A stretch of DNA of 64,000 nt, taken from Sycon ciliatum. Its lineage: Eukaryota; Porifera; Calcarea; Leucosolenida; Sycettidae. Below, piece by piece: positions 1 through 64,000 of the stretch (within the stretch, counting starts at the first letter, position 1; each line of letters begins with the position of its first letter). The translations under genes were made by a program, and so were the position numbers. Under the pieces are notes generated by a model. That model was not told where the DNA came from. It searched no databases and worked only from the letters and a program-made list of their open reading frames with translations. The stretch covers positions 11,343,192-11,407,191 of the forward strand of contig NC_088653.1 in the NCBI RefSeq assembly GCF_964019385.1, read 5' to 3'.

Positions 1-858
1 AAAGCTGTTTCTGACTAAGTTGTGGCTGCTGAAGACGATAAAAGTATCGGCAAGTCTGTACAGTTGTCCATTTGTTAGAAATAGCGATCTTCCGGTGCAT
101 ACGGAAATTGTACATGTACTCAAACCCAATCATTCTAGAGTATATTGGGTTTTTGCATACAAAGTCCGTTTTAGACTCCAGTTGGTGGCAGTCAGGGAGG
201 GTGGGAATAAAACATCATTCAGCTGAGTACATTGAAAAAAAGCAAAAATGTTTATGTAAAATTTAGGTGTACTTGCAAGGTCAGTGCGAGCAACTGTACA
301 AACACAATCAAATTGATTTTCATGCGAGTCTGTAGCATGGCTGTCAAACTTTGAGTTGTGTAATGTGGCGCTCAGTCCCTGATACAAATTTAGAGTCGGT
401 GCTACAAAAAATGAAAAGTACATTGGCTGTGTCATGTACTCAAGCGCAGCAGCAATTAGAATACAGTAGCAATGACTCTGGGAAAAAAGACAACAAACTA
501 TTTACATGTCTGTCTCAAGCGGCGCAGCAGCAAAGAATAGCAAAGAGCGACCAGAATGATATACAAGTGACACAACGAAATCATTTACATATTCAGCAGT
601 TTGCAAGCTTTGAAGTATTTACATATAGCAAAAAAAATCGGTTTATGACGCAGTAAACACATGCATCAGAGTTTTCCTCGCAATCCACAAGACAGCAGGA
701 TGAAGTAGGTCAATACACCTCTTGGATTTCAGTGTTGATGTCGTCATCATCATTGCAACAATCACTGCCAGCTCCATAGGAAAAGCCACTTGTACGGGCA
801 AGTCAACATGCGTATCATCAAACTAAAGTGATTGGGGAAATAATATCAAAATAAACAA
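1..858. other. Unassigned sequence, no supported gene
   Basis: I see only short open frames on both strands (at most about 100 codons) with no recognisable motif. The stretch is AT-rich with A-runs. It shows no similarity by eye to the repeats elsewhere in the window and no splice-bounded coding segment. It could be intron or intergenic DNA. Confidence 0.5.
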
Positions 859-899
859 TTAAACACAAAAGCAATAAAACATTGGTCTTATTGTTTTGA

Positions 900-1400
900 C
901 CAGGTGGTGATCAGGGAAATCAGTGGACCAGGGGACAACGCTGCACGATTGCCATCTGCTGGGTCGCCCGCCACAGCCGGCACCAAACCAGGCAATAACG
1001 CGGCACACATGCCATCCACCGGGTCCCCGCAGCATGAACACCATCCACCAGCCCTCGATGCAGATCCGGAGGGCTCTCATAGGTTCCCGTAAGCAGGAGC
1101 TGCACGAGTGGTTTGGTCGCTCGGATAGATGCAGCCAGTTCTACCCGAGCGTGGTGCTCTCGAGAACCGGGATAGCCTGACCACCAAATCGCAGGTTAAA
1201 CACCATCCCTCAGCAGGACCGGCGGCAACAGGCACTTGTTCAGCTTCCTATCGAGCTCATTCAACAGCCCAGGCGCGCACGGTGAGCCGCGCAGGTGATA
1301 AGCCCAGATCCCAGCCAAGCATTTGGTGAATACAGCAAAAGCAGCGTGCAGTTGGGTCAGTGCCATACCAGAGAGGTCATGACTCATCTAAGGCCTTCTT
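900..1400. other. GC-rich unassigned block with imperfect internal repeat
   Basis: This block is richer in G and C than its flanks. A short plus-strand open frame at 904-1092 contains two similar peptide units (NAARLPSAGSP and NAAHMPSTGSP), showing an imperfect tandem duplication of about 70 bp. No family is recognised and no start or splice context supports a gene. It may be an old transposon or satellite-like remnant. Confidence 0.35.
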
Positions 1401-1549
1401 CCACAGTTCTGGTTCTCTGCAGGATGCAGGCCGATGGAACTGCAACCGGTCGCCGAAATGTGCCATGAGGCGTTGCTTCACCGCGAAGGAATTCTGAACA
1501 TGACAAGTCAATCCTAGTTCGTCCAGGAATCGACGGTAACGTTTACATA

Positions 1550-1770
1550 CTAGTCTTCAGTCATATCTGTTGCGGAGTTACTCTGAGTCAGGACAGTAAT
1601 TTCAATCCACTCACACAATTTCATGATTGCCTGCGCCTTCACATCGCCATTCTGGGCCAGACCAGAATCCACTGCATCATTAGCAAGACGTTTCAGAGAC
1701 TTCTTGCTTACGTACAGTGAAAAGCAGCTACGGTGATACTTGATCTCATTCGCTATACCATCCTGACCAT
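1550..1770 (-). other. Unrecognised open frame with YHRSCF motif, abutting a LINE scrap
   Basis: A minus-strand frame of about 70 codons reads through 1770-1550 and contains IKYHRSCFSLYVSKKSLKRL. This is a His/Cys, lysine-rich pattern seen in many uncharacterised metazoan, often transposon-associated, proteins. The frame is fused at 1771 to a LINE-derived sequence, so its apparent start at 1819 is not real. It ends at a normal stop. I do not assign a function; it could be an exon piece or a transposon remnant. Confidence 0.3.
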
Positions 1771-2205
1771 ACTGGTCTGACGAAGCCTTTGTAGACTCGC
1801 TCTCTTCCACGAACATCAAAGATGGGGGCAGCTCTGTTCAGGAAGTGTAACCGCTGGTGTGCACGTACGGCTACAGAGCGCAAATGCTGGTGGAAAGACA
1901 ACTGTGTGTCGAACTGGACTCCTAGGAGCTTGAGCTCTGCTTCCTCAACAATTGGTACTCCATCGAAGGAGATGGCCGTGAGCTGCCGATGTGGCCGATG
2001 GTGAGGGCTTGGGATTTGGTGGGCTCAAATGAGATCTTCTAGGCTTTGCCCCAGGCGGGAGGTCATCCACTGCATGCTGCAAAACACGGCCTCTTTCATT
2101 CACGACTGCGAGACACTGATACAGCGTGGTGTCGTCCGCATGATCATTTTTGCAGACTATCTTTTATGTGCTCTGATTTTGCAACACAAGGTTGTGAGCG
2201 GTTCC
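1771..2205 (-). mobile_element. LINE fragment, internally deleted (family of the 13585-17689 LINE)
   Basis: The sequence nearly matches 14045-14357 (the region after the reverse transcriptase core) followed by the stretch near 15541-15620. It then jumps at about 2148 to sequence matching 16594-16646 (the linker before reverse transcriptase). Roughly 1 kb of the RT coding region is therefore missing. The reading direction is minus and no intact frame remains. This is a dead, deleted copy of the APE-type LINE described at 13585. Confidence 0.75.
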
Positions 2206-3160
2206 TAAGCTGGCCGGCCTGCATGCACCTGTACTAGGTCATACTCACCTTTCGTTCCATCGGCCTGGGTAGCTACTTGCGCGCAACCATGTTTGCCATA
2301 GCTACCCATGCCCTTTATATTGCGTTGTTTCCCAGTCGATCTCTCTCTCTCTTCGATAATCTTGCTCTCTTCAATATTCTCGCTTTCTCACTCTTCATCA
2401 ATGTAGTTGTTTCGTTTGTCTTGGTCTCTTGTCTCGTCGCCTATAATAAATGTCGTTCCCAATAACTTGTTCCCGTTGTCCGTTGTAATGTCTGGAGAAG
2501 ATGTCGTCAGTTGACCTTTTTCGGACTCAACATAACAACAACAGCGTAGTGAAGAAATTATGTAGCATTATTCACACATCGACGAGGAATAGCATTCAAA
2601 AATTGTACAGACAACATTTTCTTTCTGGAAACAAAGCATAGGATCAAACTTAAGTTTGTACAACGCTTCTAACACAGCCGAATGAAATCGACCTCTACCA
2701 CGTGACAGTATCGAGCAAACGTGATTACAGTACAACTCCCGACAATTAGCATACGTGGACAGATGGCTTTAGATAGATGAAGCACCACTCTGGGCTCTTT
2801 TCTTTGTTGTCCCCTCAAGTGTCCTGTCATCTCTCCTCTGCATGACATCATAGTACCCATCTCATGGCCTGGTGGAGTTCATTGTCCCTTCAGCTGCATC
2901 TCCTCCAGTATGATTCTTCATGGAGCTTCTCACTCTAGCTTCTCTAGTCTCAAAGTTCTGGTTTAATTTCGCGGTCTTCCACGTTGTCTAACATCCACTT
3001 TTGTTATTACTTCTATTGTCAATGTTACTCGGTCCTCTTCAGTACGTCTTCTCACTTGGCTTCATGTGACACTGATAGATCCTTTCACAGTTTTTTGGGT
3101 TTTTGACCAGGCCTTTCTCCAACTTTCACATTTCTCTGGGTTGACACCAGCCCAACACAT
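2206..3160. other. No recognisable feature
   Basis: CT-rich and AT-rich unique-looking sequence with only short frames. A hydrophobic 62-codon plus-strand frame at 2277-2465 reflects a low-complexity CT stretch and is not taken as a gene. Confidence 0.5.
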
Positions 3161-3771
3161 GTGGAGGAGGAAAAGCAAGTTGGCATATCTACACCGGAAG
3201 AGGATGATCCAACAGTAGACTGTGAATTTCATTTAGGAGGACGACCAAGACGACAACGAGACTCAAGCGCATCAAGCGGAACAACACATTACGGCACATT
3301 TTGGCGGATGCGTGCGCTTTATTATCATACTGTTTTTACAAATCACATACATCGTTATTTTGACGGCACAAAGCAGCAAGGCGGCAATGAGACATACGGA
3401 ATGGCACGGGTGGAGGAAAGGGAGGGGCAGTTTGCTGGCCATAGGATCTCGGCTTCATTGCTACCCAAGTTCGAGGCAAGGGGATCAACGGCCGGTGTTC
3501 ATAACGGCAGCATCCACACAACACAGACGGGAAAGGTGTCAGCTATGTATAGATGACACAGACCTGAGCCTCGTGACAACTCCGGACTTCTGGTCAAGGC
3601 CTCAATACTCCCGGCCATGGGAGTACGGAGACCGTCCGAAGCCCAACCGACAACACCCTACCAGCGCTGCGAGAGATGACCCTACACCCGATGGTGCTGA
3701 CAGCGCTTACAGAAACAGTACAGCATCAGCTGGCGCCCCCCCCCCCCCCCCCCCATTGATCAGTGCAGCTC

Positions 3772-4106
3772 CCCCGCTCCGCTGGCTAGTGACCAACCCA
3801 TTTGGTCTCACCAACAAGCTGGAAGCGTGGCAGCATGCACTGCTCAACGATAACGTTGACATAGCAGTTATGTCCATCAAGAGACTTGGCTCTGCAGCAG
3901 CAAAACAACTGTAGCTGGAGAGGCCTTGGAAGAACTGTGTGCTGAGCCTCAACTCCACCAGCATGTCTTGCAGCCGACTAGGGGTCTGAACACCCTGGAC
4001 CTCATCCTCTCCAACATGCCCGTTTCTATCGACACCACTGCCAAAGCGCCACTTGGTTGCTCTGACCATGGGGTTGTTCTTGCCGTTTTTTATCTCACCC
4101 CTGATG
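3772..4106 (+). pseudogene. LINE endonuclease remnant (APE-type), internally deleted
   Basis: The N-terminal part reads LVTNPFGLTNKLEAWQH, the usual opening of APE endonucleases in this LINE class. It then loses most of the catalytic centre. After a stop near 3912 a second frame gives the C-terminal part with LNTLDLILSN and GCSDHGVV, the latter being the conserved S-D-H motif. The metal-binding glutamate region and the central GDFN block are missing, so this endonuclease is dead. Confidence 0.75.
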
Positions 4107-4639
4107 CTTAGCAAGCTACCTCCAGGACTGTCTGGCGCTACAATCAGGCAGACTGGGGGCGCTTCTGACTGGTCCACCATTGCGACTGACGACCCTGAAG
4201 AGTCCTGCAGGAAGCTAAGTGACGTCATCTCCAGCGGGATGCAGAAATTTATCCCCGCCAAGCAGCTTGTTTCCCGCCCAGCAGGCCCCATATGGTGGAC
4301 TCCTGAGTGCACCACAGCATTTAACGGTAAAGACAAGGCATGGAAGGCCTGGAGACGCAATATTGTCAGCGAAGCCCACAAGGCTTGCTTTACGAGCTCA
4401 GTAGAAGATGATATCCTCGCGAATGTGCGAGCTCGCACATCCTGGGAACTGAGAGTTCGTCGGAAACTGTCACGCGGAGGCCTGAGAGACAAGCAAGGGT
4501 GGTCAGTGCTCAAATTTGCTGCTGACGCCAGTCACGGCTCACCTTTACCATGCCAGGTGGATGATACTGGTCACCATTTCGATGAATGCTGCCAAAGTGA
4601 AATACCTTGGTCCCTATTTCGACAATAAACGTAGCCTTG

Positions 4640-5506
4640 GAGATGATGATTTGGGCCCGGGGGGATCTCCCTCATGCTCGTCAACCCAGGGTCACCCCAC
4701 TTACCCGAATCTACTTCCGCCTGCAAACAGTGAAACGCCTCCTGAACCAGCTCGACGTTGGCAAGGCGTCCAGTCCGGACAACATCCCTGCCCGAGTGCT
4801 CAAAGAGTGCTCCTATGAACTTGCATCGCCTCTCACGTCCCTCTTCGCCCTGTGCTTCCATAAGGGTGCTAAGCCAGAGGCCTGGAAGAGTGCTCGAGTT
4901 GTGCCAGTGTACAAGAAGGGCAGCCTATCCAACCCTTAGAATTACCGCCCAGTCTCCCTCCTCCTCATCATCTCCAAAGTGATGGAGCGTTTTGTGAACT
5001 GTCAAATTGTGAAGCACCTTGAAAAACATCATCTCCTGTCAACCAAGCAGTACGGATTTCGCAGTGGCCTTTGAACAGCGGACCTACTAGCAGTACTTGG
5101 GCATGACTGGTCGCTGGCGGCTGGTTCTGGTGGCTGTGCCCACGTCCTGGCTGTCGACATTGCTGGTGCGTTTGACCACGTGTCGCACCCTGGCGTCCTA
5201 CACAGAGCGGCCACTCTCGGTATTGGCGGTGGCCTGCTGCAGTGGCTACGGGACTATCTACGGAATCGCACACTAAGCGCAATCGTCAATGGACAGGAAT
5301 CTGCTCAATTCCAGATTAAAGCTGGCGTACCCCAAGGCAGAATTCTGGCACCCACCTTATTCTTGATGTATGTCAACGATGCTGAGACCTGTCTTTCCCC
5401 ATCAACGCGAATGGGTGTGTACGTAGATGACACCACGTTGTACACCATCATACGATCTAGAAATAACTCAGTATTGCAGACATGCAAGCTGGCCTGGATC
5501 GATTGA
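4640..5506 (+). pseudogene. LINE reverse transcriptase remnant with YVDD
   Basis: RT motifs occur in order. KASSPDNIPARVLK opens finger domain 0/1. A stop at about 4937 precedes NYRPVSLL, another stop lies near 5073, and the sequence continues through GVPQGRILAPTLFL to the active-site YVDD at 5420-5431. The aspartate pair is intact. The in-frame stops and a frame change before 5180 make the whole chain non-coding. Confidence 0.85.
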
Positions 5507-5649
5507 GTAGCTGGGGAGAACAATGGCTGGTTCGCTTTGAGCCGACAAAGTCTGGTGCATATTGGCCACCACCGCAACCCCTGGCCACTCCCAGAACTAA
5601 CAATCAGAGCCCATGATATTCCCAGGGGGACGAGCTGAAGCTCCTGGGA

Positions 5650-6054
5650 GTGACTTTCGACAGCAAACTCACCTTCAGACGCCATCTTCGCAATGTTTTT
5701 CTTCGTGCTGTCGCCCGGCTAGGATTTCTGCGTCGAGCATCACGTTTCCTTGGTCGTGAAGGACGCTGGACAACGTACAGAGGCTTTGTATGCCCTGTAC
5801 TCGAATACACACGACTGATATGGATGGGCGCAGCCAACTCTCACCTGCAAAGTCTCGACCGAGCACAGCGGAAGGCTCTTTCTATCATTGGTTCTGACGC
5901 CTTGCTGCAGAGGGTAGCTGCCCGCCGCCAAGTGTACGCTCTAACGTACATGTACAAGCTAATGTGCCTTCAAGACCGTGTCCGCCATCAGCATCAGCTA
6001 CAAACAGTGTTCATCCTTGCGGCCCCCAACTTTCTCGAGCGTTCGTTCCCATAA
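5650..6054 (+). pseudogene. LINE ORF2 C-terminal region
   Basis: About 134 codons continue the same LINE after the RT core (FDSKLTFRRHLRN, then FVCPVLEYTRLIWMGAA). This is the conserved post-RT block of CR1/jockey-like elements. The frame stops at 6054 without the final part seen in the 9005 copy, consistent with 3' truncation. Confidence 0.8.
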
Positions 6055-6330
6055 ATAGGGTGTAGTGGATGAATGAAACAGGCTTCCGCATAAAATGTGT
6101 CCGGAACTGATGCCCCAGTTTTTTTTTTCTACAAAATCCACATATCTCCAGACACTGGGGTGAATGATGTTGAAGTCTATCTTATCCTTCAAGACGAAGG
6201 TCCACCGCCACTTGCATCAAAATAATTGGTTCTTGGCTGTGGACTCCCTGTGAGGCTATGTCACCCGTTAACTACGTTCGTGCATCATCTCTTTCTTGTT
6301 TCATTTTATTTCATTTCTCTTTGTCGTGGC

Positions 6331-6374
6331 TCTCTCTCTTTATCTTTCTCTTTCTCTTTCTCTCTCTCTCTCTA

Positions 6375-6423
<49 letters not shown>

Positions 6424-6485
6424 TTCTTTCTCTCTCTCTCACACACACTCTCACTCTCACTCTCTCTCTCTCTCTCTCTCTTATT
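6331..6485. repeat. CT microsatellite
   Basis: A run of CT dinucleotides with TTTC and CACA interruptions. The serine/leucine-rich open frames over it on one strand and Arg/Glu-rich frames on the other are artefacts of the repeat. Confidence 0.95.
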
Positions 6486-6737
6486 CTCTCTTGACCTCCC
6501 TCCCTTCCTAGCTGCATTGCTATCGATGCCAGGTCGTAGACTATGATTCCGAGACCTCTGGTCGGATGAGCCTCGCCAACCACATCGGAACATTGCCCCT
6601 TCTCCCCTTTGTCTTGTTGTCCAGTGTCATTTCAGTAAACTCTTGTCCTCTTTCCCTGATTATTGGAAGGGCTATGTTTGCTAGTAAAAAAAGGAAGAAA
6701 GAAAAAGGTGCTCCACAGAAACAACATAAAATTATAA

Positions 6738-7190
6738 TTACATAAATAATGCAGGTGGGGGGGGGGGGGGTACTAAGGGGTAAATAGGTAAAATATGAGA
6801 GAGTCTAGAAGTGAATGGAAGAGGGAACAGAGTTAGAGCATTTTCGTCTTTTGTCTTTAGTTCGTAGCCTGTCCTTTGCCCACTCCCAGTGGGTAAAGTG
6901 CAGGTGGGCATTGACTTTCTCTTTGAACATCTGCAATATTTCTTTGGTGACGGGTTCAGCAGAACACACTGCGGGAGCTGGTTCCAGACCTCCACAACGT
7001 GCTGAGGGAAGGATGAAAGTACATCATTCCGTTCTCTGAGGGGGAGAGTGGGGGCCAGCTAAAACTGGTGTGATGAATGCAGTTGTGTGCTATGGCTTGA
7101 TGTGTTGGTAGCTCAGGATGGAAGACGGGCGAGGAGCATATCTGGGTCAGTTGAACAATGGAGCTTGTACAGAAAGCAGAGTGCTCCAAG
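6738..7190 (-). mobile_element. LINE 3' end fragment (ORF2 C-terminus), minus strand
   Basis: Minus-strand frames contain the LINE C-terminal signature VWNQLPQCVLLNP, the final block found in many APE-type LINEs. Upstream in the same direction, an out-of-frame portion runs to 7190. It ends beside a poly-G run near 6757-6770. It is a diverged relative of the 7205-7890 fragment. Confidence 0.65.
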
Positions 7191-7204
7191 CGTTCTGTGA
7201 ATGC

Positions 7205-7890
7205 CTAGGCAATGGAGGTTTTTCTTTCTTTTTTCGTTTTTCTACATTGATCACGGCTCTCGGGCATAGACAAACAAATTGCATAGTGGGAGCATAGTGA
7301 TGGTGAGGCTTTCTGGCCTAAGCCGACCTGAGGTCTCGACGTCATGGGGACATAAAACGCACCAAAAAGAAAGAAGAAGAAAAAATGAAAGAAGTGACAG
7401 GTACATGACACTAAATGTTAGGAGGAGAGACAGTACACTAGAAGGAGGGGATAGATAAGACAGAAAGTGTTAGGAGGAGAAGGAGAGAAAAGAAGGAAAC
7501 ACGTTATTGGAATGAGTACATGGAGCGGAATTTGAAAATCATGGGGTGAGGCAGATATGATGCTGATACTCAGAGATGATCATGTGCCCACGATCAGTCG
7601 TTGTTCTTCAAACAGCGGTTGGCTGCAACTTTGAAATGTTGCAAGTTCTTGGTGCAACATGGACCAGAGAAGACTCCGGCGGGCAGCTGGTTCCAGATGG
7701 GGAAAACTGCGCGAGGTAAGGCTCGACACAGGCTGTTTCGGGAAGGGGCTGGAAGTTCATTTGCCAGTCGGTGTGCGTGGGCGTTACATCTTTGAAACGC
7801 ACTACGGGTGGAGTGGACTGTTTGGGATTGGGGCTGCTGGGGTGGAAACATTCTCTGTAGAAGGCGATGTGCATCTGGACAATGCATATT
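7205..7890 (-). mobile_element. LINE 3' end with 3' UTR, same family as 9005-12055, inverted
   Basis: This is close to the reverse complement of 11350-12030. It holds the ORF2 C-terminal block (WNQLPAGVFSGPC, ending LKNND) at 7887-7594, followed in the minus direction by the 3' untranslated region to about 7205. Paired with the plus-strand copy at 9005-12055, it forms widely spaced inverted LINE copies. It is 5' truncated. Confidence 0.8.
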
Positions 7891-8290
7891 GTACAGGAGG
7901 CAAAGGTACGGTCCCTAACCGATTAGGCGATGGCCACCCTGTTGGATGGGGCGAGCCAGAGTGGTTTGTGCGCGGGAGGACAAAGCGCATGCAGGTCACA
8001 CAATGACACCTGGAGTCCAGCACTCGAGAGGGATTCCGGAGGAAGCCGAGATGCTGCGATCCTCGAATAGCCAACTTGGAAACATATACCAGATCTCTTC
8101 AAGACATTGGACTTACGAGCCCGTTTGAGGTGACGCAAGTAACTTATTATCGCTTTCCAGGCTAATGAAGCTAAGGAAAATGTTGATAGGAAAAACTTCA
8201 GGCTCTTCAACAACGTTCTGAAAACGAAACTTCTGTACCTTCTCCTCAGGTGATATATAAGCAAGAGCAAAAAAGATCAAATACAATGAA
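7795..8290 (-). repeat. Ankyrin-exon module, copy C, left part
   Basis: This block is similar to 45745-46275 and to 60630-60921 plus 61974-62215. It starts inside the LINE C-terminal scrap and ends at 8290, where a 3.9-kb insertion (8291-12164) present only in this copy begins. The module resumes at 12165 and leads to the ankyrin exon at 12533. A GTAAGT match on the minus strand lies at 8116-8111, but a convincing exon could not be built there. Confidence 0.7.
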
Positions 8291-8294
8291 TTAT

Positions 8295-8502
8295 GAACTC
8301 GGATGGTGAGCCAATTAAATTATGGTTGAAAAGGAGAAGGACAAAATGTTACGAGTTATGACTAACTGTCCACCGACCACCATTTTGTCGCACTCGCTGA
8401 CTGTATAAGATATGGTTACGTTGGTGGATAGTTAGTCATAACTCGTAACATTTTGTCCTTCTCCTTTATCACCATAATTTAATTGGCTCACTATCCGAGT
8501 TC
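8295..8502. repeat. Long hairpin repeat (MITE-like foldback)
   Basis: Two arms of about 90 bases are near-perfect reverse complements. The left arm starts GAACTCGGATGGTGAGCC and the right arm ends GGCTCACTATCCGAGTTC. They enclose a short loop with TTTTGTCGCACTCGCTGACT. Half of the same repeat recurs at 12063-12163. No coding capacity is present. A target duplication could not be fixed. Confidence 0.8.
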
Positions 8503-8581
8503 AACTTTGCACACCTTAAGAGCCGCCATAACCTATGCGACGAAGCGTACGTAGTGTGGAACAACTTGTTACTGCACATAA

Positions 8582-8887
8582 CTAGTCAATCATACTTAAA
8601 TGATACAGTGTAGTGAAGTTCAATAGACTGTTGACGTTTCGGTTTGTCACAATTCGTCTTCGCTTAGCTTCCCCTTTTCTTTGTTTTCCACATAAACTTG
8701 AGCCTCCCAAGTTGGGTGGTTTGTTGCGTCGTCGAGATTTAGTAAAGCCGGTATGTCCAATAGTCTTACTAGTTTCGTCATTATCCAGCAACATTTGGTA
8801 TTCTCTGTTGCTGTGGCGCGTAGCTCGTGCTCTTCTTAGTTGCGCTTTCCTTCCCCTCTTGGACCTTTCCGAACCTGAGCCTTCCAA
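8582..8887 (-). other. Unrecognised basic open frame beside LINE
   Basis: A minus-strand frame of 101 codons is rich in Arg/Lys (for example KRGRKAQLRRARATRHS). It lies between the hairpin repeat and the start of the LINE endonuclease. It has no recognised family. Two related sub-stretches (near 8700 and 8880) suggest internal duplication. It may be a transposon-derived sequence rather than a gene. Confidence 0.2.
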
Positions 8888-9004
8888 GTTGAAAGGTTGT
8901 TGGTTTGTGCGCCTTGGAGAAGTGTTGGAGCTAGTAGTCAGGTCGCCGAATGTCTCAGTACTCCTTGTCAGTTTTGTGCCATTTTTGCCGCAACTCTGCT
9001 ATGA

Positions 9005-9370
9005 TAGTTGCTGGGACTTCAATGTACATAACCAAGAGTAGCTCCACAGTAGCAGAACAACTAAAGGTGTGGAGCATGCAGAGGACACGTGCTACATGCG
9101 CGGTGTTGAACAGCTACTAGCCTAGTCGACCAACCACCGCACGGCTGCAACATACTGGCCCAGATGATGTCCGACCTACCCGTAGAATCATTTGTTTCTG
9201 TTTTGCCACCTCTTGGCAAATCTGACCATGCCTGTCTACTTGCCGACTTCCAGATCCGTGCATCACGCGAGCCTCCCATATCAAGATTTGTATGGAAGTA
9301 TCAGCTTGGAGATTGGGCCAGGCTCCGACACTTCGTCAGAACCACCAATTGGGCAGCTATTGCTTGAACT
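9005..9370 (+). pseudogene. LINE endonuclease C-terminal remnant
   Basis: Frames contain WDFNVHNQE, a diverged GDFNVHN catalytic block, and downstream PLGKSDHACLLADF with the S-D-H motif. Stops and shifts lie between them. After 9370 the linker motif WRTPECTAAT follows at about 9475. The N-terminal third of the endonuclease is absent. Confidence 0.7.
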
Positions 9371-9928
9371 GATCCAGACTTGTCATGCAATAGCATCTCA
9401 GAGACGAACCTGGAGGGTATGAAGAGATTCATCCCCTCTAATACCCTGAAAACCTGTGCATTCCACCCTCCATGGCGGACCCCTGAGTGCACTGCTGCCA
9501 CAGTGAGGAAATGACGTGCATGGAGATACCTGAGAGATGACACGTCTGACGACGATCGACAGTCAGCTTACCACAATACTAGGCTCCCAACGGTTGCCTG
9601 TCTCAAAACTGCGGGAGTGCTTTCATGGCAAAACTGAGACAGAAAATGACCTCAAAGCAGCTGCCACCCAGTGACTGGTAGCACACCGTGAAGTGTGCCT
9701 CTGGCAATGGGCGTCGTCAGTCTGTTCCGACATTACGTGATCCCGATGGACGTGAGTACACAGCCGGCACAGACAAAGCAGAATGCATGGCCCGCTATTA
9801 TGGAAGTAAATGCAGTCTTGGCCAAGATGACCTGTCAGCCCCATTCCCATATGTCAGGCCTCGAAATGAACCGGCTCTTTCGGATGGCCGTTTCCGTGTG
9901 ACTGCTGTCGAGCGCACCCCTTGGCAGT

Positions 9929-10235
9929 AAAAAAGTAACGTAAATTATCGTGTCTGTTCCCGAAGGGAATTAACGACGGCCGCTAACACCAGATAAACCC
10001 TAGCGGCAGATGCAGCGCCTAACGGTGGGGGTGAGTGGATAAGTCTCACAACCATTGGCACAAGTGCCGAAAACGACCTCATTAGCTGCATCCATGTACC
10101 CCTTGTGCCTGGCCACAAGTTCCTAGTTGACTGTGGGCTGCAGCACGGCTGGAAAAACCGCTCCCAGGCAGGACTTGAACCAGGTACCTCTCGTATCTCA
10201 ATCATGGTCTTTGACCAACCCACTGTGCCTGCCTG
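9929..10235 (-). mobile_element. tRNA-derived SINE inserted in the LINE reverse transcriptase
   Basis: 307 bp are flanked by a 6-bp direct repeat GGCAGT (9923-9928 and 10236-10241) that interrupts otherwise continuous LINE coding sequence. On the minus strand the head has a B-box GGTTCAAGTCC (10181-10171) and an A-box-like TGGGTTGGTCAAAG (10222-10209), spaced as in a tRNA promoter. The body of about 200 bp is unrelated to tRNA, and the 3' end has a short T/A run. It would be transcribed by RNA polymerase III and mobilised by a LINE. I do not identify the SINE family. Confidence 0.75.
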
Positions 10236-10239
10236 GGCA

Positions 10240-10993
10240 GTTCAACCCATCAAAAGCTACCGGGCCAGATGGGATACCGGCACAAGTGTTGAAAACATGC
10301 TCTGCTGAACTGGAACAACCTCTTTCTACACTGTTCACACAATGCTTCCAAACTGGGATACAGTCCAAGACATGGAATATTGCCAACATAGTCCCTATAT
10401 TCAAACGGAAATCAAAGTCTCTACCCTCCAATTACCGTCCAGTTTCGCTCTTGTGTATTCTGTCCAAAGTGATGGATACAATCATCAACAGAACAATAAC
10501 TAATTTCCTCGAGTCGAACAACGTCTTCTCCACAAGACAGCTTGGATTTTGCCATGGCCATAGTGCAGCCGACCTCCTCTCCAGCCTCCACAACCAGTGG
10601 CTGCATACAGCCGGGAAGAAAGGCGCAGCACGCATACTCACCATTGACATAGCCCGCGCGTTTGATCGCGTATCACACCCCGGTGTGCTACACACGTCCA
10701 ACGTAAACGGCTTGCGTGGGCAACTGCACCAGTGGCTCAACAGCTACCTCATTGAACGCTACCTTCAATTGGTCATTTGTGGCCAGACATCCTCAAGGCT
10801 CCCAATTCAGACTGGAGTCCCCCAGGGCAGTATTCTGGGTCCGACTCTCTTCCTCATATACGTGAACGACTGCGAAGACCACGTACCAGCCGGTGCTGAC
10901 CTTGCCTCATTCGCAGACGACACTACACTGCATGCCAACATCACCTCCACCACCCAAGCCCTCCAGCTAGCAGTCAACAACATCTCCCTCTGA
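10240..10993 (+). pseudogene. LINE reverse transcriptase, core intact, with FADD
   Basis: About 250 uninterrupted codons carry the RT core: KATGPDGIPAQVLKTC, NYRPVSLLC, a FDRVSHPGVL palm motif, GVPQGSILGPTLFL, and active-site FADD at 10910-10921. The frame is open through the SINE border upstream, giving a spurious start at 10127. It stops at 10993 shortly after the active site, so the thumb region is out of frame. This is the best-preserved LINE RT domain in the window. Confidence 0.85.
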
Positions 10994-11194
10994 AGTCAAG
11001 AATGGAAGATAGAAATTTGAACCAGCCAAATCCCAAGCACTGGCTGTTAGCTTCCACCGCACGGATCTAACCTGAGGGAACAAGAGGAGCTCAGGCGTCA
11101 GTTTTGATGGTCAGCTTACCTTCCGGCGCCACCTTCGTATCGCAGCCCTCCGGGCAACACAACGACTTGGCGTTTTGTTTTAGGCTTTCCACCT

Positions 11195-11720
11195 TTTAGA
11201 CGTGCCCGGTCGCATCCAAGCCTACAATGACTTTGTGCGCCCAGTGATGGAGTACTGCCCCATCGTCTGGATGTTAGCAGCCCCATCCCATCTTGCAAAA
11301 CTCAACCGTGTGGAAGCCCGGGCCATCCAAACCATCGCCCTAATGTTTTGGCCACCGAGTGTTGCTCTTCGTCGGATAGTTGCAGCACTTTGCCTCCTGT
11401 ACAAGATGGATTGTCCAGATGCACATCCCCTTCTACAGAGGATGCTGCCAACCCAGCAACCCCAACACCAAACAGTCCACTCCACCCGTAGTACGATTTA
11501 GAGATGTTATGCCCATGCACACCAACTGGCAAATGAACTTCCAGTCCGTTCCCGAAACAACCTGTGCCAAGCCTACCCTCACACACTTGTCACCGTCTGG
11601 AACCAGCTGCCCGCCGGAGTCTTCTCTGGTCCATGCTGCACCAAGAACTTGCAACATTAAAAAGGTTGCAGCCAACCATTCTTTGAAGACCAACGACTGG
11701 TCGTGGGCACATGACCATCT
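11195..11720 (+). pseudogene. LINE ORF2 C-terminal region
   Basis: Two overlapping frames carry the C-terminal block of the same element. NDFVRPVMEYCPIVWM appears near the start and the WNQLPAG-type ending is shifted into another frame toward 11720. At least one frameshift separates them. The 3' UTR follows from about 11725 to 12055. Confidence 0.75.
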
Positions 11721-12062
11721 CTGAGTATCAGCATCACATCTGCCTCACCCCATGACTTTTAAATTCCGCTCCAAATACTCCTCCCAATAACATCTAATCT
11801 TCTTTTCTCTCGTTCTCCACCTAACACTGGCTTTGTGATCTTTTCCTCCTTGAAATGTCCTGTCTCTCCTCCTAACATTTCGTATCATGTACCTGTCACT
11901 CCTTCATTGTGTGTTCTTCTTTCTTTTTGGTATGTTTTATGTCCCCATGACGTCGAGACCTCAGGTTGGCTGAGGGCAAAAAGCCTTACCATCGCTATGC
12001 TTCCACTATGCAATTTTTTTGTCTTTGCCTGTGAGCTGTGTTCATTGTAAATAAATATATAA

Positions 12063-12163
12063 AATGGTCGCACTCATTGACTGTATAAGGTTTGGTTACG
12101 TTGGTGGACAGTTAGTTATAACTTGGAACATTTTGTCCTTCTCCTTTTTCACAATAAATTAAG
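12063..12163. repeat. Half of the hairpin repeat
   Basis: About 100 bp closely match 8393-8480, the loop and right arm of the hairpin at 8295-8502. It ends the 3.9-kb stretch unique to module copy C. Its arm is therefore inverted relative to the left arm at 8312-8390, as if the LINE sat between inverted repeats. Confidence 0.75.
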
Positions 12164-12434
12164 TACAGCAATGTAGTGATAAAACCAGGTCAAAGCAGAA
12201 TAGCTAAAAACAACGATGATTAATACGTGACCAATTTACATCATGCCTATACATAATTCATTGTTCTTGCTCTCATTTGCTCATGCCACTATATTACCTT
12301 GTTGATGCGGAAGGAGACAATGTACGGGAGAAGGCACGTCACAACATGAAGAGAAGGCACGGAAGTTTACTCGAAAAAAGGTATTCAACTGCGTAATTCT
12401 TCCTCGAGCATGCCTCAGGGATAATTTGACTTAC

Positions 12435-12533
12435 ATTATTCCTTGGTTCCAACGAATGTCCAGAAGTGAGAAGATATTCCACTGTGAAAACACCGACAAA
12501 CCATGCTGCACGATGTAATGGTGTGTTACCCTC
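12435..12533 (-). CDS. Ankyrin-repeat exon (copy C)
   Basis: Exactly 99 bp and 33 codons on the minus strand, in one open frame. It begins with GNTPLHRAA and contains VEYLLTSGHSLEP, the canonical ankyrin repeat (TPLH helix 1, then VEYLL helix 2). The upstream border is CTACTTCCAG|G (acceptor) and the downstream border is AAT|GTAAGT (donor). One exon equals one repeat and is phase-symmetric, so gain or loss keeps the frame. Its helix-1 residues (WFVGVF) are less canonical than in the other copies. Ankyrin repeats are protein-binding modules; the parent gene is not identified. Confidence 0.8.
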
Positions 12534-12552
12534 CTGGAAGTAGCAGCAAATT

Positions 12553-12646
12553 AAAGACAAGACATGTACACACATACACACATTCATACACATGTTGATG
12601 CACACACACCCTTGCACGCACACACACACACACTCATGCATGCATG

Positions 12647-12697
<51 letters not shown>

Positions 12698-12890
12698 ACA
12701 CACAAACACACACACAAACACTAAAAACACACACACACCTCAGATCCCAGATCTCAGACCTGCCCATCGCAGAAGCAATGGTAAAGAACAGCTACGACAC
12801 AGCAACTAGTGATGGGATAACACAAACACACACAAACACACACACACGCACACACACACACACAAACACACATACACACACACTTTTTTT
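12553..12890. repeat. CA microsatellite next to ankyrin exon
   Basis: Two CA-rich tracts (about 12565-12740 and 12822-12885) are separated by a conserved intron sequence. In gene orientation they are TG-rich tracts lying just upstream of the 3' splice site. Long His/Thr frames over them are artefacts. Confidence 0.95.
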
Positions 12891-13199
12891 ACAAGATAAC
12901 CACAAACCATCATGGTGCAAACGCCGGCAAAAACGCACAGAGATGCGCATAGCGATGGCAGCTGAAGCAGTGGAGGCGCGGCAAGAGCAGCTAAACCGAC
13001 CAGGGATCTCGGCCTCAGCACTGCTCATGCGCGCCAAACAGAAAAATACGAAAATAGAAAAAAATGAGCAGGAGCACTACAGAGCAAATGTGAAATAAGG
13101 GTGGCAGCACGGTCACGGAATGTTGTTAAATGGGTTGAAAAAAGTTGAGGTTCAGGTACACCATACATTGACTGCATACGCCCAGCAGCAGGTACCCGA

Positions 13200-13255
13200 A
13201 ATCATACACACACGCACGCGCGTGCGCGCGCACACACACACGCACATGCGAACAG

Positions 13256-13312
<57 letters not shown>

Positions 13313-13491
13313 CGCGCGCGGAAGTATTACACACACACACACACACACGTACTATACACACACACCAGTACTACACACACACACACACACACATCACACA
13401 CACACACACACACACTATACACACATACACACATACACACACACTATACACACACACACAAGTACTATTTACACACACACACACTATACAC

Positions 13492-13577
<86 letters not shown>
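13200..13577. repeat. Long CA microsatellite, 3' tail of minus-strand LINE
   Basis: About 375 bp of CA repeats with CACG, CATA and CTATA variants. It directly abuts the 3' end of the minus-strand LINE at 13585, so in LINE orientation it is a TG tail. It may have grown from the element's simple-repeat 3' end. Confidence 0.95.
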
Positions 13578-13578
<1 letters not shown>

Positions 13579-13584
13579 TCACAG

Positions 13585-14357
13585 GTGCGTAGAGGCCCAA
13601 TGCCAGTTAGCAGATCGCAGATACTTATGAACGCCTTTATAGAACTGCTGGAGGCAAGGTAGAGTAAGTGGTGCTGTGATGAGCTCTGGGGGAAGGCGAT
13701 TCCACTCCTCAACGATGGCGGACGGAAATGATCGCTGTACGCTGTTGCGTGAATGACGGTTGTGGGGCATGGCAAACTGCAATTCATGGCAAATCCGGCT
13801 CTGCTGATTAGTGCGAGGATGCCCTTGCAGCTCTGGTGCACGGCAGGGATCATTGCTCGCAGTGATGAGCTAGTTGGGAGGCACTGGAGCTTGTATAAGT
13901 ACGTGTGAGCAGCAACAGCATGGCGGAGGGCCAGACTTGGGAGCCATGACTCACGAGAGATGATCTTGAGAGCTCGTAACTGAACTGGATCGAGCTGGCG
14001 AAGGTTTGTAGTGGCAGCCCCCATCCAGACCAATGGGCAGTATTCCATTACTGGTCTGACGAAGCCTTTGTAGACTCGCTCTCTTCCACGAACATCAAGG
14101 ATGGGAGCAGCTCTGTTCAGGAAGTGTAACCGCTGGCGTGCACGTACGGCTACAGAGCGCAAATGCTGGTGGAAAGACAACTGTGTGTCGAACCGGACTC
14201 CTAGGAGCTTGAGCTCTGCTTCCTCCACAACTGGTACTCCATCGAAGGAGATCGCTGGGAGCTGCCGATGTGGCCGATGGTGATCGATGGTGAGGGCCTG
14301 GTATTTGGTGGGCTCAAATGAGATCTTCCAGGCTTTGCCCCAGGCGGTTAGGTCATC
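13585..14357 (-). pseudogene. LINE ORF2 C-terminal region
   Basis: An uninterrupted frame from 14357 to about 13585 carries AWGKAWKISFEPTK (after the active site), LLGVRFDTQLSFHQHLR and YKGFVRPVMEYCPLVWMGA. It is the post-RT and C-terminal part of the LINE whose RT core lies on the far side of the hAT insertion. The frame then runs into the TG tract, which adds meaningless Cys/Val codons. The usual W-N-x-L-P ending is present in a second frame near 13700. Confidence 0.85.
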
Positions 14358-14362
14358 CATTG

Positions 14363-15535
14363 CAGGGCATAGATTAACGGCCGGACATCGGACATTTTCC
14401 GGCCATTTTCGGCCACTGACCGGACGTTTTCAATTTCACCGGACATAGTGTCCGGTCAAAAAAGGAAAAAAAGAGCAGCGACCTTTCGACCTTTTTAATG
14501 CAGAGTTGGGCTTTCTTCGGAGCTTAGGCCAAATGCGACTTGCATATCGTACAACTAACACGTCTACACCGTAGCCTCGATCCCTCAGGCGTAGACTTCA
14601 CCATAATCCGCCTGGAGCAACGCGGTTGCTACAGTCAATTCACACTTTCGACCTTTGGCACATGCATGGTGTCGACTTCGCACCTGAATCTATGCCTGCA
14701 GTGCAGTTGTTCGCTCTTGAGAGGAAGATGATTGTCTTCTTTTATTTTTCACTCTTTCACTGACCAGGAATGCAGCGATAGTCTTTTAGAATGTCTTCTG
14801 GAAAGCGAAAGGGAGATTCAGAGGACTTGCCGCCGGGCAAAAAAAGTCCGTGGTGTGAAGGCCGCTACTTTTGATAAGTGGATCTCGGACAATGATGCAG
14901 AGCTGACTACTTCCGCCTGGCTGATTTATGACCGGCAGAAGAACGATCGGCTGTTACCAGAATGTTTGAAGTGTTCCGTGTCACTGTGCATCAAGTTTGT
15001 AGACAGAGTCCGCAGTTGTACAAACTTCAGCGAGGCTTTCATAACCGGATCCAAGAACCTGAGAACATCAGCGTTCAAGGATCATGCTGGAACGGAGATG
15101 CATAAACGAGGAATGAATCTTTTCCGCAGGGAAGAGTGTCCCGCTCGAAGTGCCCTCGAATTCGGTCAAATTGCGAAGGCACTGTGCGAGATGGACGATG
15201 GTGCTGCCGCTATTGCACGACGCAAATTCGAACTGACTTACCTTCTCTGCAAGGAGCATATCGCGTTCGCAAAATTCTTGACTGCAACGCTTTCTTGTAC
15301 ATACATTTGTCGTCAGTAAATAGTTCAGTTTCTAATACAAATAAATTGGCGAATTGTACATAGTAATGTGTGAGATACGTCCACATAATGAGTTATTGTG
15401 AATATACTTCAGTGCTACTAAAAAAAAAGAAACACCCTGAAAATGTGTTGTGGAAAATGTCCGGGCATGTCCGGACAGATTTCAAAACGGAAGGACATTT
15501 GTCCGAGCTAAATGAAATCCTTAAGCTATGCCCTG
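14363..15535 (+). mobile_element. hAT-like DNA transposon (5-bp target duplication)
   Basis: 1,173 bp with terminal inverted repeats CAGGGCATAG (left 14363-14372, right complement ending 15535), extending to about 17 bp with two mismatches. It is flanked by CATTG (14358-14362) and CACTG (15536-15540). The LINE at 1771-2205 shows the empty site. CAGGG-type termini with 5-bp duplications are known in the hAT5 group. Several copies of the TGTCCGG word lie near both ends and could be transposase binding sites. The single internal frame is too short for a full transposase, so the element is non-autonomous. Confidence 0.8.
14732..15319 (+). CDS. C17orf113/ZNF862-type N-terminal domain carried by the hAT-like element
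   Basis: The frame contains AATFDKWISDNDAELTTSAW and GSKNLRTSAFKDHAGTEMHK. These resemble the N-terminal TTF/BED-like zinc-finger region of hAT-derived C17orf113/ZNF862/KIAA1586 proteins. The true start is probably ATG 14791 (MSSGKRKGDSED) in another frame; a shift at the A-run near 14840 would connect it. The first cysteine pair is altered (CSVSLC). The frame ends at 15319 without the RNase H-fold transposase core, so this is at best a DNA-binding fragment. Confidence 0.55.
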   Translation: MSSFIFHSFTDQECSDSLLECLLESEREIQRTCRRAKKVRGVKAATFDKWISDNDAELTTSAWLIYDRQKNDRLLPECLKCSVSLCIKFVDRVRSCTNFSEAFITGSKNLRTSAFKDHAGTEMHKRGMNLFRREECPARSALEFGQIAKALCEMDDGAAAIARRKFELTYLLCKEHIAFAKFLTATLSCTYICRQ

Positions 15536-15540
15536 CACTG

Positions 15541-16280
15541 CATGCTGCAAAACACGGCTTCGTTCATTCACGTCTGCGCCCACTGTGATACACTGATACA
15601 GCGTGGTGTCGTCCGCATAGACAGAAAGATCTACGCCCTCTCCGAGAGTAGTGTCACTGTCATTCACGTATAACAGAAACAGGGTAGGCCCCAATATACT
15701 TCCTTGAGGAACACCAGCGGTAATGGGAAAGACATTAGACTCATGGCCAGATACGACTGCACGGAGATACCGAGCTGATAGATAGTCGGTCAACTAAGTT
15801 AAAAGAGGGCCCCTGAGCCCATAGACAGCAGCCTTGTGAATCACACCTTTGTGGGACACCTTTTCAAATGCTCCAGCTATGTCTATTGCAAGAACATGGG
15901 CTGAGCCTCCCGAACCGGAAGCTCTACGACATTTATGATGTAGGATCATCTGCAGTTCCGAGGCGTCGGCGGAATCCATATTGCTTTGCAGACAGAACAT
16001 TATGGCAATCTAGAAAGTTCATGATTGCGAAGTTCACAATGCCTTCCATTACCTTCGAGGTAATGTTGAGCAGGGACACTTGTCGGTAGTGGCTGATGGG
16101 TGAACGGGAGTTCTTCTTGTGAACTGGAACTATTCTGGCCTCTTTCCAGTCTGCCGGTTGTCTTCCAATAGAGAAACACGTGGCAAAGAGGCGTGCTAGG
16201 GGGGGGGGGGGGGCAGCAAGCTCGTTTGCACAAGTCTTGAGGACACAACCTGGGATGTTGTCAGGTCCTGTTGCTTTAGG
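15541..16280 (-). pseudogene. LINE reverse transcriptase with YADD
   Basis: Minus-strand frames carry ATGPD (near 16265), LAIDIAGAFEKVSHKGV, then GVPQGSILGPTLFLLYVND and the active-site YADD at 15619-15608. Stops and frame changes occur between 16000 and 16250 and around 15794. A poly-C run (plus-strand G-run 16200-16213) lies in the finger region. The hAT element begins 72 bp beyond the active site. Confidence 0.8.
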
Positions 16281-16771
16281 CTCGGGCTACAGCTGGTTCC
16301 CTGAAATGCACTTGGTGCAAGGGGGCGGTAGACTTAGGCTCATCCTCGAAATCATCCACAAGAGAGCATTTCCCAGCAAAATACTTCCCAAACGCCTCAG
16401 CTTTGCTTCTATTGGTGGAGTGTTAATTGCCATCACGATCGATGATAGTAGGTAAGCTAGAGTTGCGTCCATGGCCACTGGCTTGCTTCAGAGTTTTCCA
16501 CCACTCTTTATCGATTGCACAACCTGCTTGCAGTCGAGCTCGAAGACGCTGACGGTGGATTGACTTTGCAGCAGAAATGCGGAGGCGGGCATTTGTGCAG
16601 GCTATCTTGTATGTGCTCTGATTTTGCAACACAAGGTTGTGAGCGCCAATGCCGCCAAGCTCTTGTCTGGGAGGTGTGTGGTGACTACGGGCTGGAATTC
16701 ACCAAGCTTACAAATCAGGCCAAATGCATTAGTTAGAAGTAGTTTACACTTAGGGTCGCCCAGTGCTGCCA

Positions 16772-17689
16772 TCATTGTTTATCACTGGTCGGCAAAGTTG
16801 GTGCGCAACCAGGCTGAGCTGACCCTGGTGCCGTCTTCCGACTGTCGGATGTGTGGAAGGTCCACCTCCTGCAGTATAGTGGCATTGGCCAGAAGTTGGC
16901 AGCAAGCAGGATATGCAGGGAGCTGGCATCCACCATCGCTGTTGCAGATATGCAACCGCTATCATTGACATGCATGCTAGAGGTATGGAGCACTACTAGT
17001 GTGTTGGAGTTGACGGCCCTGCTACGCAAATCAACAAATTTGCATAACCGGTCTTCAGTTCTCTCCCTGCTGAGATTACCAACATACACGACAGCTCTCT
17101 TCGCTCTGTGGGGCTCATCTGCAATGAGTTTCCATGCATCGTCGAAGATTAGCTGCAACACCTTTGTGCTCTTGTTGCGCTTTCGTTTCCGTGGCTGCTG
17201 AAAACCGTCATCCGCGTCACTCTCGCCCACGCTGTCCACACTGTGGCCAGGACTCGCCCCTGGGCGAGCATCATTTTCAAATTCAGTACGGGGCGCATCT
17301 GATGCTGGACTTTGGTTCAGCGCGCTGGTAGATCTACTCGTACTCGAACTCCTCCTACACGGCCTGCAGGCTGTGCGGCGGTCAGTACCGGTAAGACCAC
17401 GATTCGTAGTACGTCCTGGCTGGCATGGCTGAGGAGCTTAAGCCGCTGCAATGGCGGATTCTTTGAGAGAAGCAACCTCCTCCTTCAGCTCAGATACTTG
17501 TCTGGATAGCTCATCGAACCTATTGTTCAGGCGATCCTCGCGATCGGCGGCCTCAGAGACAAGTGCGGCCAGACCTTTTAGCACTGCCGATACATCCGAC
17601 CCGAGACTAGGCAGGGAGCCCAACATTTTTGTCTCAGATTCAGTCAAGGCTGATACACGAGAGTTAGTTCTCATGGTAGCTCCGGGCAT
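16772..17689 (-). pseudogene. LINE ORF1 (coiled-coil, nucleic-acid-binding type), one internal stop
   Basis: From ATG 17689 the frame gives an N-terminal heptad-rich segment (NRFDELSRQVSELKEEV) predicted as coiled coil. A TAA follows at 17440-17438. The same frame then continues through a basic linker (PRKRKRNKSTK) to a C-terminal domain with VVYVGNLSRERTEDRLCKFV and ANFWPMPLYCRRW, ending at 16772. Only one nonsense codon breaks about 306 codons. The architecture fits ORF1 proteins of CR1/jockey-like LINEs, which bind element RNA. Confidence 0.65.
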
Positions 17690-18740
17690 GGCAAGTTTCC
17701 GACACTACTCTACTTCTAATAACTGATCTAGTCTACTTCCAGTCCGGCCTGATGCCGGCTGGGCTGCAAAAAAGGGTAAAAAAGGAGAGCCCGAAAAACG
17801 CGTGCCTCACTTTTCCAAAAAAAAACCAAAAAAACACACACATTAACTACAACATGCAGAAACTTGCGGTGCGGGGGATTGCCGGCCATCGGAGTGAGAG
17901 GCTACGGAAAGAAAGGCGTAGACACGGCGGAAACAGAATGTTGGCGGAGCCAAGTATGTACAAGAGAGGATTCAGGGTGGGCCGAGTAGACACTGCAAGA
18001 GCAGAATGTTGGCGGAGCCAAGCTTCTACAAGAGTAGCCGGAAATGAGCGTGGGCAACACCCCATGATTTATTCACTTTATCAAAGTAAATTAGTAACGA
18101 GAAATGGAAGGTGGGAGGGTAAAACAGTAAGAGCAAACAGGAATAATCCACATACAGAACGGATCGAAATATAATAGTCAGGCAAATTCTAGCAAGACAC
18201 TTCGAGTGCGACGTCGAATGTCACCCAGGTTGAGCGCCACATACAAATGCCATACTGACGCCACGTCGAACGCCTCCCACATCGGAGTCGAGCACCACGC
18301 ATGAATGCCATTTTGAGAGACACGTTCAATGTAACGTAGAGAGTCACGTTCAATGTCATGCAGAGCACCAAGCCACGTAGAGTACCAGATGTGCATGCAC
18401 TATGCTTTTTTGGTTAACATGATCACCGTGATGTGCAGAGCAAGCAGCAAAGAATGAGCATGCAGTAACAGCACTATCAATCATAGCAGCATAGATTGAG
18501 CGGTAGCACAAAGCTGTGTGTATCCATTAATCTGCATTATCACCATAATGCTACACACACGTCTCGTTTATTCTTTTTCTTTCCTTCTTTTCTCTTCTTC
18601 TTTTGCTGAGAGCCTTCTGTTCCCATATTTTCTTTTCATCTGTGTCCGCATTCCTGGGTTACTTGGACATCATTCGCTTCCTTGTCATGGGACAAGTCCG
18701 TTCGGTTTGCGAATTCAAATAAACACAACCAACCAACCAA
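17690..18740. other. No gene seen; LINE 5' flank and short direct repeats
   Basis: The region upstream of ORF1 is A-rich. A 21-bp direct repeat occurs at 17934-17954 and 18002-18022. A degenerate repeat around the word ACGTTCAATGT occurs between 18190 and 18390. The rest is AT- and CT-rich. The open frames are short and unrecognised. Confidence 0.45.
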
Positions 18741-18789
18741 CCAACCAACCGCACGCACACACGCACACACACCTTGAACCTTGAACGTG

Positions 18790-19344
18790 CCTATTGCCGA
18801 TGGCAATGACAGCGAAGGGACTATCTGCTAGCTTTTCTGTACGGAGCGTGGCGCTTGAGGTCCCCGGTACGACGGCAGACCTTTCCACATGCGCAGCGGA
18901 AGCCAGAGTCAGGATCAGGAGGAGCACGGGCGGGAGGACGACGATGAGCAATCTGCCTCCAGGCAGAGCGATCCTGGGCAGCATCCAACCAGCAGTCAGA
19001 AGGCACAGGGGGGCTGATGGAGCGGAGATCATCCACAATGGCGTCACATCACCGCTTGCGTGGACCATTGCGAGGGCGTGTTGCAGGGAGCTCCCCAAAC
19101 AAAACTCGCTTCGGCATGCGGTCGTCGTTCATCCGGCCAACATGGCCAAGCCAACGCAGTCGATATTCTCGGATGATGTACGCGACGTCACAGTCAATGC
19201 CAAGGATTCGGGACATGGTAACGGAGGTTACGCGGTTGTCCCTCTGGACCCGCCTGGATACGCCAACGATGATGCGAACACACTGGTGATGAAAGGTGTT
19301 GAGAGAGCGCAGGTCTGGTGCCTTCGGTGTCCACGTCTCTGCTC

Positions 19345-19346
<2 letters not shown>
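18790..19346 (-). mobile_element. LINE 3' fragment with C-terminal zinc finger, flanked by CA tracts
   Basis: Minus-strand frames carry REYRLRWLGHVGRMNDDRMP and PRNGPRKRW, then WLDAAQDRSAWRQIA and a C2H2-like finger (CACGKVCRRTGDLKRH). This is the C-terminal tail of the LINE group whose endonuclease resembles craniofacial development protein 2. CA tracts with CCTTGAACC repeats lie on both sides (18751-18785 and 19346-19400). It is a heavily 5'-truncated copy related to the element at 47540-50165. Confidence 0.75.
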
Positions 19347-19381
<35 letters not shown>

Positions 19382-19553
19382 TGAACCTTGAACCTTGAGC
19401 CTTGAAACTGCCACCTAAAGGTGATCCAGTGCCTCAAAGAGGCAAGGAGGGCAGAGTTACTTCTTGCATTTGTGTTGAGCCAGGTACTGGGGATGTGTGA
19501 ACTTCGGAGAGCAGGTCGGGCATGGGATGGTGCGGCGTTCCGATCCAGAGCTG

Positions 19554-19840
19554 TGTGGGAGAATTGGACTATTATTATTACATACCGAAGGTTTATACAA
19601 TGAATAAGAACAAATGCAAAGGAGCCATCAAAACTACGCTCCTTTCCGCACAAAACAGCAAGAAAGAACTAAGGAACAAAAGAGATCGCGTGCCAGGCAC
19701 GACAGGCTAAATCAGGTACAGCAGAAGAGAATACGTCATGATGTACAAGAATGCATAAGTACTGACGCAAGTCAGTACGACGTAAGAAGAGCAGCATGAA
19801 GTAGTACACTGTACACATCAAGGGGGGTCATTCTACTTCA
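19554..19840 (-). repeat. LTR A, 3' copy
   Basis: 287 bp, plus-strand ends TGTGGGAGAATT and CTACTTCA (TG...CA rule). It matches the 5' copy except for about 10 bp missing near 19693 and a few substitutions. A purine-rich tract adjoins it at 19841-19857. Confidence 0.9.
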
Positions 19841-19857
19841 CCTCTCCCCCTGGTGGC
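19841..19857 (-). other. Polypurine tract of element A
   Basis: On the minus strand the sequence CCACCAGGGGGAGAGG immediately precedes the 3' LTR start TGAAGTAG. This is the expected plus-strand priming site. Confidence 0.75.
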
Positions 19858-19942
19858 CACAATAAAGGACACCAACACAATAAAGAAAAAGAATGAGAAA
19901 ATTAAACTGCAAAACAGCCCAAAAACTGAGCAAAGGCAAATA

Positions 19943-22342
19943 TCACCGAAAACGCACGGGTTGCTGCAAATCGGCTCGGTTGCGCAAAACAGGGCCAGGC
20001 TGCACAACAGCAGGCTCATGCAAAGGCAGCAGCACAACACAATCATCCAAATCATTATCTGCAGGCACACTAGCACAGCTGTCATCAGCGCACACATCTG
20101 CAGCAGGATCATACTTCAATAAATCAATATTGATAACCTTTTCGCCAGAACCATCTGTATGAATAATGACAACAGTAGATGGCGAAATGACAGATTTAAT
20201 AAGCCAACCACCTTCGTACGGCGAAAGACACTTCTGATGACGTGTTGGGCGACAGAGCATAACTGGTGTGTCGATACTGTATGGACATTCAAAGGCATCG
20301 CTCGGTACAGGATCTTCCTTCGACAATTCCATCTCAATGTGGTCACGGATCTGCGCGCTACGTTGTTGCAAATGGTCTACCCACGCACCGGATGACATGC
20401 TCGGCTGCTCAGACTCCACAATCACATTGGTCGGCTGCCAACCACACATGGCTTTCATTGGCGAAATGCCAGTTACTGAATGCGGCCGTACTCGGTAATG
20501 GTGTAGCAGCAGATCGAGATCAGAACGCCAATCTCTTGACTCTCGCAGTACTTTCCGAATCAAAGTAAGTAGCGTGCTGTTGAACCGCTCGGCTGCTCCC
20601 TGCGATTGAGGGTGCCTAACAGCTCCATGACATACGGTAACACCAAATTTGGTGAATAGGGCTTCCACGATGACGTTCACGAACTCTGTTCCATTATCGC
20701 ATCGAATTACACGGGGCGGTCCCCAGCGACAGCACACAGACACAACAGCTTGCGCCACACTAGCACCATCATGGTGACGTAACGGGATGACTTCGGCATA
20801 TTTGCTGAACATATCCACACACACTAGAACGCAGTGAAATCGATCATCTCCACCTAGTTCTAAAGTGTCAATCTGCACGACTTCCCACAGATGGGACGGA
20901 ATCACAGCACGCGCTGGCAGGGCACGAGGGCCACGACGAGGATTCGCTGCTTGGCATTGACCGCACGCCTTGACGAACTGCTGACACAATGACGACATGT
21001 TCGGCATGAAACAATGCGAACGCAGAAATTGCCACATGGTTTCCCATCCAGCATGGCCAATGACACGATGAACAGCCACTAATACGCGCTCATGTAAAGA
21101 CGACGGAATAACAGGCACAGACACTTCTTCATTCACAGGAAGCTTGACCGTACGGATCAATAAGCCATCAACTACGGACAGTTGAGACTTGACCTTGCAG
21201 TACGCATCAACAGAGACATCTTCACCAACAGTCAACTGCGCAACGACACGCGCAATAACTGGATCGTTCTTCTGTGCAGCAGCTATCTCAGCTAACGGGA
21301 CAGGACTGGTCGAAATCGCGGCAGCTGTAGCGACAGTGGCAACACTATCCGCCGATGCGTCGGTCTCACGCTGCTGCTGCTGCTTCCAGTACCGCATGTA
21401 CCGCTCGGGCACACGGGCCAGTTGATTCGCCAGGTTCTGCTTCGACGGAACCCACACTACTTTGACAATCATGTCCGATGTAGCGACCAGGTCTTCAATG
21501 ATCTGCAAACGACGTTCAACAAGAACTTGCTGCAATCCGCTGACTTTCCAACGCTTCAAATTATCAAGCAGTGACGTCAGCCAGCCATAGACGGTTTTCG
21601 AATCGGTGTGCAAAACGAGATTCTGCACATTCCACTTGGACGCAAGTGCAAGACCCTGGATAGCAGCATCCAGCTCTGCAATATTGATGTGACGACGGTC
21701 GTTCGGCTTCCGTAACCACGCTTGGTCTTCCACGATCTGGTCACCAACACCAATAGCGACACCGATTGCAATATCCGAAGCGTCACACCACACGCTCCAG
21801 GTGGCAGCAGTTGGGATGTTCCAAACACCTTGCACTGGGTCCTCCGCCAGCACGCGCACCATAGCTTCTTGGCACAGCCGAGTCAGCTCCTCTGGCAGCG
21901 GTTCATCCCAGCCACGAACCAACGATGCGAGCCGCTTCAACCATGAACACAGCGGTCTCAGCCATGAGAAGACGGGGTAGTGGCTGGTCAGCTTCCCACA
22001 CCACTGAAATACATTCCGCTTGGTTGCCAACTGTGGTGCTTCGATGTCTGTGATGTCGCGCCGTTGCCAGCGCACTCCGTCACTAGCAGATGACAGCTTC
22101 AAACCAAGGACAGTGGCTTCGTGAAGCTTCACAGCAGGCTTTGTAGGCAGACCGTAGGTCTCTAAGCAAGCAGACACAGACTCTGACTGCTCGGACGGAA
22201 CAATGATGTCGTCGATAAAGTTATCAGCATCGGGAAACTCACGGATGGAGTATTTCACAATAGCATCCATCAGCTTTGGCGCCACACTAAGACCAAAGGC
22301 CATCCGCTCCATGCAGTAAGTCTTTCCCTGCCACACGATGGT
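19943..22342 (-). pseudogene. Element A pol, C-terminal half (RT end, RNase H, integrase)
   Basis: About 800 open codons, entering from the element B insertion at 22342. In order: RT palm with MAFGLSVAPKLM and FIDDIIV; an RNase H domain with VWCDASD, NIAELD and HTDSKTVYGW; an integrase zinc domain ending CGQCQAAN; and the catalytic core with QIDTLE, RCDNGTEF (the second Asp is codon 20698-20696) and AAERFN. The D, D and E residues all appear present. Apparent codons upstream of 22342 belong to LTR B. The half-protein is separated from its N-terminus by the nested element, so it cannot be made as one chain. Confidence 0.85.
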
Positions 22343-23078
22343 TGTGGGAGAACTGGAGCTATCTAGTCTCTCTATCACCCCTCTTCGCCCAACACAACAC
22401 ACCAGCGCAAACGGCAGCCTCTTGGTGGAAACGTATGAATCACGAAAAATGCAAGTAGGAAAAGGAGAGAGAACAAGAAAAGAACAACAAGAACACAAAA
22501 TCACGAGCACTTCAGCCAGGAAAAGACACGTCTAAAACATGGCGTCCAACATGGCGGCAGAGCAACCGATAGAGGCCCGTCGTGGCTGAAGCTGCTATTG
22601 CAGCGACAGCCATCACGGCCACCATTGAATGCAGAAAATAGATAAGAAAACGAAGTCGAGCAACAGCAACTCGAACGAAGCAAAGAAAACAACAAGACTA
22701 CGCGCAGCAAGCAAAGGCATAGCGATGACATCATTACTCACGCGTGAACACAGAATCTAGCATGCGCATGCAGCCTTGCAGGCGCTGGCGAAATAAATAA
22801 TGAAGTCAAGACACAAATAAATAACACAACGATCGATCGTTGCAGGAAAACAGTTACAATTCAAATATACTACTTCAAGGAAAGATGAGAAGTGAAACGA
22901 CTAGCACTAGAAGAAATAGAATAGAATATAGAACAAGGACAATGGAAGCGGACTACGGATGAAGCAAAAATGAGGTAAGAGGCATGACACACTGATGACA
23001 GATGTCACCACAACAAATACATAATCGTAATGTTTGTCTACACACACATTGTATCGTCACACTAAATACATTGTCACA
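22343..23078 (-). repeat. LTR B, 3' copy
   Basis: 736 bp, plus-strand ends TGTGGGAGAACTGG and ATTGTCACA. It is nearly identical to 27480-28215. The pol stop codon (23076-23074) lies within its first bases. Confidence 0.95.
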
Positions 23079-26000
23079 TCTCCCCCTGGTGACATCGCGT
23101 CAACAGTTTTCTACGGTAACGAACAGGAGGAACAAGACCAGCACGGTTGCGAAGACGATGACCACCAACTTGAAGTGGTTGGGCTGGTACATCAGAATCA
23201 GAATCACTAGTACTTGAAGCACATGCATCATCATACTCAGGCACACTCACACTTGACGGCTTAATTAGATCAATATTGACAGTCTTCATCGAATGTCGAC
23301 CATTAGTGTCTCGAACAATTACAACAGTTGATGGAGACACAACACTATCAACTGTCCATCCAGACTCGTACAGCGCTGTTCGCTTCTGGCGGCGATCTCC
23401 TTGCCGCAACATCACCGTGGAACCAACACTGTAGGGGTTCACACACCCAACAGGCTGAACAAAATCAGCAGAGGACAACTCACTTTCCACGTAGTCTCGC
23501 ACAACAGCCGCTTTACTATACAAGCTATCAACCCATGCACTGGGGGACATGTCACAACGCTCATCGTCCACAATCAAGCCATGGGGAACCCAGCCACACA
23601 TGGCTTCACTTGGGGAAACACCAAGCGCAGAGTGGGGACGAATACGATAATAGTACAATAATACATTTAAAGCAGACACCCAATCGTCGGATTCCTGCAC
23701 AATCTTGCGAATTAAAGTCAGCAAAGTCCGGTTAAAACGCTCTACACCACCTTGACTCTGCGGATGACGCACTGCACCATGTCGCACCTCTACACCAAAT
23801 GCATCATACAAAGACGTAACTACCTGATTGACAAATTCTGTTCCATTGTTACAACGTACAACTGCTGGGGCACCCCAGCGGGAACATACATCCACAAACG
23901 CAGCTGCTACAGACGGACCATCATGGCGAACCAATGGGACAACCTCGACCCACTTCGTAAACATATCGGTACAGACAAGAACACAATGATACCGATGGCT
24001 TCTATTCGGGCCCAACTCCAGGGTATCGAGCTGTACTACATTCCACGGACCAGATGGAATAACCAGACGTGTTGGCTCTGCAACAGGCCCACGCTTCGAA
24101 TTAGCAGCAGCACACACATCACACGACTGAATCAACGACTGACAAACAACAGCCATATTTGCAAAATAACAACTCGCACGCAACAGCTTCCATGTGGTCT
24201 CCCAACTGGAATGACCGCTCACAGCATGGGCACGACACACCACTCGTTGCTGCAATGACTGAGACACAACTGGTACAACACGCACATCATTCGGCGGTAC
24301 CTTCACACTACGATACAAGTAACCATCATCAGATACAGACAACTGAGACTTCAATTTCTTAAATACCGGGTCGGAAATCTCACGACCATGACGCACAGAC
24401 TCAATCACACTAACAACAACAGGATCAGACTTCTGCGCATCAAGAATGTCCTGTAACACAATAGCACTCACAATCTTCGGGGGTGCAGAGACGGCAGCAA
24501 CTACATCTGGCTTGGCTGATTTCTTCCAGCAGCGGATGAACAAATCTGGGACACGCGTCAGCTTGTCAGCCTTGTTCTGCTGGGACGGTACCCACTCAAT
24601 GGTGACGGACAGCTTCGCGGTCGCGACAATGTCGTCGATGATGTTTAGTCGTCGGCGAACTAACACTTCGTTCAGACCGGACACCTTGACACGCCGCTCA
24701 TTGTTCAGGCACGACTTCACCCAGCCGTACACGGTCTTGGAATCAGTGACAAGACGGATGTTGCTGGCGTTCCATTCGACTGCCGTCGACAACCCACGGA
24801 TTACTGCTTCCAATTCTGCGATGTTGATATGCTTCTTCTCGTCGGCATCGCGAAGCCAAGACTTGTCCTCCATGACTTCACCACCAACTTCGGCAACAAT
24901 GCCATATGCGACATCAGACGCATCGCACCACACGGTGAGCTGCTGCTCGTTCACTGACGCATTCCACACGCCTGTGGCCGGATCCTCATCTTGGACGCGA
25001 CTTGCTAGTTCGGCACAACAGGTTACCACATCATTGGGGACGTCATCATCCCAACCACCACCATCACGACATGCTAGGCGCTTCAGAAAGCTGCAGGCAG
25101 GTCGCAGCCACGAGCACACGGGATAGTGCGATACCAGTCGGCCGCACCACGAGAATACACCACGCTTGGTCAGCTTGCCACACTCGAGACTCACTCCGTC
25201 TCGACGCTTCCAACGGGTTTGACCATCTTGGCCAGTGAACAGCTGAAGTCCAAGTACTCGGGCGGAACTGGCGGGCTCAGCTGGCTTCGTCCGCAGGCCA
25301 TAGCGCTCGAGGGTATCCGCAACAGCCTTTTTCTGCGGTTTCGGGACGTACAGATCGTCAACGTAATTGTCAACACCATCATGATCTCGCGTGCACCACT
25401 TGACTATTACGTCCGTGAACTTCGGTACAACACTTAACCCGAAAGCCATGCGGGTCATCACGTACAGCTTTCCCCTCCATTTCACGCACTGATACCAAAG
25501 CAACTCAGGTGACATACGGACTTGCAGATAGGCCTTTCGAATATCCAACATCTCATACTTGTTGGCATCGTGCGTACGCCACTCACGCAACTTCTCGCCA
25601 CACACGGAGGCATCCATACCGGGCTGAGAAACGAGGGCACGGTTCAGCGCACGGTAGTCGAGGCAAGGCCTAACTGGTGTAGTAGGCTTGTGCTCCTGGC
25701 TGACTGCAAGCCATGGCAGAATTGCAGCAGGAGCTCCGTGTACCTCTTCATCATGCTCGATGAGCCATCCGTTACCGATCCAGGAGTCCACTTCATGCTG
25801 GAACAGCTTCTCCTGATCATCGCTAAGTTTCCGGGGGTACTCCCCAATGCCGCTGCCGATGCGTCCGGTAGGTGGCTTGTCGTCCTTCCACCTCCATGCT
25901 GCCTGCCAACACTGCTCAGCTGCTAGCCACTTTATCTGACCATCCTCGACAGATAGCGTCACGTCCTCACCATCTTGCACCACGCTAACATGCCGAGACG

Positions 26001-27000
26001 GGTGTTGATCCGGCGACTGCAGAGCATCACTAACGACAGACGACACAGGCTCAGGGTCACTGGCGGGTGACGGACCAAACAACACGGACCGCAGATCACC
26101 TGACTCAGAGTACTGCAACCTGACGCCACCAATAGCACGGACAAGGTCAGATCCCAGCAACAGGTCAGCATTAATAACCGACAGCTCAGGAACTACAAAC
26201 GCAACAACACGGGTAGGCGGCAAATTTACGGGTCCATCCAGGCGACGAATCGTTAGTGAAATTGACCCCGAAATCGGCAGGGCTTCGCCATCCAGGGCGA
26301 GGAGCTTCTCCTGCTTTACCGCCGACACTTGGTTGCACATCTTAGCCGCACGTATAAAGCCAGACGACACTAGCGTGCGAGCCGACCCGGTGTCCAGCAT
26401 GGCCTCTCCACGGCACCAGTCATCCGGCTTGGCCGACTCCACGTCCACATAGATCCTCGGCAAGGGGGCAGCTTCAGTGGACACCGCACACAGGCACTTG
26501 TTACTGCTACTATGCGACGTACCAGCAGCTGCCACACGTTCTGCTGCCTTGGCTTCTCGCCACTTCCTTCTCTCAGGGCACGCTGGCTTTGCATGACCAG
26601 GCTGATCACAAAAGTGGCACACTACTGGTCCACTGAAACGGGGCTTCTGCTTCTTCTTGAACTCTGGGCAGTTACGCTGGACATGCCCAGGCTGATTACA
26701 GTTATAGCAGACAACAGTACTGCGAGGTCGGTGTACACCTCCACTGTAACTACTGGTACTGGCACTAGCAGAAACGCTCTGGCTGAACCTGCTCGTGTAC
26801 CGAGCATCGGTCTCACTGGCTCTGAGCGCACGCACACGCTCTAGACACGCAGGTATCGTCAGCTCTTGGCCAGCCAGTGACATTCTCAGCTGGCGGCCAA
26901 ATTCGGGCTGTAGACCAGCGATCAGTTGCTCGATCACGATCGGATCCTCTGGCGGTACCACCCGGTTTGTGCCCCGACAGCGCTGCATAACGCTGCAAAT
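23074..27000 (-). CDS. Element B gag-pol polyprotein (gag C-terminus, PR, RT, RNase H, IN)
   Basis: A single open frame of about 1,300 codons on the minus strand; the nominal frame start at 27060 is not the real start. Counting from there: two CCHC knuckles at residues 118-131 and 148-161, aspartic protease motif LDTGSA near 222-227, RT palm with MAFGLSVVPKF and YVDD at 25365-25354, RNase H with CDASD, NIAELE and VTDSKTVYGW, integrase zinc domain with SCDVCAAAN, and the DDE core with QLDTLE and VERFNRT. The second catalytic Asp is Asn (codon 23850-23848, RCNNGTEF). Gag and pol share one frame with no separate shift. A frameshift separates this frame from the gag start at 27316. Confidence 0.85.
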   Translation of the reverse strand: MCSVMQRCRGTNRVVPPEDPIVIEQLIAGLQPEFGRQLRMSLAGQELTIPACLERVRALRASETDARYTSRFSQSVSASASTSSYSGGVHRPRSTVVCYNCNQPGHVQRNCPEFKKKQKPRFSGPVVCHFCDQPGHAKPACPERRKWREAKAAERVAAAGTSHSSSNKCLCAVSTEAAPLPRIYVDVESAKPDDWCRGEAMLDTGSARTLVSSGFIRAAKMCNQVSAVKQEKLLALDGEALPISGSISLTIRRLDGPVNLPPTRVVAFVVPELSVINADLLLGSDLVRAIGGVRLQYSESGDLRSVLFGPSPASDPEPVSSVVSDALQSPDQHPSRHVSVVQDGEDVTLSVEDGQIKWLAAEQCWQAAWRWKDDKPPTGRIGSGIGEYPRKLSDDQEKLFQHEVDSWIGNGWLIEHDEEVHGAPAAILPWLAVSQEHKPTTPVRPCLDYRALNRALVSQPGMDASVCGEKLREWRTHDANKYEMLDIRKAYLQVRMSPELLWYQCVKWRGKLYVMTRMAFGLSVVPKFTDVIVKWCTRDHDGVDNYVDDLYVPKPQKKAVADTLERYGLRTKPAEPASSARVLGLQLFTGQDGQTRWKRRDGVSLECGKLTKRGVFSWCGRLVSHYPVCSWLRPACSFLKRLACRDGGGWDDDVPNDVVTCCAELASRVQDEDPATGVWNASVNEQQLTVWCDASDVAYGIVAEVGGEVMEDKSWLRDADEKKHINIAELEAVIRGLSTAVEWNASNIRLVTDSKTVYGWVKSCLNNERRVKVSGLNEVLVRRRLNIIDDIVATAKLSVTIEWVPSQQNKADKLTRVPDLFIRCWKKSAKPDVVAAVSAPPKIVSAIVLQDILDAQKSDPVVVSVIESVRHGREISDPVFKKLKSQLSVSDDGYLYRSVKVPPNDVRVVPVVSQSLQQRVVCRAHAVSGHSSWETTWKLLRASCYFANMAVVCQSLIQSCDVCAAANSKRGPVAEPTRLVIPSGPWNVVQLDTLELGPNRSHRYHCVLVCTDMFTKWVEVVPLVRHDGPSVAAAFVDVCSRWGAPAVVRCNNGTEFVNQVVTSLYDAFGVEVRHGAVRHPQSQGGVERFNRTLLTLIRKIVQESDDWVSALNVLLYYYRIRPHSALGVSPSEAMCGWVPHGLIVDDERCDMSPSAWVDSLYSKAAVVRDYVESELSSADFVQPVGCVNPYSVGSTVMLRQGDRRQKRTALYESGWTVDSVVSPSTVVIVRDTNGRHSMKTVNIDLIKPSSVSVPEYDDACASSTSDSDSDVPAQPLQVGGHRLRNRAGLVPPVRYRRKLLTRCHQGEM
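23079..23091 (-). other. Polypurine tract of element B, inside pol
   Basis: The minus-strand sequence CACCAGGGGGAGA directly precedes the LTR. It also encodes the last pol residues (HQGE), so priming signal and coding sequence overlap. Confidence 0.75.
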
Positions 27001-27316
27001 CGGCCACATACGCGTCGACACTTTCATCCACACGCAAACAACGGCGCTTGAACAAATCATACGCTCTGGACGGCGTCACACTGAACGCACTCACTAAAAC
27101 TTTCTTGACCTCTGCTTGTTTGCTTTTGTCACTCTCTGCCATACGAGAAAACACTCGAAATGCATCGCCCTGCAAATATAAGGGTAGATGTTGCATGCGT
27201 GCATCTTCGTCGGACCATTCCTTGGCAGTGGCCAAAACTAAAAACTTTGCCCAGAATTCCTCTAGGTCTTCACCATCCTTGCCAGAAAACGGCTGGACAA
27301 GATACTTGGTAGACAT
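26960..27316 (-). CDS. Element B gag N-terminus (frameshifted from the rest)
   Basis: ATG 27316 opens a frame with KDGEDLEEFWAKFLVLATA, YLQGDAFRVFSRM, and RRCLRVDESVDAYVADLQ. This is a gag capsid-like region parallel to the element A gag. Around 26990-26960 the homologous reading passes into the frame of the long polyprotein. The nominal frame stop at 26813 is therefore beyond the shift. The shift could be a mutation or, less likely, programmed; the A gag gives no sign of a shift at the same place. Confidence 0.75.
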
Positions 27317-27455
27317 GATTCACTTGAGTATTCCACGAACGCACAGTAGGAACTCACAGTAGGAACTCACAGTAAGAACTCTCGTCTCACAAAATAAATG
27401 AATCACTACGACACTCGTACTCCGAAAACACTTTCCCGACTCTATCCCGGCTCTT

Positions 27456-27473
27456 TCCCGGGTTTCGGCACCA
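27456..27473 (-). other. Primer-binding site of element B
   Basis: On the minus strand, six bases after the 5' LTR, the sequence TGGTGCCGAAACCCGGGA begins with TGG as expected for pairing with a tRNA CCA end. Element A has the near-identical TGGTACCGAAACCCGG at 30665-30650, three bases after its LTR. The tRNA species is not assigned. Confidence 0.75.
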
Positions 27474-27479
27474 CAAAGT

Positions 27480-28215
27480 TGTGGGAGAACTGGAGCTATC
27501 TAGTCTCTCTATCACCCCTCTTCGCCCAACACAACACACCAGCGCAAACGGCAGCCTCTTGGTGGAAATGTATGAATCACGAAAAATGCAAGTAGGAAAA
27601 GGAGAGAGAACAAGAAAAGAACAACAAGAACACAAAATCACGAGCACTTCAGCCAGGAAAAGACACGTCTAAAACATGGCGTCCAACATGGCGGCAGAGC
27701 AACCGATAGAGGCCCGTCGTGGCTGAAGCTGCTATTGCAGCGACAGCCATCACGGCCACCATTGAATGCAGAAAATAGATAAGAAAACGAAGTCGAGCAA
27801 CAGCAACTCGAACGAAGCAAAGAAAACAACAAGACTACGCGCAGCAAGCAAAGGCATAGCGATGACATCATTACTCACGCGTGAACACAGAATCTAGCAT
27901 GCGCATGCAGCCTTGCAGGCGCTGGCGAAATAAATAATGAAGTCAAGACACAAATAAATAACACAACGATCGATCGTTGCAGGAAAACAGTTACAATTCA
28001 AATATACTACTTCAAGGAAAGATGAGAAGTGAAACGACTAGCACTAGAAGAAATAGAATAGAATATAGAACAAGGACAATGGAAGCGGACTACGGATGAA
28101 GCTACAATGAGGTAAGAGGCATGACACACTGATGACAGATGTCACCACAACAAATACATAATCGTAATGTTTGTCTACACACACATTGTATCGTCACACT
28201 AAACACATTGTCACA
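27480..28215 (-). repeat. LTR B, 5' copy
   Basis: 736 bp, same length and ends as the 3' copy. The start of element A's interrupted RT frame follows directly at 28216. Confidence 0.95.
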
Positions 28216-29757
28216 TGGTCTGATACGGGAACAGACTTGGATGCAGTCGGACGTTCAAGTACGCTTTCCGGATATCCACTACTGACAGCTCCGTACTCTT
28301 GGAACGCCAATCTCTCAACTTCTCACCACAGACCGGAACGTCATTGCCAGGATGAGACAATAATATTATGTGATTGTTGAGAAGACGGAAATCCAGACAT
28401 GGCCTGACCGGTGTCGACGTCTTGTGTTCTTGGCAGGTCGCTAGCAGGGGCAACACAGCAGCTGGCTCACCATGGATAGCAGGGTCGTGAGGCACCATGA
28501 AGCCACGGTCAATCCACATGGCGACTTCGTCACGAAACTTCTGCTCTTGCGATGGCGTCAACTTCCCACGGGAATACTCGCCAAGTCCACTGCCGATGGA
28601 AGAAGTAGGTTGCTGTCCGCCTTTCCATTTCCACTCGACTTCCCAATAGCCACGCTGCGGGTCAAAGACAGCTTCACCGTCGTCCATACTAAGGCGCACA
28701 ACGTTCTCGTCTTGCGTGACACCGACATGACGGGACAGCTTGTTGGCAGCAGCTACTGGAGCAGTCGACAGTGTCGGTAGATCAGATTGCTGCGGACCAA
28801 AGCGCACACCACACAGCACATTGTCCACGTCGCTGTACTCCAAGTGTACACCTTGGTGAACCGAAATGATATTCAAGCCGATTATCATGTCTGCCATGAC
28901 TGACGACAGGTGCTCGACTACAAGAAAGTCGGCCTTCGTCAGCGGCAGCTCAACAGCTTCATCGCTACGCTCGACTTCAACACAAACACGTTCCAGTATC
29001 TGCACTGCCTTACCACTAACATCCACAATTTGAGTGGCATCAGACATGATGTGCAGGTCCATGGCCGACGCTGCTGACGCTGCAATCAGAGAGTTGCAGG
29101 AGTCTACAGCTGCTGACAACCGATGCACATCATCAGCCTCACTCTGTCGTGCGTCCACATAAATGCGCGGCAAGCTACACGGGGACGATGTGGCAGTCAC
29201 GGCTAAACAAACACCAGTGTCAGCTCCTGACTTGGCCGCGCTGGTCGATTGCTTGCTACGCTTGGGGCAGTTGGCCAGCATGTGTCCCTTCTCTTTACAG
29301 TGAAAGCACTTGCCCTTCAATTGGGGACATAAACTACGTTTGTGCCCAGACTGCTTGCAGTGAAAACACAATACACTAGATGGAACAGCAGTAGACGAGG
29401 ATCCCTTGTTACTACTGCTGGCAGCTGCTGATACAGAACTTGGAAACTGGCGTGTCACTCGTTGCGCAGACCGTAATGCCTTCACCTGATCCGCACACTG
29501 GCGAATCTTCAATGAGCTCGCCGCGTTCTGCAAACGAATCTGTCCGGCAAACTCCACAGGTAATCCGGACAGGAACTGCTGTTTTAGCACAGGGTCCTCA
29601 CTGACCTCTGTATGGCCACTGCACCGCAACAGTCGTCGCAGATCCGCCATATAAACATCGACAGTCTCATCAGTTCTAAGCTGACGACGCACAAATTTGA
29701 CATATGCTTCCTCCTTCGTGCTGCCGAATGCAGAACGCAACTGCTCATAAATCAATA
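28216..29757 (-). pseudogene. Element A gag C-terminus, protease and RT N-terminus
   Basis: An open frame from the TA element border to the element B border. It contains gag helices (IYEQLRSAFGSTKEEAYVKF), two CCHC knuckles (CFHCKQSGHKRSLC, CFHCKEKGHMLANC), a protease-like segment beginning LPRIYVDARQ, and RT fingers (TPVRPCLDFRLLNN, DIRKAYLNVRL). The protease site reads AAVDSCNSL where element B has MLDTGSARTL, so the D-T/S-G triad has lost its glycine. The frame continues exactly across both insertions when they are ignored. Confidence 0.8.
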
Positions 29758-30402
29758 GAGAGGTTTTGCATTCCGAATTTCGGAATGATTTTCGACTGTG
29801 CTTTTCCGAAAAAAGCGCGTTCCGAAAAACGGTATTTTCAGTGTTTTGCATTCCGAAAATCTGATTCGACTTCGTTTCCAAGGGTTGCCATGCAAAACAA
29901 AATGGAGAGCGTCGAAGGGGTTGAGCAGGATCAAATCCATGTGCGCAGGTCAAACTGAATTTGGGTGCGGTTCGAAGACGAGGACGGACTGATGGTGGAC
30001 CAAGTGATCCAACAGCTGAAGACGAGGTTGGCGAACTACTGTCTTGTACTGTTAGTAGGCTCGAGGGCAAAGGAAGATAGATAAGAGTGTGATGAAGTGT
30101 GAGAAGATTAGTCAACATGGCGAGATCATCAGCGAGAGCAGCAAAACCAGCAAAAATCAAAACTACATACCTGTACGTGGAAATTTTTTCAAATAATCGA
30201 GAGCGGCAGAAAGCAAAAATACAAACATGAAAAATACACTTTTTTGTATTCAAATATGCACTCCCGAACATGAAAGAGCCGAAAATCCATTTTCGGAAAA
30301 CCTTGCACTTTCGCCACCACACTTCCGAAAGTTCGACTACTTTTTCGACTGCTGCCGCCACATTCCGAAAATAATTCCGAAATTCGGAATGCAAAACCTC
30401 TC
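29758..30402. mobile_element. TA-target DNA transposon (MITE-like, 645 bp) in element A gag
   Basis: Terminal inverted repeats of about 37 bp (starting GAGAGGTTTTGCATTCCG) match with one mismatch. The target is TA, at 29756-29757 and 30403-30404. Removing the element plus one TA restores an open gag frame. Internal sequence is rich in TTCCGAAA words in both directions. There is no transposase; the open frames are read-through of gag and carry no motif. TA duplication suggests mobilisation by a Tc1/mariner-type transposase. Confidence 0.85.
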
Positions 30403-30618
30403 TAATGTATCGTCCTTCCGCGACGAATCATCTAACTGAGACCATACTGTAAAAGCATCCTTGTCCAAGAATAGTGGTAAGTATTCAGCTCGCTTCTCCT
30501 TCGTCTGCCATCCTTGTATTTCGGCAACAACTTTAAATTTTGCCAGAAAAGTTTCAAGGTCTTCGCTCCGGCCACCGCCAAAAGCTTTCAACAACGACAG
30601 ACCGACAGAAGACGACAT
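30403..30618 (-). pseudogene. Element A gag N-terminus
   Basis: ATG 30618 begins a gag frame (LLKAFGGGRSEDLETFLAKF, YLPLFLDKDAFTVWSQL) corresponding to the start of element B's gag. A further in-frame ATG lies at 30627. The frame is cut by the TA element at 30402. The leader from PBS to ATG is about 30 bases. Confidence 0.75.
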
Positions 30619-30668
30619 TCTCAGCAAGCGACACTAACACTAATCTAAGCCGGGTTTCGGTACCACTT

Positions 30669-30965
30669 TGTGGGAGAATTAGACTATTATTATTACATAC
30701 CGAAGGTTTATACAATGAATAAGAACAAATGCAAAGGAGCCATCAAAACTACGCTCCTTTCCGCACAAAACAGCAAGAAAGAACTAAGGAACAAAAGAGA
30801 TCGCGTGTCTTGCGCACGCAGGCACGACAGGCTAAATCAGGTACAGCAGAAGAGAATACGTCATGATGTACAAGAATGCATAAGTACTGACGCAAGTCAG
30901 TACGACGTAAGAAGAGCAGCATGAAGTAGTACACTGTACACATCAAGGGGGGTCATTCTACTTCA
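30669..30965 (-). repeat. LTR A, 5' copy
   Basis: 297 bp, TG...CA ends, followed in the minus direction by the primer-binding site at 30665-30650. The ten extra bases relative to the 3' LTR lie around 30808-30817. Confidence 0.9.
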
Positions 30966-31319
30966 GCTGCATGTTCTGCGGCTGCAGTTGTGCCGGCGGT
31001 GCCCAGTTTACATGACCTCAGATTGACTTGTACACTTTTCCCGTACGGTAGAGTTTATTTATGCACCCCCGTATTTGTATACGTCTCCCAGGTTCAGTCT
31101 ACCTGCTCATATACGTCCCTGTGCGGACCGTACCGTGTCTACGGATTTCCATAAACGCATTTGTCTCTCCATATTGATTTTTCCTTCTCTCTCTTTCTCT
31201 TTCTCTTAGCTCTTTTCCTTTAGCATTCATACTGTTTGGAAACACTTTTCTTGGTCCTCAATTACAAATAATACAGTGCAAATCTATCAAGCATGCCAAA
31301 ATTTCATACGGAATCGACC
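30966..31319. other. No recognisable feature
   Basis: Unique-looking flank of element A with a CT-rich run near 31190. No coding or repeat signal seen. Confidence 0.5.
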
Positions 31320-33545
31320 GACAGACATTAGTGGTGGCCCTGGATGGCAACCCTGTTTAGATCCTAGTTGAAGCAGACCTCCAGCTTCAACGTCTAGTTG
31401 GACCTGTGTCTCGTACACCTGCATGTGAAAGCAAGTGTTGTCAGATCACTCACATCTGTTGGCGCATATGCACATCTCTGCGCAGACGTGCTGGTATCGG
31501 AGGTGTCAGCATAGGCTATGACGAAGCAGGTGAGTTCAACCCTGCTACGTTTGGCCCGGGCACAGCAACTTCTGGCACCACAGCAACAACCGTGTTTGCC
31601 CGCGAACACCCCGTACGTCATGTGACCGTTACGAAGGATGATATAGGGGTAACGTTAGATGCCGACAACGGTCTAATCCGGTGAGATGAAGACACCGAGC
31701 AGTGGCGCTGGAAGGACGGACGGACAAGCGCCAATGACTGGCAGATCGGCTCAGTCATTTGTCAGTACGCACACGGAGATCTGTCCGATGAGGAAGAGGC
31801 TCAATTCTGTGCCTAAGTGGACTCGTGGGTAAAGAAGGGTTGGCTAGTAGAGCTTGATGAAGCCACCCACGGATGCGTTGCAGAATACACACCACAATAT
31901 TGACGAAGAGCCAGTTGCACAAGACTAGCACACCGGTACGTCTGTGCCTAGACTACCATGGCCTGAATAACCTGATCCAGTCCAGGCCCGGTAAGGATGC
32001 GAATGCATGTGCGGAGAAGATCCTTTAATGGCGGAAGGTTGCAGAGCAGTATGAGCTCATCGACATAAGCAAGGCTTACCTGCAAGTGCACATTGCTTTT
32101 TAACGCTACCAGGCAGTCGTGAGAAGCTTTATGTGATGGCGCGACCGTGCTTTGGGCTAGCAATTGCCCAGAAGTTTATGTTACACGGCCGTGGCCTGAG
32201 GTGGACAATTATGTTGATGATGTGCTGACGCCAGCATTTACAGGAGAAGCAGTAGCTGCTTAACTGGTGAGCTACAGCCTGCCCACAAAGCCACCAGAGT
32301 TACTGTCTACAACACGAGTCTTTGCATTGCAGCTGTCGACATCTGCTAACAGCGCCAGATGGTTGCGGCGAGATGGCATACATCTTGCATTTGAGTGTTC
32401 CCTGACAAAGCAAAGCGCCTTCCAGTGGACTGGATGACTGAGAAATCACTACCCGGTATGCGCCTGGCTGCAACCCGTCTGCTCGTATCTGAGCGTATGG
32501 CAAGCACAACTACTGGGAAGAACGATCCAGTTCTTTAAGGCATGGTACGGTGTGCTGAGGAAGTATTTGAGCGTCTGGCATGTGGTGACCCTGTGCGTGG
32601 AGTTTGGCGCGTGCCATCAAAGTCTGACGGCAACTGGGCAGCCTACTGCGATGCGTCTGACCTGGCAACTGGCTTTGTGCTGAAACGCAATGGAGATATC
32701 ATTGAGGATGGCAAGTGGCTACGTGATGCAGACAACAGGAAACACATCAACGTCGCAGAACTCGACGTGACAATGCGTGGCCTGTCACTGGCTGTTGAGT
32801 GGGGCTTGGAAACAGTGCAGCTCATTACTGACTCCAAGGCTGTAGTTGGATGGCTATGTGAAGTTGCCGAGAATGTATGCCATATTCGCGTAGTAAGCCT
32901 GCATAAGGTGCTCATTGTACATTGTTTACAAGTGGCAACTGACCTGATGGAAACTGGACGACTAAAGGTGCGTGTTGAGTTAAAGCTCACTGAGGAGAAC
33001 CCAGCTGACCAACTGACTCGTGTTCCGGTGCACTAGGCTAAGTGTAGCTGACCCGATACAGCTGCTGAGAATGCCACACCCGCCGCTAGCGCAGTTGACT
33101 ATGCAACGGAACAAAGCCATCACGCGCCAAGAAGTACAGCATGCCAAGAGAGTATCTACTCATCTGATGGCTGCATTGTCGACCGTCTAGATAGGCAAAC
33201 GAGTCGAGATAAAGTCATTCGACAGGATAAGAGACCAGCTTTTTCTGGATGACGGAGAGTTATCTCGCAGCTTCAGGCTCCTTGCAGTTGGGAATATGAC
33301 CGCGCTGATCATCCCAGGATGTCTGACACGTGTAGTGGAAGAAGCGCATCGGATGTCCGAGCACGGTAGCTGGACAGTGATGTCCGATATGTTGCGCAGC
33401 ATCTGCTACTTCCCTGGTATGAACTCATGCTGCCAAGAATGTTGCCAAAACTGGCAAGCGTGCTGTGCAGGGAATGGAAGTCGTGGAACGGTGGTGCCAC
33501 CTACTGCCCCAGAGATCCCCGGTCGCCCGTGGAGGGTGACGCAAG
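31320..33545 (+). mobile_element. LTR-type retrotransposon C remnant (relative of A and B), plus strand
   Basis: Decayed protease-to-integrase sequence without LTRs. Protease flank with GGVSIGYDEAG lies near 31500. The RT active-site NYVDDVL lies near 32200. RNase H is at 32542-33036, and an integrase zinc domain (AHRMSEHGSWTVM) is at 33296-33530. Many stops lie between 31680 and 32540. It breaks at about 33545 directly into an unrelated LINE scrap. No gag, LTR or primer site was found. Confidence 0.8.
32542..33036 (+). pseudogene. RNase H domain of element C
   Basis: 164 open codons with GVWRVPSKS, AAYCDASDLATG, INVAELD, LITDSKAVVGW and ENPADQLTRVP, the same order as RNase H of elements A and B. 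Its Asp/Glu/Asp set appears retained although the surrounding RT is destroyed. 182 bp of this domain are repeated exactly at 34382-34563. Confidence 0.8.
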
Positions 33546-33594
33546 TGAACACACATCTCATATCTCTCGATCTCTATCTCTATTCCTTTCTTGA

Positions 33595-33850
33595 TGACGA
33601 ATACATTCACTGTTGATCACCACGTATCAATTCTTGTTGAGCTCTGTGTTATTTATTCGCGCTGTGTTCGTGACGTTCTTCCATTTTCCAGCACTATTGT
33701 GTGTGTACACGATGACATAGGTCGCCATTTTGTTCTTGTCATCTTGGTGTGCAAGCCTTTATCCTTTTTCTCTACCTCTTTTAGTTTTAGTTCTTCTGGT
33801 GCGAAAGCAAGTAACTAGGCCAATTTCGAGTGGGCTGTGATCGAGTGTTG
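33595..33850 (-). repeat. LINE linker fragment, third copy of 40440-40690 and 54420-54670
   Basis: The sequence matches the minus-strand LINE linker region in segment copies A and B, including the Lys/Glu-rich stretch read as EELKLKE. Here it is isolated next to element C. It ends at about 33850. Confidence 0.7.
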
Positions 33851-34381
33851 CATGTTGGCCAGTGTAGACGGGGTAGTTCACAACAACAACAACCATAATG
33901 ACATTGTTCTTGCATGTGTATGACTGCTTACTTTCACTTTTTATTTTCTGATGCCATCAATGCAACATCAACATAACTGTTTGCTTCTAGCTCATACTAG
34001 GTGTTCACCCCCCCCCCCCCCCCATTTCTCACATCACATCATCTTCCATACGGTAGATTGGAACATTTAGCTCTGCTCCTCCTATCCGGCCATTGACTTC
34101 AATTGTTCCCGCTCATTACAAGTCAGCTATGGCTCCCCATTCGCCTGCTGATGTCCATTGCTTGGTATTTCACTGCACAACTATTGTAAGTGTAGTGTGG
34201 GGATTCCCGAGCTAGTTGCAGGCAGCAGTGTGGCATTGATTTCAAGCTTGTTGAACATTTGCATTACAATACAAGTTACTCAAAGCAGCACACTGTTTCC
34301 CAAAAAGGTTGTTATTGTCTGTGATAAGTTTGAGGGTGTGAGGGATAGGGTTAGAACTTAAAAGAAGCCTCAAAAATACGC
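33851..34381. other. No gene; poly-C run
   Basis: Unassigned sequence containing a C homopolymer of about 15 bases at 34009-34023. Confidence 0.5.
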
Positions 34382-34563
34382 CATTGAGGATGGCAAGTGG
34401 CTACGTGATGCAGACAACAGGAAACACATCAACGTCGCAGAACTCGACGTGACAATGCGTGGCCTGTCACTGGCTGTTGAGTGGGGCTTGGAAACAGTGC
34501 AGCTCATTACTGACTCCAAGGCTGTAGTTGGATGGCTATGTGAAGTTGCCGAGAATGTATGCC
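34382..34563 (+). repeat. Exact 182-bp duplicate of element C RNase H
   Basis: Identical by eye to 32700-32881, in the same orientation, with sharp borders and no target duplication or inverted repeat. It is a template-switch or segmental copy rather than an independent old insertion. Confidence 0.85.
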
Positions 34564-35037
34564 TTATCACCAACACCCAGCATATGAGTCAGTGAAAACT
34601 TGGGATCTTTCACTAGTTTTAGACATGACATATTCCTAGCACTGATGTAACATGTGTAGTCATAAAAATATTATCAACACCTAAGAACACCAAATTAGTG
34701 TATATAACTGCTCCTGGGCAGATATCCACTTCATATTGCATCCTGATGATGGTATTTTGCCGAAACATTGAAAATGATTCGTTGAATTGAAATGAGTTGT
34801 GAATTTGCAGTGCCCAGGGAATGAGCATGGGTGCTCGCCAATTTTCTTCTAGGCTGTTGAAGATCGTGAAAACTGTTGTTCTTCTTGGAAAACGTTTTCC
34901 AGTTGTGCATGTTATTTTTGTGCGTACAACTGATGAACATAAGACCTGGTACACATGCACAGGACTTTGTACACCCGGACAATTCTTCTTTTCTGTTCAT
35001 ACACTAACAAGGATGCACCTGGGATATCCTGACTTAC

Positions 35038-35136
35038 AATATCCTTTGGGTCCAGCAAATGTCCAGAATTAAGTAGATATTCTGCTACGGAAACATGACC
35101 ACCCGATGCTGCATAGTGTAATGGTGTTACACCACG
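35038..35136 (-). CDS. Ankyrin-repeat exon (copy D)
   Basis: 99 bp, 33 codons: begins RGVTPLHYAASGGHVSVAEY and ends LLDPKDI, a very regular ankyrin repeat (TPLHYAA, GGHVSV, EYLLNSG). The acceptor is GCTACTTCCAG|C and the donor is ATT|GTAAGT. It differs from the other three copies at many positions and its surrounding intron is different, so it is an older paralogous exon rather than a recent duplicate. It has the same phase and length, and would splice in frame with them. Confidence 0.8.
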
Positions 35137-35169
35137 CTGGAAGTAGCATTGTTAATGAATGCAAACCAA

Positions 35170-35510
35170 GTACATACAAACACACACAACAGAACAACAA
35201 GGACAATCAAGGCTTGTTTGCTGTACAAACACACATAAACATACACAAATACACACGTGCACATGCCGATTCCCACACACAACAAATACGAATACGCATT
35301 AAAACACACACGCACGCTCACGCACACGCACACACACACACACACACACACATGCACGCATAGACACACACACACATACATACACACACAACCATGCATG
35401 CGCAAAACACTCACACAGACACACCTGCACACATAGACACACACACATACATACACATAACTATGCATGCGCAAAACACAAACACACACACACACAAACA
35501 AACAAACACA
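35170..35510. repeat. CA-rich microsatellite beside ankyrin exon D
   Basis: Irregular CA tract with ATGCATGCGC inserts, lying upstream of the exon in gene orientation. Frames over it are artefacts. Confidence 0.95.
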
Positions 35511-35875
35511 GTTAGTGAGTAAAGGTAACAAAGGCAATGGCATAGTGATTTCTGGATCATTATCAATGAAGATTTCTTTGGGAACTGATGAACAATTTCC
35601 TTGGAGACAAGAATGCAATTTTCAGTAGTATACTTTCATGCCTGATCATCAGGTGAAATACAGGCAGGATCCAATGAACATGGCATGGCGCATGTTGTGT
35701 GTGAGTGTGTGCGCTCGTGCATGTCCAAGAATGTTGAGCACACGCAGGCGTACACACGTGTGTTCGCGAATGAGAGCATGCGTTTACTTTCCAAATGCAT
35801 GCTACTGCAGGTGTGCGTATGTGACGTATTTGTGTGGGCAAGGGGTACTTGTTTGTGAGTGTGAGTATGTCGCAC

Positions 35876-35955
35876 TCTCTCTTCCTCTCTTTCTCTCTCT
35901 CTCTATCTCTTTCTCTCTTTCTCTCTATTTCTTTCTCTCTCTCTCTCTCTCGCTC
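35876..35955. repeat. CT microsatellite
   Basis: CT/TTTC tract preceding the R2-type LINE. Confidence 0.9.
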
Positions 35956-36059
35956 ATGGAAGCTTTGTCCCTCCCTTCAATCCATTCTTTTCACCATTTT
36001 GGGCGGGTTTAGGAGAGCAAGATCATTCCAAGGCAGTGGCAGGTAGCGTGTATCACACT

Positions 36060-36905
36060 CCTGGCAAAGGGGGAGGTGTCTGATGATCCTTCCAAATTCT
36101 GACCGATCGCTCTAGCAAACACGTCCGGGAAAATCTTTTTCACCTTAGTTGCAAAGCGCCTCTTGAAACATATGCTAGGCAATACTCCAGTAAGTTCTTC
36201 GATGGTGACAACCAGAAAGGATTTATGCCTGCAAAGGTTGGGTGCTTAGAGCATACATCACTTTGTTATGAGGCGATGCGTGATGCAAAGACGGCAAAAC
36301 ACCAAATTTGCATTGCGTGGATAGATTTGAAGAATGCATTTGGTTCAGTGCGCCACAATCTGATACAGTATGCTCTAACCCACAACATCCTTCCTTTGCA
36401 GTTCTGGAAATTAATTTTTTTCAACTTTGACAGTCTTTGCGCTTTCGTCGTACAACCACACACTCCCACCTTTAATTACAACATTGTTGTTTTCCAGGGG
36501 TGCCCCTTGTCCCCGGTCCTTTTCAACATTAGTTTCCCGCTTCTGCTGGACCCACTTGCAGCCCCTGAATTAAGTTGCCTCTCCTATGATTTTAAATCTG
36601 CCCCTTTGCAAGTGTCCCAAACAGCTTTTGCAGATGACCTCTACAGCAAGTGTAGTGCATGTTGTCTAAAACGCATTGCGGTCACGGAGGACTTTCTCTC
36701 GTGGACACAATGTATGCAGGCGGCGCCACAAAAATGCAAAAGCAGTGCAACAAAGCTTGAAGATGGCCGGTACAAACCTTACTATCTCTTCCTGACGATG
36801 TCAGGGAGGAAGATCGCTTTCATTGACACCAAAGAGTTCAAGTTCCTGTGGCGAAGGCGGCATGCTGATTGTTCTGAGCAGACCCAGCGGGAAGACATCC
36901 GTTAA
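36060..36905 (+). pseudogene. R2-type LINE reverse transcriptase
   Basis: QKGFMPAKVGCLEHTSLCYE opens the palm region, followed by IDLKNAFGSVRH, GCPLSPVLFNI and FADD at 36627-36638. The motif GCPLSP and the spacing to FADD fit R2-group RTs. An in-frame stop lies upstream near 36103, so the finger region is already broken. The frame ends at 36905 before the thumb is complete. Confidence 0.8.
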
Positions 36906-37169
36906 CTCACTGTATCTCTCATGCAAAAAGAAGACGGCTCTTGGCTTCAAGATCACCACAAGCTTTGGCTTTACCACTATCTTGTAGTGCCCAAGCTTTC
37001 TTGGTATTTCCAGGTTCTTGAACTCACACAAGGTTTTGTACGTGAACTGCACTTTATGTGTTTACCATTTCTGAAGAAATGGTCAGGCCTGCCTTGATGC
37101 GCAAACTCTGCCATTCTTTTTATTGGCAGTCGCAAACGCTTTGGCTCACGCCTCTACTACCTTCCTACG

Positions 37170-37799
37170 GTGTGGAAAAAGTGCCAGTCCAACAAATGGC
37201 ACATTATTCGATCGAGTGGGGACGCGCGCATGAGGGCACTGTACACTCTGCGTCGGAGTAAGGATGCGAAGCTAACAAAGCGGTATGCGGCGACGATAGA
37301 GCTGGAGCGTGCAGAGACATCAGTAGGTTCAGGGACTCTCCGTCCACCGCCATCGTCAAGTCATCGTGCAGGGTTGGGTGCTCGTGCTCCGAAGCAGCAT
37401 TCCAAACCCCCGAGGAAGGATCTCCTTCAAACATTTGAGGAGATCAACGCGCAGGAGCAGACTTTGAGGCTGAAGACTCTTCAGGTGCAAGGCAAGTGGT
37501 GGGAGTGGACATCGGTGATGTGGCAGGACCTCTCGTGGAAATCCATTTTGTACAGTGGTACTGGCAAGGATTTGAAATTTCTTCTCGCATCAACCCTCGA
37601 CGTGCTACCTTCTCCGACGAACGGACGTCGTTGGGGAAACATCGTAGTGGATCCGTACTGTAGTTTGTGCCGTGCCTGGGCCTGTACTACGCGCCACATG
37701 CTTGGTGCTTGTAGCGTAGCGCTGGACCAGGGACATTACACCTGGAGGCACGACAAAGTGCTCGGGGTCATCGTCAGGAACATGCGTGAGGAGATTTGA
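37170..37799 (+). pseudogene. R2-type LINE thumb-to-zinc-knuckle region
   Basis: 209 open codons including KWWEWTSVMWQDLSWKSIL and a CCHC knuckle CSLCRAWACTTRHMLGAC followed by QGHYTWRHDKVL. The cysteine knuckle plus the YTWRHD block is a marker of this LINE class, located just upstream of the endonuclease. The frame ends at 37799; the endonuclease continues in another frame. Confidence 0.8.
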
Positions 37800-37849
37800 T
37801 TCCGCGCTGCTGCAAACACCGTACAAACCGAAAGTTCAAATGAGCTTGA

Positions 37850-38278
37850 CTTCATCTCGTTTTGCAAGGCGGGAGAGAAGCCAGTTCACGTTCAACCCAG
37901 ACAAAAGTGGGTTACGCCTGATCTCCTGTCATAGGCCTCAGACTGGAAACGTCTTGTTGACTCATCTAGTGCAAAGATTTCTTTCCCTAGCTGTGTTGCA
38001 CGTACCACCCTAAGATCAGATATAGTTCTTTACTCTACGAGTCGTAGGATTATATTCTGGATGGAGTTGACAGTTTGTGCTGAGGACAGGTTCAGTGTCT
38101 GTAACTCGCAGAAGGACAGGCGGTATGCGGATATGGCCGATCAATGCCGAGCAAACGGGTGGCAGTTCGTTTCTCTTTCGGTGGAGGTAGGTGTGCGTGG
38201 TTTCATCCCGGACTCTCTTCGGAGGACTCTGAAAGCGCTTGGGTTTTCTAATCGAAGAAAAAAATTTATTTGTAATTA
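37850..38278 (+). pseudogene. R2-type LINE restriction-like endonuclease
   Basis: Read across two frames: an AGEKP block, ASDWKRLVDSSS, SDIVLYSTSRR, then WMELTVCAEDR and CRANGWQFVSLSVEVGVRGF. The spaced Asp (SDIVLYS) and the E-L-T motif match the PD-(D/E)XK nuclease of these elements. A stop near 37930 and a shift before 38061 disable it. Confidence 0.75.
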
Positions 38279-38309
38279 ATTTTGTTCACCAATAACAACT
38301 TATACACAG

Positions 38310-38598
38310 AAAAAAAACAATCTCCAGTTAGTGCCACATGCCGGCGACGCAGGCTGCTGTGGTTTGGCCATGTGGTGCGAGAGGGTCCAGAATCCACCTC
38401 GTTCCAAGCACTGGAGCTATCAATCAACACAAACGGCACAAAAAACCGTGGCCGTCCGCAATTGCGGTGGATAGATACGACTCAGCACGACCTGAAGGCA
38501 GCGGATCTCTCCGTGGAGAGCGCTCTCCAAGCTGCAGGAGATAGACTAACTTGGCTTGACACTGTTGACAGATGTGTCGACTCTGCTTCTGTCTAACA
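38310..38598 (+). mobile_element. LINE C-terminal fragment of another family
   Basis: Frame with RRRRLLWFGHVVREGPESTS, NRGRPQLRW and GDRLTWLDTV, the usual C-terminal tail of yet another APE-type LINE group. It stops at 38598. It is unrelated to the R2-type sequence it adjoins. Confidence 0.65.
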
Positions 38599-39349
38599 GG
38601 TCCAGGGAAGATGCGAGCTGTGTTTATTGTGCAGTAAGATGTCTCTACGAAGCAGCTACATCATCTGGTTGCGACGTTAACAAAAACACTGGTCGGAAGA
38701 TCCACTTTTCTGAGGTACTGTATGTGGGGTTTATTGAGGTGCGTTGAAACTTATTCTCTTTATCTTATTATTTCTTTTCTATAATTTCCCCATATGAGTT
38801 CCTATCAGTTGCTGTGAACACCTTGCGTGGAGAGCGCTTGCTCGAGCGCTGAGCCCGGGTTCTTAATCCACCATACCCAGTTCGCAAGGCTGGGCAGGGT
38901 TGTGAGCAGGCTTTCATTTCATATTTTCTTATTATTTCTTATTTTTTCTGCTTTTCATCTCATTACAAAAATTCTGCGCATTTTTCTCCATCTGCGCATA
39001 AAATGAGCCAGAGCGAGCTAAAACATCACCACAGCCTTTTTGGAAAAAGTCGAGAAAATCGCTATTTGAATTCCGCTGCCAAAAATTCGAAGTGCAGTGC
39101 AACGCGAGTCGCTGTTGTTGTTCTCCTCGGCCGACTGGACTGTTCCCGATTCATTTCTTTGTTGCAGTTAAATTTATTTGTTTTAGTTTGTATTCCAGGC
39201 TGCGCAGAGTCGCCTAAAACTGATCGCCATTGATGTATCGTCGGAAGAGCCTAGTAGTAGTCATGTACTGCGGAGCGGAAGAAGACGACATCTTCGCACT
39301 CTATGCCCAGGGTGAAATATTTTGAGGATTCGGGTCGGAAACAGAAGGA

Positions 39350-39741
39350 AGACGACGATGACTAAGGCGAAGAGTCATTTGAGGTCGACACTTTCATCGA
39401 GTGTAAAATAATTGATGCTGGTAGTCCCACGATCTGCTGTAGCGAGGAATTCTACTCTGGTGACAACCTGGCAAGCGATTGGCAACGACACTGAATTGGG
39501 AGGTGAGTCGGCCAATGATTTCGCCAGAATGGACATCGCTGCACATATTCTGGATAATGCCAGTATCGGTTGCAAGTGCAAAAACAATCAATGGACTCTG
39601 CTGCTCCCTCAACTTGCTCAAGTCAATAATTTGAGTACCCTTATGCGGAACATCGCTAGCACGAGCAGTAGGCAGCAAACGCAATACTCCCTGACGAGCG
39701 GACTAACCGTGTGCAGATGGGCTTTGGTGTGGGAAATATGA
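39350..39741 (+). pseudogene. Unrecognised decayed frame (copy A)
   Basis: The counterpart of 53343-53741. The frame includes ARMDIAAHILDNASIGCKCK and LPQLAQVNNLSTLMRNIA, and ends ALVWEI at 39741. Further open pieces in other frames follow to about 40180 (for example QGIYQLCARMTIPLLYLEFH). Stops appear upstream near 39326-39390 that copy B partly lacks. No family is recognised; a lost transposase or host gene are both possible. Confidence 0.4.
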
Positions 39742-40365
39742 GTGCAACGTCGAGTATGTTGAGGAAGACTGTGTGCAGCAGTGTATACTGTATATCTAAA
39801 TGTACAGATGGAGTGTGATGGAGTTAACGTGGAGTGCCAACTTCTTCGGCCATCTACAGATGTTGACCGTGTTTTCGCTGATGGTTCTCCAGTGGTGCTC
39901 CAACCAGGAGGTATTTCGCACACCCAGCTCAGCTGCCTATATACATTTTGGACGTAGCCGAGTACCTGTCAGCTCATGCTATAAGACCCTGGACAGAGGA
40001 ACTGACCCGGAAAGGACGAACCAAGGGATATATCAACTGTGTGCAAGAATGACAATCCCATTGCTGTACCTGGAATTTCACCATTTCAATAGTGCTGCAT
40101 ATGATACCGTTGAAGCAACACTTAGACATGTCAGATCAATCCAAAACTTTCAGACAGTGAACATTAGGTGTGTTTGATCATTTTTGAACAAAAAAGTGAA
40201 AATCGAATTTTTGGTCTGTGGTCATATTTTAGCGTGCTCTGGCTCAAATCTAGACTGACCACCTGCTTGTTAAATCATGTACCTGCTTTCAGGCGTAAAA
40301 ACCCTGTTGTAGAGGTCTTAGTCCTCATTTGTTAGACTTAACTGTCTTTATAAATGTAACTTACT

Positions 40366-40386
40366 CTCTCTCTCTCTCTCTCTCCA
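40366..40386. repeat. CT microsatellite (copy A)
   Basis: Short CT tract with ATCTCTAT flanks, expanded to about 48 bp in copy B (54367-54415). Confidence 0.85.
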
Positions 40387-41084
40387 TCTATCTCTATATC
40401 GGTCTCTCTCACTATTTCTTTCTTGATATCGAACATATTTACTATTGATCACTACGTATCAATTCTTGTTTAGCTTTGTTTTTATCCGCGCTCTGTTCGT
40501 GACATTCATCCATTTTCCAATATAATTTTTCTAGTATTATTGTGAGTGCACAAGATGACGTAGGTCGCAATTTTCTCCATTTGATCTTGGTGCGCAAGGC
40601 TTGTTCCTTTTTCTCTTGCTCTTTTAGTTTTAGTTCTTCTTGTGCAAAAGCAAGTAATTGGTCCAATGTCGAGTGGGCTGTGAGTGTTTGCAAAGGATAT
40701 CCTTTTGTCCATGGCAGCCTGAATGCAAAGTAGAGATAGGTGCTGTTCTTGTCCTGACGCAACTGGCGATGTAGCATGTTCTTGCGACACTGGACTTGGT
40801 ACAATTCCCTGTCAGAGCACGGTGGATATGAGCTCGCCTTCCTGCTGACGGATTTAAGAGGGCCATGTCTGTCAAGAACGCTCATGAATGTAGTGTGCCA
40901 AGTGCTCCACAGCTCATCAGTGGAGGAAGGCGTTTGGAACACGCCCAGGTTGGCATTGGCAAGCTCATCCCGAAATTCTGGAAGGTTTATGGTGCGCATA
41001 TTGCTGTTTGGCACCATCCCTCACACAAACAAGTAAAGAAAGAGTCATTTTTGGATTAAGGAGTGCTGGTTTCAAAACAACTCA

Positions 41085-41265
41085 TTTGAAGCTCAAAGTA
41101 GTGCTGCTGCTAGCTCAGAGCAGAGCTGCTGTTAGCTCAGAGCAGAGCTGGCGTTAGCTCAAAGTAGAGCTGCGGCTAGCTCAAAGTAGAGCTGCTGTTG
41201 GCTCAAAGTAGAGCTGCGGTTAGCTCAAAGTAGAGCTGCTGTTACTTGTAGCTCAAAGTAGAGCT
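41085..41265. repeat. Minisatellite, unit about 20-21 bp (copy A)
   Basis: About nine copies of a unit close to TAGCTCAAAGTAGAGCTGC, with AGAGCAGAGC variants. The same array lies at 52268-52450 and 55083-55280 with different copy numbers. Confidence 0.9.
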
Positions 41266-41465
41266 GCAATGCTAAATGGATGGAATATAGCGTAAGGCAG
41301 AGCTGCAGCAAATAGCTAGATAACACCAGTTGTGAGAGTGGACCCATGAAACCAGCACTCCGTCACCTAAGCACTATAGATGCACGGGAAGGGTCAATTA
41401 ATGTCAGCACAGGCAAGCATTGTGCAGCTAGAGTTCAGAAGCTCATTACTAATGCGAGTCGGGCA

Positions 41466-42212
41466 TCATGGCATCCATGACACGGCAGCAAGCCGGTATG
41501 ATAGCTGGCGCTTAGAACTTGTTGTAGTCCGGATGTAGCATAGACACGCATCGCTCTTCCGCTGACCCGCCACTCGGAAGAAGGAGTCGGGGACACCAGC
41601 CATACCAGCGGTGGTGGCTACACGGATGTAGACTGAATTCCCGGAGCAGTTCGACTGGAATGGTACACCGGCCGCAACGACAAGAGACCGTACTGTTACT
41701 GTGAATGACTGCCTGGTCAGCTGCTGTCCATTCGGGAGTACGAACAAAAGTTGCTACGGTCCCTCGCGGTGAGTGACAAATGGGTAGCTAACCATGGCAT
41801 GGACCGGGCGGTACGGCGGTACAGATGGGTCAATGTCACTGGTAATGTCTATACCGAATGCGTCTGTCTTGGATGAAAGCAGGAAGAAATGCAGGCATCC
41901 GTCACCCGGGGAGCTAGTGCAGCCCCGTGTGATGCCATCAGTGAATTTGGCACACAGAAGAAATCCAAAGAACGCTAGCAGCATGGCGGCTTGGTAGAGC
42001 AGCTTGTCATGGCCATTCAGGATACTACTTTTCCGGCGTGCATCCATCAGGTGTCGTAGGATTGGCATAGTGATATGTAGGCGAGGGGTGAGTACAGCCG
42101 TACAATGACATCGCTGGATGCCCTTCATCACCCTCTTCAGAAGGCACGCATCTACTAAGGGGCCTGCAAACCCATTTTCAAGATGGGCTTTAGGCACCGC
42201 ACTCACATACAC
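41466..42212 (-). pseudogene. DIRS-like tyrosine recombinase (copy A)
   Basis: Two adjoining frames (42212-41754 and 41747-41466) correspond to one frame in copy B. Motifs: HDKLLYQAAMLLAFFGFLLC (helical core before the first Arg region), SSKTDAFGID, and the C-terminal part ending DACLCYIRT with the nucleophile Tyr. The H-x-x-R block reads NSVYIRVATT, so both His and Arg differ from the usual HSFRIGAAT. A one-base shift near 41750 breaks the frame. Confidence 0.75.
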
Positions 42213-42235
42213 AGATACAGTTCAGGGCACACTGA

Positions 42236-42427
42236 TCATAGATGAAGCATGAATGTGCCTCCAGGAGCGATGACTCGGGCATCGAAAGTGAGCTTCCCCA
42301 GGAGGGACTCGAGTTGACGCTGGCCGATGCTGCGCTCGCTGATAGTAGCCATGAGTGGCGCACGGATCTCGAACAGCTTGTCATCTGGTAGACAAGCTTC
42401 ATGGCGCTCGCAGTCTAGGGAGGTCAA
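42236..42427 (-). pseudogene. DIRS-like RNase H N-terminal piece (copy A)
   Basis: LPDDKLFEIRAPLMATISER and LESLLGKLTFDARVIAPGG are the block that follows RT in DIRS-type elements. The remainder of RNase H is missing, and the recombinase follows after about 30 bp, so a deletion removed it before the segment was duplicated. Confidence 0.65.
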
Positions 42428-42443
42428 TGATGGTGGTGGCCCT

Positions 42444-42886
42444 TCAAGCTTCTATGTAGCAAGGAGGAATGCCGAGATACGTGAATGCCCGGAGGGGGAT
42501 GGTCAGTTGCTGGTTGGCTGCAACCAAACCAGTGGAGATATCAAGAAAGTCATCGAGGTAATGAAGGTGGTGATCTATAGCAAACTTGTGCTGCATGATC
42601 CAGTTGACTGCTGCGGCTACTGAGTCAAAGATGGCTGGGCTGGAGCGAAGGCCGAAAGGCAGAAAGCGCTCATAGTAGTTGTAGCCTTCCCAGAGAAGTC
42701 CTGATGGCGGACTGTGATCTGCCGAAATGCACTGTGTACATCGAGCTTGGACAAATAAACCGGTTGTGGGCATGACAGGAGGATGTTGATCGCGTTGTCA
42801 ATGCTCACGCAGAGCAGAGAGAGCGGCTCGGCACAAATGCTGTCGTTCACGCCGATGCCCTCCGGATTGGGCAGATGGTGGATCAT
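42444..42886 (-). pseudogene. DIRS-like reverse transcriptase (copy A)
   Basis: Overlapping frames carry IHHLPNPEGIGVNDS, YLSKLDVHSAFRQITV, then FLPFGLRSSPAIFDSVAAAV and YLDD at 42560-42549, typical of DIRS/Ngaro RT. A frameshift lies between the FRQ block and the FLPFGL block. The upstream finger block (GAVPKK) is near 42910. Confidence 0.8.
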
Positions 42887-43041
42887 TCACAGCTTGAAAT
42901 TCTTTTTGGGGACGGCACCAATTCCAGCGCATAAACTGAAATGGAGGTGACGGAAATGGGCCTGTGGTCTCGCTGCATACGCAGGAAGCAGTTAATTGCT
43001 CGGAAATAAATGCCGGATGAGTGAAAGCCGAGGGCAGATTA

Positions 43042-44030
43042 TTAGAGAAAACCAAAATGTCGTGTTTGCCGGCAGATACAAAAAGCAAAACCATGACGCA
43101 GGGCACGGAGAACATACGCAACACATGATTGATCTGGGTGGTTACGAAACAGGCGGGCAAAGTGGTCAGCTAGCAGTGTGGTGTCTGCAGAGTTTAAAGG
43201 GAAGAAGCCACGTACCGAGTCAAGCGATTCAGTAGCCATTCTGTTAGGAGCAGCATGGTGGTCGATTGGCTCTGCGCTGCTGCTGGTTGCACCTGATGCA
43301 TGGGTGGTCCTTGCCACACAGACTGCAGGTGTGGGAGAAGCCGCACGACGACGAAGAACAGCGACATCCGTTGACATTGCTTCAGATTTCGTGGCCGACG
43401 CTGGTATGGGTGCGACCACTGGAGGTACATGCTGCTGGCTTGGGGAATTGAGATTCGGCACGAAAAGCGGCATCTTACATTGAGCACGTTTTGGGTGTGC
43501 ATGGCCTGTGAAAGCTATCAACCATAGGTTCACGTCGACGTTGTTCAACCTCTTCGTGCCTGGTTTCTGGGCCAGGAGCATCCACAGCTGGCGGTCGTAC
43601 TCTAGCCACGCGCTTGGGAAGAACTGGCGGTTAGCAGTCAGGATCAACTGCTGGTACGCAATCAGTTCAGTAGATCAGCAGTGCGGTGTGGGGCAGCAGC
43701 CGTGACAACAGACATGTATGCGGTCCATGCCTCGAGCTGGGTAGCAATATCGTGAACCTTGCGACGCACCTGCTTTGCGTCATCCGACTCAACGATATTT
43801 AGCTTGCCATCGTTATTCGGGCTGTGCACCAGCCAGAATGTTGAGCCGGAAGTGTTGGCGGCCGACAAAGCCGACTGCACCTCATCCCGTACGAGAGCGC
43901 AGAGATCCGTTGAGCCCGCGTGACCTGAGCTGGCGGAGGAGGCATTTTGCAGTCGGGCTTCTGGGCTCGCGAGCCGTGTCCGCACTGTCATGTTGCTGGT
44001 TCTCCTGGCCGGAGCATACCTCACAACCAA
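43042..44030 (-). pseudogene. DIRS-like gag (copy A)
   Basis: N-terminal part (44030-43662) with WLVHSPNNDGKLNIVES. A second frame (43647-43042) with QFFPSAWLEYDRQLWMLLAQ and NVDVNLWLIAFTGHAHPKR. A shift separates them near 43655. The second frame's end runs into the RT N-terminal region. The cysteine cluster is better seen in copy B. Confidence 0.7.
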
Positions 44031-45744
44031 GGGCTGGCTGTGCCAGCAAACGGTCCTGTAAAATACTTTTACTCAGTTTCCTTTCGGATTCAAGCTGCGC
44101 TGAGAAACCTGGCCGCGGAGGGCTTGGCAATGCATTGCCTTGACAGTGTCGACAGTTAGGTCAGACCAACTGAAGAAATATAATGTCGACGTGACACTCA
44201 GGCTGGCAGCAAAGCTACGAACGGAAAATATACACTGCTGAAGCACGATCCGTTGTCTGGAAGAGGACCAAAAAGAAAAAAAGAAACACTGCTGAAGAAC
44301 GATCCGTTGTCTGGAAGAGCACAGCAGGGCAAGCAAGATTAGTTTTTCTTAAGAGCAAAATGGGCTGGTGCCATTTGTGATTACGCAGCAAAACATAGCG
44401 CATGATGTCAGTCTTGAATGCAGTACAGAGCAATGCAGTGCAGTGTGTGCGCTAGTTCGGATTGTTGCTAACAAGTACTAGCACAGCTAGTACCCCATTA
44501 AACTTGCTCCCTGGTGATGAGAGTGTTGATGCTTAGCAGACAGTAGCGCGAGGTCCAGTCTAGCATGTACGGGCGAGTCAGAGAACAGGGTATGACATTG
44601 GAGGAGACTATAGCATGGCTACTGATGAGGATCAGGTCCAGTGTCGTGCTGGCTGGACATCTTGGGGTTACTAGTATTCGGGTTGGGAAAGAATCTAGAT
44701 TTATCAAACCGAGAGAGTGAATTCAAACATTGAAATGGTGGAGCTGGGGTGTTGCAGCTGAGCTAACATTAATCTTGAAGTCACCGAACAGGGTGAGAGA
44801 TGGTGATACCACTGAAGCCCGATGAAGAGCCTACTCAAATCTGTCCTGGTAATGAATTGATTCAGCAGGGGGGGAGGGGGGGGGGTTCGGGGGTGATAAA
44901 TACACGCAAAAAGGTGCCTCTGTCTGGAGTGGGGCACACTAATACCATCCACCTTCAGATCTTCAGATCTGGCTGTATGGTGACAGGAAGACTAGCCCTG
45001 TAATACAGGCACACACCTCCACCGGGAGGGCCGGCTCGATCCAGCATGGCAAGGCTTTATCCAGATATATCGATCTCATTGTTAGCTGCTGTGTTGGAGA
45101 ACCAAGTCTCGGCCACACCGACAATGTCCCAGTCCATGGAATGCACCAGGTCCGAGAGTTCATGCATTTTGTAGCGTAGACTACAAAATTAATGTTGAGG
45201 AATGCAATGGTCATATTTTACTCCGATGTTGCAAGCACTGTTCTTATAAAAGTGGGTTGGAATGCTTTAGAGTTCGGATTTAGAGGAACTAGGGTATGAG
45301 GAGCAGAGGTTTTCGGAAGATGGTACTGTTGTCAAGTTAGCACTCAAATGTTATTCCGTTGATTGTGACCTGTGCGCCACTGTTATCCGTATCTTCAGCA
45401 CCTGAAACTTCGTCACGTTCAGCTGCAGTGGAGAAAACGTTGGCGAGTTTGGAAACCCGGGGAGTTGCTGGGAATGTATTCTACCCTGATGCCATGGTGA
45501 ATCCATCTTTGTCAGTGTCAGGTGAGTGATGAGGTGCCTTCCGCTCAGGTCAATTTGTTTTATTTCATCTGGTTTGACACCAGAGGAAAGCAACAGTCTA
45601 ATAAAAAAAGGCATGGTCTTGGGAAGGTTGCCACTCGGCTGTATAGAACATACTCGATACATTTCTAACAGGTATACATACATACAGGATTGAATTATTC
45701 CGGAGCGCCAAAAACTGCATCTACTCGCCAGCTGGTGTTGGGGA

Positions 45745-46275
45745 TGCTGGGGTGGCAACATCCTCTGTAGAAGGTGATGTGCATCTCGACAATGCATATT
45801 GTACAGGTGGCAAAAGTAGGTTCCCTCACCGATTAGGCGATGGCAACCCCATTGGATGAGTTGAGCCAGAGTGGTTTGTGCAGGGCTCATTCACACGACC
45901 ATGCCATTCTCCAGGACCGGGGGGGGAGGGGGGGGGGGGTGCTTGTAGATCACACAATGGCACCTGGAGTCCAGCACTCAAGAGGGTTTCCGGATGAAGC
46001 CGAGATGCTGCGATCCTCAAAGTGCCAACGTGGAACCATATACCAGATCTCTTCAAAACATTGGACTTACGAGCATGTTTGATGTGACGCAAGTAACTCA
46101 TTAATTTTTTTCCAGGCTGATGAAGCAAAGGAGAATTGCTCGTTATGTTGATAGGACAAACCTCAGGTTCTTCAACAACATTCATAATAATCTAATGGTT
46201 TTGCGAGTAAACTTCCGTACCTTTTCCTCAGGTGATATACAAGCAAGAGCGAACAAGAGCAAATAAATGAATTAC
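45745..46275 (-). repeat. Ankyrin-exon module, copy A, left part
   Basis: Related to 7795-8290 and 60630-62215. It begins with a LINE C-terminal scrap (LQRMLPPQHPQHQ) and includes a poly-G run at 45920-45938. A GTAAGT on the minus strand at 46070-46065 could be a splice donor, but no exon with conserved frame was found. Confidence 0.65.
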
Positions 46276-46726
46276 GTACAGCAATGAGGTGATAAAACCG
46301 GGTCAAAGTAGAATAGCTAAAAACAACGGTGATAAATGCACGATCAATATACATCGTGCATATCCATAATTCATTGTTCTTGCTCTCGTTTGCTCGTGCC
46401 GCTATATCCCCTTGTTGATGAGGAGGGAGACAATGTACGGGAGAAGGAACGTCACATTTATAAAGAGAAAGCACGGAAGTTTACTCGTAAAAAACATTTA
46501 TTTTCTTAATGATGATGAACAGCCTGAAGTTTGTGCTACCACTTAGTATTATAGCATATTTGAATCGCACGAAACCTTTTGTGGACATTAAAAAATTGTC
46601 AATTGTGAATTTATAGCGTAAAACAGACCCACAGGCATTGTCAATACCCACTGAATTTATTCACCTGCGTAATTATTCTACTCATATACAAACAAGAATG
46701 CATCACGGATAATAATTATGACTTAC

Positions 46727-46825
46727 ATTATTCTTTGGTTCCAACGAATGTCCAGCAGTGTGAAGATAATCTACTACAGAAACATTACCATAATCTGCTG
46801 CATGATGTAATGGTGTGTCACCATC
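46727..46825 (-). CDS. Ankyrin-repeat exon (copy A)
   Basis: 99 bp: DGDTPLHHAADYGNVSVVDY followed by LHTAGHSLEPKNN, a complete 33-residue ankyrin repeat. The acceptor is GCTTCTTCCAG|G and the donor is AAT|GTAAGT. It differs from copy B by only a few residues (D/A at position 1, YG/FD in the middle), reflecting the segmental duplication. No stop or frameshift, so it is likely still coding. The parent protein is not identified; ankyrin repeats normally form stacked binding scaffolds. Confidence 0.85.
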
Positions 46826-46859
46826 CTGGAAGAAGCAGCAAAATTAAAGACAAGACATG

Positions 46860-47377
46860 TACACACATACCCACATACATACACATGTTGATGCACATAC
46901 ACACACACACACACACACACATGCACGTGCACACACACATCCAAAAACACATACGTAAACACAAACACACACACACAGACCTCAGATCTCAGACCTGCCC
47001 ATCGTAGAACCAATGATAGCGAACAGCTACGTTAGACATAGCAACTGGTGCTAGGATTACACACACACAGACAAACATACACATACACCATACACATACA
47101 TACACACACACTGACACACACACACACACTCACACACACACACACACTCACACACACACAAACACACATACAAATACACATACACACACACTCACACACA
47201 TACACTTAAACACACACATACACTTAAACACACACATACACTTAAACACACACATACACTTAAACACACACATACACTTAAACACACACATACACTTAAA
47301 CACACACATACATACACATACACATACACATACGCATATGCATACACCCACACACATACACACCCACACCCACACAC

Positions 47378-47412
<35 letters not shown>

Positions 47413-47440
47413 TATGCACACATACACACCTGGTCCTGGT
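46860..47440. repeat. CA microsatellites and an 18-bp satellite
   Basis: CA tract 46860-46980 beside the ankyrin exon, then 47058-47430. Within the latter, 47190-47310 holds about six copies of an 18-bp unit containing CATACACTTAAACACACA. Long Cys/Val frames over it are artefacts. Confidence 0.9.
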
Positions 47441-47551
47441 CCTGGTAAACACTGCCATTACGGTCACGTGTCCCCTCGCGGGGCCAACAACATGGAAAAC
47501 GACGCGCGTCGGCAGAAAGTCGGCAGTCTGCCGAGAGATCAGGGACCATGT

Positions 47552-48034
47552 TCAATCGGCACGACGAGAGAGCCATCTCCGGCAGCTATGGATTTGGAAT
47601 CCACGAGTAGAGCGGCAGCATCGGCCACAGGCCCCACAGTGGGCCTTGCAGCATGAGAGAGTGAGTCGCACACGCTGCGGCGGAGGAATCACCTGAGCAG
47701 CAAAGGTAGACACCGCCGCCCGGCACGGAGCCCGAGACGATGTCGTGGGGAGCATCCGGGAGTTGGGGCACTTGTGGACCGCCAAACCTCCGGCACTGCG
47801 ATACCAGCGCTCGCAGGAAGAACATTGTCGGCTACCTCTATGTTCTGATACAGGTTTGCGGCGCTCATCGAGGCATTTATGACGAGGCAAACCACTCCTG
47901 GAGAAGAGACGGCCACACTCGGCACTAGGTATCCGCAGGGGCTCACAAACGGGTTCGGGCGGGGGCAGAACACTGCAAGCGGCCCGCCATTCCCGTCTAT
48001 CCTGGGCCAAGTCATACCATTTGTCGATGCCCAA
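47552..48034 (-). pseudogene. LINE C-terminal zinc-finger tail
   Basis: WYDLAQDRREWRAACSVL (also found as WLDAAQDRSAWRQ at 18990) followed by three C2H2-like fingers (CGRLFSRSGLPRHKC, CSSCERWYRSAGGLAVHKC, CGACGRCCRSTRGFQIHSC). The fingers likely bind nucleic acid in the intact element. The tail is open, but its RT is not. Confidence 0.7.
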
Positions 48035-48148
48035 CGCCGCCAGATCCTTCCGCTCAGCATCGCGTCACCTTTTCCTCGGGCCGCAGATTGGACGGACAGG
48101 ATGTAGGGGGCCAAACAGTAGTTGACGCGGGGCACGCTCCTCATGCAT

Positions 48149-48790
48149 TCACACAACATGCCCAAGCCACACCATACGGCGCGATGTCAGCAGGCTGGGG
48201 ATGTCAGGGGGCTGACGCGGATTCCACCGCTCCAGAACATCAACCCTGGTCAGTCGCTCGTCCCAGACATTCCGCTGGCTGATACCCATCACGGAACGGA
48301 TGCAGCGCAGATGGAAAGAGCACAGTGCATCAAGGTCGGGCTTCAACGGCACCCAACACTCAGCACAGTACAGAAGCAGAGACAACACGCATGCCCCGTA
48401 CACAAGCCGCTTCGTAGCAAGTGAGAGGTTGCTGTCAGTGAAAACCGGCTGGCGCAGGGCTCCAAATGCACGTGATGCACCGGCAATGCGCGAGCTGATA
48501 TCTGGGGTAGATCGGCCATTCGTGTGGAGGAGAGAGCCAAGATAAAGGAAACTATCTACACACTCGACCACCTCACCCGCCATGTCCAGGGGCAGCCGGT
48601 CTGCTTCCGCGAGTCCATATCCAGCAGCCATCACCTTTGTTTTGTCCAGGTTGACTGTCAAGCCGAAAGAATACGCTACATGTATGAATTGGTCAAGGGC
48701 CCGCTGTGCACCATCATGAGAGGTAGCCAGCAGAGCAGAGTCATCTGCAAATTGACACTCGCGATGGACCTTGCTCTTGTCTGTTGACTT
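48149..48790 (-). pseudogene. LINE reverse transcriptase C-terminal half with FADD
   Basis: QFADDSALLA with the active-site FADD at 48751-48740, then NLDKTKVMA, SFLYLGSLLHTNGRSTPDIS, LLLYCAECWVPLK and RRMVWLGHVV. The FADD piece and the longer frame starting at 48661 read continuously. The motifs before FADD are missing: the sequence passes straight from endonuclease-like text at about 48850 to the RT palm. Confidence 0.8.
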
Positions 48791-48899
48791 CCGACCGAAT
48801 CCCTGCTATCAGCAAACCAGTCCGGCTGTCGGCGACCCTGGCAGCCCAAGGCAAACTGTGCGGCATTTGTCATAGCACTACGGATGTTGTTCCATTTTT

Positions 48900-49430
48900 C
48901 ATCAACAGTGGAGCAGGGGTCGGCGGCACCCCTGAGCCTGACAGCGATACCGTCGGACCTGACCATTGTCATCAGTGGATATATTATCCGGTAAGCGGCA
49001 CGTTGCAAAACGAGCCCTCTTAGACTGTGCGGCCGGTTTCCGCCACCTGACACGACCCAGCCAGAAGCGCATTGCGAGTAGACTGTGATCACTGCCACAC
49101 TCAGCCGATGGGATAATCTGTGAATCCGTACACCGGTGACGGTCCCTCTGAGCAACTATGATGTAGTCGATGCAGTGCACATGGCGGCTCCTAGGGTGCA
49201 TCCACGTACCTTTCAACTCTGCTTTCTTACAGAATCAAGTGTTACATATCCAGCCCTCATGCATGGCCAAGAAACTGAGGAGGTGCTCACGAGAAGAGTT
49301 CAAAATGCCAAGGCCATGTGGGCCACGCACCCTGCACCAGCTGTCCTGACTGTGTCCACTTCCGACTCTGGCGTTGAAATCGCCCAGCAAAATAAATAAA
49401 TGTGTCCTCTGCTCTGGTGGAGGACGGTTG
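48900..49430 (-). pseudogene. LINE endonuclease C-terminal half
   Basis: LFILLGDFNARVGSGHSQDS (catalytic GDFN), then in a second frame WMHPRSRHVHCIDYIIVAQR and AECGSDHSLLAM (S-D-H motif). The frame changes near 49230. Confidence 0.8.
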
Positions 49431-49571
49431 TACTTTTTTTGGCTCTTGTTTCTGGCCTCCATCCGTGCTTGTCCTCGCCGTTGTGGACGGCCTGGGGTGT
49501 CCCCAGCCGTCCAGGCAAGCAGCGCCTGAGGTGGGGTCTTCAACGACAGGAGACTTGGTCGGATAGTTACG

Positions 49572-50163
49572 ATGCCGACACTCTCCTCGTCACCCCCCCC
49601 CCCCCCTTGGAGTCCTTCGCGAGGCCCTGCAAGCCCGCGAGTGGAGCAAGCTACTGCACGAAGGCGACGACCTGGAACGACTCTGAGCATTGGCTCATGG
49701 AATGTTCGCTCTCTTGTGGAGAGTGATGGACCAGTTCAGACGGCAGCCGTGAGAGGAATTGTTTCCGACGATAAGAAAATCTTTCAAATAGTTGAACATC
49801 TTGAAAATTTGAAAATGGACATCGCCGGTCTTCAGGAAACGCATTGGTTTGGCTGTGAGCAGTACAGAGTCACTGGAGCGGAGGTCATTACTTCTGGACG
49901 CCCAGTACCTGGAGTCGGTGAGCCATGTCAGAGGGGCAAGGGGGTTGCGTTCGTGCTCCGCGGAAATGCCTTGAAAGCTTGGCGTGCGGGTGGATGTCAA
50001 TCGTCGCCGCTCTCTGCTCGTGTCATGTCACTCCGCTTGAGATTCGAACTGGAAAATGGGAATACAGACTGGATTACCATTGTCACCGCGTATGCCCCGA
50101 CTTTTCGGAGCAAACGCTCTGCAAAGGCCGAGTTCTATGCGTCGCTCCAGAATGTCATGAACA

Positions 50164-50165
<2 letters not shown>
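49572..50165 (+). pseudogene. LINE endonuclease N-terminal half, inverted
   Basis: Open frame with LSIGSWNVRSLVES (opening strand), MDIAGLQETHWFG (catalytic Glu), RGKGVAFVLRGNA and ITIVTAYAPTFRSKRSAKAE, ending in FYASLQNVMNNI where it meets a CA tract. A poly-C run at 49593-49606 lies upstream. Its 5' boundary with the minus-strand part is about 49430-49560. Confidence 0.8.
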
Positions 50166-50196
<31 letters not shown>

Positions 50197-50240
50197 AGTA
50201 CACACACACACACACACACACAAGTACACACGCACACAGG
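50166..50240. repeat. CA microsatellite
   Basis: Two CA tracts split by AAGTACAC, at the outer end of the inverted LINE piece. Confidence 0.95.
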
Positions 50241-51379
50241 GGACTGATAGGTATTGACTCATAGGGTTGAAACGATCGCAACATTTTGTATACCGATTAC
50301 TCGTTTGCTCGATCGATGTAATGATTATAGCCTCTAAAGAGTTTCAATGTTTTCCAAAAACGCCATTTTTCAAACGACCGGACATAACAAACGCAACTTG
50401 GTGGCTGCTTTTGAATATGTCAACGGGAACAAGTTTGGAATGCACGTTTCAGGCAGCAGCTATGACGACATAAGAGGGCGAAGGGACTAAAGGAAGACGC
50501 AAAGGGAGAACTGGACAATTGACAGGAGGTAAGTGACTACAACTTCAAGCAAATAATACTATTCAATGTTAATGTTAATGTTTTCTTTATTTTAATACAG
50601 TAAAACCAAACAGACAGAACTGTACAGTGACGAGGGAGTAAATGATGAAAGTCATAATGATATTATCGCTATGACTGTATCAAATATCTCAGGGCAAAAT
50701 GAGACAGACAAGAAAGAGGGTTTGCACAACAGTAGAACATAGAGGGGAGCACAAGAACGAAGACGCGGCAGGCGACACCAGAGATGTTGTTGTGCACCAA
50801 AAACAGAGGAAAGTAATTCACAAAAAAAAAACTGGTGGGTAAAAAACCATCTCGGCTGTTTTTTTAGGAAGTGACGGAGAAAGTAAAAGGAGAAAAAGAA
50901 AAAGGGAAGCGGATGCCACTGTGGGCCAATGCCTGGGTTTGAGCTAAAACGGTGAAGGCTAAAAAGCTCTTCCGAGCGGGAGCAGGCCAGTACTCAGCGT
51001 AGGGCAATATGGACGAGACTCTTGTTGTGAAGTTGTGGACGAGACTCTTGTAGTGAAGTTGTGTTGTGGCGTCGTGCAGTTAAACAGCAGCTAGGTGCAG
51101 CGAAAGCATACAGCGAATAGCAGCGCGCAGTGTTGCGGCTTTGTGCAACAGTAGCTCTATGCGGCGAAAGCATCTACAGATAGACTCGCTCCAGCGCGGC
51201 GCAGCACAAGCCAGTAGACTAGAAAAAACGAACGAAGGCTCGACTTGGTTGGCGAACACCCACCTGGCCCTTTAGAAGCCGGTGTGGCGAGTTAAAACAA
51301 AGATTCGAAGGGTACTCAACTATCCTCGCTGGGTGGCTGTCCGCTAACCAAGCGCCAACAAACTGCCTCTCGGGGACTT
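50241..51379. other. No gene seen; short tandem duplication
   Basis: Unassigned, partly A-rich. A tandem duplication of about 25 bp containing GACGAGACTCTTGT lies at 51010-51063. No open frame of note and no transposon motif. Confidence 0.45.
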
Positions 51380-51870
51380 TTAAAACAGTGGCCAGTCACA
51401 CCAAGCCTTCTCACGTCGCTTCAGCCAGATAACGTAGCTGGAGTTTATTGTTGCGTTTCTGCAGTTTCTTCTTAATTGGCGCTGTTTTTCCTTACAACAG
51501 CCCAATGCTCGTGCCAAACCGTCCAGGCTGCTGGAAATGGCTCCTGTAGCCCCCACCTCCGCTGTGAGGGCCTCGACTTCCCAGCCATTCTTCCTACATT
51601 CCTGTTTGAGTTGGCGATACCGTGACAGCTTCTTCTCCCTAAACTGGAGGATGCGGTCTTCGCTACACACCGTGAGTTCCAGCCAAAGCACCCTTCTCAA
51701 TTTCTTCGAAAAGGGAACTATGTCTGGACGACACGTGGTAGGTGAAATAAAGTGTGGGAATACTAGCCTCTCGTCCAGATCTAAAAGAAGCTGCCAATCA
51801 TGTGATCCCGAAAAAAACCATCGCTCAGACCTTTCGGCTGAGGTAACTCGCCACGGGGGATGTTTTGACC
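51380..51870 (-). mobile_element. R2-type LINE endonuclease fragment, inverted
   Basis: Minus-strand reading: GSHDWQLLLDLDERLVFP, RPDIVPFSKKLRR, then VLWLELTVCSEDR and CRKNGWEVEALTAEVGATG, with a long C-terminal tail to 51380. The frame is nearly clean over about 160 codons, with RPD and E-L-T motifs. It is a different subfamily from the copy at 37850-38278 (longer tail, different residues), so it did not arise from that copy directly. Confidence 0.75.
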
Positions 51871-51989
51871 CGGTTTACAGAAGGTAATGTATGTATCGTT
51901 ACAGTCCATTCAAAAAAAGATGGGCCCTGGCTCTGGCGAGCTCCCGTATTAGGCGATTTTTCAAGATTTTATATTAATTTAATTTAATT

Positions 51990-52870
51990 CCGTGTCAGAC
52001 CACGGTGGATATGAGCTCGCCTTCCTGCTGGTGGATTTTAGAGGGCCATCTCTCTCAAGAACACTCATGAATTTAGTGTGCCAAGTGCTCGACATCTCAT
52101 CAGTGGAGGAAGTCGATTGGAGCATGCCCAGGTTGGCATTGGAAAGCTCATCGCGAAATTCTGGATGGTTTATGGTTCTGCGTGTTGCTGGTTAGCCCCA
52201 TCCCTCACACAAACAAGTCAAGAAAGAGTCATCTTTGGATTGCAGAGTGCTGGCTTCAAAACAACTCGTTTGAAGCTCAAAGTAGAGTTGTGATTAGCTC
52301 AAAGTAAAGCTGCTGCTGTTAGCTCAAAGTAGAGCTGTGATTAGCTCAAAGTAGAGCTGCAGTTAGCTCAAAGTAGAGCTGCTGTTAGCTGAAAGTAGAG
52401 CTGCTGTTAGCTCAAAGTAGAGCTGCTGTTAGCTCAATGTAGAGCTGCAATGCTAAATGGATGTAAGATGGCGCAAGCCAGAGCCGCAGCAAATAGCTAC
52501 ATAACACCAGTTGTGAGAGTGGACCCGATTAGTGGGTACGGTAATTATAATGATGGTGTGAATAGGTTGGATAGGGAGGGATAGTGAGAAAAGAAACACT
52601 GATGAAGCACGATCCGTTGTCTGGAAGAGCACAACCGGGTAAGCAAGATTTGTTTTTCTTTTCAGCAAAACGGGCTGGTGCCATTAGTGATTACGCAGGA
52701 AAACAAAGTGCATGACGTCAGTCTTGAATGCAGTACAAAGCAATGCAAGGCGCTGTGTGCGCTAGTTCGGATTGTTGCTAACAAATACTAGCACAGCTAG
52801 CCCCCCATTAGCCCCATCCCTGTTAGCCCAGAGCAGAGCTGGCGTTAGCTCAAAGTAGAACTGCGGTTAG
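51990..52870 (-). mobile_element. Internally deleted copy of the LINE + DIRS-like block
   Basis: 51990-52205 matches the LINE linker (40795-41015). 52206-52526 matches the DIRS 3' side with the minisatellite, and about 52580-52807 matches the 5' side (44275-44490). The whole DIRS coding region (equivalent to 41346-44280) is replaced by about 55 bp. The 602-bp remnant 52206-52807 is flanked by a perfect 14-bp direct repeat TTAGCCCCATCCCT (52192-52205 and 52808-52821). Confidence 0.75.
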
Positions 52871-53342
52871 CTCGAGCGTTGAACCCGGGTTCTTAATCCA
52901 CCATACCCAGTTCACAAGGTTGGGCGGGGTTGTGATCAGGCTTTCATTTCATATTTTCTTATTTCATATTATTTCTGCTTTTCATCTCATTACAAAAATT
53001 CTGCGCATTTTTCTCCATCTGCGCATAAAATGAGCCAGAGCGAGCTAAAACATTACCACAGCTTTTTTGGAAAAAGTCGAGAAAATCGCGATTTGAATTC
53101 CGCTGCCAAAAATACGAAGTGCAGTGCAACGCGAGTCGCTGTTGTTGTTCTCCTCGGTCGACTGGACTGTTCCCGATGCTTTTCTTTGTTGCAAGTAAGT
53201 TTATTTGTTTGAGTTTGTATTCCATGTTGCACTGAGTCGCCTAAAACTGATCGTCATCGATGTATCGACCAAAGAGCCTAGTAGTAGTCATGAACTGCGG
53301 AGCGGAAGAAGACGACATCCTCGCACTTCAAGCGCAGGATGA

Positions 53343-53741
53343 AAATATTTTGAGGATTCCGGTCGGAAAAAGAAGGAAGACAACGTTGGCTACAGCGACG
53401 ATTCATTTGAGGGCAACACTTTCATCGAGTGTAAAAGAATTGACGCTGGTAGTCCCACGATCTGCTGTGACGAGGAATTCTACTCTGATGACAACCTGGC
53501 AAGCGAGTCGGCCGATGATTTCGCCAGAATGGACATCGCTGCACATATCCTGGATAATGCCAGTATTGGTTGCAAGTGCAAAAACAATGAATGGACTATG
53601 CTGCTCCCTCAACTTGCTCAAGTCGATAATTTGAGTACCCTTATGCGGAACATCGCTATCACGAGCAGTAGGCAGCGAAAGCAGTACTCTCTGACGAGCG
53701 GACTCACCGTGTGCAGATGGGCTTTGGTGTGGGAAATATGA
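53343..53741 (+). pseudogene. Unrecognised frame (copy B)
   Basis: A cleaner version of 39350-39741: KKKEDNVGYSDDSFEGN, an acidic region, then ESADDFARMDIAAHILDNAS and LLPQLAQVDNLSTL, ending ALVWEI. About 130 codons are open. Downstream pieces in other frames to about 54170 suggest a once longer protein. No family recognised. Confidence 0.4.
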
Positions 53742-54363
53742 GTGCAACGTCGAGTATGTTGAGGAAGACTGTGTGCAGCAGTGTATACTGTATATCTGAA
53801 AGTACAGGTGGAGTGTGATGGAGTTAACGTGGAGTGGCAACTTCTTCGGCCAGCTACAGATGTTGACCGTGTTTTCGCTGATGGTTCTCCAGTGGTGCTC
53901 CAACCAGGAGGTATTTCGCACACCCAGCTCAGCTGCCTATATACATTTTGAATGTAGCCGAGTACCTGTCCGCTCATGCTATAAGACCCTGGACAGAGGA
54001 ATTGTGACCCGGAAAGGATGAACCAAGGGATATATCAACTGTGGGCAAGAATGACAATCCCATTGCTGTACATAGAATTTCACCATTTCAACAGTGCTGC
54101 ATATAATACCGTTGTAGCAACACTTAGATATGTCAGATCAATCCAAAACTTTCAGACAGTGAACATTAGGTGTGGTTGATCATTTTTGAACAAAAAAGTG
54201 AAAATCGAATTTTTGGTCTGTGGTCATATTTTAGCGTGCTCTGGCTCAAATCTAGACTGACAACCTGCTTGTTAAATCATGCACCTGCTTTCAGGCGTAA
54301 AAACCCTGTTGTTGAGGTCTCAGTCCTCATTTGTTAGACCTAACTGTCTTTATAAATGTAACT

Positions 54364-54366
<3 letters not shown>

Positions 54367-54415
<49 letters not shown>
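54367..54415. repeat. CT microsatellite (copy B)
   Basis: Expanded version of the tract at 40366-40386. Confidence 0.9.
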
Positions 54416-55444
54416 TTCTTTCTTGATATCGAACATATTTACTATTGATCACGACGTATCCATTCTTGTTGAGCTTTGTATTATTTATCCGCGCTCTTAT
54501 CCATTTTCCAATACTATTTTTCTAGTATTATTATGAGTGCACAAGATGACGTAGGTCGCCATTTTCTCCATGTGATCTTGGTGCGCAAGGCTTGATCCTT
54601 TTTCTCTTGCTCTTTTAGTTTTAGTTCTTCTTGTGCAAAAGCAAGTAATTGGTCCAATGTCGAGTGGGCTGTGAGTGTTTGCAAAGGATATCCGTTCGTC
54701 CATGGCAGCCTGTATGCAAAGTAGAGATAGGTGCTGTCCTTGTCCTGACGCAACTGACGATGTAGCCTGTTCTTGCGACACTGGACTTGTTACAATTCCC
54801 TGTCAGACCACGGTGGATATGCGCTCGCCTTCCTGCTGGCGGATTTAAGAGGGCCATGTCTGTCAAGAACGCTCATGAATTTAGTTTGCCAAGTGCTCCA
54901 CATCTCATCAGTGGAGGAAGTCATTTGGAACACGCCTAGGTTTGCGTTGGCAAGTTCATCCCGAAATTCTGGAAGGTTCATGGTACGCATATTGCTGTTA
55001 AGCCCCAACCCTCACACAAACAAGTCAAGAAAGAGTCATCTTTGGATTAAGGAGTGCTGGTTTCAAAACAACTCGTTTAAAGCTCAAAGTAGAGCTGCTG
55101 CTAGCTCAGAGCAGAGCTGCTGTTAGCTCAGAGCAGAGCTGGCGTTAGCTCAAAGTAGAGCTGCGGCTAGCTCAAAGTAGAGCTGCTGTTAGCTCAAAGT
55201 AGAGGTGCTGTAAGCTCCAAGTAGAGCTGCTGTTAGCTCAAAGTAGAGCTGCTGTTAGCTCAAAGTAGAGCGGCAATGCTAAATGGATGTAATATAGCGT
55301 AAGCACAGTTGTGAGAGTGGACCCATGAAACCAGCACTCCGTCACCTAAGCACTATTGATGCACATGAAGGGTCAATTAATTTCAGGACAGTCAAGAGTT
55401 GTACAGCTAGAGTTCAGAAGCTCATTACTCATGCGAGTCGGGCA

Positions 55445-56191
55445 TCATGGCATCCATGACACGGCAGCGAGCCGGTACGACAGCTGGCGCTTAGCGCTTG
55501 TTGTAGTCCGGATGTAGCATAGACACGCATCGCTCTTCCGCTGACCCGCCACTCGGAAGAAGGAGTCGGGGACACCAGCCATACCAGTGGTGGTGGCTGC
55601 ACGGATGTGGACTGAATGCCCGGAGCAGTTCGACTGGGATAGTACACAGGCCGCAACGACAAGAGACCATACTGTTACTGTGAATGACTGCCTGGTCAGC
55701 TGCTGTCCGTTCGAGAGTACGAACAAGAGTTGCTCCAGTCCCTCGCGACGAGTGACAAATGGGTAGCTAACCATGGCACGGACCGGGCAGTACGGCGGTA
55801 CAGACGGGTCAATGTCACTGGTAACGTCTATACCGAATGCGTCTGTCTTGGATGAAAGCAGGAGGAGTTGCAGGCGTCCGTCACCCGGAGACCTAGTGCA
55901 GCCCCGTGTGATGCCATCAGTAAATTCGGCACACAGAAGAAATCCAAAGAACGCTAGCAGCATGGCGGCTTGGTAGAGCAACTTGTCATGGCCATTCAGG
56001 ATACTACTTTTCCGGCGTGCATCCATCAGGTGTCGTAGGATTGGCATAGTGATAGGTAGGCGAGTTGTGAGTACAGCCGTACCATGGCATCGCTGGATGC
56101 TCTTCATCACCCTCTTCAGAAGGCAAGCATCTACTAAGGGCCCTGCAAACCCATTCTCAAGATGGGCTTTACGCACCACACTCACATACAC
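55445..56191 (-). pseudogene. DIRS-like tyrosine recombinase (copy B), one open frame
   Basis: 248 codons: VDACLLKRVMKSIQR, LPITMPILRHLMDARRKSS, HDKLLYQAAMLLAFFGFLLC, SSKTDAFGIDVTSDIDPS, NGQQLTRQSFTV, SGHSVHIRAATTTGMAGVPD and the Tyr in DACLCYIRT. The conserved His is present (GHSVH), but the Arg of H-x-x-R is His. A recombinase without that Arg is not expected to cleave. The real start may lie upstream, fused to the missing RNase H. Confidence 0.8.
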
Positions 56192-56422
56192 AGATACAGT
56201 TCAGGGCACACTGATCATAGATGAAGCATGAATGAGCGTCCAGCAACGATGACTCGGGCATCAAAAGTGAGCTTCCCCAGGAGGGACTCGAGTTGACGCT
56301 GGCCGATGCTGCGCTCGCTGATAGTAGCCATGACTGGCTCACGGATCTCAAACAGCTTGTCCTCTGGTAGCGGAGCTTCATGGCGCTCGCAGTCTAGGGA
56401 GGTCGATGATGGTGGTGGCCCT

Positions 56423-56865
56423 TCAAGCTTGTATGTAGCAAGGAGGAATGCCGAGATACGTGAATGCCCGGAGGGGGATGGTCAGTTGCTGGTCGGATGC
56501 AACCAAACCAGTGGAGATATCAAGAAAGTCATCGAGGTAATGAAGGTGGTGATCTATAGCAAACTCGTGCTGCATGATCCAGTTGACTGCTGTGGCTACT
56601 GAGTCAAAGATGGCTGGGCTGGAGCGAAGGCCGAAAGGCAGAAAGCGCTCATAGTAGTTGGAGCCTTCCCAGAGAAGTCCTGACGGCGGACTGCGATCTG
56701 CCGAAATGCACTGCGTAAATCGAGCTTGGACAAATAAACCGGCTGTGGGCATGACATTATGATGTTGATTGCGTTGTCAATGCTCACGCAGAGCAGAGAG
56801 AGCGGCTCAGCAGAAATGCTGTTGTTCACGCGCATGCCCTCCGGATTGGACAGATGGTGGATCAA
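56423..56865 (-). pseudogene. DIRS-like reverse transcriptase (copy B)
   Basis: Frames 56865-56596 and 56752-56423 carry YLSKLDLRSAFRQIAVRRQD and, after a shift, FLPFGLRSSPAIFDSVATAV with YLDD at 56539-56528. These are DIRS/Ngaro-type motifs. Confidence 0.8.
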
Positions 56866-56884
56866 TCATCGCTTGAAATTCTTT

Positions 56885-58010
56885 TTAGGGACGGCACCAA
56901 TTCCAGCGCATGAACTGAAATGGAGGTGACGAAAATGGGCCTGTGGTCTTGCTGCAGGCGCAGGAAGCAATTAATTGCTCGAAAATAAATGCCGGCTGAG
57001 TGAAAGCCGAGGGCAGATTATTAGAGAAAACCAAAATGTCGTGTTTGCTGGCAGATACAAGAGCAAAGCCATGACGCAGGGCATGGAGAACTTTCGCAAC
57101 ACATAATTGATCTGGGTGGCTACGTAACAGGCGGGCAAAGTGGTCAGCTAGCAGTGTGGTGTCTGCAGAGTGTATAGGAAAGAAGCTACGTACCGAGTCA
57201 AGCGATTCAGTAGCCATTCTGCTAGGAGCGGCGGGGTGGTCGATTGGCTCTGCGCTGCTGCTGGTTGCACCTGATGCATGGGTGGTCCTTGCCACACTGG
57301 CTGCAGGTGTGGGACAAGCCACACGACGATGAAGAATAGCGACCTCCGTTGACATTCCGGCAGATTTCGTGGCCGTCGCTGGTATGGGTGCGACCACTGG
57401 AGGTACATGCTGATGGCTTGGGGAATTGAGATTGGGGACGAAAAGCAGCGTCTGACATTGAGCACGTTTTGGGTGTGCATGGCCTGTGAAAGCTATCAGC
57501 CATAGGTTCACGTCGACGGTGTTCAACCTCTTCGTGCCTGGTTACTGGGCCACGAGCATCCGCAGCTTGCGGTCGTACTCTAGCCGTGGGCTTGGGAAGA
57601 ACTGGCGGTTAGCAGTCAGGATCAACTGCTGGTACGCAATCAGTTCAGTAGATCAGCAGTGCGGTGTGGGGCAGCAGCCGTGATAACAGACATGTATGCG
57701 GTCCATGCCTCGAGCTGGGTAGCAATATCGTGAACCTTGCGACGCACCTGCTTTGCGTCATCCGACTCAACGATATTTAGCTGACCATCGTTATTCGGGC
57801 TGTGTACCAGCCAGAATGTTGAGCCGGAAGTGTTGGCGGCCGACAAAGCCGACTACACCTCATCCCGTACGAGAGCGCAGGGATCCGTTGAGCCCGCGTG
57901 ACCTGAGCTGGCGGAGGAGGCATTGGTGCCAGTCGGGCTTCTGGGCTCGCGAGCCGTGTCTGCACTGTCATGTTGCTGGTTCTCCTGGCGGGAGCATACC
58001 TCACAACCAA
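56885..58010 (-). pseudogene. DIRS-like gag and RT N-terminus (copy B)
   Basis: Frame 57526-56885 holds VNLWLIAFTGHAHPKRAQC, and its later part (VLHALRHGFAL) is already RT-like. A third frame (57503-57222) holds the gag cysteine/histidine cluster CGLSHTCSQCGKDHPCIRC, characteristic of DIRS-type gag. The N-terminal piece lies at 57846-57640 and upstream. Frames are broken by small indels. Confidence 0.75.
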
Positions 58011-59534
58011 GGGCTGGCTGTGCCAGCAAACGGTCCTGTAAAATACTTTTACTCAGTTTCCTTTCGGATTCAAGCTGCGCTGAGAAACCGGGCCGCGGAG
58101 GGCCTGGCAATACATTGCCTTGACAGTGTCGACAGTTAGGTCAGACATACTGAAGAAATAAAATGTTGAGGTGACACTCAGGCTGGCAGCAAAGCTATGA
58201 AAGGAAAAGAAACACTGCTGAAGCACGATCCGTTGTCTGGAAGAGCACCAAAAGAAACACTGCTGAAGAACGATCCGTTGTCTGGAAGAGCACAACATGG
58301 CCAGCAAGATTTGATTGGCTGGTGCCATTTGTGATAACGCAGCAAAACATAGCGCATGACGTCAGTCTTGAATGCAGTACAGAGCAATGCAGTGCAGTGT
58401 GTGCGCTAGTTCGGATTGTTGCTAACAAGTACTAGCACAGCTAGTACCCCATTAAACTTGCTCCCTGGCGATGAGAGGAGTGTTGATGCTTAGCAGACAG
58501 TAGCGCGAGGTCCAGTCTAGCATGTACGGCCGAGTGATCACTCAGAGTACAGGGTATGACATTGCAGGAGACTGTAGCAGGGCTACTGGTGAGGATCAGG
58601 TCCAATGTCGTGCTGGCTGGTCATCTTGGGGTTACTAGTATTCGGGTTGGGAAAGAGTCTAGATTTATCAAACCGAGAGAGTGAATTCAAACATTGAAAT
58701 GGTGGAGCTGGGGTGTTGCAGCTGAGCTAACTTTAATGTTGAAGTCAACGAAAAGGGTGACAGATGGAGATACCACTGAAGCCCGGTGAAGAGCCTGCTC
58801 AAATCTGTCCTGGTAATGAATTGATTCAGCAGGGGGGGGGGGGGGGGGGGTGATAAATACACGCAAAAAGGTGTCTCTGTCTAGAGTGGGGCAGACTGAT
58901 CCACACACCTTCAATACCATCCACCTTCAGATCTTCAGATCTGGCTGTATGGTGACAGGAAGAGTAGCCCTGTAATACAGGCACACACCTCCACCAGGAC
59001 GGCCGGCTCGATCCAGCCTGGCAAGGCTTTATCCAGATATATCGATCTCATTGTTAGCTACTGTCTTGGTGAACCAAGTCTCGGCCACACCGACAATGCC
59101 CCAGTCCATCGAATGCACCAGGTCTGACAGTTCATGCATTTTTTAGCGTACACTACAAAATTAATTTTGAGGAATACAATGGTCATATTTTGCTCCGATG
59201 TTGCAAGCACTGTTCTTGTAACAGTGGGTTGGAATGCTTTAGCGTTAGGATTTAGAGGAACTAGGGTATGATGAGCAGAGGTTGTCGGAAGATGGTGCTG
59301 TTGTCAAGTTAGCACTCAAATGTTATTCCGTTGATTGTGACCTGTGCGCCACTGTTATTCGTATCTTCAGCACCTGAAACTTCGTCACGTTCAGCTGCAG
59401 TGGAGAAAACATTGGCGAGTTTGGCAGCTCGGGGAGTTGCTGGGAATGTATTCTTCCCTGACGCCATGGTGAATCCATCTTTGTCATTGTCAGGTGAGCG
59501 ATGGGGTGCCTTCCGCTCAGGTCAATTTGTTTTA

Positions 59535-60470
59535 TTCCCGTAGCTATGCAGAAGTTGTTACTTCAGTAACGTCTGGCGCTAGCCAGGGTCCACACAGCTT
59601 TAATTTGGTATTTGTGTGTTTTGTGTGTTTGTTTGTTTGTTTGTGTCACGCCTGGCGCTATCCGTATCTGACGGGAAAAAAGCATAGGTTGTTATAAATT
59701 TTTCGATTTTTCCTATTTTTTTTCAGGCAAATCCTGGGATTCGAACCCGCACTATCGCCCTACATGCATTCCCCCATACAATCCGCATTAATACCCATTC
59801 TTCCAAGTTTCTTCACGTTATTATCTTGCGTTTGAAAGCCCTATTTAAATATTGCGGGCAGCTGTATGTGGCCAGCTGTGTTTGATGGTACGGTACTGGA
59901 GACGGTGTCGTATTACCCTCGATCGTACCTGTCCCGTTCCTATCCACTACCGTACCGTGCCATCAAAGACGGCTGGCCACAATGCATATTCAAATAGGGC
60001 TTTCAAATGCAAGATCACAATATGAAACAACTTGGAAGAATTAGTATGGTATATACAGAAGCCTTGCTTGGTAGTTTAACATGTTTTTCGATTTTGACAG
60101 CATGTTACAAGGCGAGGACGCGTAGTGCTCCTGACTTCAACCATAACCCGGTTCCGGGGTTTTCCCAATACGGTTCAGATGGTCGCAAGACCGGGACTCT
60201 GTCAACCGGGTTATGGTTGTAGTCAGGAGCACTACGCGTCCTCGCCTTGTAACATGCTGTCAAAATCGAAAAACAAAAAAGAAATAGTATGTATGCGAAG
60301 TGTATCGGGGGATGCATGCAGGGCGCGCGATAGTGCGGGTTCGAATCCCAGGTTATGTCTTAAAAAAAAGAATTTTTTTACAGAATTTATAACATCTCTA
60401 TGCTTTTTTTTATCTAAGTCATCAAGGCAAAAAAAAGCATAGCGTAGGGCCCTGAGCTTCCAAGCTCTCT
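59535..60470. mobile_element. Large palindromic foldback element with tRNA-like ends (copy B only)
   Basis: Compared with copy A this is an insertion of about 930 bp. Left arm 59680-59895 pairs with 59955-60050 and 60290-60410 on the opposite strand. The outer arms each carry GGTTCGAATCC, a pol III B-box (minus at about 59740, plus at about 60340), beside GATAGTGCGG. Ends are CCCGTAGCTATGC and GCATAGCGTAGGG. A smaller hairpin insertion splits the right arm. No transposase. It resembles a foldback made from two head-to-head tRNA-derived repeats. Confidence 0.7.
60049..60284. mobile_element. Hairpin insertion nested in the foldback arm
   Basis: Arms of 71 bp (60083-60153 and 60204-60274) are reverse complements with one mismatch, around a 50-bp loop. 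TAGTATG occurs on both sides (60042-60048 and 60285-60291), a candidate 7-bp target duplication. The left arm of the outer element has no such insertion, so it is younger. Confidence 0.75.
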
Positions 60471-60923
60471 CGTTTCATCTGGTTTGACACCAGAGGGAAG
60501 CAGCAGTCCAATAAAAAAGGCATGGTCCTGGGAAGGCTGCCACTCGGCTGTATAGAACATACTCGAGTCATTTCTAACAGGTATACATACACACAGGATT
60601 GAATGATTCCAGAGCGCCAAAAACTGCGTCCACTCGCCAGCTGGTGTTGGGGTTGCTGGGGTGGCAAAATCATCTGTAGAAGGTGACGTGCATCTCGACA
60701 ATGCATATTGTACAGGTGGCAAAAGTAGGTTCCCTCCCCGATTAGGCGATGGCCACCACGTTGGATGAGTTGAGCCAGAGTGGTTTGTGCAGGGCTCATT
60801 CACACGACCCTGCCATTCTCCAGGACCGGGGGGGGGGGGGGCACCTGGAGTCCAGCATTCAAGAAGGTTTCCGGATAAAGCCGAGATGCTGCGGTCCTCA
60901 AAGTGCCAACGTGGAACCATATA

Positions 60924-61971
60924 CTTCCTCCGTTAACAAAAACTTCGTGATGGATTTTTGTGGGACTGGTTTGCGCACAAACTGCCGTAAAATGAGTTGC
61001 AGTCGCTTTCTTGGCCTTCCCTGGCGGGCCATGAAAGAGGTACGATTCAAGGAAAGCGACCTTTCACAACAAGCCGAGCGGAATCGATGGTTGCGCTGTG
61101 GAAACATAGGTGATGACAGTTATGGCGAGCAAAACTGAAATACCACTTCTCCGAGGGGATATTGCGTTGCTTAGCCTCTCTACTACTCTAGCACTGAGTC
61201 AGTTGGAGAGTGATAAAGAGCGATCAAACTGAACAGCGAGTCCACACAATGAGCGAGTGAACAAGGAGCTGGTCCGATCGCACGGCTCAATGAAAATAAT
61301 TCTGAGCTCAAGTTCTTGTTCAACCTGCGCAAAGCCCAGATTCGAATGCTGATGACCATGTATTCTTTAAGAAGTCTGCAGTCCGATGCAAGTCTCGTGG
61401 CTAAAGAAAGTCGACTGGACTTGCTAGCCGCTGCCGTTCAGTGCTGGCAGGGGTATCCATCAGAGAAAATGGAATCAGTTTGGCTGTGCCTTTACTCCTC
61501 GTTTCGCGGAGTTCTGGAGAGCGAAGATGAAAACAGGGAGTCGTATAATAATTTTACGACCCCCTGGTGGAAACGAGGAATCGCCATCGCGGCGGATCAC
61601 GCAGCTTGAAAGCCAACTACTTACTTGAACGACGGCTACATCAAGCTCAGCAGAGTGTGATCAAAGAAGCCGAGCCAAGGCTGAAACGAGCTGAACAATG
61701 ATTCGAGAGAGATGACGACTCGTGTGCAGCAGATGACGACTCGTGTGCAGCAGATGACGACAGCGACGCAGGGTCAAAAATAAGTCAAGCGAAAGCGACG
61801 CAAACTGAACTCTCTGCTCATTCCGCCAACAGTTTCTCTTGTAAAGACGCTGTACATAGGCTGAATCTCCTTCGTCCAGTGATTTGATGTCGATACAAAC
61901 TGTTCTTGACCTGTTCTAAGCGTTTTCATATCCATCAAAATCCATCACGAAGTTTTTGTTAACGGAGGAAG
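60924..61971. mobile_element. TA-target DNA transposon with cargo-like frame (copy B only)
   Basis: 1,048 bp with 35-bp perfect terminal inverted repeats (start CTTCCTCCGTTAACAAAAAC), flanked by TA at 60922-60923 and 61972-61973. Copy A shows the empty site (CCATATACCAG at 46037-46047). TA duplication suggests Tc1/mariner-type mobilisation, but these termini are not ones I recognise. Internal frames do not contain a D-D-D/E transposase. Confidence 0.85.
61295..61609 (+). CDS. Unrecognised frame inside the TA-target element
   Basis: About 100 codons with FNLRKAQIRMLMTMYSLRSL, LAAAVQCWQGYPSEKMESVW and FTTPWWKRGIAIAADHAA. A shorter upstream frame (about 60951-61138) has SRFLGLPWRAMKEVRFKESD. 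Neither resembles a known transposase. After the stop a 21-bp unit is tandemly duplicated (61711-61752). The frames may be exons of a captured gene or of an unusual transposase. Confidence 0.3.
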   Translation, partial: NNSELKFLFNLRKAQIRMLMTMYSLRSLQSDASLVAKESRLDLLAAAVQCWQGYPSEKMESVWLCLYSSFRGVLESEDENRESYNNFTTPWWKRGIAIAADHAA

Positions 61972-62656
61972 TACCAGATCTTTTCAAAACATTGGACTTA
62001 CGAGCACGTTTGATGTGACGCAAGTAACTCATTAATTTTTTTCCAGGCTGATGAAGCAAAGGACAACTGCTCGTTATGTTGATAGGACAAACCTTAGGCT
62101 CTTCAACAACATTCATAATAATCTAATGGTTTTGCGAGTAAACTACCGTACCTTTTCCTCAGGTGATATACAAGCAAGAGCGAACAAGAGCAAATAAATG
62201 AATTACGTACAGCAATGAGGTGATAAAACCGGGTCAAAGTAGAATAGCTAAAAACAACGGTGATAAATGCACGACCAATATACATCGTGCATATCCATAA
62301 TTCATTGTTCTTGCTCTCGTTTGCTCGTGCCGCTATATCCCCTTGTTGATGAGGAAGGAGACAATGTACGGGAGAAGAAACGTCACATTTATAAAGAGAA
62401 AGCACGGAAGTTTACTCGTAAAAAACATTTATTTTCTTAATGATGATGAACAGCCTGAAGTTTGTGCTACCACTTAGTATTATAGCATATTTGAATCGCA
62501 CGAAACCTTTTGTGGACATTAAAAATTGTCAATTGTGAATTTATAGCGTAAAACAGACCCACAGGCATTGTCAATACCCACTGAATTTATTCACCTGCGT
62601 AATTATTCTACTCATATACAAACAAGAATGCATCACGGATAATAATTATGACTTAC

Positions 62657-62755
62657 ATTATTCTTTGGTTCCAACGAATGTCCAGCAGTGTGAAGATAAT
62701 CTACTACAGAAACATTATCAAAATCTGCTGCATGATGTAATGGTGTGTCACCAGC
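62657..62755 (-). CDS. Ankyrin-repeat exon (copy B)
   Basis: 99 bp: AGDTPLHHAADFDNVSVVDY followed by LHTAGHSLEPKNN. The acceptor is GCTTCTTCCAG|G and the donor is AAT|GTAAGT. It is almost identical to copy A. The replacement of the loop Gly by Asp (DFDN for DYGN) is unusual for an ankyrin repeat and may mark early relaxation. Most 5' of the four exons in the minus-strand gene as seen here. Confidence 0.85.
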
Positions 62756-62792
62756 CTGGAAGAAGCAGCAAAATTAAAGACAAGACATATAC

Positions 62793-62900
62793 ACACATAC
62801 CCACATACATACACATGTTGATGCACATACACACACACACACATGCACATGCACACACACATCCAAAAACACATACGTAAACACAAACACACACACACAG
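62793..62900. repeat. CA microsatellite beside ankyrin exon B
   Basis: Same tract as 46860-46980 with fewer repeats. Confidence 0.95.
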
Positions 62901-62926
62901 ACCTCAGATCTCAGACCTGCCCATCG

Positions 62927-63193
62927 TGATGTATCATGCTAGCTACTCATGTATTGCGCATGTACTTCAAGTTGTTATCACCCGCATAACGCGTATTGTT
63001 ACGTTATACGCCTTGCTTCACGTGATTACGTCATGTCTCTATTGGACGCATGCACGCATCCATATTCTGGATTCATGTGTTCTTCTCCTTGCTCTTTTTC
63101 CTCACTTGAGAATGTAGATAAAAAGTTTCTATTATCTGGTCACCAAACTAGTTCCTGTTGTCTAGTAGTAGTGGTGTGCATGAGAACATAACA
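62927..63193 (+). repeat. 5' LTR of LTR retrotransposon D
   Basis: 267 bp starting TGATGTATCATGC exactly where similarity to segment copy A stops, and ending AACATAACA directly before a primer-binding site. A GATAAAAAG TATA-like box lies near 63117. Only one LTR is in the window. Confidence 0.75.
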
Positions 63194-63211
63194 TGGCGCA
63201 GTGAAGTTTCG
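63194..63211 (+). other. Primer-binding site of element D
   Basis: TGGCGCAGTGAAGTTTCG immediately follows the LTR with no spacer and starts with TGG, as needed for priming by a tRNA CCA end. It differs from the site of elements A and B, so D belongs to another lineage. Confidence 0.7.
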
Positions 63212-63315
63212 TACCTGTGTTTTTCTTGCCCGTGGTGCATCCCGGTTGTGTTCGCACGAGGCCTGCAGGTCCAATTAAATTTTATTTATTTCTCTAGTCG
63301 TGACCGTCTTCCGAA

Positions 63316-64000
63316 ATGTCAGATGCAGCTGCACCAAGTGTGCCGAGCGCAGATATCGCTGCTCTTGCCGATCTCTTCAAAAAGCAGATGGAGGCAGCCA
63401 ATGAACGAGAGAAGCGTCTCGATGCAATTATCACTGGTCTTACTCAACAGAGTCAGCCTCGCTCGTCGCCAGCACCGCCAGCTCCAAAGCCTGTCGCGGC
63501 GGAGCGACCCATGCTGCTGTCCTCCGCGTCCTTGTCAGAGTTTGCTGCCTGGCAGGAACTGTGGGAAGACTTCTCTCGGTGCCAGCACCTGACAGCACAG
63601 TCAAAGGAAACCAGGGTATCTGCCATCCGTCAGTGCCTGGACGAAGACCTCAGACGTTTTATCAGGGAGGGCACCATTGTCATCGCGACCAATCCTGATG
63701 CGTGTGACGTCTTGGAGGCGGTCAAGCAGTTTCTTCGCCGGCAAAGAAACCCGATACTTGATCGAATTGAATTTTATAAGCGCACGCAACAGAAAGGGGA
63801 ATTGTTTGACGGGTTCCACACTTCCCTGAAGGAGTTGTTTAACACGTGTGATTTTGTGGAACACGAGCTCTGTTCTGCCTGTTCGGCACGTGCCTGTTCT
63901 ACGTGCAAGACTAATCTTGCACGGGTCCACGCGGACATGATGCGAGACCGCATTGTGATCGGTATCCTGGACGACACCACCCGTCACAAACTGTTGTCCA
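63316..64000 (+). CDS. Gag of LTR retrotransposon D (runs off the window)
   Basis: ATG 63316 opens a frame of at least 228 codons that is still open at 64000. It has an Ala-rich start, a likely coiled coil (LFKKQMEAANEREKRLDAII), a Pro-rich linker, then a capsid-like region (SLSEFAAWQELWEDFSRC, FIREGTIVIATNPD, FDGFHTSLKELFN). A Cys cluster CSACSARACSTCK lies at about 63870. The leader is 122 bases. No stop or shift is seen, so this may be a young element of Ty3/gypsy type. Protease, RT and integrase would lie beyond the window. Confidence 0.8.
   Translation, partial: MSDAAAPSVPSADIAALADLFKKQMEAANEREKRLDAIITGLTQQSQPRSSPAPPAPKPVAAERPMLLSSASLSEFAAWQELWEDFSRCQHLTAQSKETRVSAIRQCLDEDLRRFIREGTIVIATNPDACDVLEAVKQFLRRQRNPILDRIEFYKRTQQKGELFDGFHTSLKELFNTCDFVEHELCSACSARACSTCKTNLARVHADMMRDRIVIGILDDTTRHKLLS

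Follow-up and report, generated by a model that had tools for sequence, protein, structure and literature searches.

The minus strand of the window, by which we mean the whole 64,000-nucleotide stretch of DNA analysed, carries four exons that each encode a single ankyrin repeat. They belong to a duplicated exon family whose reading frames are intact and whose amino-acid changes are in excess at the ligand face of the repeat. As far as sequence can tell, we consider it moderately probable that the arrays formed by these exons are giant genes whose products are binding proteins built of ankyrin repeats. Exon duplication and positive selection would have diversified them, with recognition or immunity as the probable role.

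Single-repeat ankyrin exons in the window and across the genome

The four exons, E1 (62657..62755), E2 (46727..46825), E3 (35038..35136) and E4 (12435..12533), are each exactly 99 bp long, open in phase 0 and encode one ankyrin repeat. All lie on the minus strand between an AG acceptor and a GTAAGT donor, in the same phase and at the positions where a first-pass annotation of this DNA had placed them; TTCCAG precedes every one of them on the 5′ side, and GTAAGTCA follows directly on the 3′ side. With the gathering score of Pfam Ank (PF00023, 21.1 bits) as cut-off for an ankyrin call, all four pass, in a range of 21.6–34.5 bits: E1 scores 25.7, E2 30.8, E3, which is assigned to a sister subfamily (NSGH.LDPKD), 34.5, and E4, barely above the cut-off, 21.6 bits. 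Self-comparison of the window revealed DNA sequence common to all four exons, including their flanks.

A scan of 264 kb, from which four plus-strand matches of 10 residues and 8.0 bits were dropped, uncovered five further such exons on the left-hand side of the window; the 100 kb on its right-hand side contained none. A genome search lists three more still further left. The same-strand exons of the C12 array number at least 12 and extend from C12:11184463 to C12:11405946. The putative host gene, taken in the first-pass annotation to be spread over at least 50 kb, would have same-strand exons that reach over 221 kb, and the objection that the exons might be isolated copies without companions outside the window fails because further exons lie to its left. 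Genome-wide, at least 143 places are listed for the exon family; they form strand-coherent arrays, chiefly on C12, C14 and C3, and strand runs number 12 among 55 and 7 among 68, values as low as which occurred in none of 20,000 shuffles. Dropped from this count were seven matches, each covering two repeats at 36–44% identity, which represent ordinary ankyrin genes on C4, C5, C9 and C11.

All 37 family copies that we read (33 distinct, identical exons being counted once) are 99 bp long, in phase 0, free of indels and stops, and bordered by AG and GT, in a sample drawn from the best matches and hence favouring intact copies; in copy E5 the bases ahead of the AG are masked. The splice donor is GTAAGT in 35 copies and GTGAGT in 2. 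When the observed substitutions were placed at random, a mean of 10 of the 33 exons acquired a stop, and none of 5,000 simulated sets was stop-free. A stop occurs in only 1 of 150 scored matches, and that match extends beyond its exon. The uniformity of the copies, together with the DNA shared by exons and flanks in the window, argues that the exons are not chance matches. Equal-sized, one-repeat exons of uniform phase in tandem, as are characteristic of one-repeat-per-exon shuffling arrays, are what the family presents. Because all exons read are 99 bp long and both begin and end in phase 0, repeats can be gained, lost or reordered without disturbing the frame.

We propose that the C12 array would be one very long gene whose ankyrin domain is assembled from single-repeat, phase-0 exons, and that it would be one member of a family of such arrays, each presumably forming a single transcription unit with its repeats spliced together. 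Neither end of the array showed a recognisable constant exon, and inspection by eye of 64 of the 100 frames kept (at least 70 aa) disclosed nothing recognisable as a constant region upstream of E1. Searches for Death and TIR domains gave no listed match inside the arrays. The same holds for NB-ARC (2 matches of 13) and, among the listed matches, for NACHT (102 scored of 452 candidates). None of 65 COR matches falls inside an array, where the exon ends are unread and a weak match could escape.

Duplicated units and intron content

The units surrounding E1 (61972..62927) and E2 (46041..47005), both on the minus strand, are 97.5% identical over 965 bp and comprise exon and intron. Adjoining this duplicate is a second one, an intron block of 6–7 kb, with copies at 38840..45564 and 52870..59536 that are about 92–93% alike (92% over 6.8 kb). 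New repeats would arise when an exon and the intron beside it are duplicated in this way, in tandem or as a segment.

The introns also carry retroelement frames. Between E3 and E4 there are two on the minus strand, one with integrase and RNase H (19943..22531; Pfam rve E 9.7e-14) and one with zinc knuckle, RNase H and integrase (23074..27075; rve E 5.1e-9, Integrase_H2C2 E 7.7e-9). Reverse transcriptase frames are found on the plus strand between E2 and E3 (36087..36905; Pfam RVT_1 E 2e-10) and downstream of E4 (10127..10993; RVT_1 E 1.4e-27). The first-pass claim that everything between the exons is mobile DNA is borne out in part by these frames but goes too far, since each exon sits in a duplicated exon-plus-intron unit. 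Likewise, its description of an exon-per-repeat gene whose introns are transposon nests holds for the single repeat per exon, the shared phase and strand and the transposon frames; it missed that the exons belong to a large family that duplicates and diversifies.

Two candidates for additional coding sequence were discarded: a seemingly open frame of 922 aa next to the window results from masked letters being read through, and frames conserved within the units, considered as a second exon, turned out to overlap one another in conserved intron DNA and yielded no clear second exon. A Peptidase_A17 match (E 1.5e-47) at locus L025 marks an element of the BEL/Pao type, a group not known outside animals, which suggests an animal genome.

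Ligand-face codons and competing explanations

Substitutions among the copies cluster at codons 1, 3, 8, 11 and 12 of the motif xGxTPLHxAAxxG, which correspond to the ankyrin ligand face. At these five codons dN/dS is 4.6, compared with 0.72 at the others. Codon 8 joined this set after inspection of the data; with a codon set fixed beforehand from DARPin design, the values are 3.3 versus 0.87 elsewhere. A single repeat was modelled with AlphaFold (mean pLDDT 68.6; 14 rows, that of E5 shifted by one codon), and the model served only for helix placement.

Bases 1 and 2 of the five codons diverge 6.2-fold (5.1–7.7) relative to the short flanks (E5 omitted), and at 52% versus 5.3% of positions, or about 10-fold, relative to longer introns, in pairwise counts that are non-independent and can be distorted by gene conversion between copies. 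The latter test covers 49 pairs with at least 250 bp of aligned intron, again without E5, and its mean omits six identical-exon pairs of 55. Framework bases change near the intron rate (0.8-fold with short and 1.2-fold with long flanks), and third bases at 1.0-fold and 1.8-fold, exceeding the intron in the long-intron test (9.7% versus 5.3%). Third bases of the five codons are more variable than other third bases (0.26 versus 0.07), mostly due to codon 11; at codons 1, 3, 8 and 12 the third base is alike in 29 to 31 of the 33 exons, and the first and mostly the second bases vary. Even in pairs whose flanks differ by less than 2%, 49% of the bases tested are different. The E1/E2 pair displays no clear exon excess, with 3 differences in 99 bp versus 2.5% over 965 bp. 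Two individual cases were observed alongside: the pair L033/L035 has a burst of six differences confined to the exon, and E6–E9 are four distinct units with unchanged exons.

Fifteen further exons were also assigned, of which 12 grouped with E3, one (L072) fell into the main subfamily, to which it was not added, and two (L062 and L067) represent other families. In the sister subfamily, made up of E3 and these 12 exons, the ratio is 2.19 at the ligand-face codons versus 0.55. A third family at 20 Mb on C14 (nine distinct exons, one with its second half off the ankyrin pattern) gives little signal, 1.17 versus 0.75. Diversifying selection at the binding face of the repeat, as reported for brown algae, is hence seen here as well, weakly in the third family. 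Change at the ligand face that so far outpaces the surrounding DNA would be the pattern expected for a repertoire of recognition proteins, and the targets may be fast-changing ones (pathogen, symbiont or nonself). Splice sites, like the ankyrin framework, would be preserved by selection, which would drive amino-acid change at codons 1, 3, 8, 11 and 12; with the framework kept and the ligand-face codons changing, the family would resemble a library of ankyrin binders made by nature.

The arrays might instead be relics of a once-diversified ankyrin family that was broken up by transposons, its exons persisting with no protein made now. The very long introns with retroelement frames, the failure to find a constant exon and the near-identical units E6–E9, which resemble recent unselected duplication, would fit this explanation. 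We regard it as unlikely, though of some weight, since all 37 copies are intact with their splice sites where about 10 of 33 would be expected to contain a stop, and just one of 150 scored matches, overrunning its exon, does so, both in samples that favour intact copies. Ankyrin genes with an exon-per-repeat structure are known, and the joined repeats match chains of ankyrin-1/2, NOMPC and TRPA1, as would an ordinary conserved gene of the ankyrin or TRP-channel type with 99-bp repeat exons, as in other animals. It is, however, very unlikely that we are dealing with one, as at least 143 similar exons on several chromosomes are not expected of a conserved gene, nor are ligand-face codons that diverge about ten times as much as introns.

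Exon and flank recur jointly, at 87–100% identity and on both strands, which could indicate that the exon is the passenger of a mobile element spreading both together. Yet all 41 main flank places (11 secondary ones of 52 being left out) lie in exon-bearing regions of C12, C14, C3 and C9 or on contig C116, with no sign of flank copies that spread independently of the exon arrays. At least 34 of the 41, among the exons listed, have a same-strand exon no more than 10 kb upstream; with the long strand runs and the protein-shaped substitutions, this renders such a passenger extremely unlikely. Most of the variation at the five codons could be due not to selection for change but to mutation that is locally raised or targeted, given the near-same-flank pairs, the raised third bases of these codons and the exon-limited burst in L033/L035. 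We consider this distinctly improbable because mutation alone would hardly respect codon positions, and codons 1, 3, 8 and 12 have an almost invariant third base; moreover, the exons are unchanged in the four units E6–E9. A combinatorial recognition system, in which alternative splicing, trans-splicing or somatic rearrangement joins phase-0 exons in varying selections and gives individuals or cells different ankyrin binding surfaces, appears rather improbable; if true, it would be a natural counterpart of DARPin libraries.

Relation to known repeat systems

Giant ankyrin genes diversified by exon duplication and selection would have their nearest precedents, within the accessible portions of the literature, in the one-LRR-per-exon genes of brown algae and Tetrahymena and in fungal NLR ankyrin repeats. 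Brown-algal LRR-ROC-COR (ROCO) genes encode one LRR per exon (PMC11378527, citing Zambounis et al. 2012) and share with the present family tandem arrays of equal-sized single-repeat exons that keep one phase, a binding face under positive selection and a proposed role in recognition; alternative splicing is reported for them as well. Their exons, in contrast, are 72-bp, phase-2 LRR exons, whereas those described here are 99-bp, phase-0 ankyrin exons with no COR match in the arrays. Tetrahymena LRR genes contain arrays of 90-bp exons, and comparable to the present family are their thousands of exactly equal one-repeat exons in one phase, which expanded through duplication and ectopic recombination (PMC6564038); that system differs in being a ciliate one with LRR exons of 90 bp in phase 2. 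In fungal NLRs, mutually similar ankyrin repeats undergo concerted evolution and, like the repeats studied here, are under positive selection at five positions, all but one on the concave ligand surface (PMC4986451). The fungal repeats are part of NACHT proteins, whereas the arrays here have no listed NACHT match and, unlike the fungal genes as described there, an exon of its own for each repeat.

Within the literature accessible to us, we recognised no account of an animal with arrays of single-repeat ankyrin exons that are under selection. One-repeat-per-exon receptors with selection at the binding face have already been described for brown-algal LRRs; an ankyrin version with well over 100 exons, in a genome that is probably an animal's, would mean that another scaffold had led to the same design. 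For annotators, lone 99-bp exons many kb apart in transposon-rich DNA can belong to real genes.

The ankyrin arrays would also imply that nature keeps a DARPin-like library. The joined repeats match the DARPin chain 5lec (E 1.4e-84), whose internal repeats, read from the alignment, differ from one another at columns 1, 3, 11 and 12. DARPins are man-made, and in the exons described here codon 8 varies as well and codons 31–33, in a further difference from DARPins, vary little in the main subfamily.

One-repeat exons of the C12 array

The first-pass annotation had proposed a minus-strand ankyrin gene with one repeat per exon, spread over at least 50 kb and with transposon nests for introns. Its four exons (E1-E4, at window positions 62657, 46727, 35038 and 12435) are indeed found at these places on the minus strand, each 99 bp long, open in phase 0 and bordered by an AG acceptor and a GTAAGTCA donor. 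On contig C12 of the 538-Mb genome, the window occupies positions 11343192-11407191. All four pass the curated score of the Pfam ankyrin repeat, the last one barely. A purpose-built profile run over 264 contiguous kb of contig C12 located nine 99-bp ankyrin exons, every one of them minus-strand. Four are those of the window, and another five lie left of it (E5-E9, starting at C12:11340591, 11333583, 11303828, 11284448 and 11276283); the run detected no such exon in the 100 kb on the window's right side. As 10,673 of the 264,000 scanned bases are N (masked or gap), further exons may have been missed. The genome search adds three minus-strand exons left of E9 (C12:11220207, 11198132 and 11184463), so that the array comprises at least 12 same-strand exons spanning 221 kb. 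The four exons are confirmed, and the proposed gene model finds partial support, with an array that reaches beyond the window; each array would yield one mRNA, the proteins presumably serving in recognition. Joined, the repeats match DARPins, ankyrins, NOMPC, TRPA1 and further ankyrin proteins.

The ankyrin exons are copies of one exon-plus-intron unit. The units of E1 and E2 are 97.5% identical over 965 bp and adjoin a 6-7 kb duplicated block at 92-93% identity. E6-E9 are 99.4-99.8% identical over 4.5-5.1 kb, encode one identical repeat and match E4 at about 91% over 2.1 kb. E3 is the most divergent of the compared C12 units. The introns of the array also hold retroelement frames, and a BEL/Pao-type element, which points to an animal genome, is located near the window.

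To the left of the window, C12:11263409-11338221 (loci L011-L018) contains 8-17 kb blocks at 99.4-99.6% identity, each with the same exon; these represent either a very recent duplication or a haplotype repeated in the assembly. A 22-bp tandem repeat of one shared unit occurs at three places in the window's introns, in 7-9 copies each (41090-41244, 52274-52448 and 55081-55271). Right of the window, about 4.8 kb of 30-bp tandem repeats (C12:11478393-11483177, L026) have long open frames on both strands. A 251-aa minus-strand frame at window positions 55445-56200 resembles 41754-42221 and has only a sub-threshold match in Pfam, to FTR1 (19.9 versus 25.3 bits); our guess is that it is probably part of a mobile element.

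An exon family on several contigs and the intactness of sampled copies

In a genome search with exon-plus-flank DNA, the best 40 of 140 candidates were scored, at 87-100% identity. In a protein search, the best 150 of 418 candidates were scored; removal of seven ordinary ankyrin genes leaves at least 143 family places, sister subfamilies included (68 on C14, 55 on C12, 13 on C3, three on C9, the other four on small contigs). The listed matches span roughly a single repeat, and the sole exception, which extends beyond its exon through a TGA, is also the only one of these 150 with an internal stop. Strands form 12 runs among the 55 places on C12 and 7 among the 68 on C14 (shuffle means 28.0 and 30.8; none of 20000 shuffles as low for either contig), a coherence also expected from duplication alone. 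On C3, all 13 listed exons share one strand. With the intron flank alone as query, all 41 main places fall either on contig C116 or in exon-bearing regions. A same-strand listed exon is present no more than 10 kb upstream of 34 of these 41, and the pattern argues against free transposition.

All 37 copies examined (nine from the 264 kb, eight from DNA-search loci and 20 others), a sample drawn from the best matches and hence biased to intact ones, are 99 bp long without indel or stop and have AG and GT borders. The donor is GTAAGT in 35 and GTGAGT in two. Random scattering of the substitutions observed in the 33 distinct exons gives a stop to 10 of 33 on average, and none of 5000 sets was stop-free. 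In the introns of these copies, indels occur at about 0.0085 events per aligned base.

Two more ankyrin families have one repeat per exon: L038 (C10, 9.53 Mb), in which two exon types alternate, and L037 with L040 (C14, 20.4 Mb), certain copies of which appear truncated or frame-shifted.

Variation at the ligand face

The consensus repeat reads xGxTPLHxAAxxGHVSVVEYLLTSGHSLEPKNN, with TPLH and AA fixed across the 33 distinct exons. Codons 1, 3, 8, 11 and 12, which we take to form the ankyrin ligand face, vary strongly, with 0.30-0.69 non-synonymous differences per site. A low-confidence single-repeat model predicts helices at 5-11 and 17-23, and would therefore place codons 1 and 3 ahead of the first helix, 8 and 11 within it, and 12 directly behind it. 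For the 33 distinct exons, dN/dS is 4.6 at these five codons, of which codon 8 was included post hoc from the data, versus 0.72 elsewhere; at codons 1, 3, 11, 12, 31 and 33, preset from DARPin design, it is 3.3 versus 0.87.

The intron served as yardstick for divergence. In 496 mutually non-independent pairs from 32 copies with about 70 bp of flank, the first two positions of the five codons diverge 6.2 times as much as the flank (5.1-7.7 by bootstrap); the corresponding factors are 0.82 for the framework and 1.04 for third bases. Among 49 likewise non-independent pairs with differing exons and at least 250 bp of intron, divergence amounts to 5.3% in the intron, 52% at the ligand face, 6.3% in the framework and 9.7% at third bases, the last therefore being somewhat raised. 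Third-base variability is 0.26 in the five codons versus 0.07 in the others, mainly due to codon 11. The distant C12 loci L033 and L035, an instructive pair, share about 3 kb at 98-98.7% identity. Six bases differ between their exons (one each in codons 1, 11, 12 and 27, two in codon 33), while the adjoining intron is free of differences over the 107 bp ahead of the exon and the 145 bp behind it; compared with the downstream intron (9/1267), Fisher's p = 3.7e-4 is descriptive, because the pair was picked out after ranking. E1 and E2 show no clear exon excess: 3 of 99 bases differ, all three changing the amino acid.

In the sister subfamily (thirteen distinct exons, E3 and 12 others) the comparison was replicated at 2.19 versus 0.55, with codons 18, 30 and 33 variable too; a third family (C14, 20 Mb, nine exons) gave 1.17 versus 0.75, little effect. 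The 33 exons carry 32 distinct five-codon combinations. Seven of the ten codon pairs lack association (permutation p > 0.05), which is present in 1-12, 3-8 and 11-12. Such patterns of variation usually reflect recognition of changing targets, and we infer this role for the repeats. On the best reading, the arrays are giant ankyrin genes whose family is diversifying.

Relation to known repeat systems

PMC11378527 describes brown-algal ROCO genes with one LRR per 72-bp, phase 2 exon and positive selection at four sites of the concave side, and PMC6564038 describes Tetrahymena LRR genes with 90-bp, phase 2 exons. The ankyrin arrays resemble both in gene design but differ in scaffold and in their phase 0. 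The selection pattern is like that of fungal NLR ankyrin repeats, as portrayed in PMC4986451, where inner helices and hairpin loop are named as the ankyrin binding interface. By analogy, the arrays would work like these systems on another scaffold and in another phase. In the literature searched we recognised no description of the same ankyrin exon-array system.

Among the genome matches listed, no NACHT, Death, NB-ARC, COR or TIR domain lies inside the arrays. The arrays are not classed as ROCO, since none of the 65 COR matches (of 96 candidates genome-wide) falls within them. COR forms clusters on C5, and NACHT also forms large clusters in the genome (best 102 of 452 candidates scored). The NACHT clusters among these 102, with many frames of 900-1200 aa, lie at C14:0.2-2.8 Mb, C12:21.3-22.9 Mb, C5:36.5-38.5 Mb and C4:29.6-29.8 Mb; the COR (ROCO-type) clusters, on a single strand with about 830-920 aa per frame, are at C5:5.3-5.6 Mb and C5:22.5-23.5 Mb.
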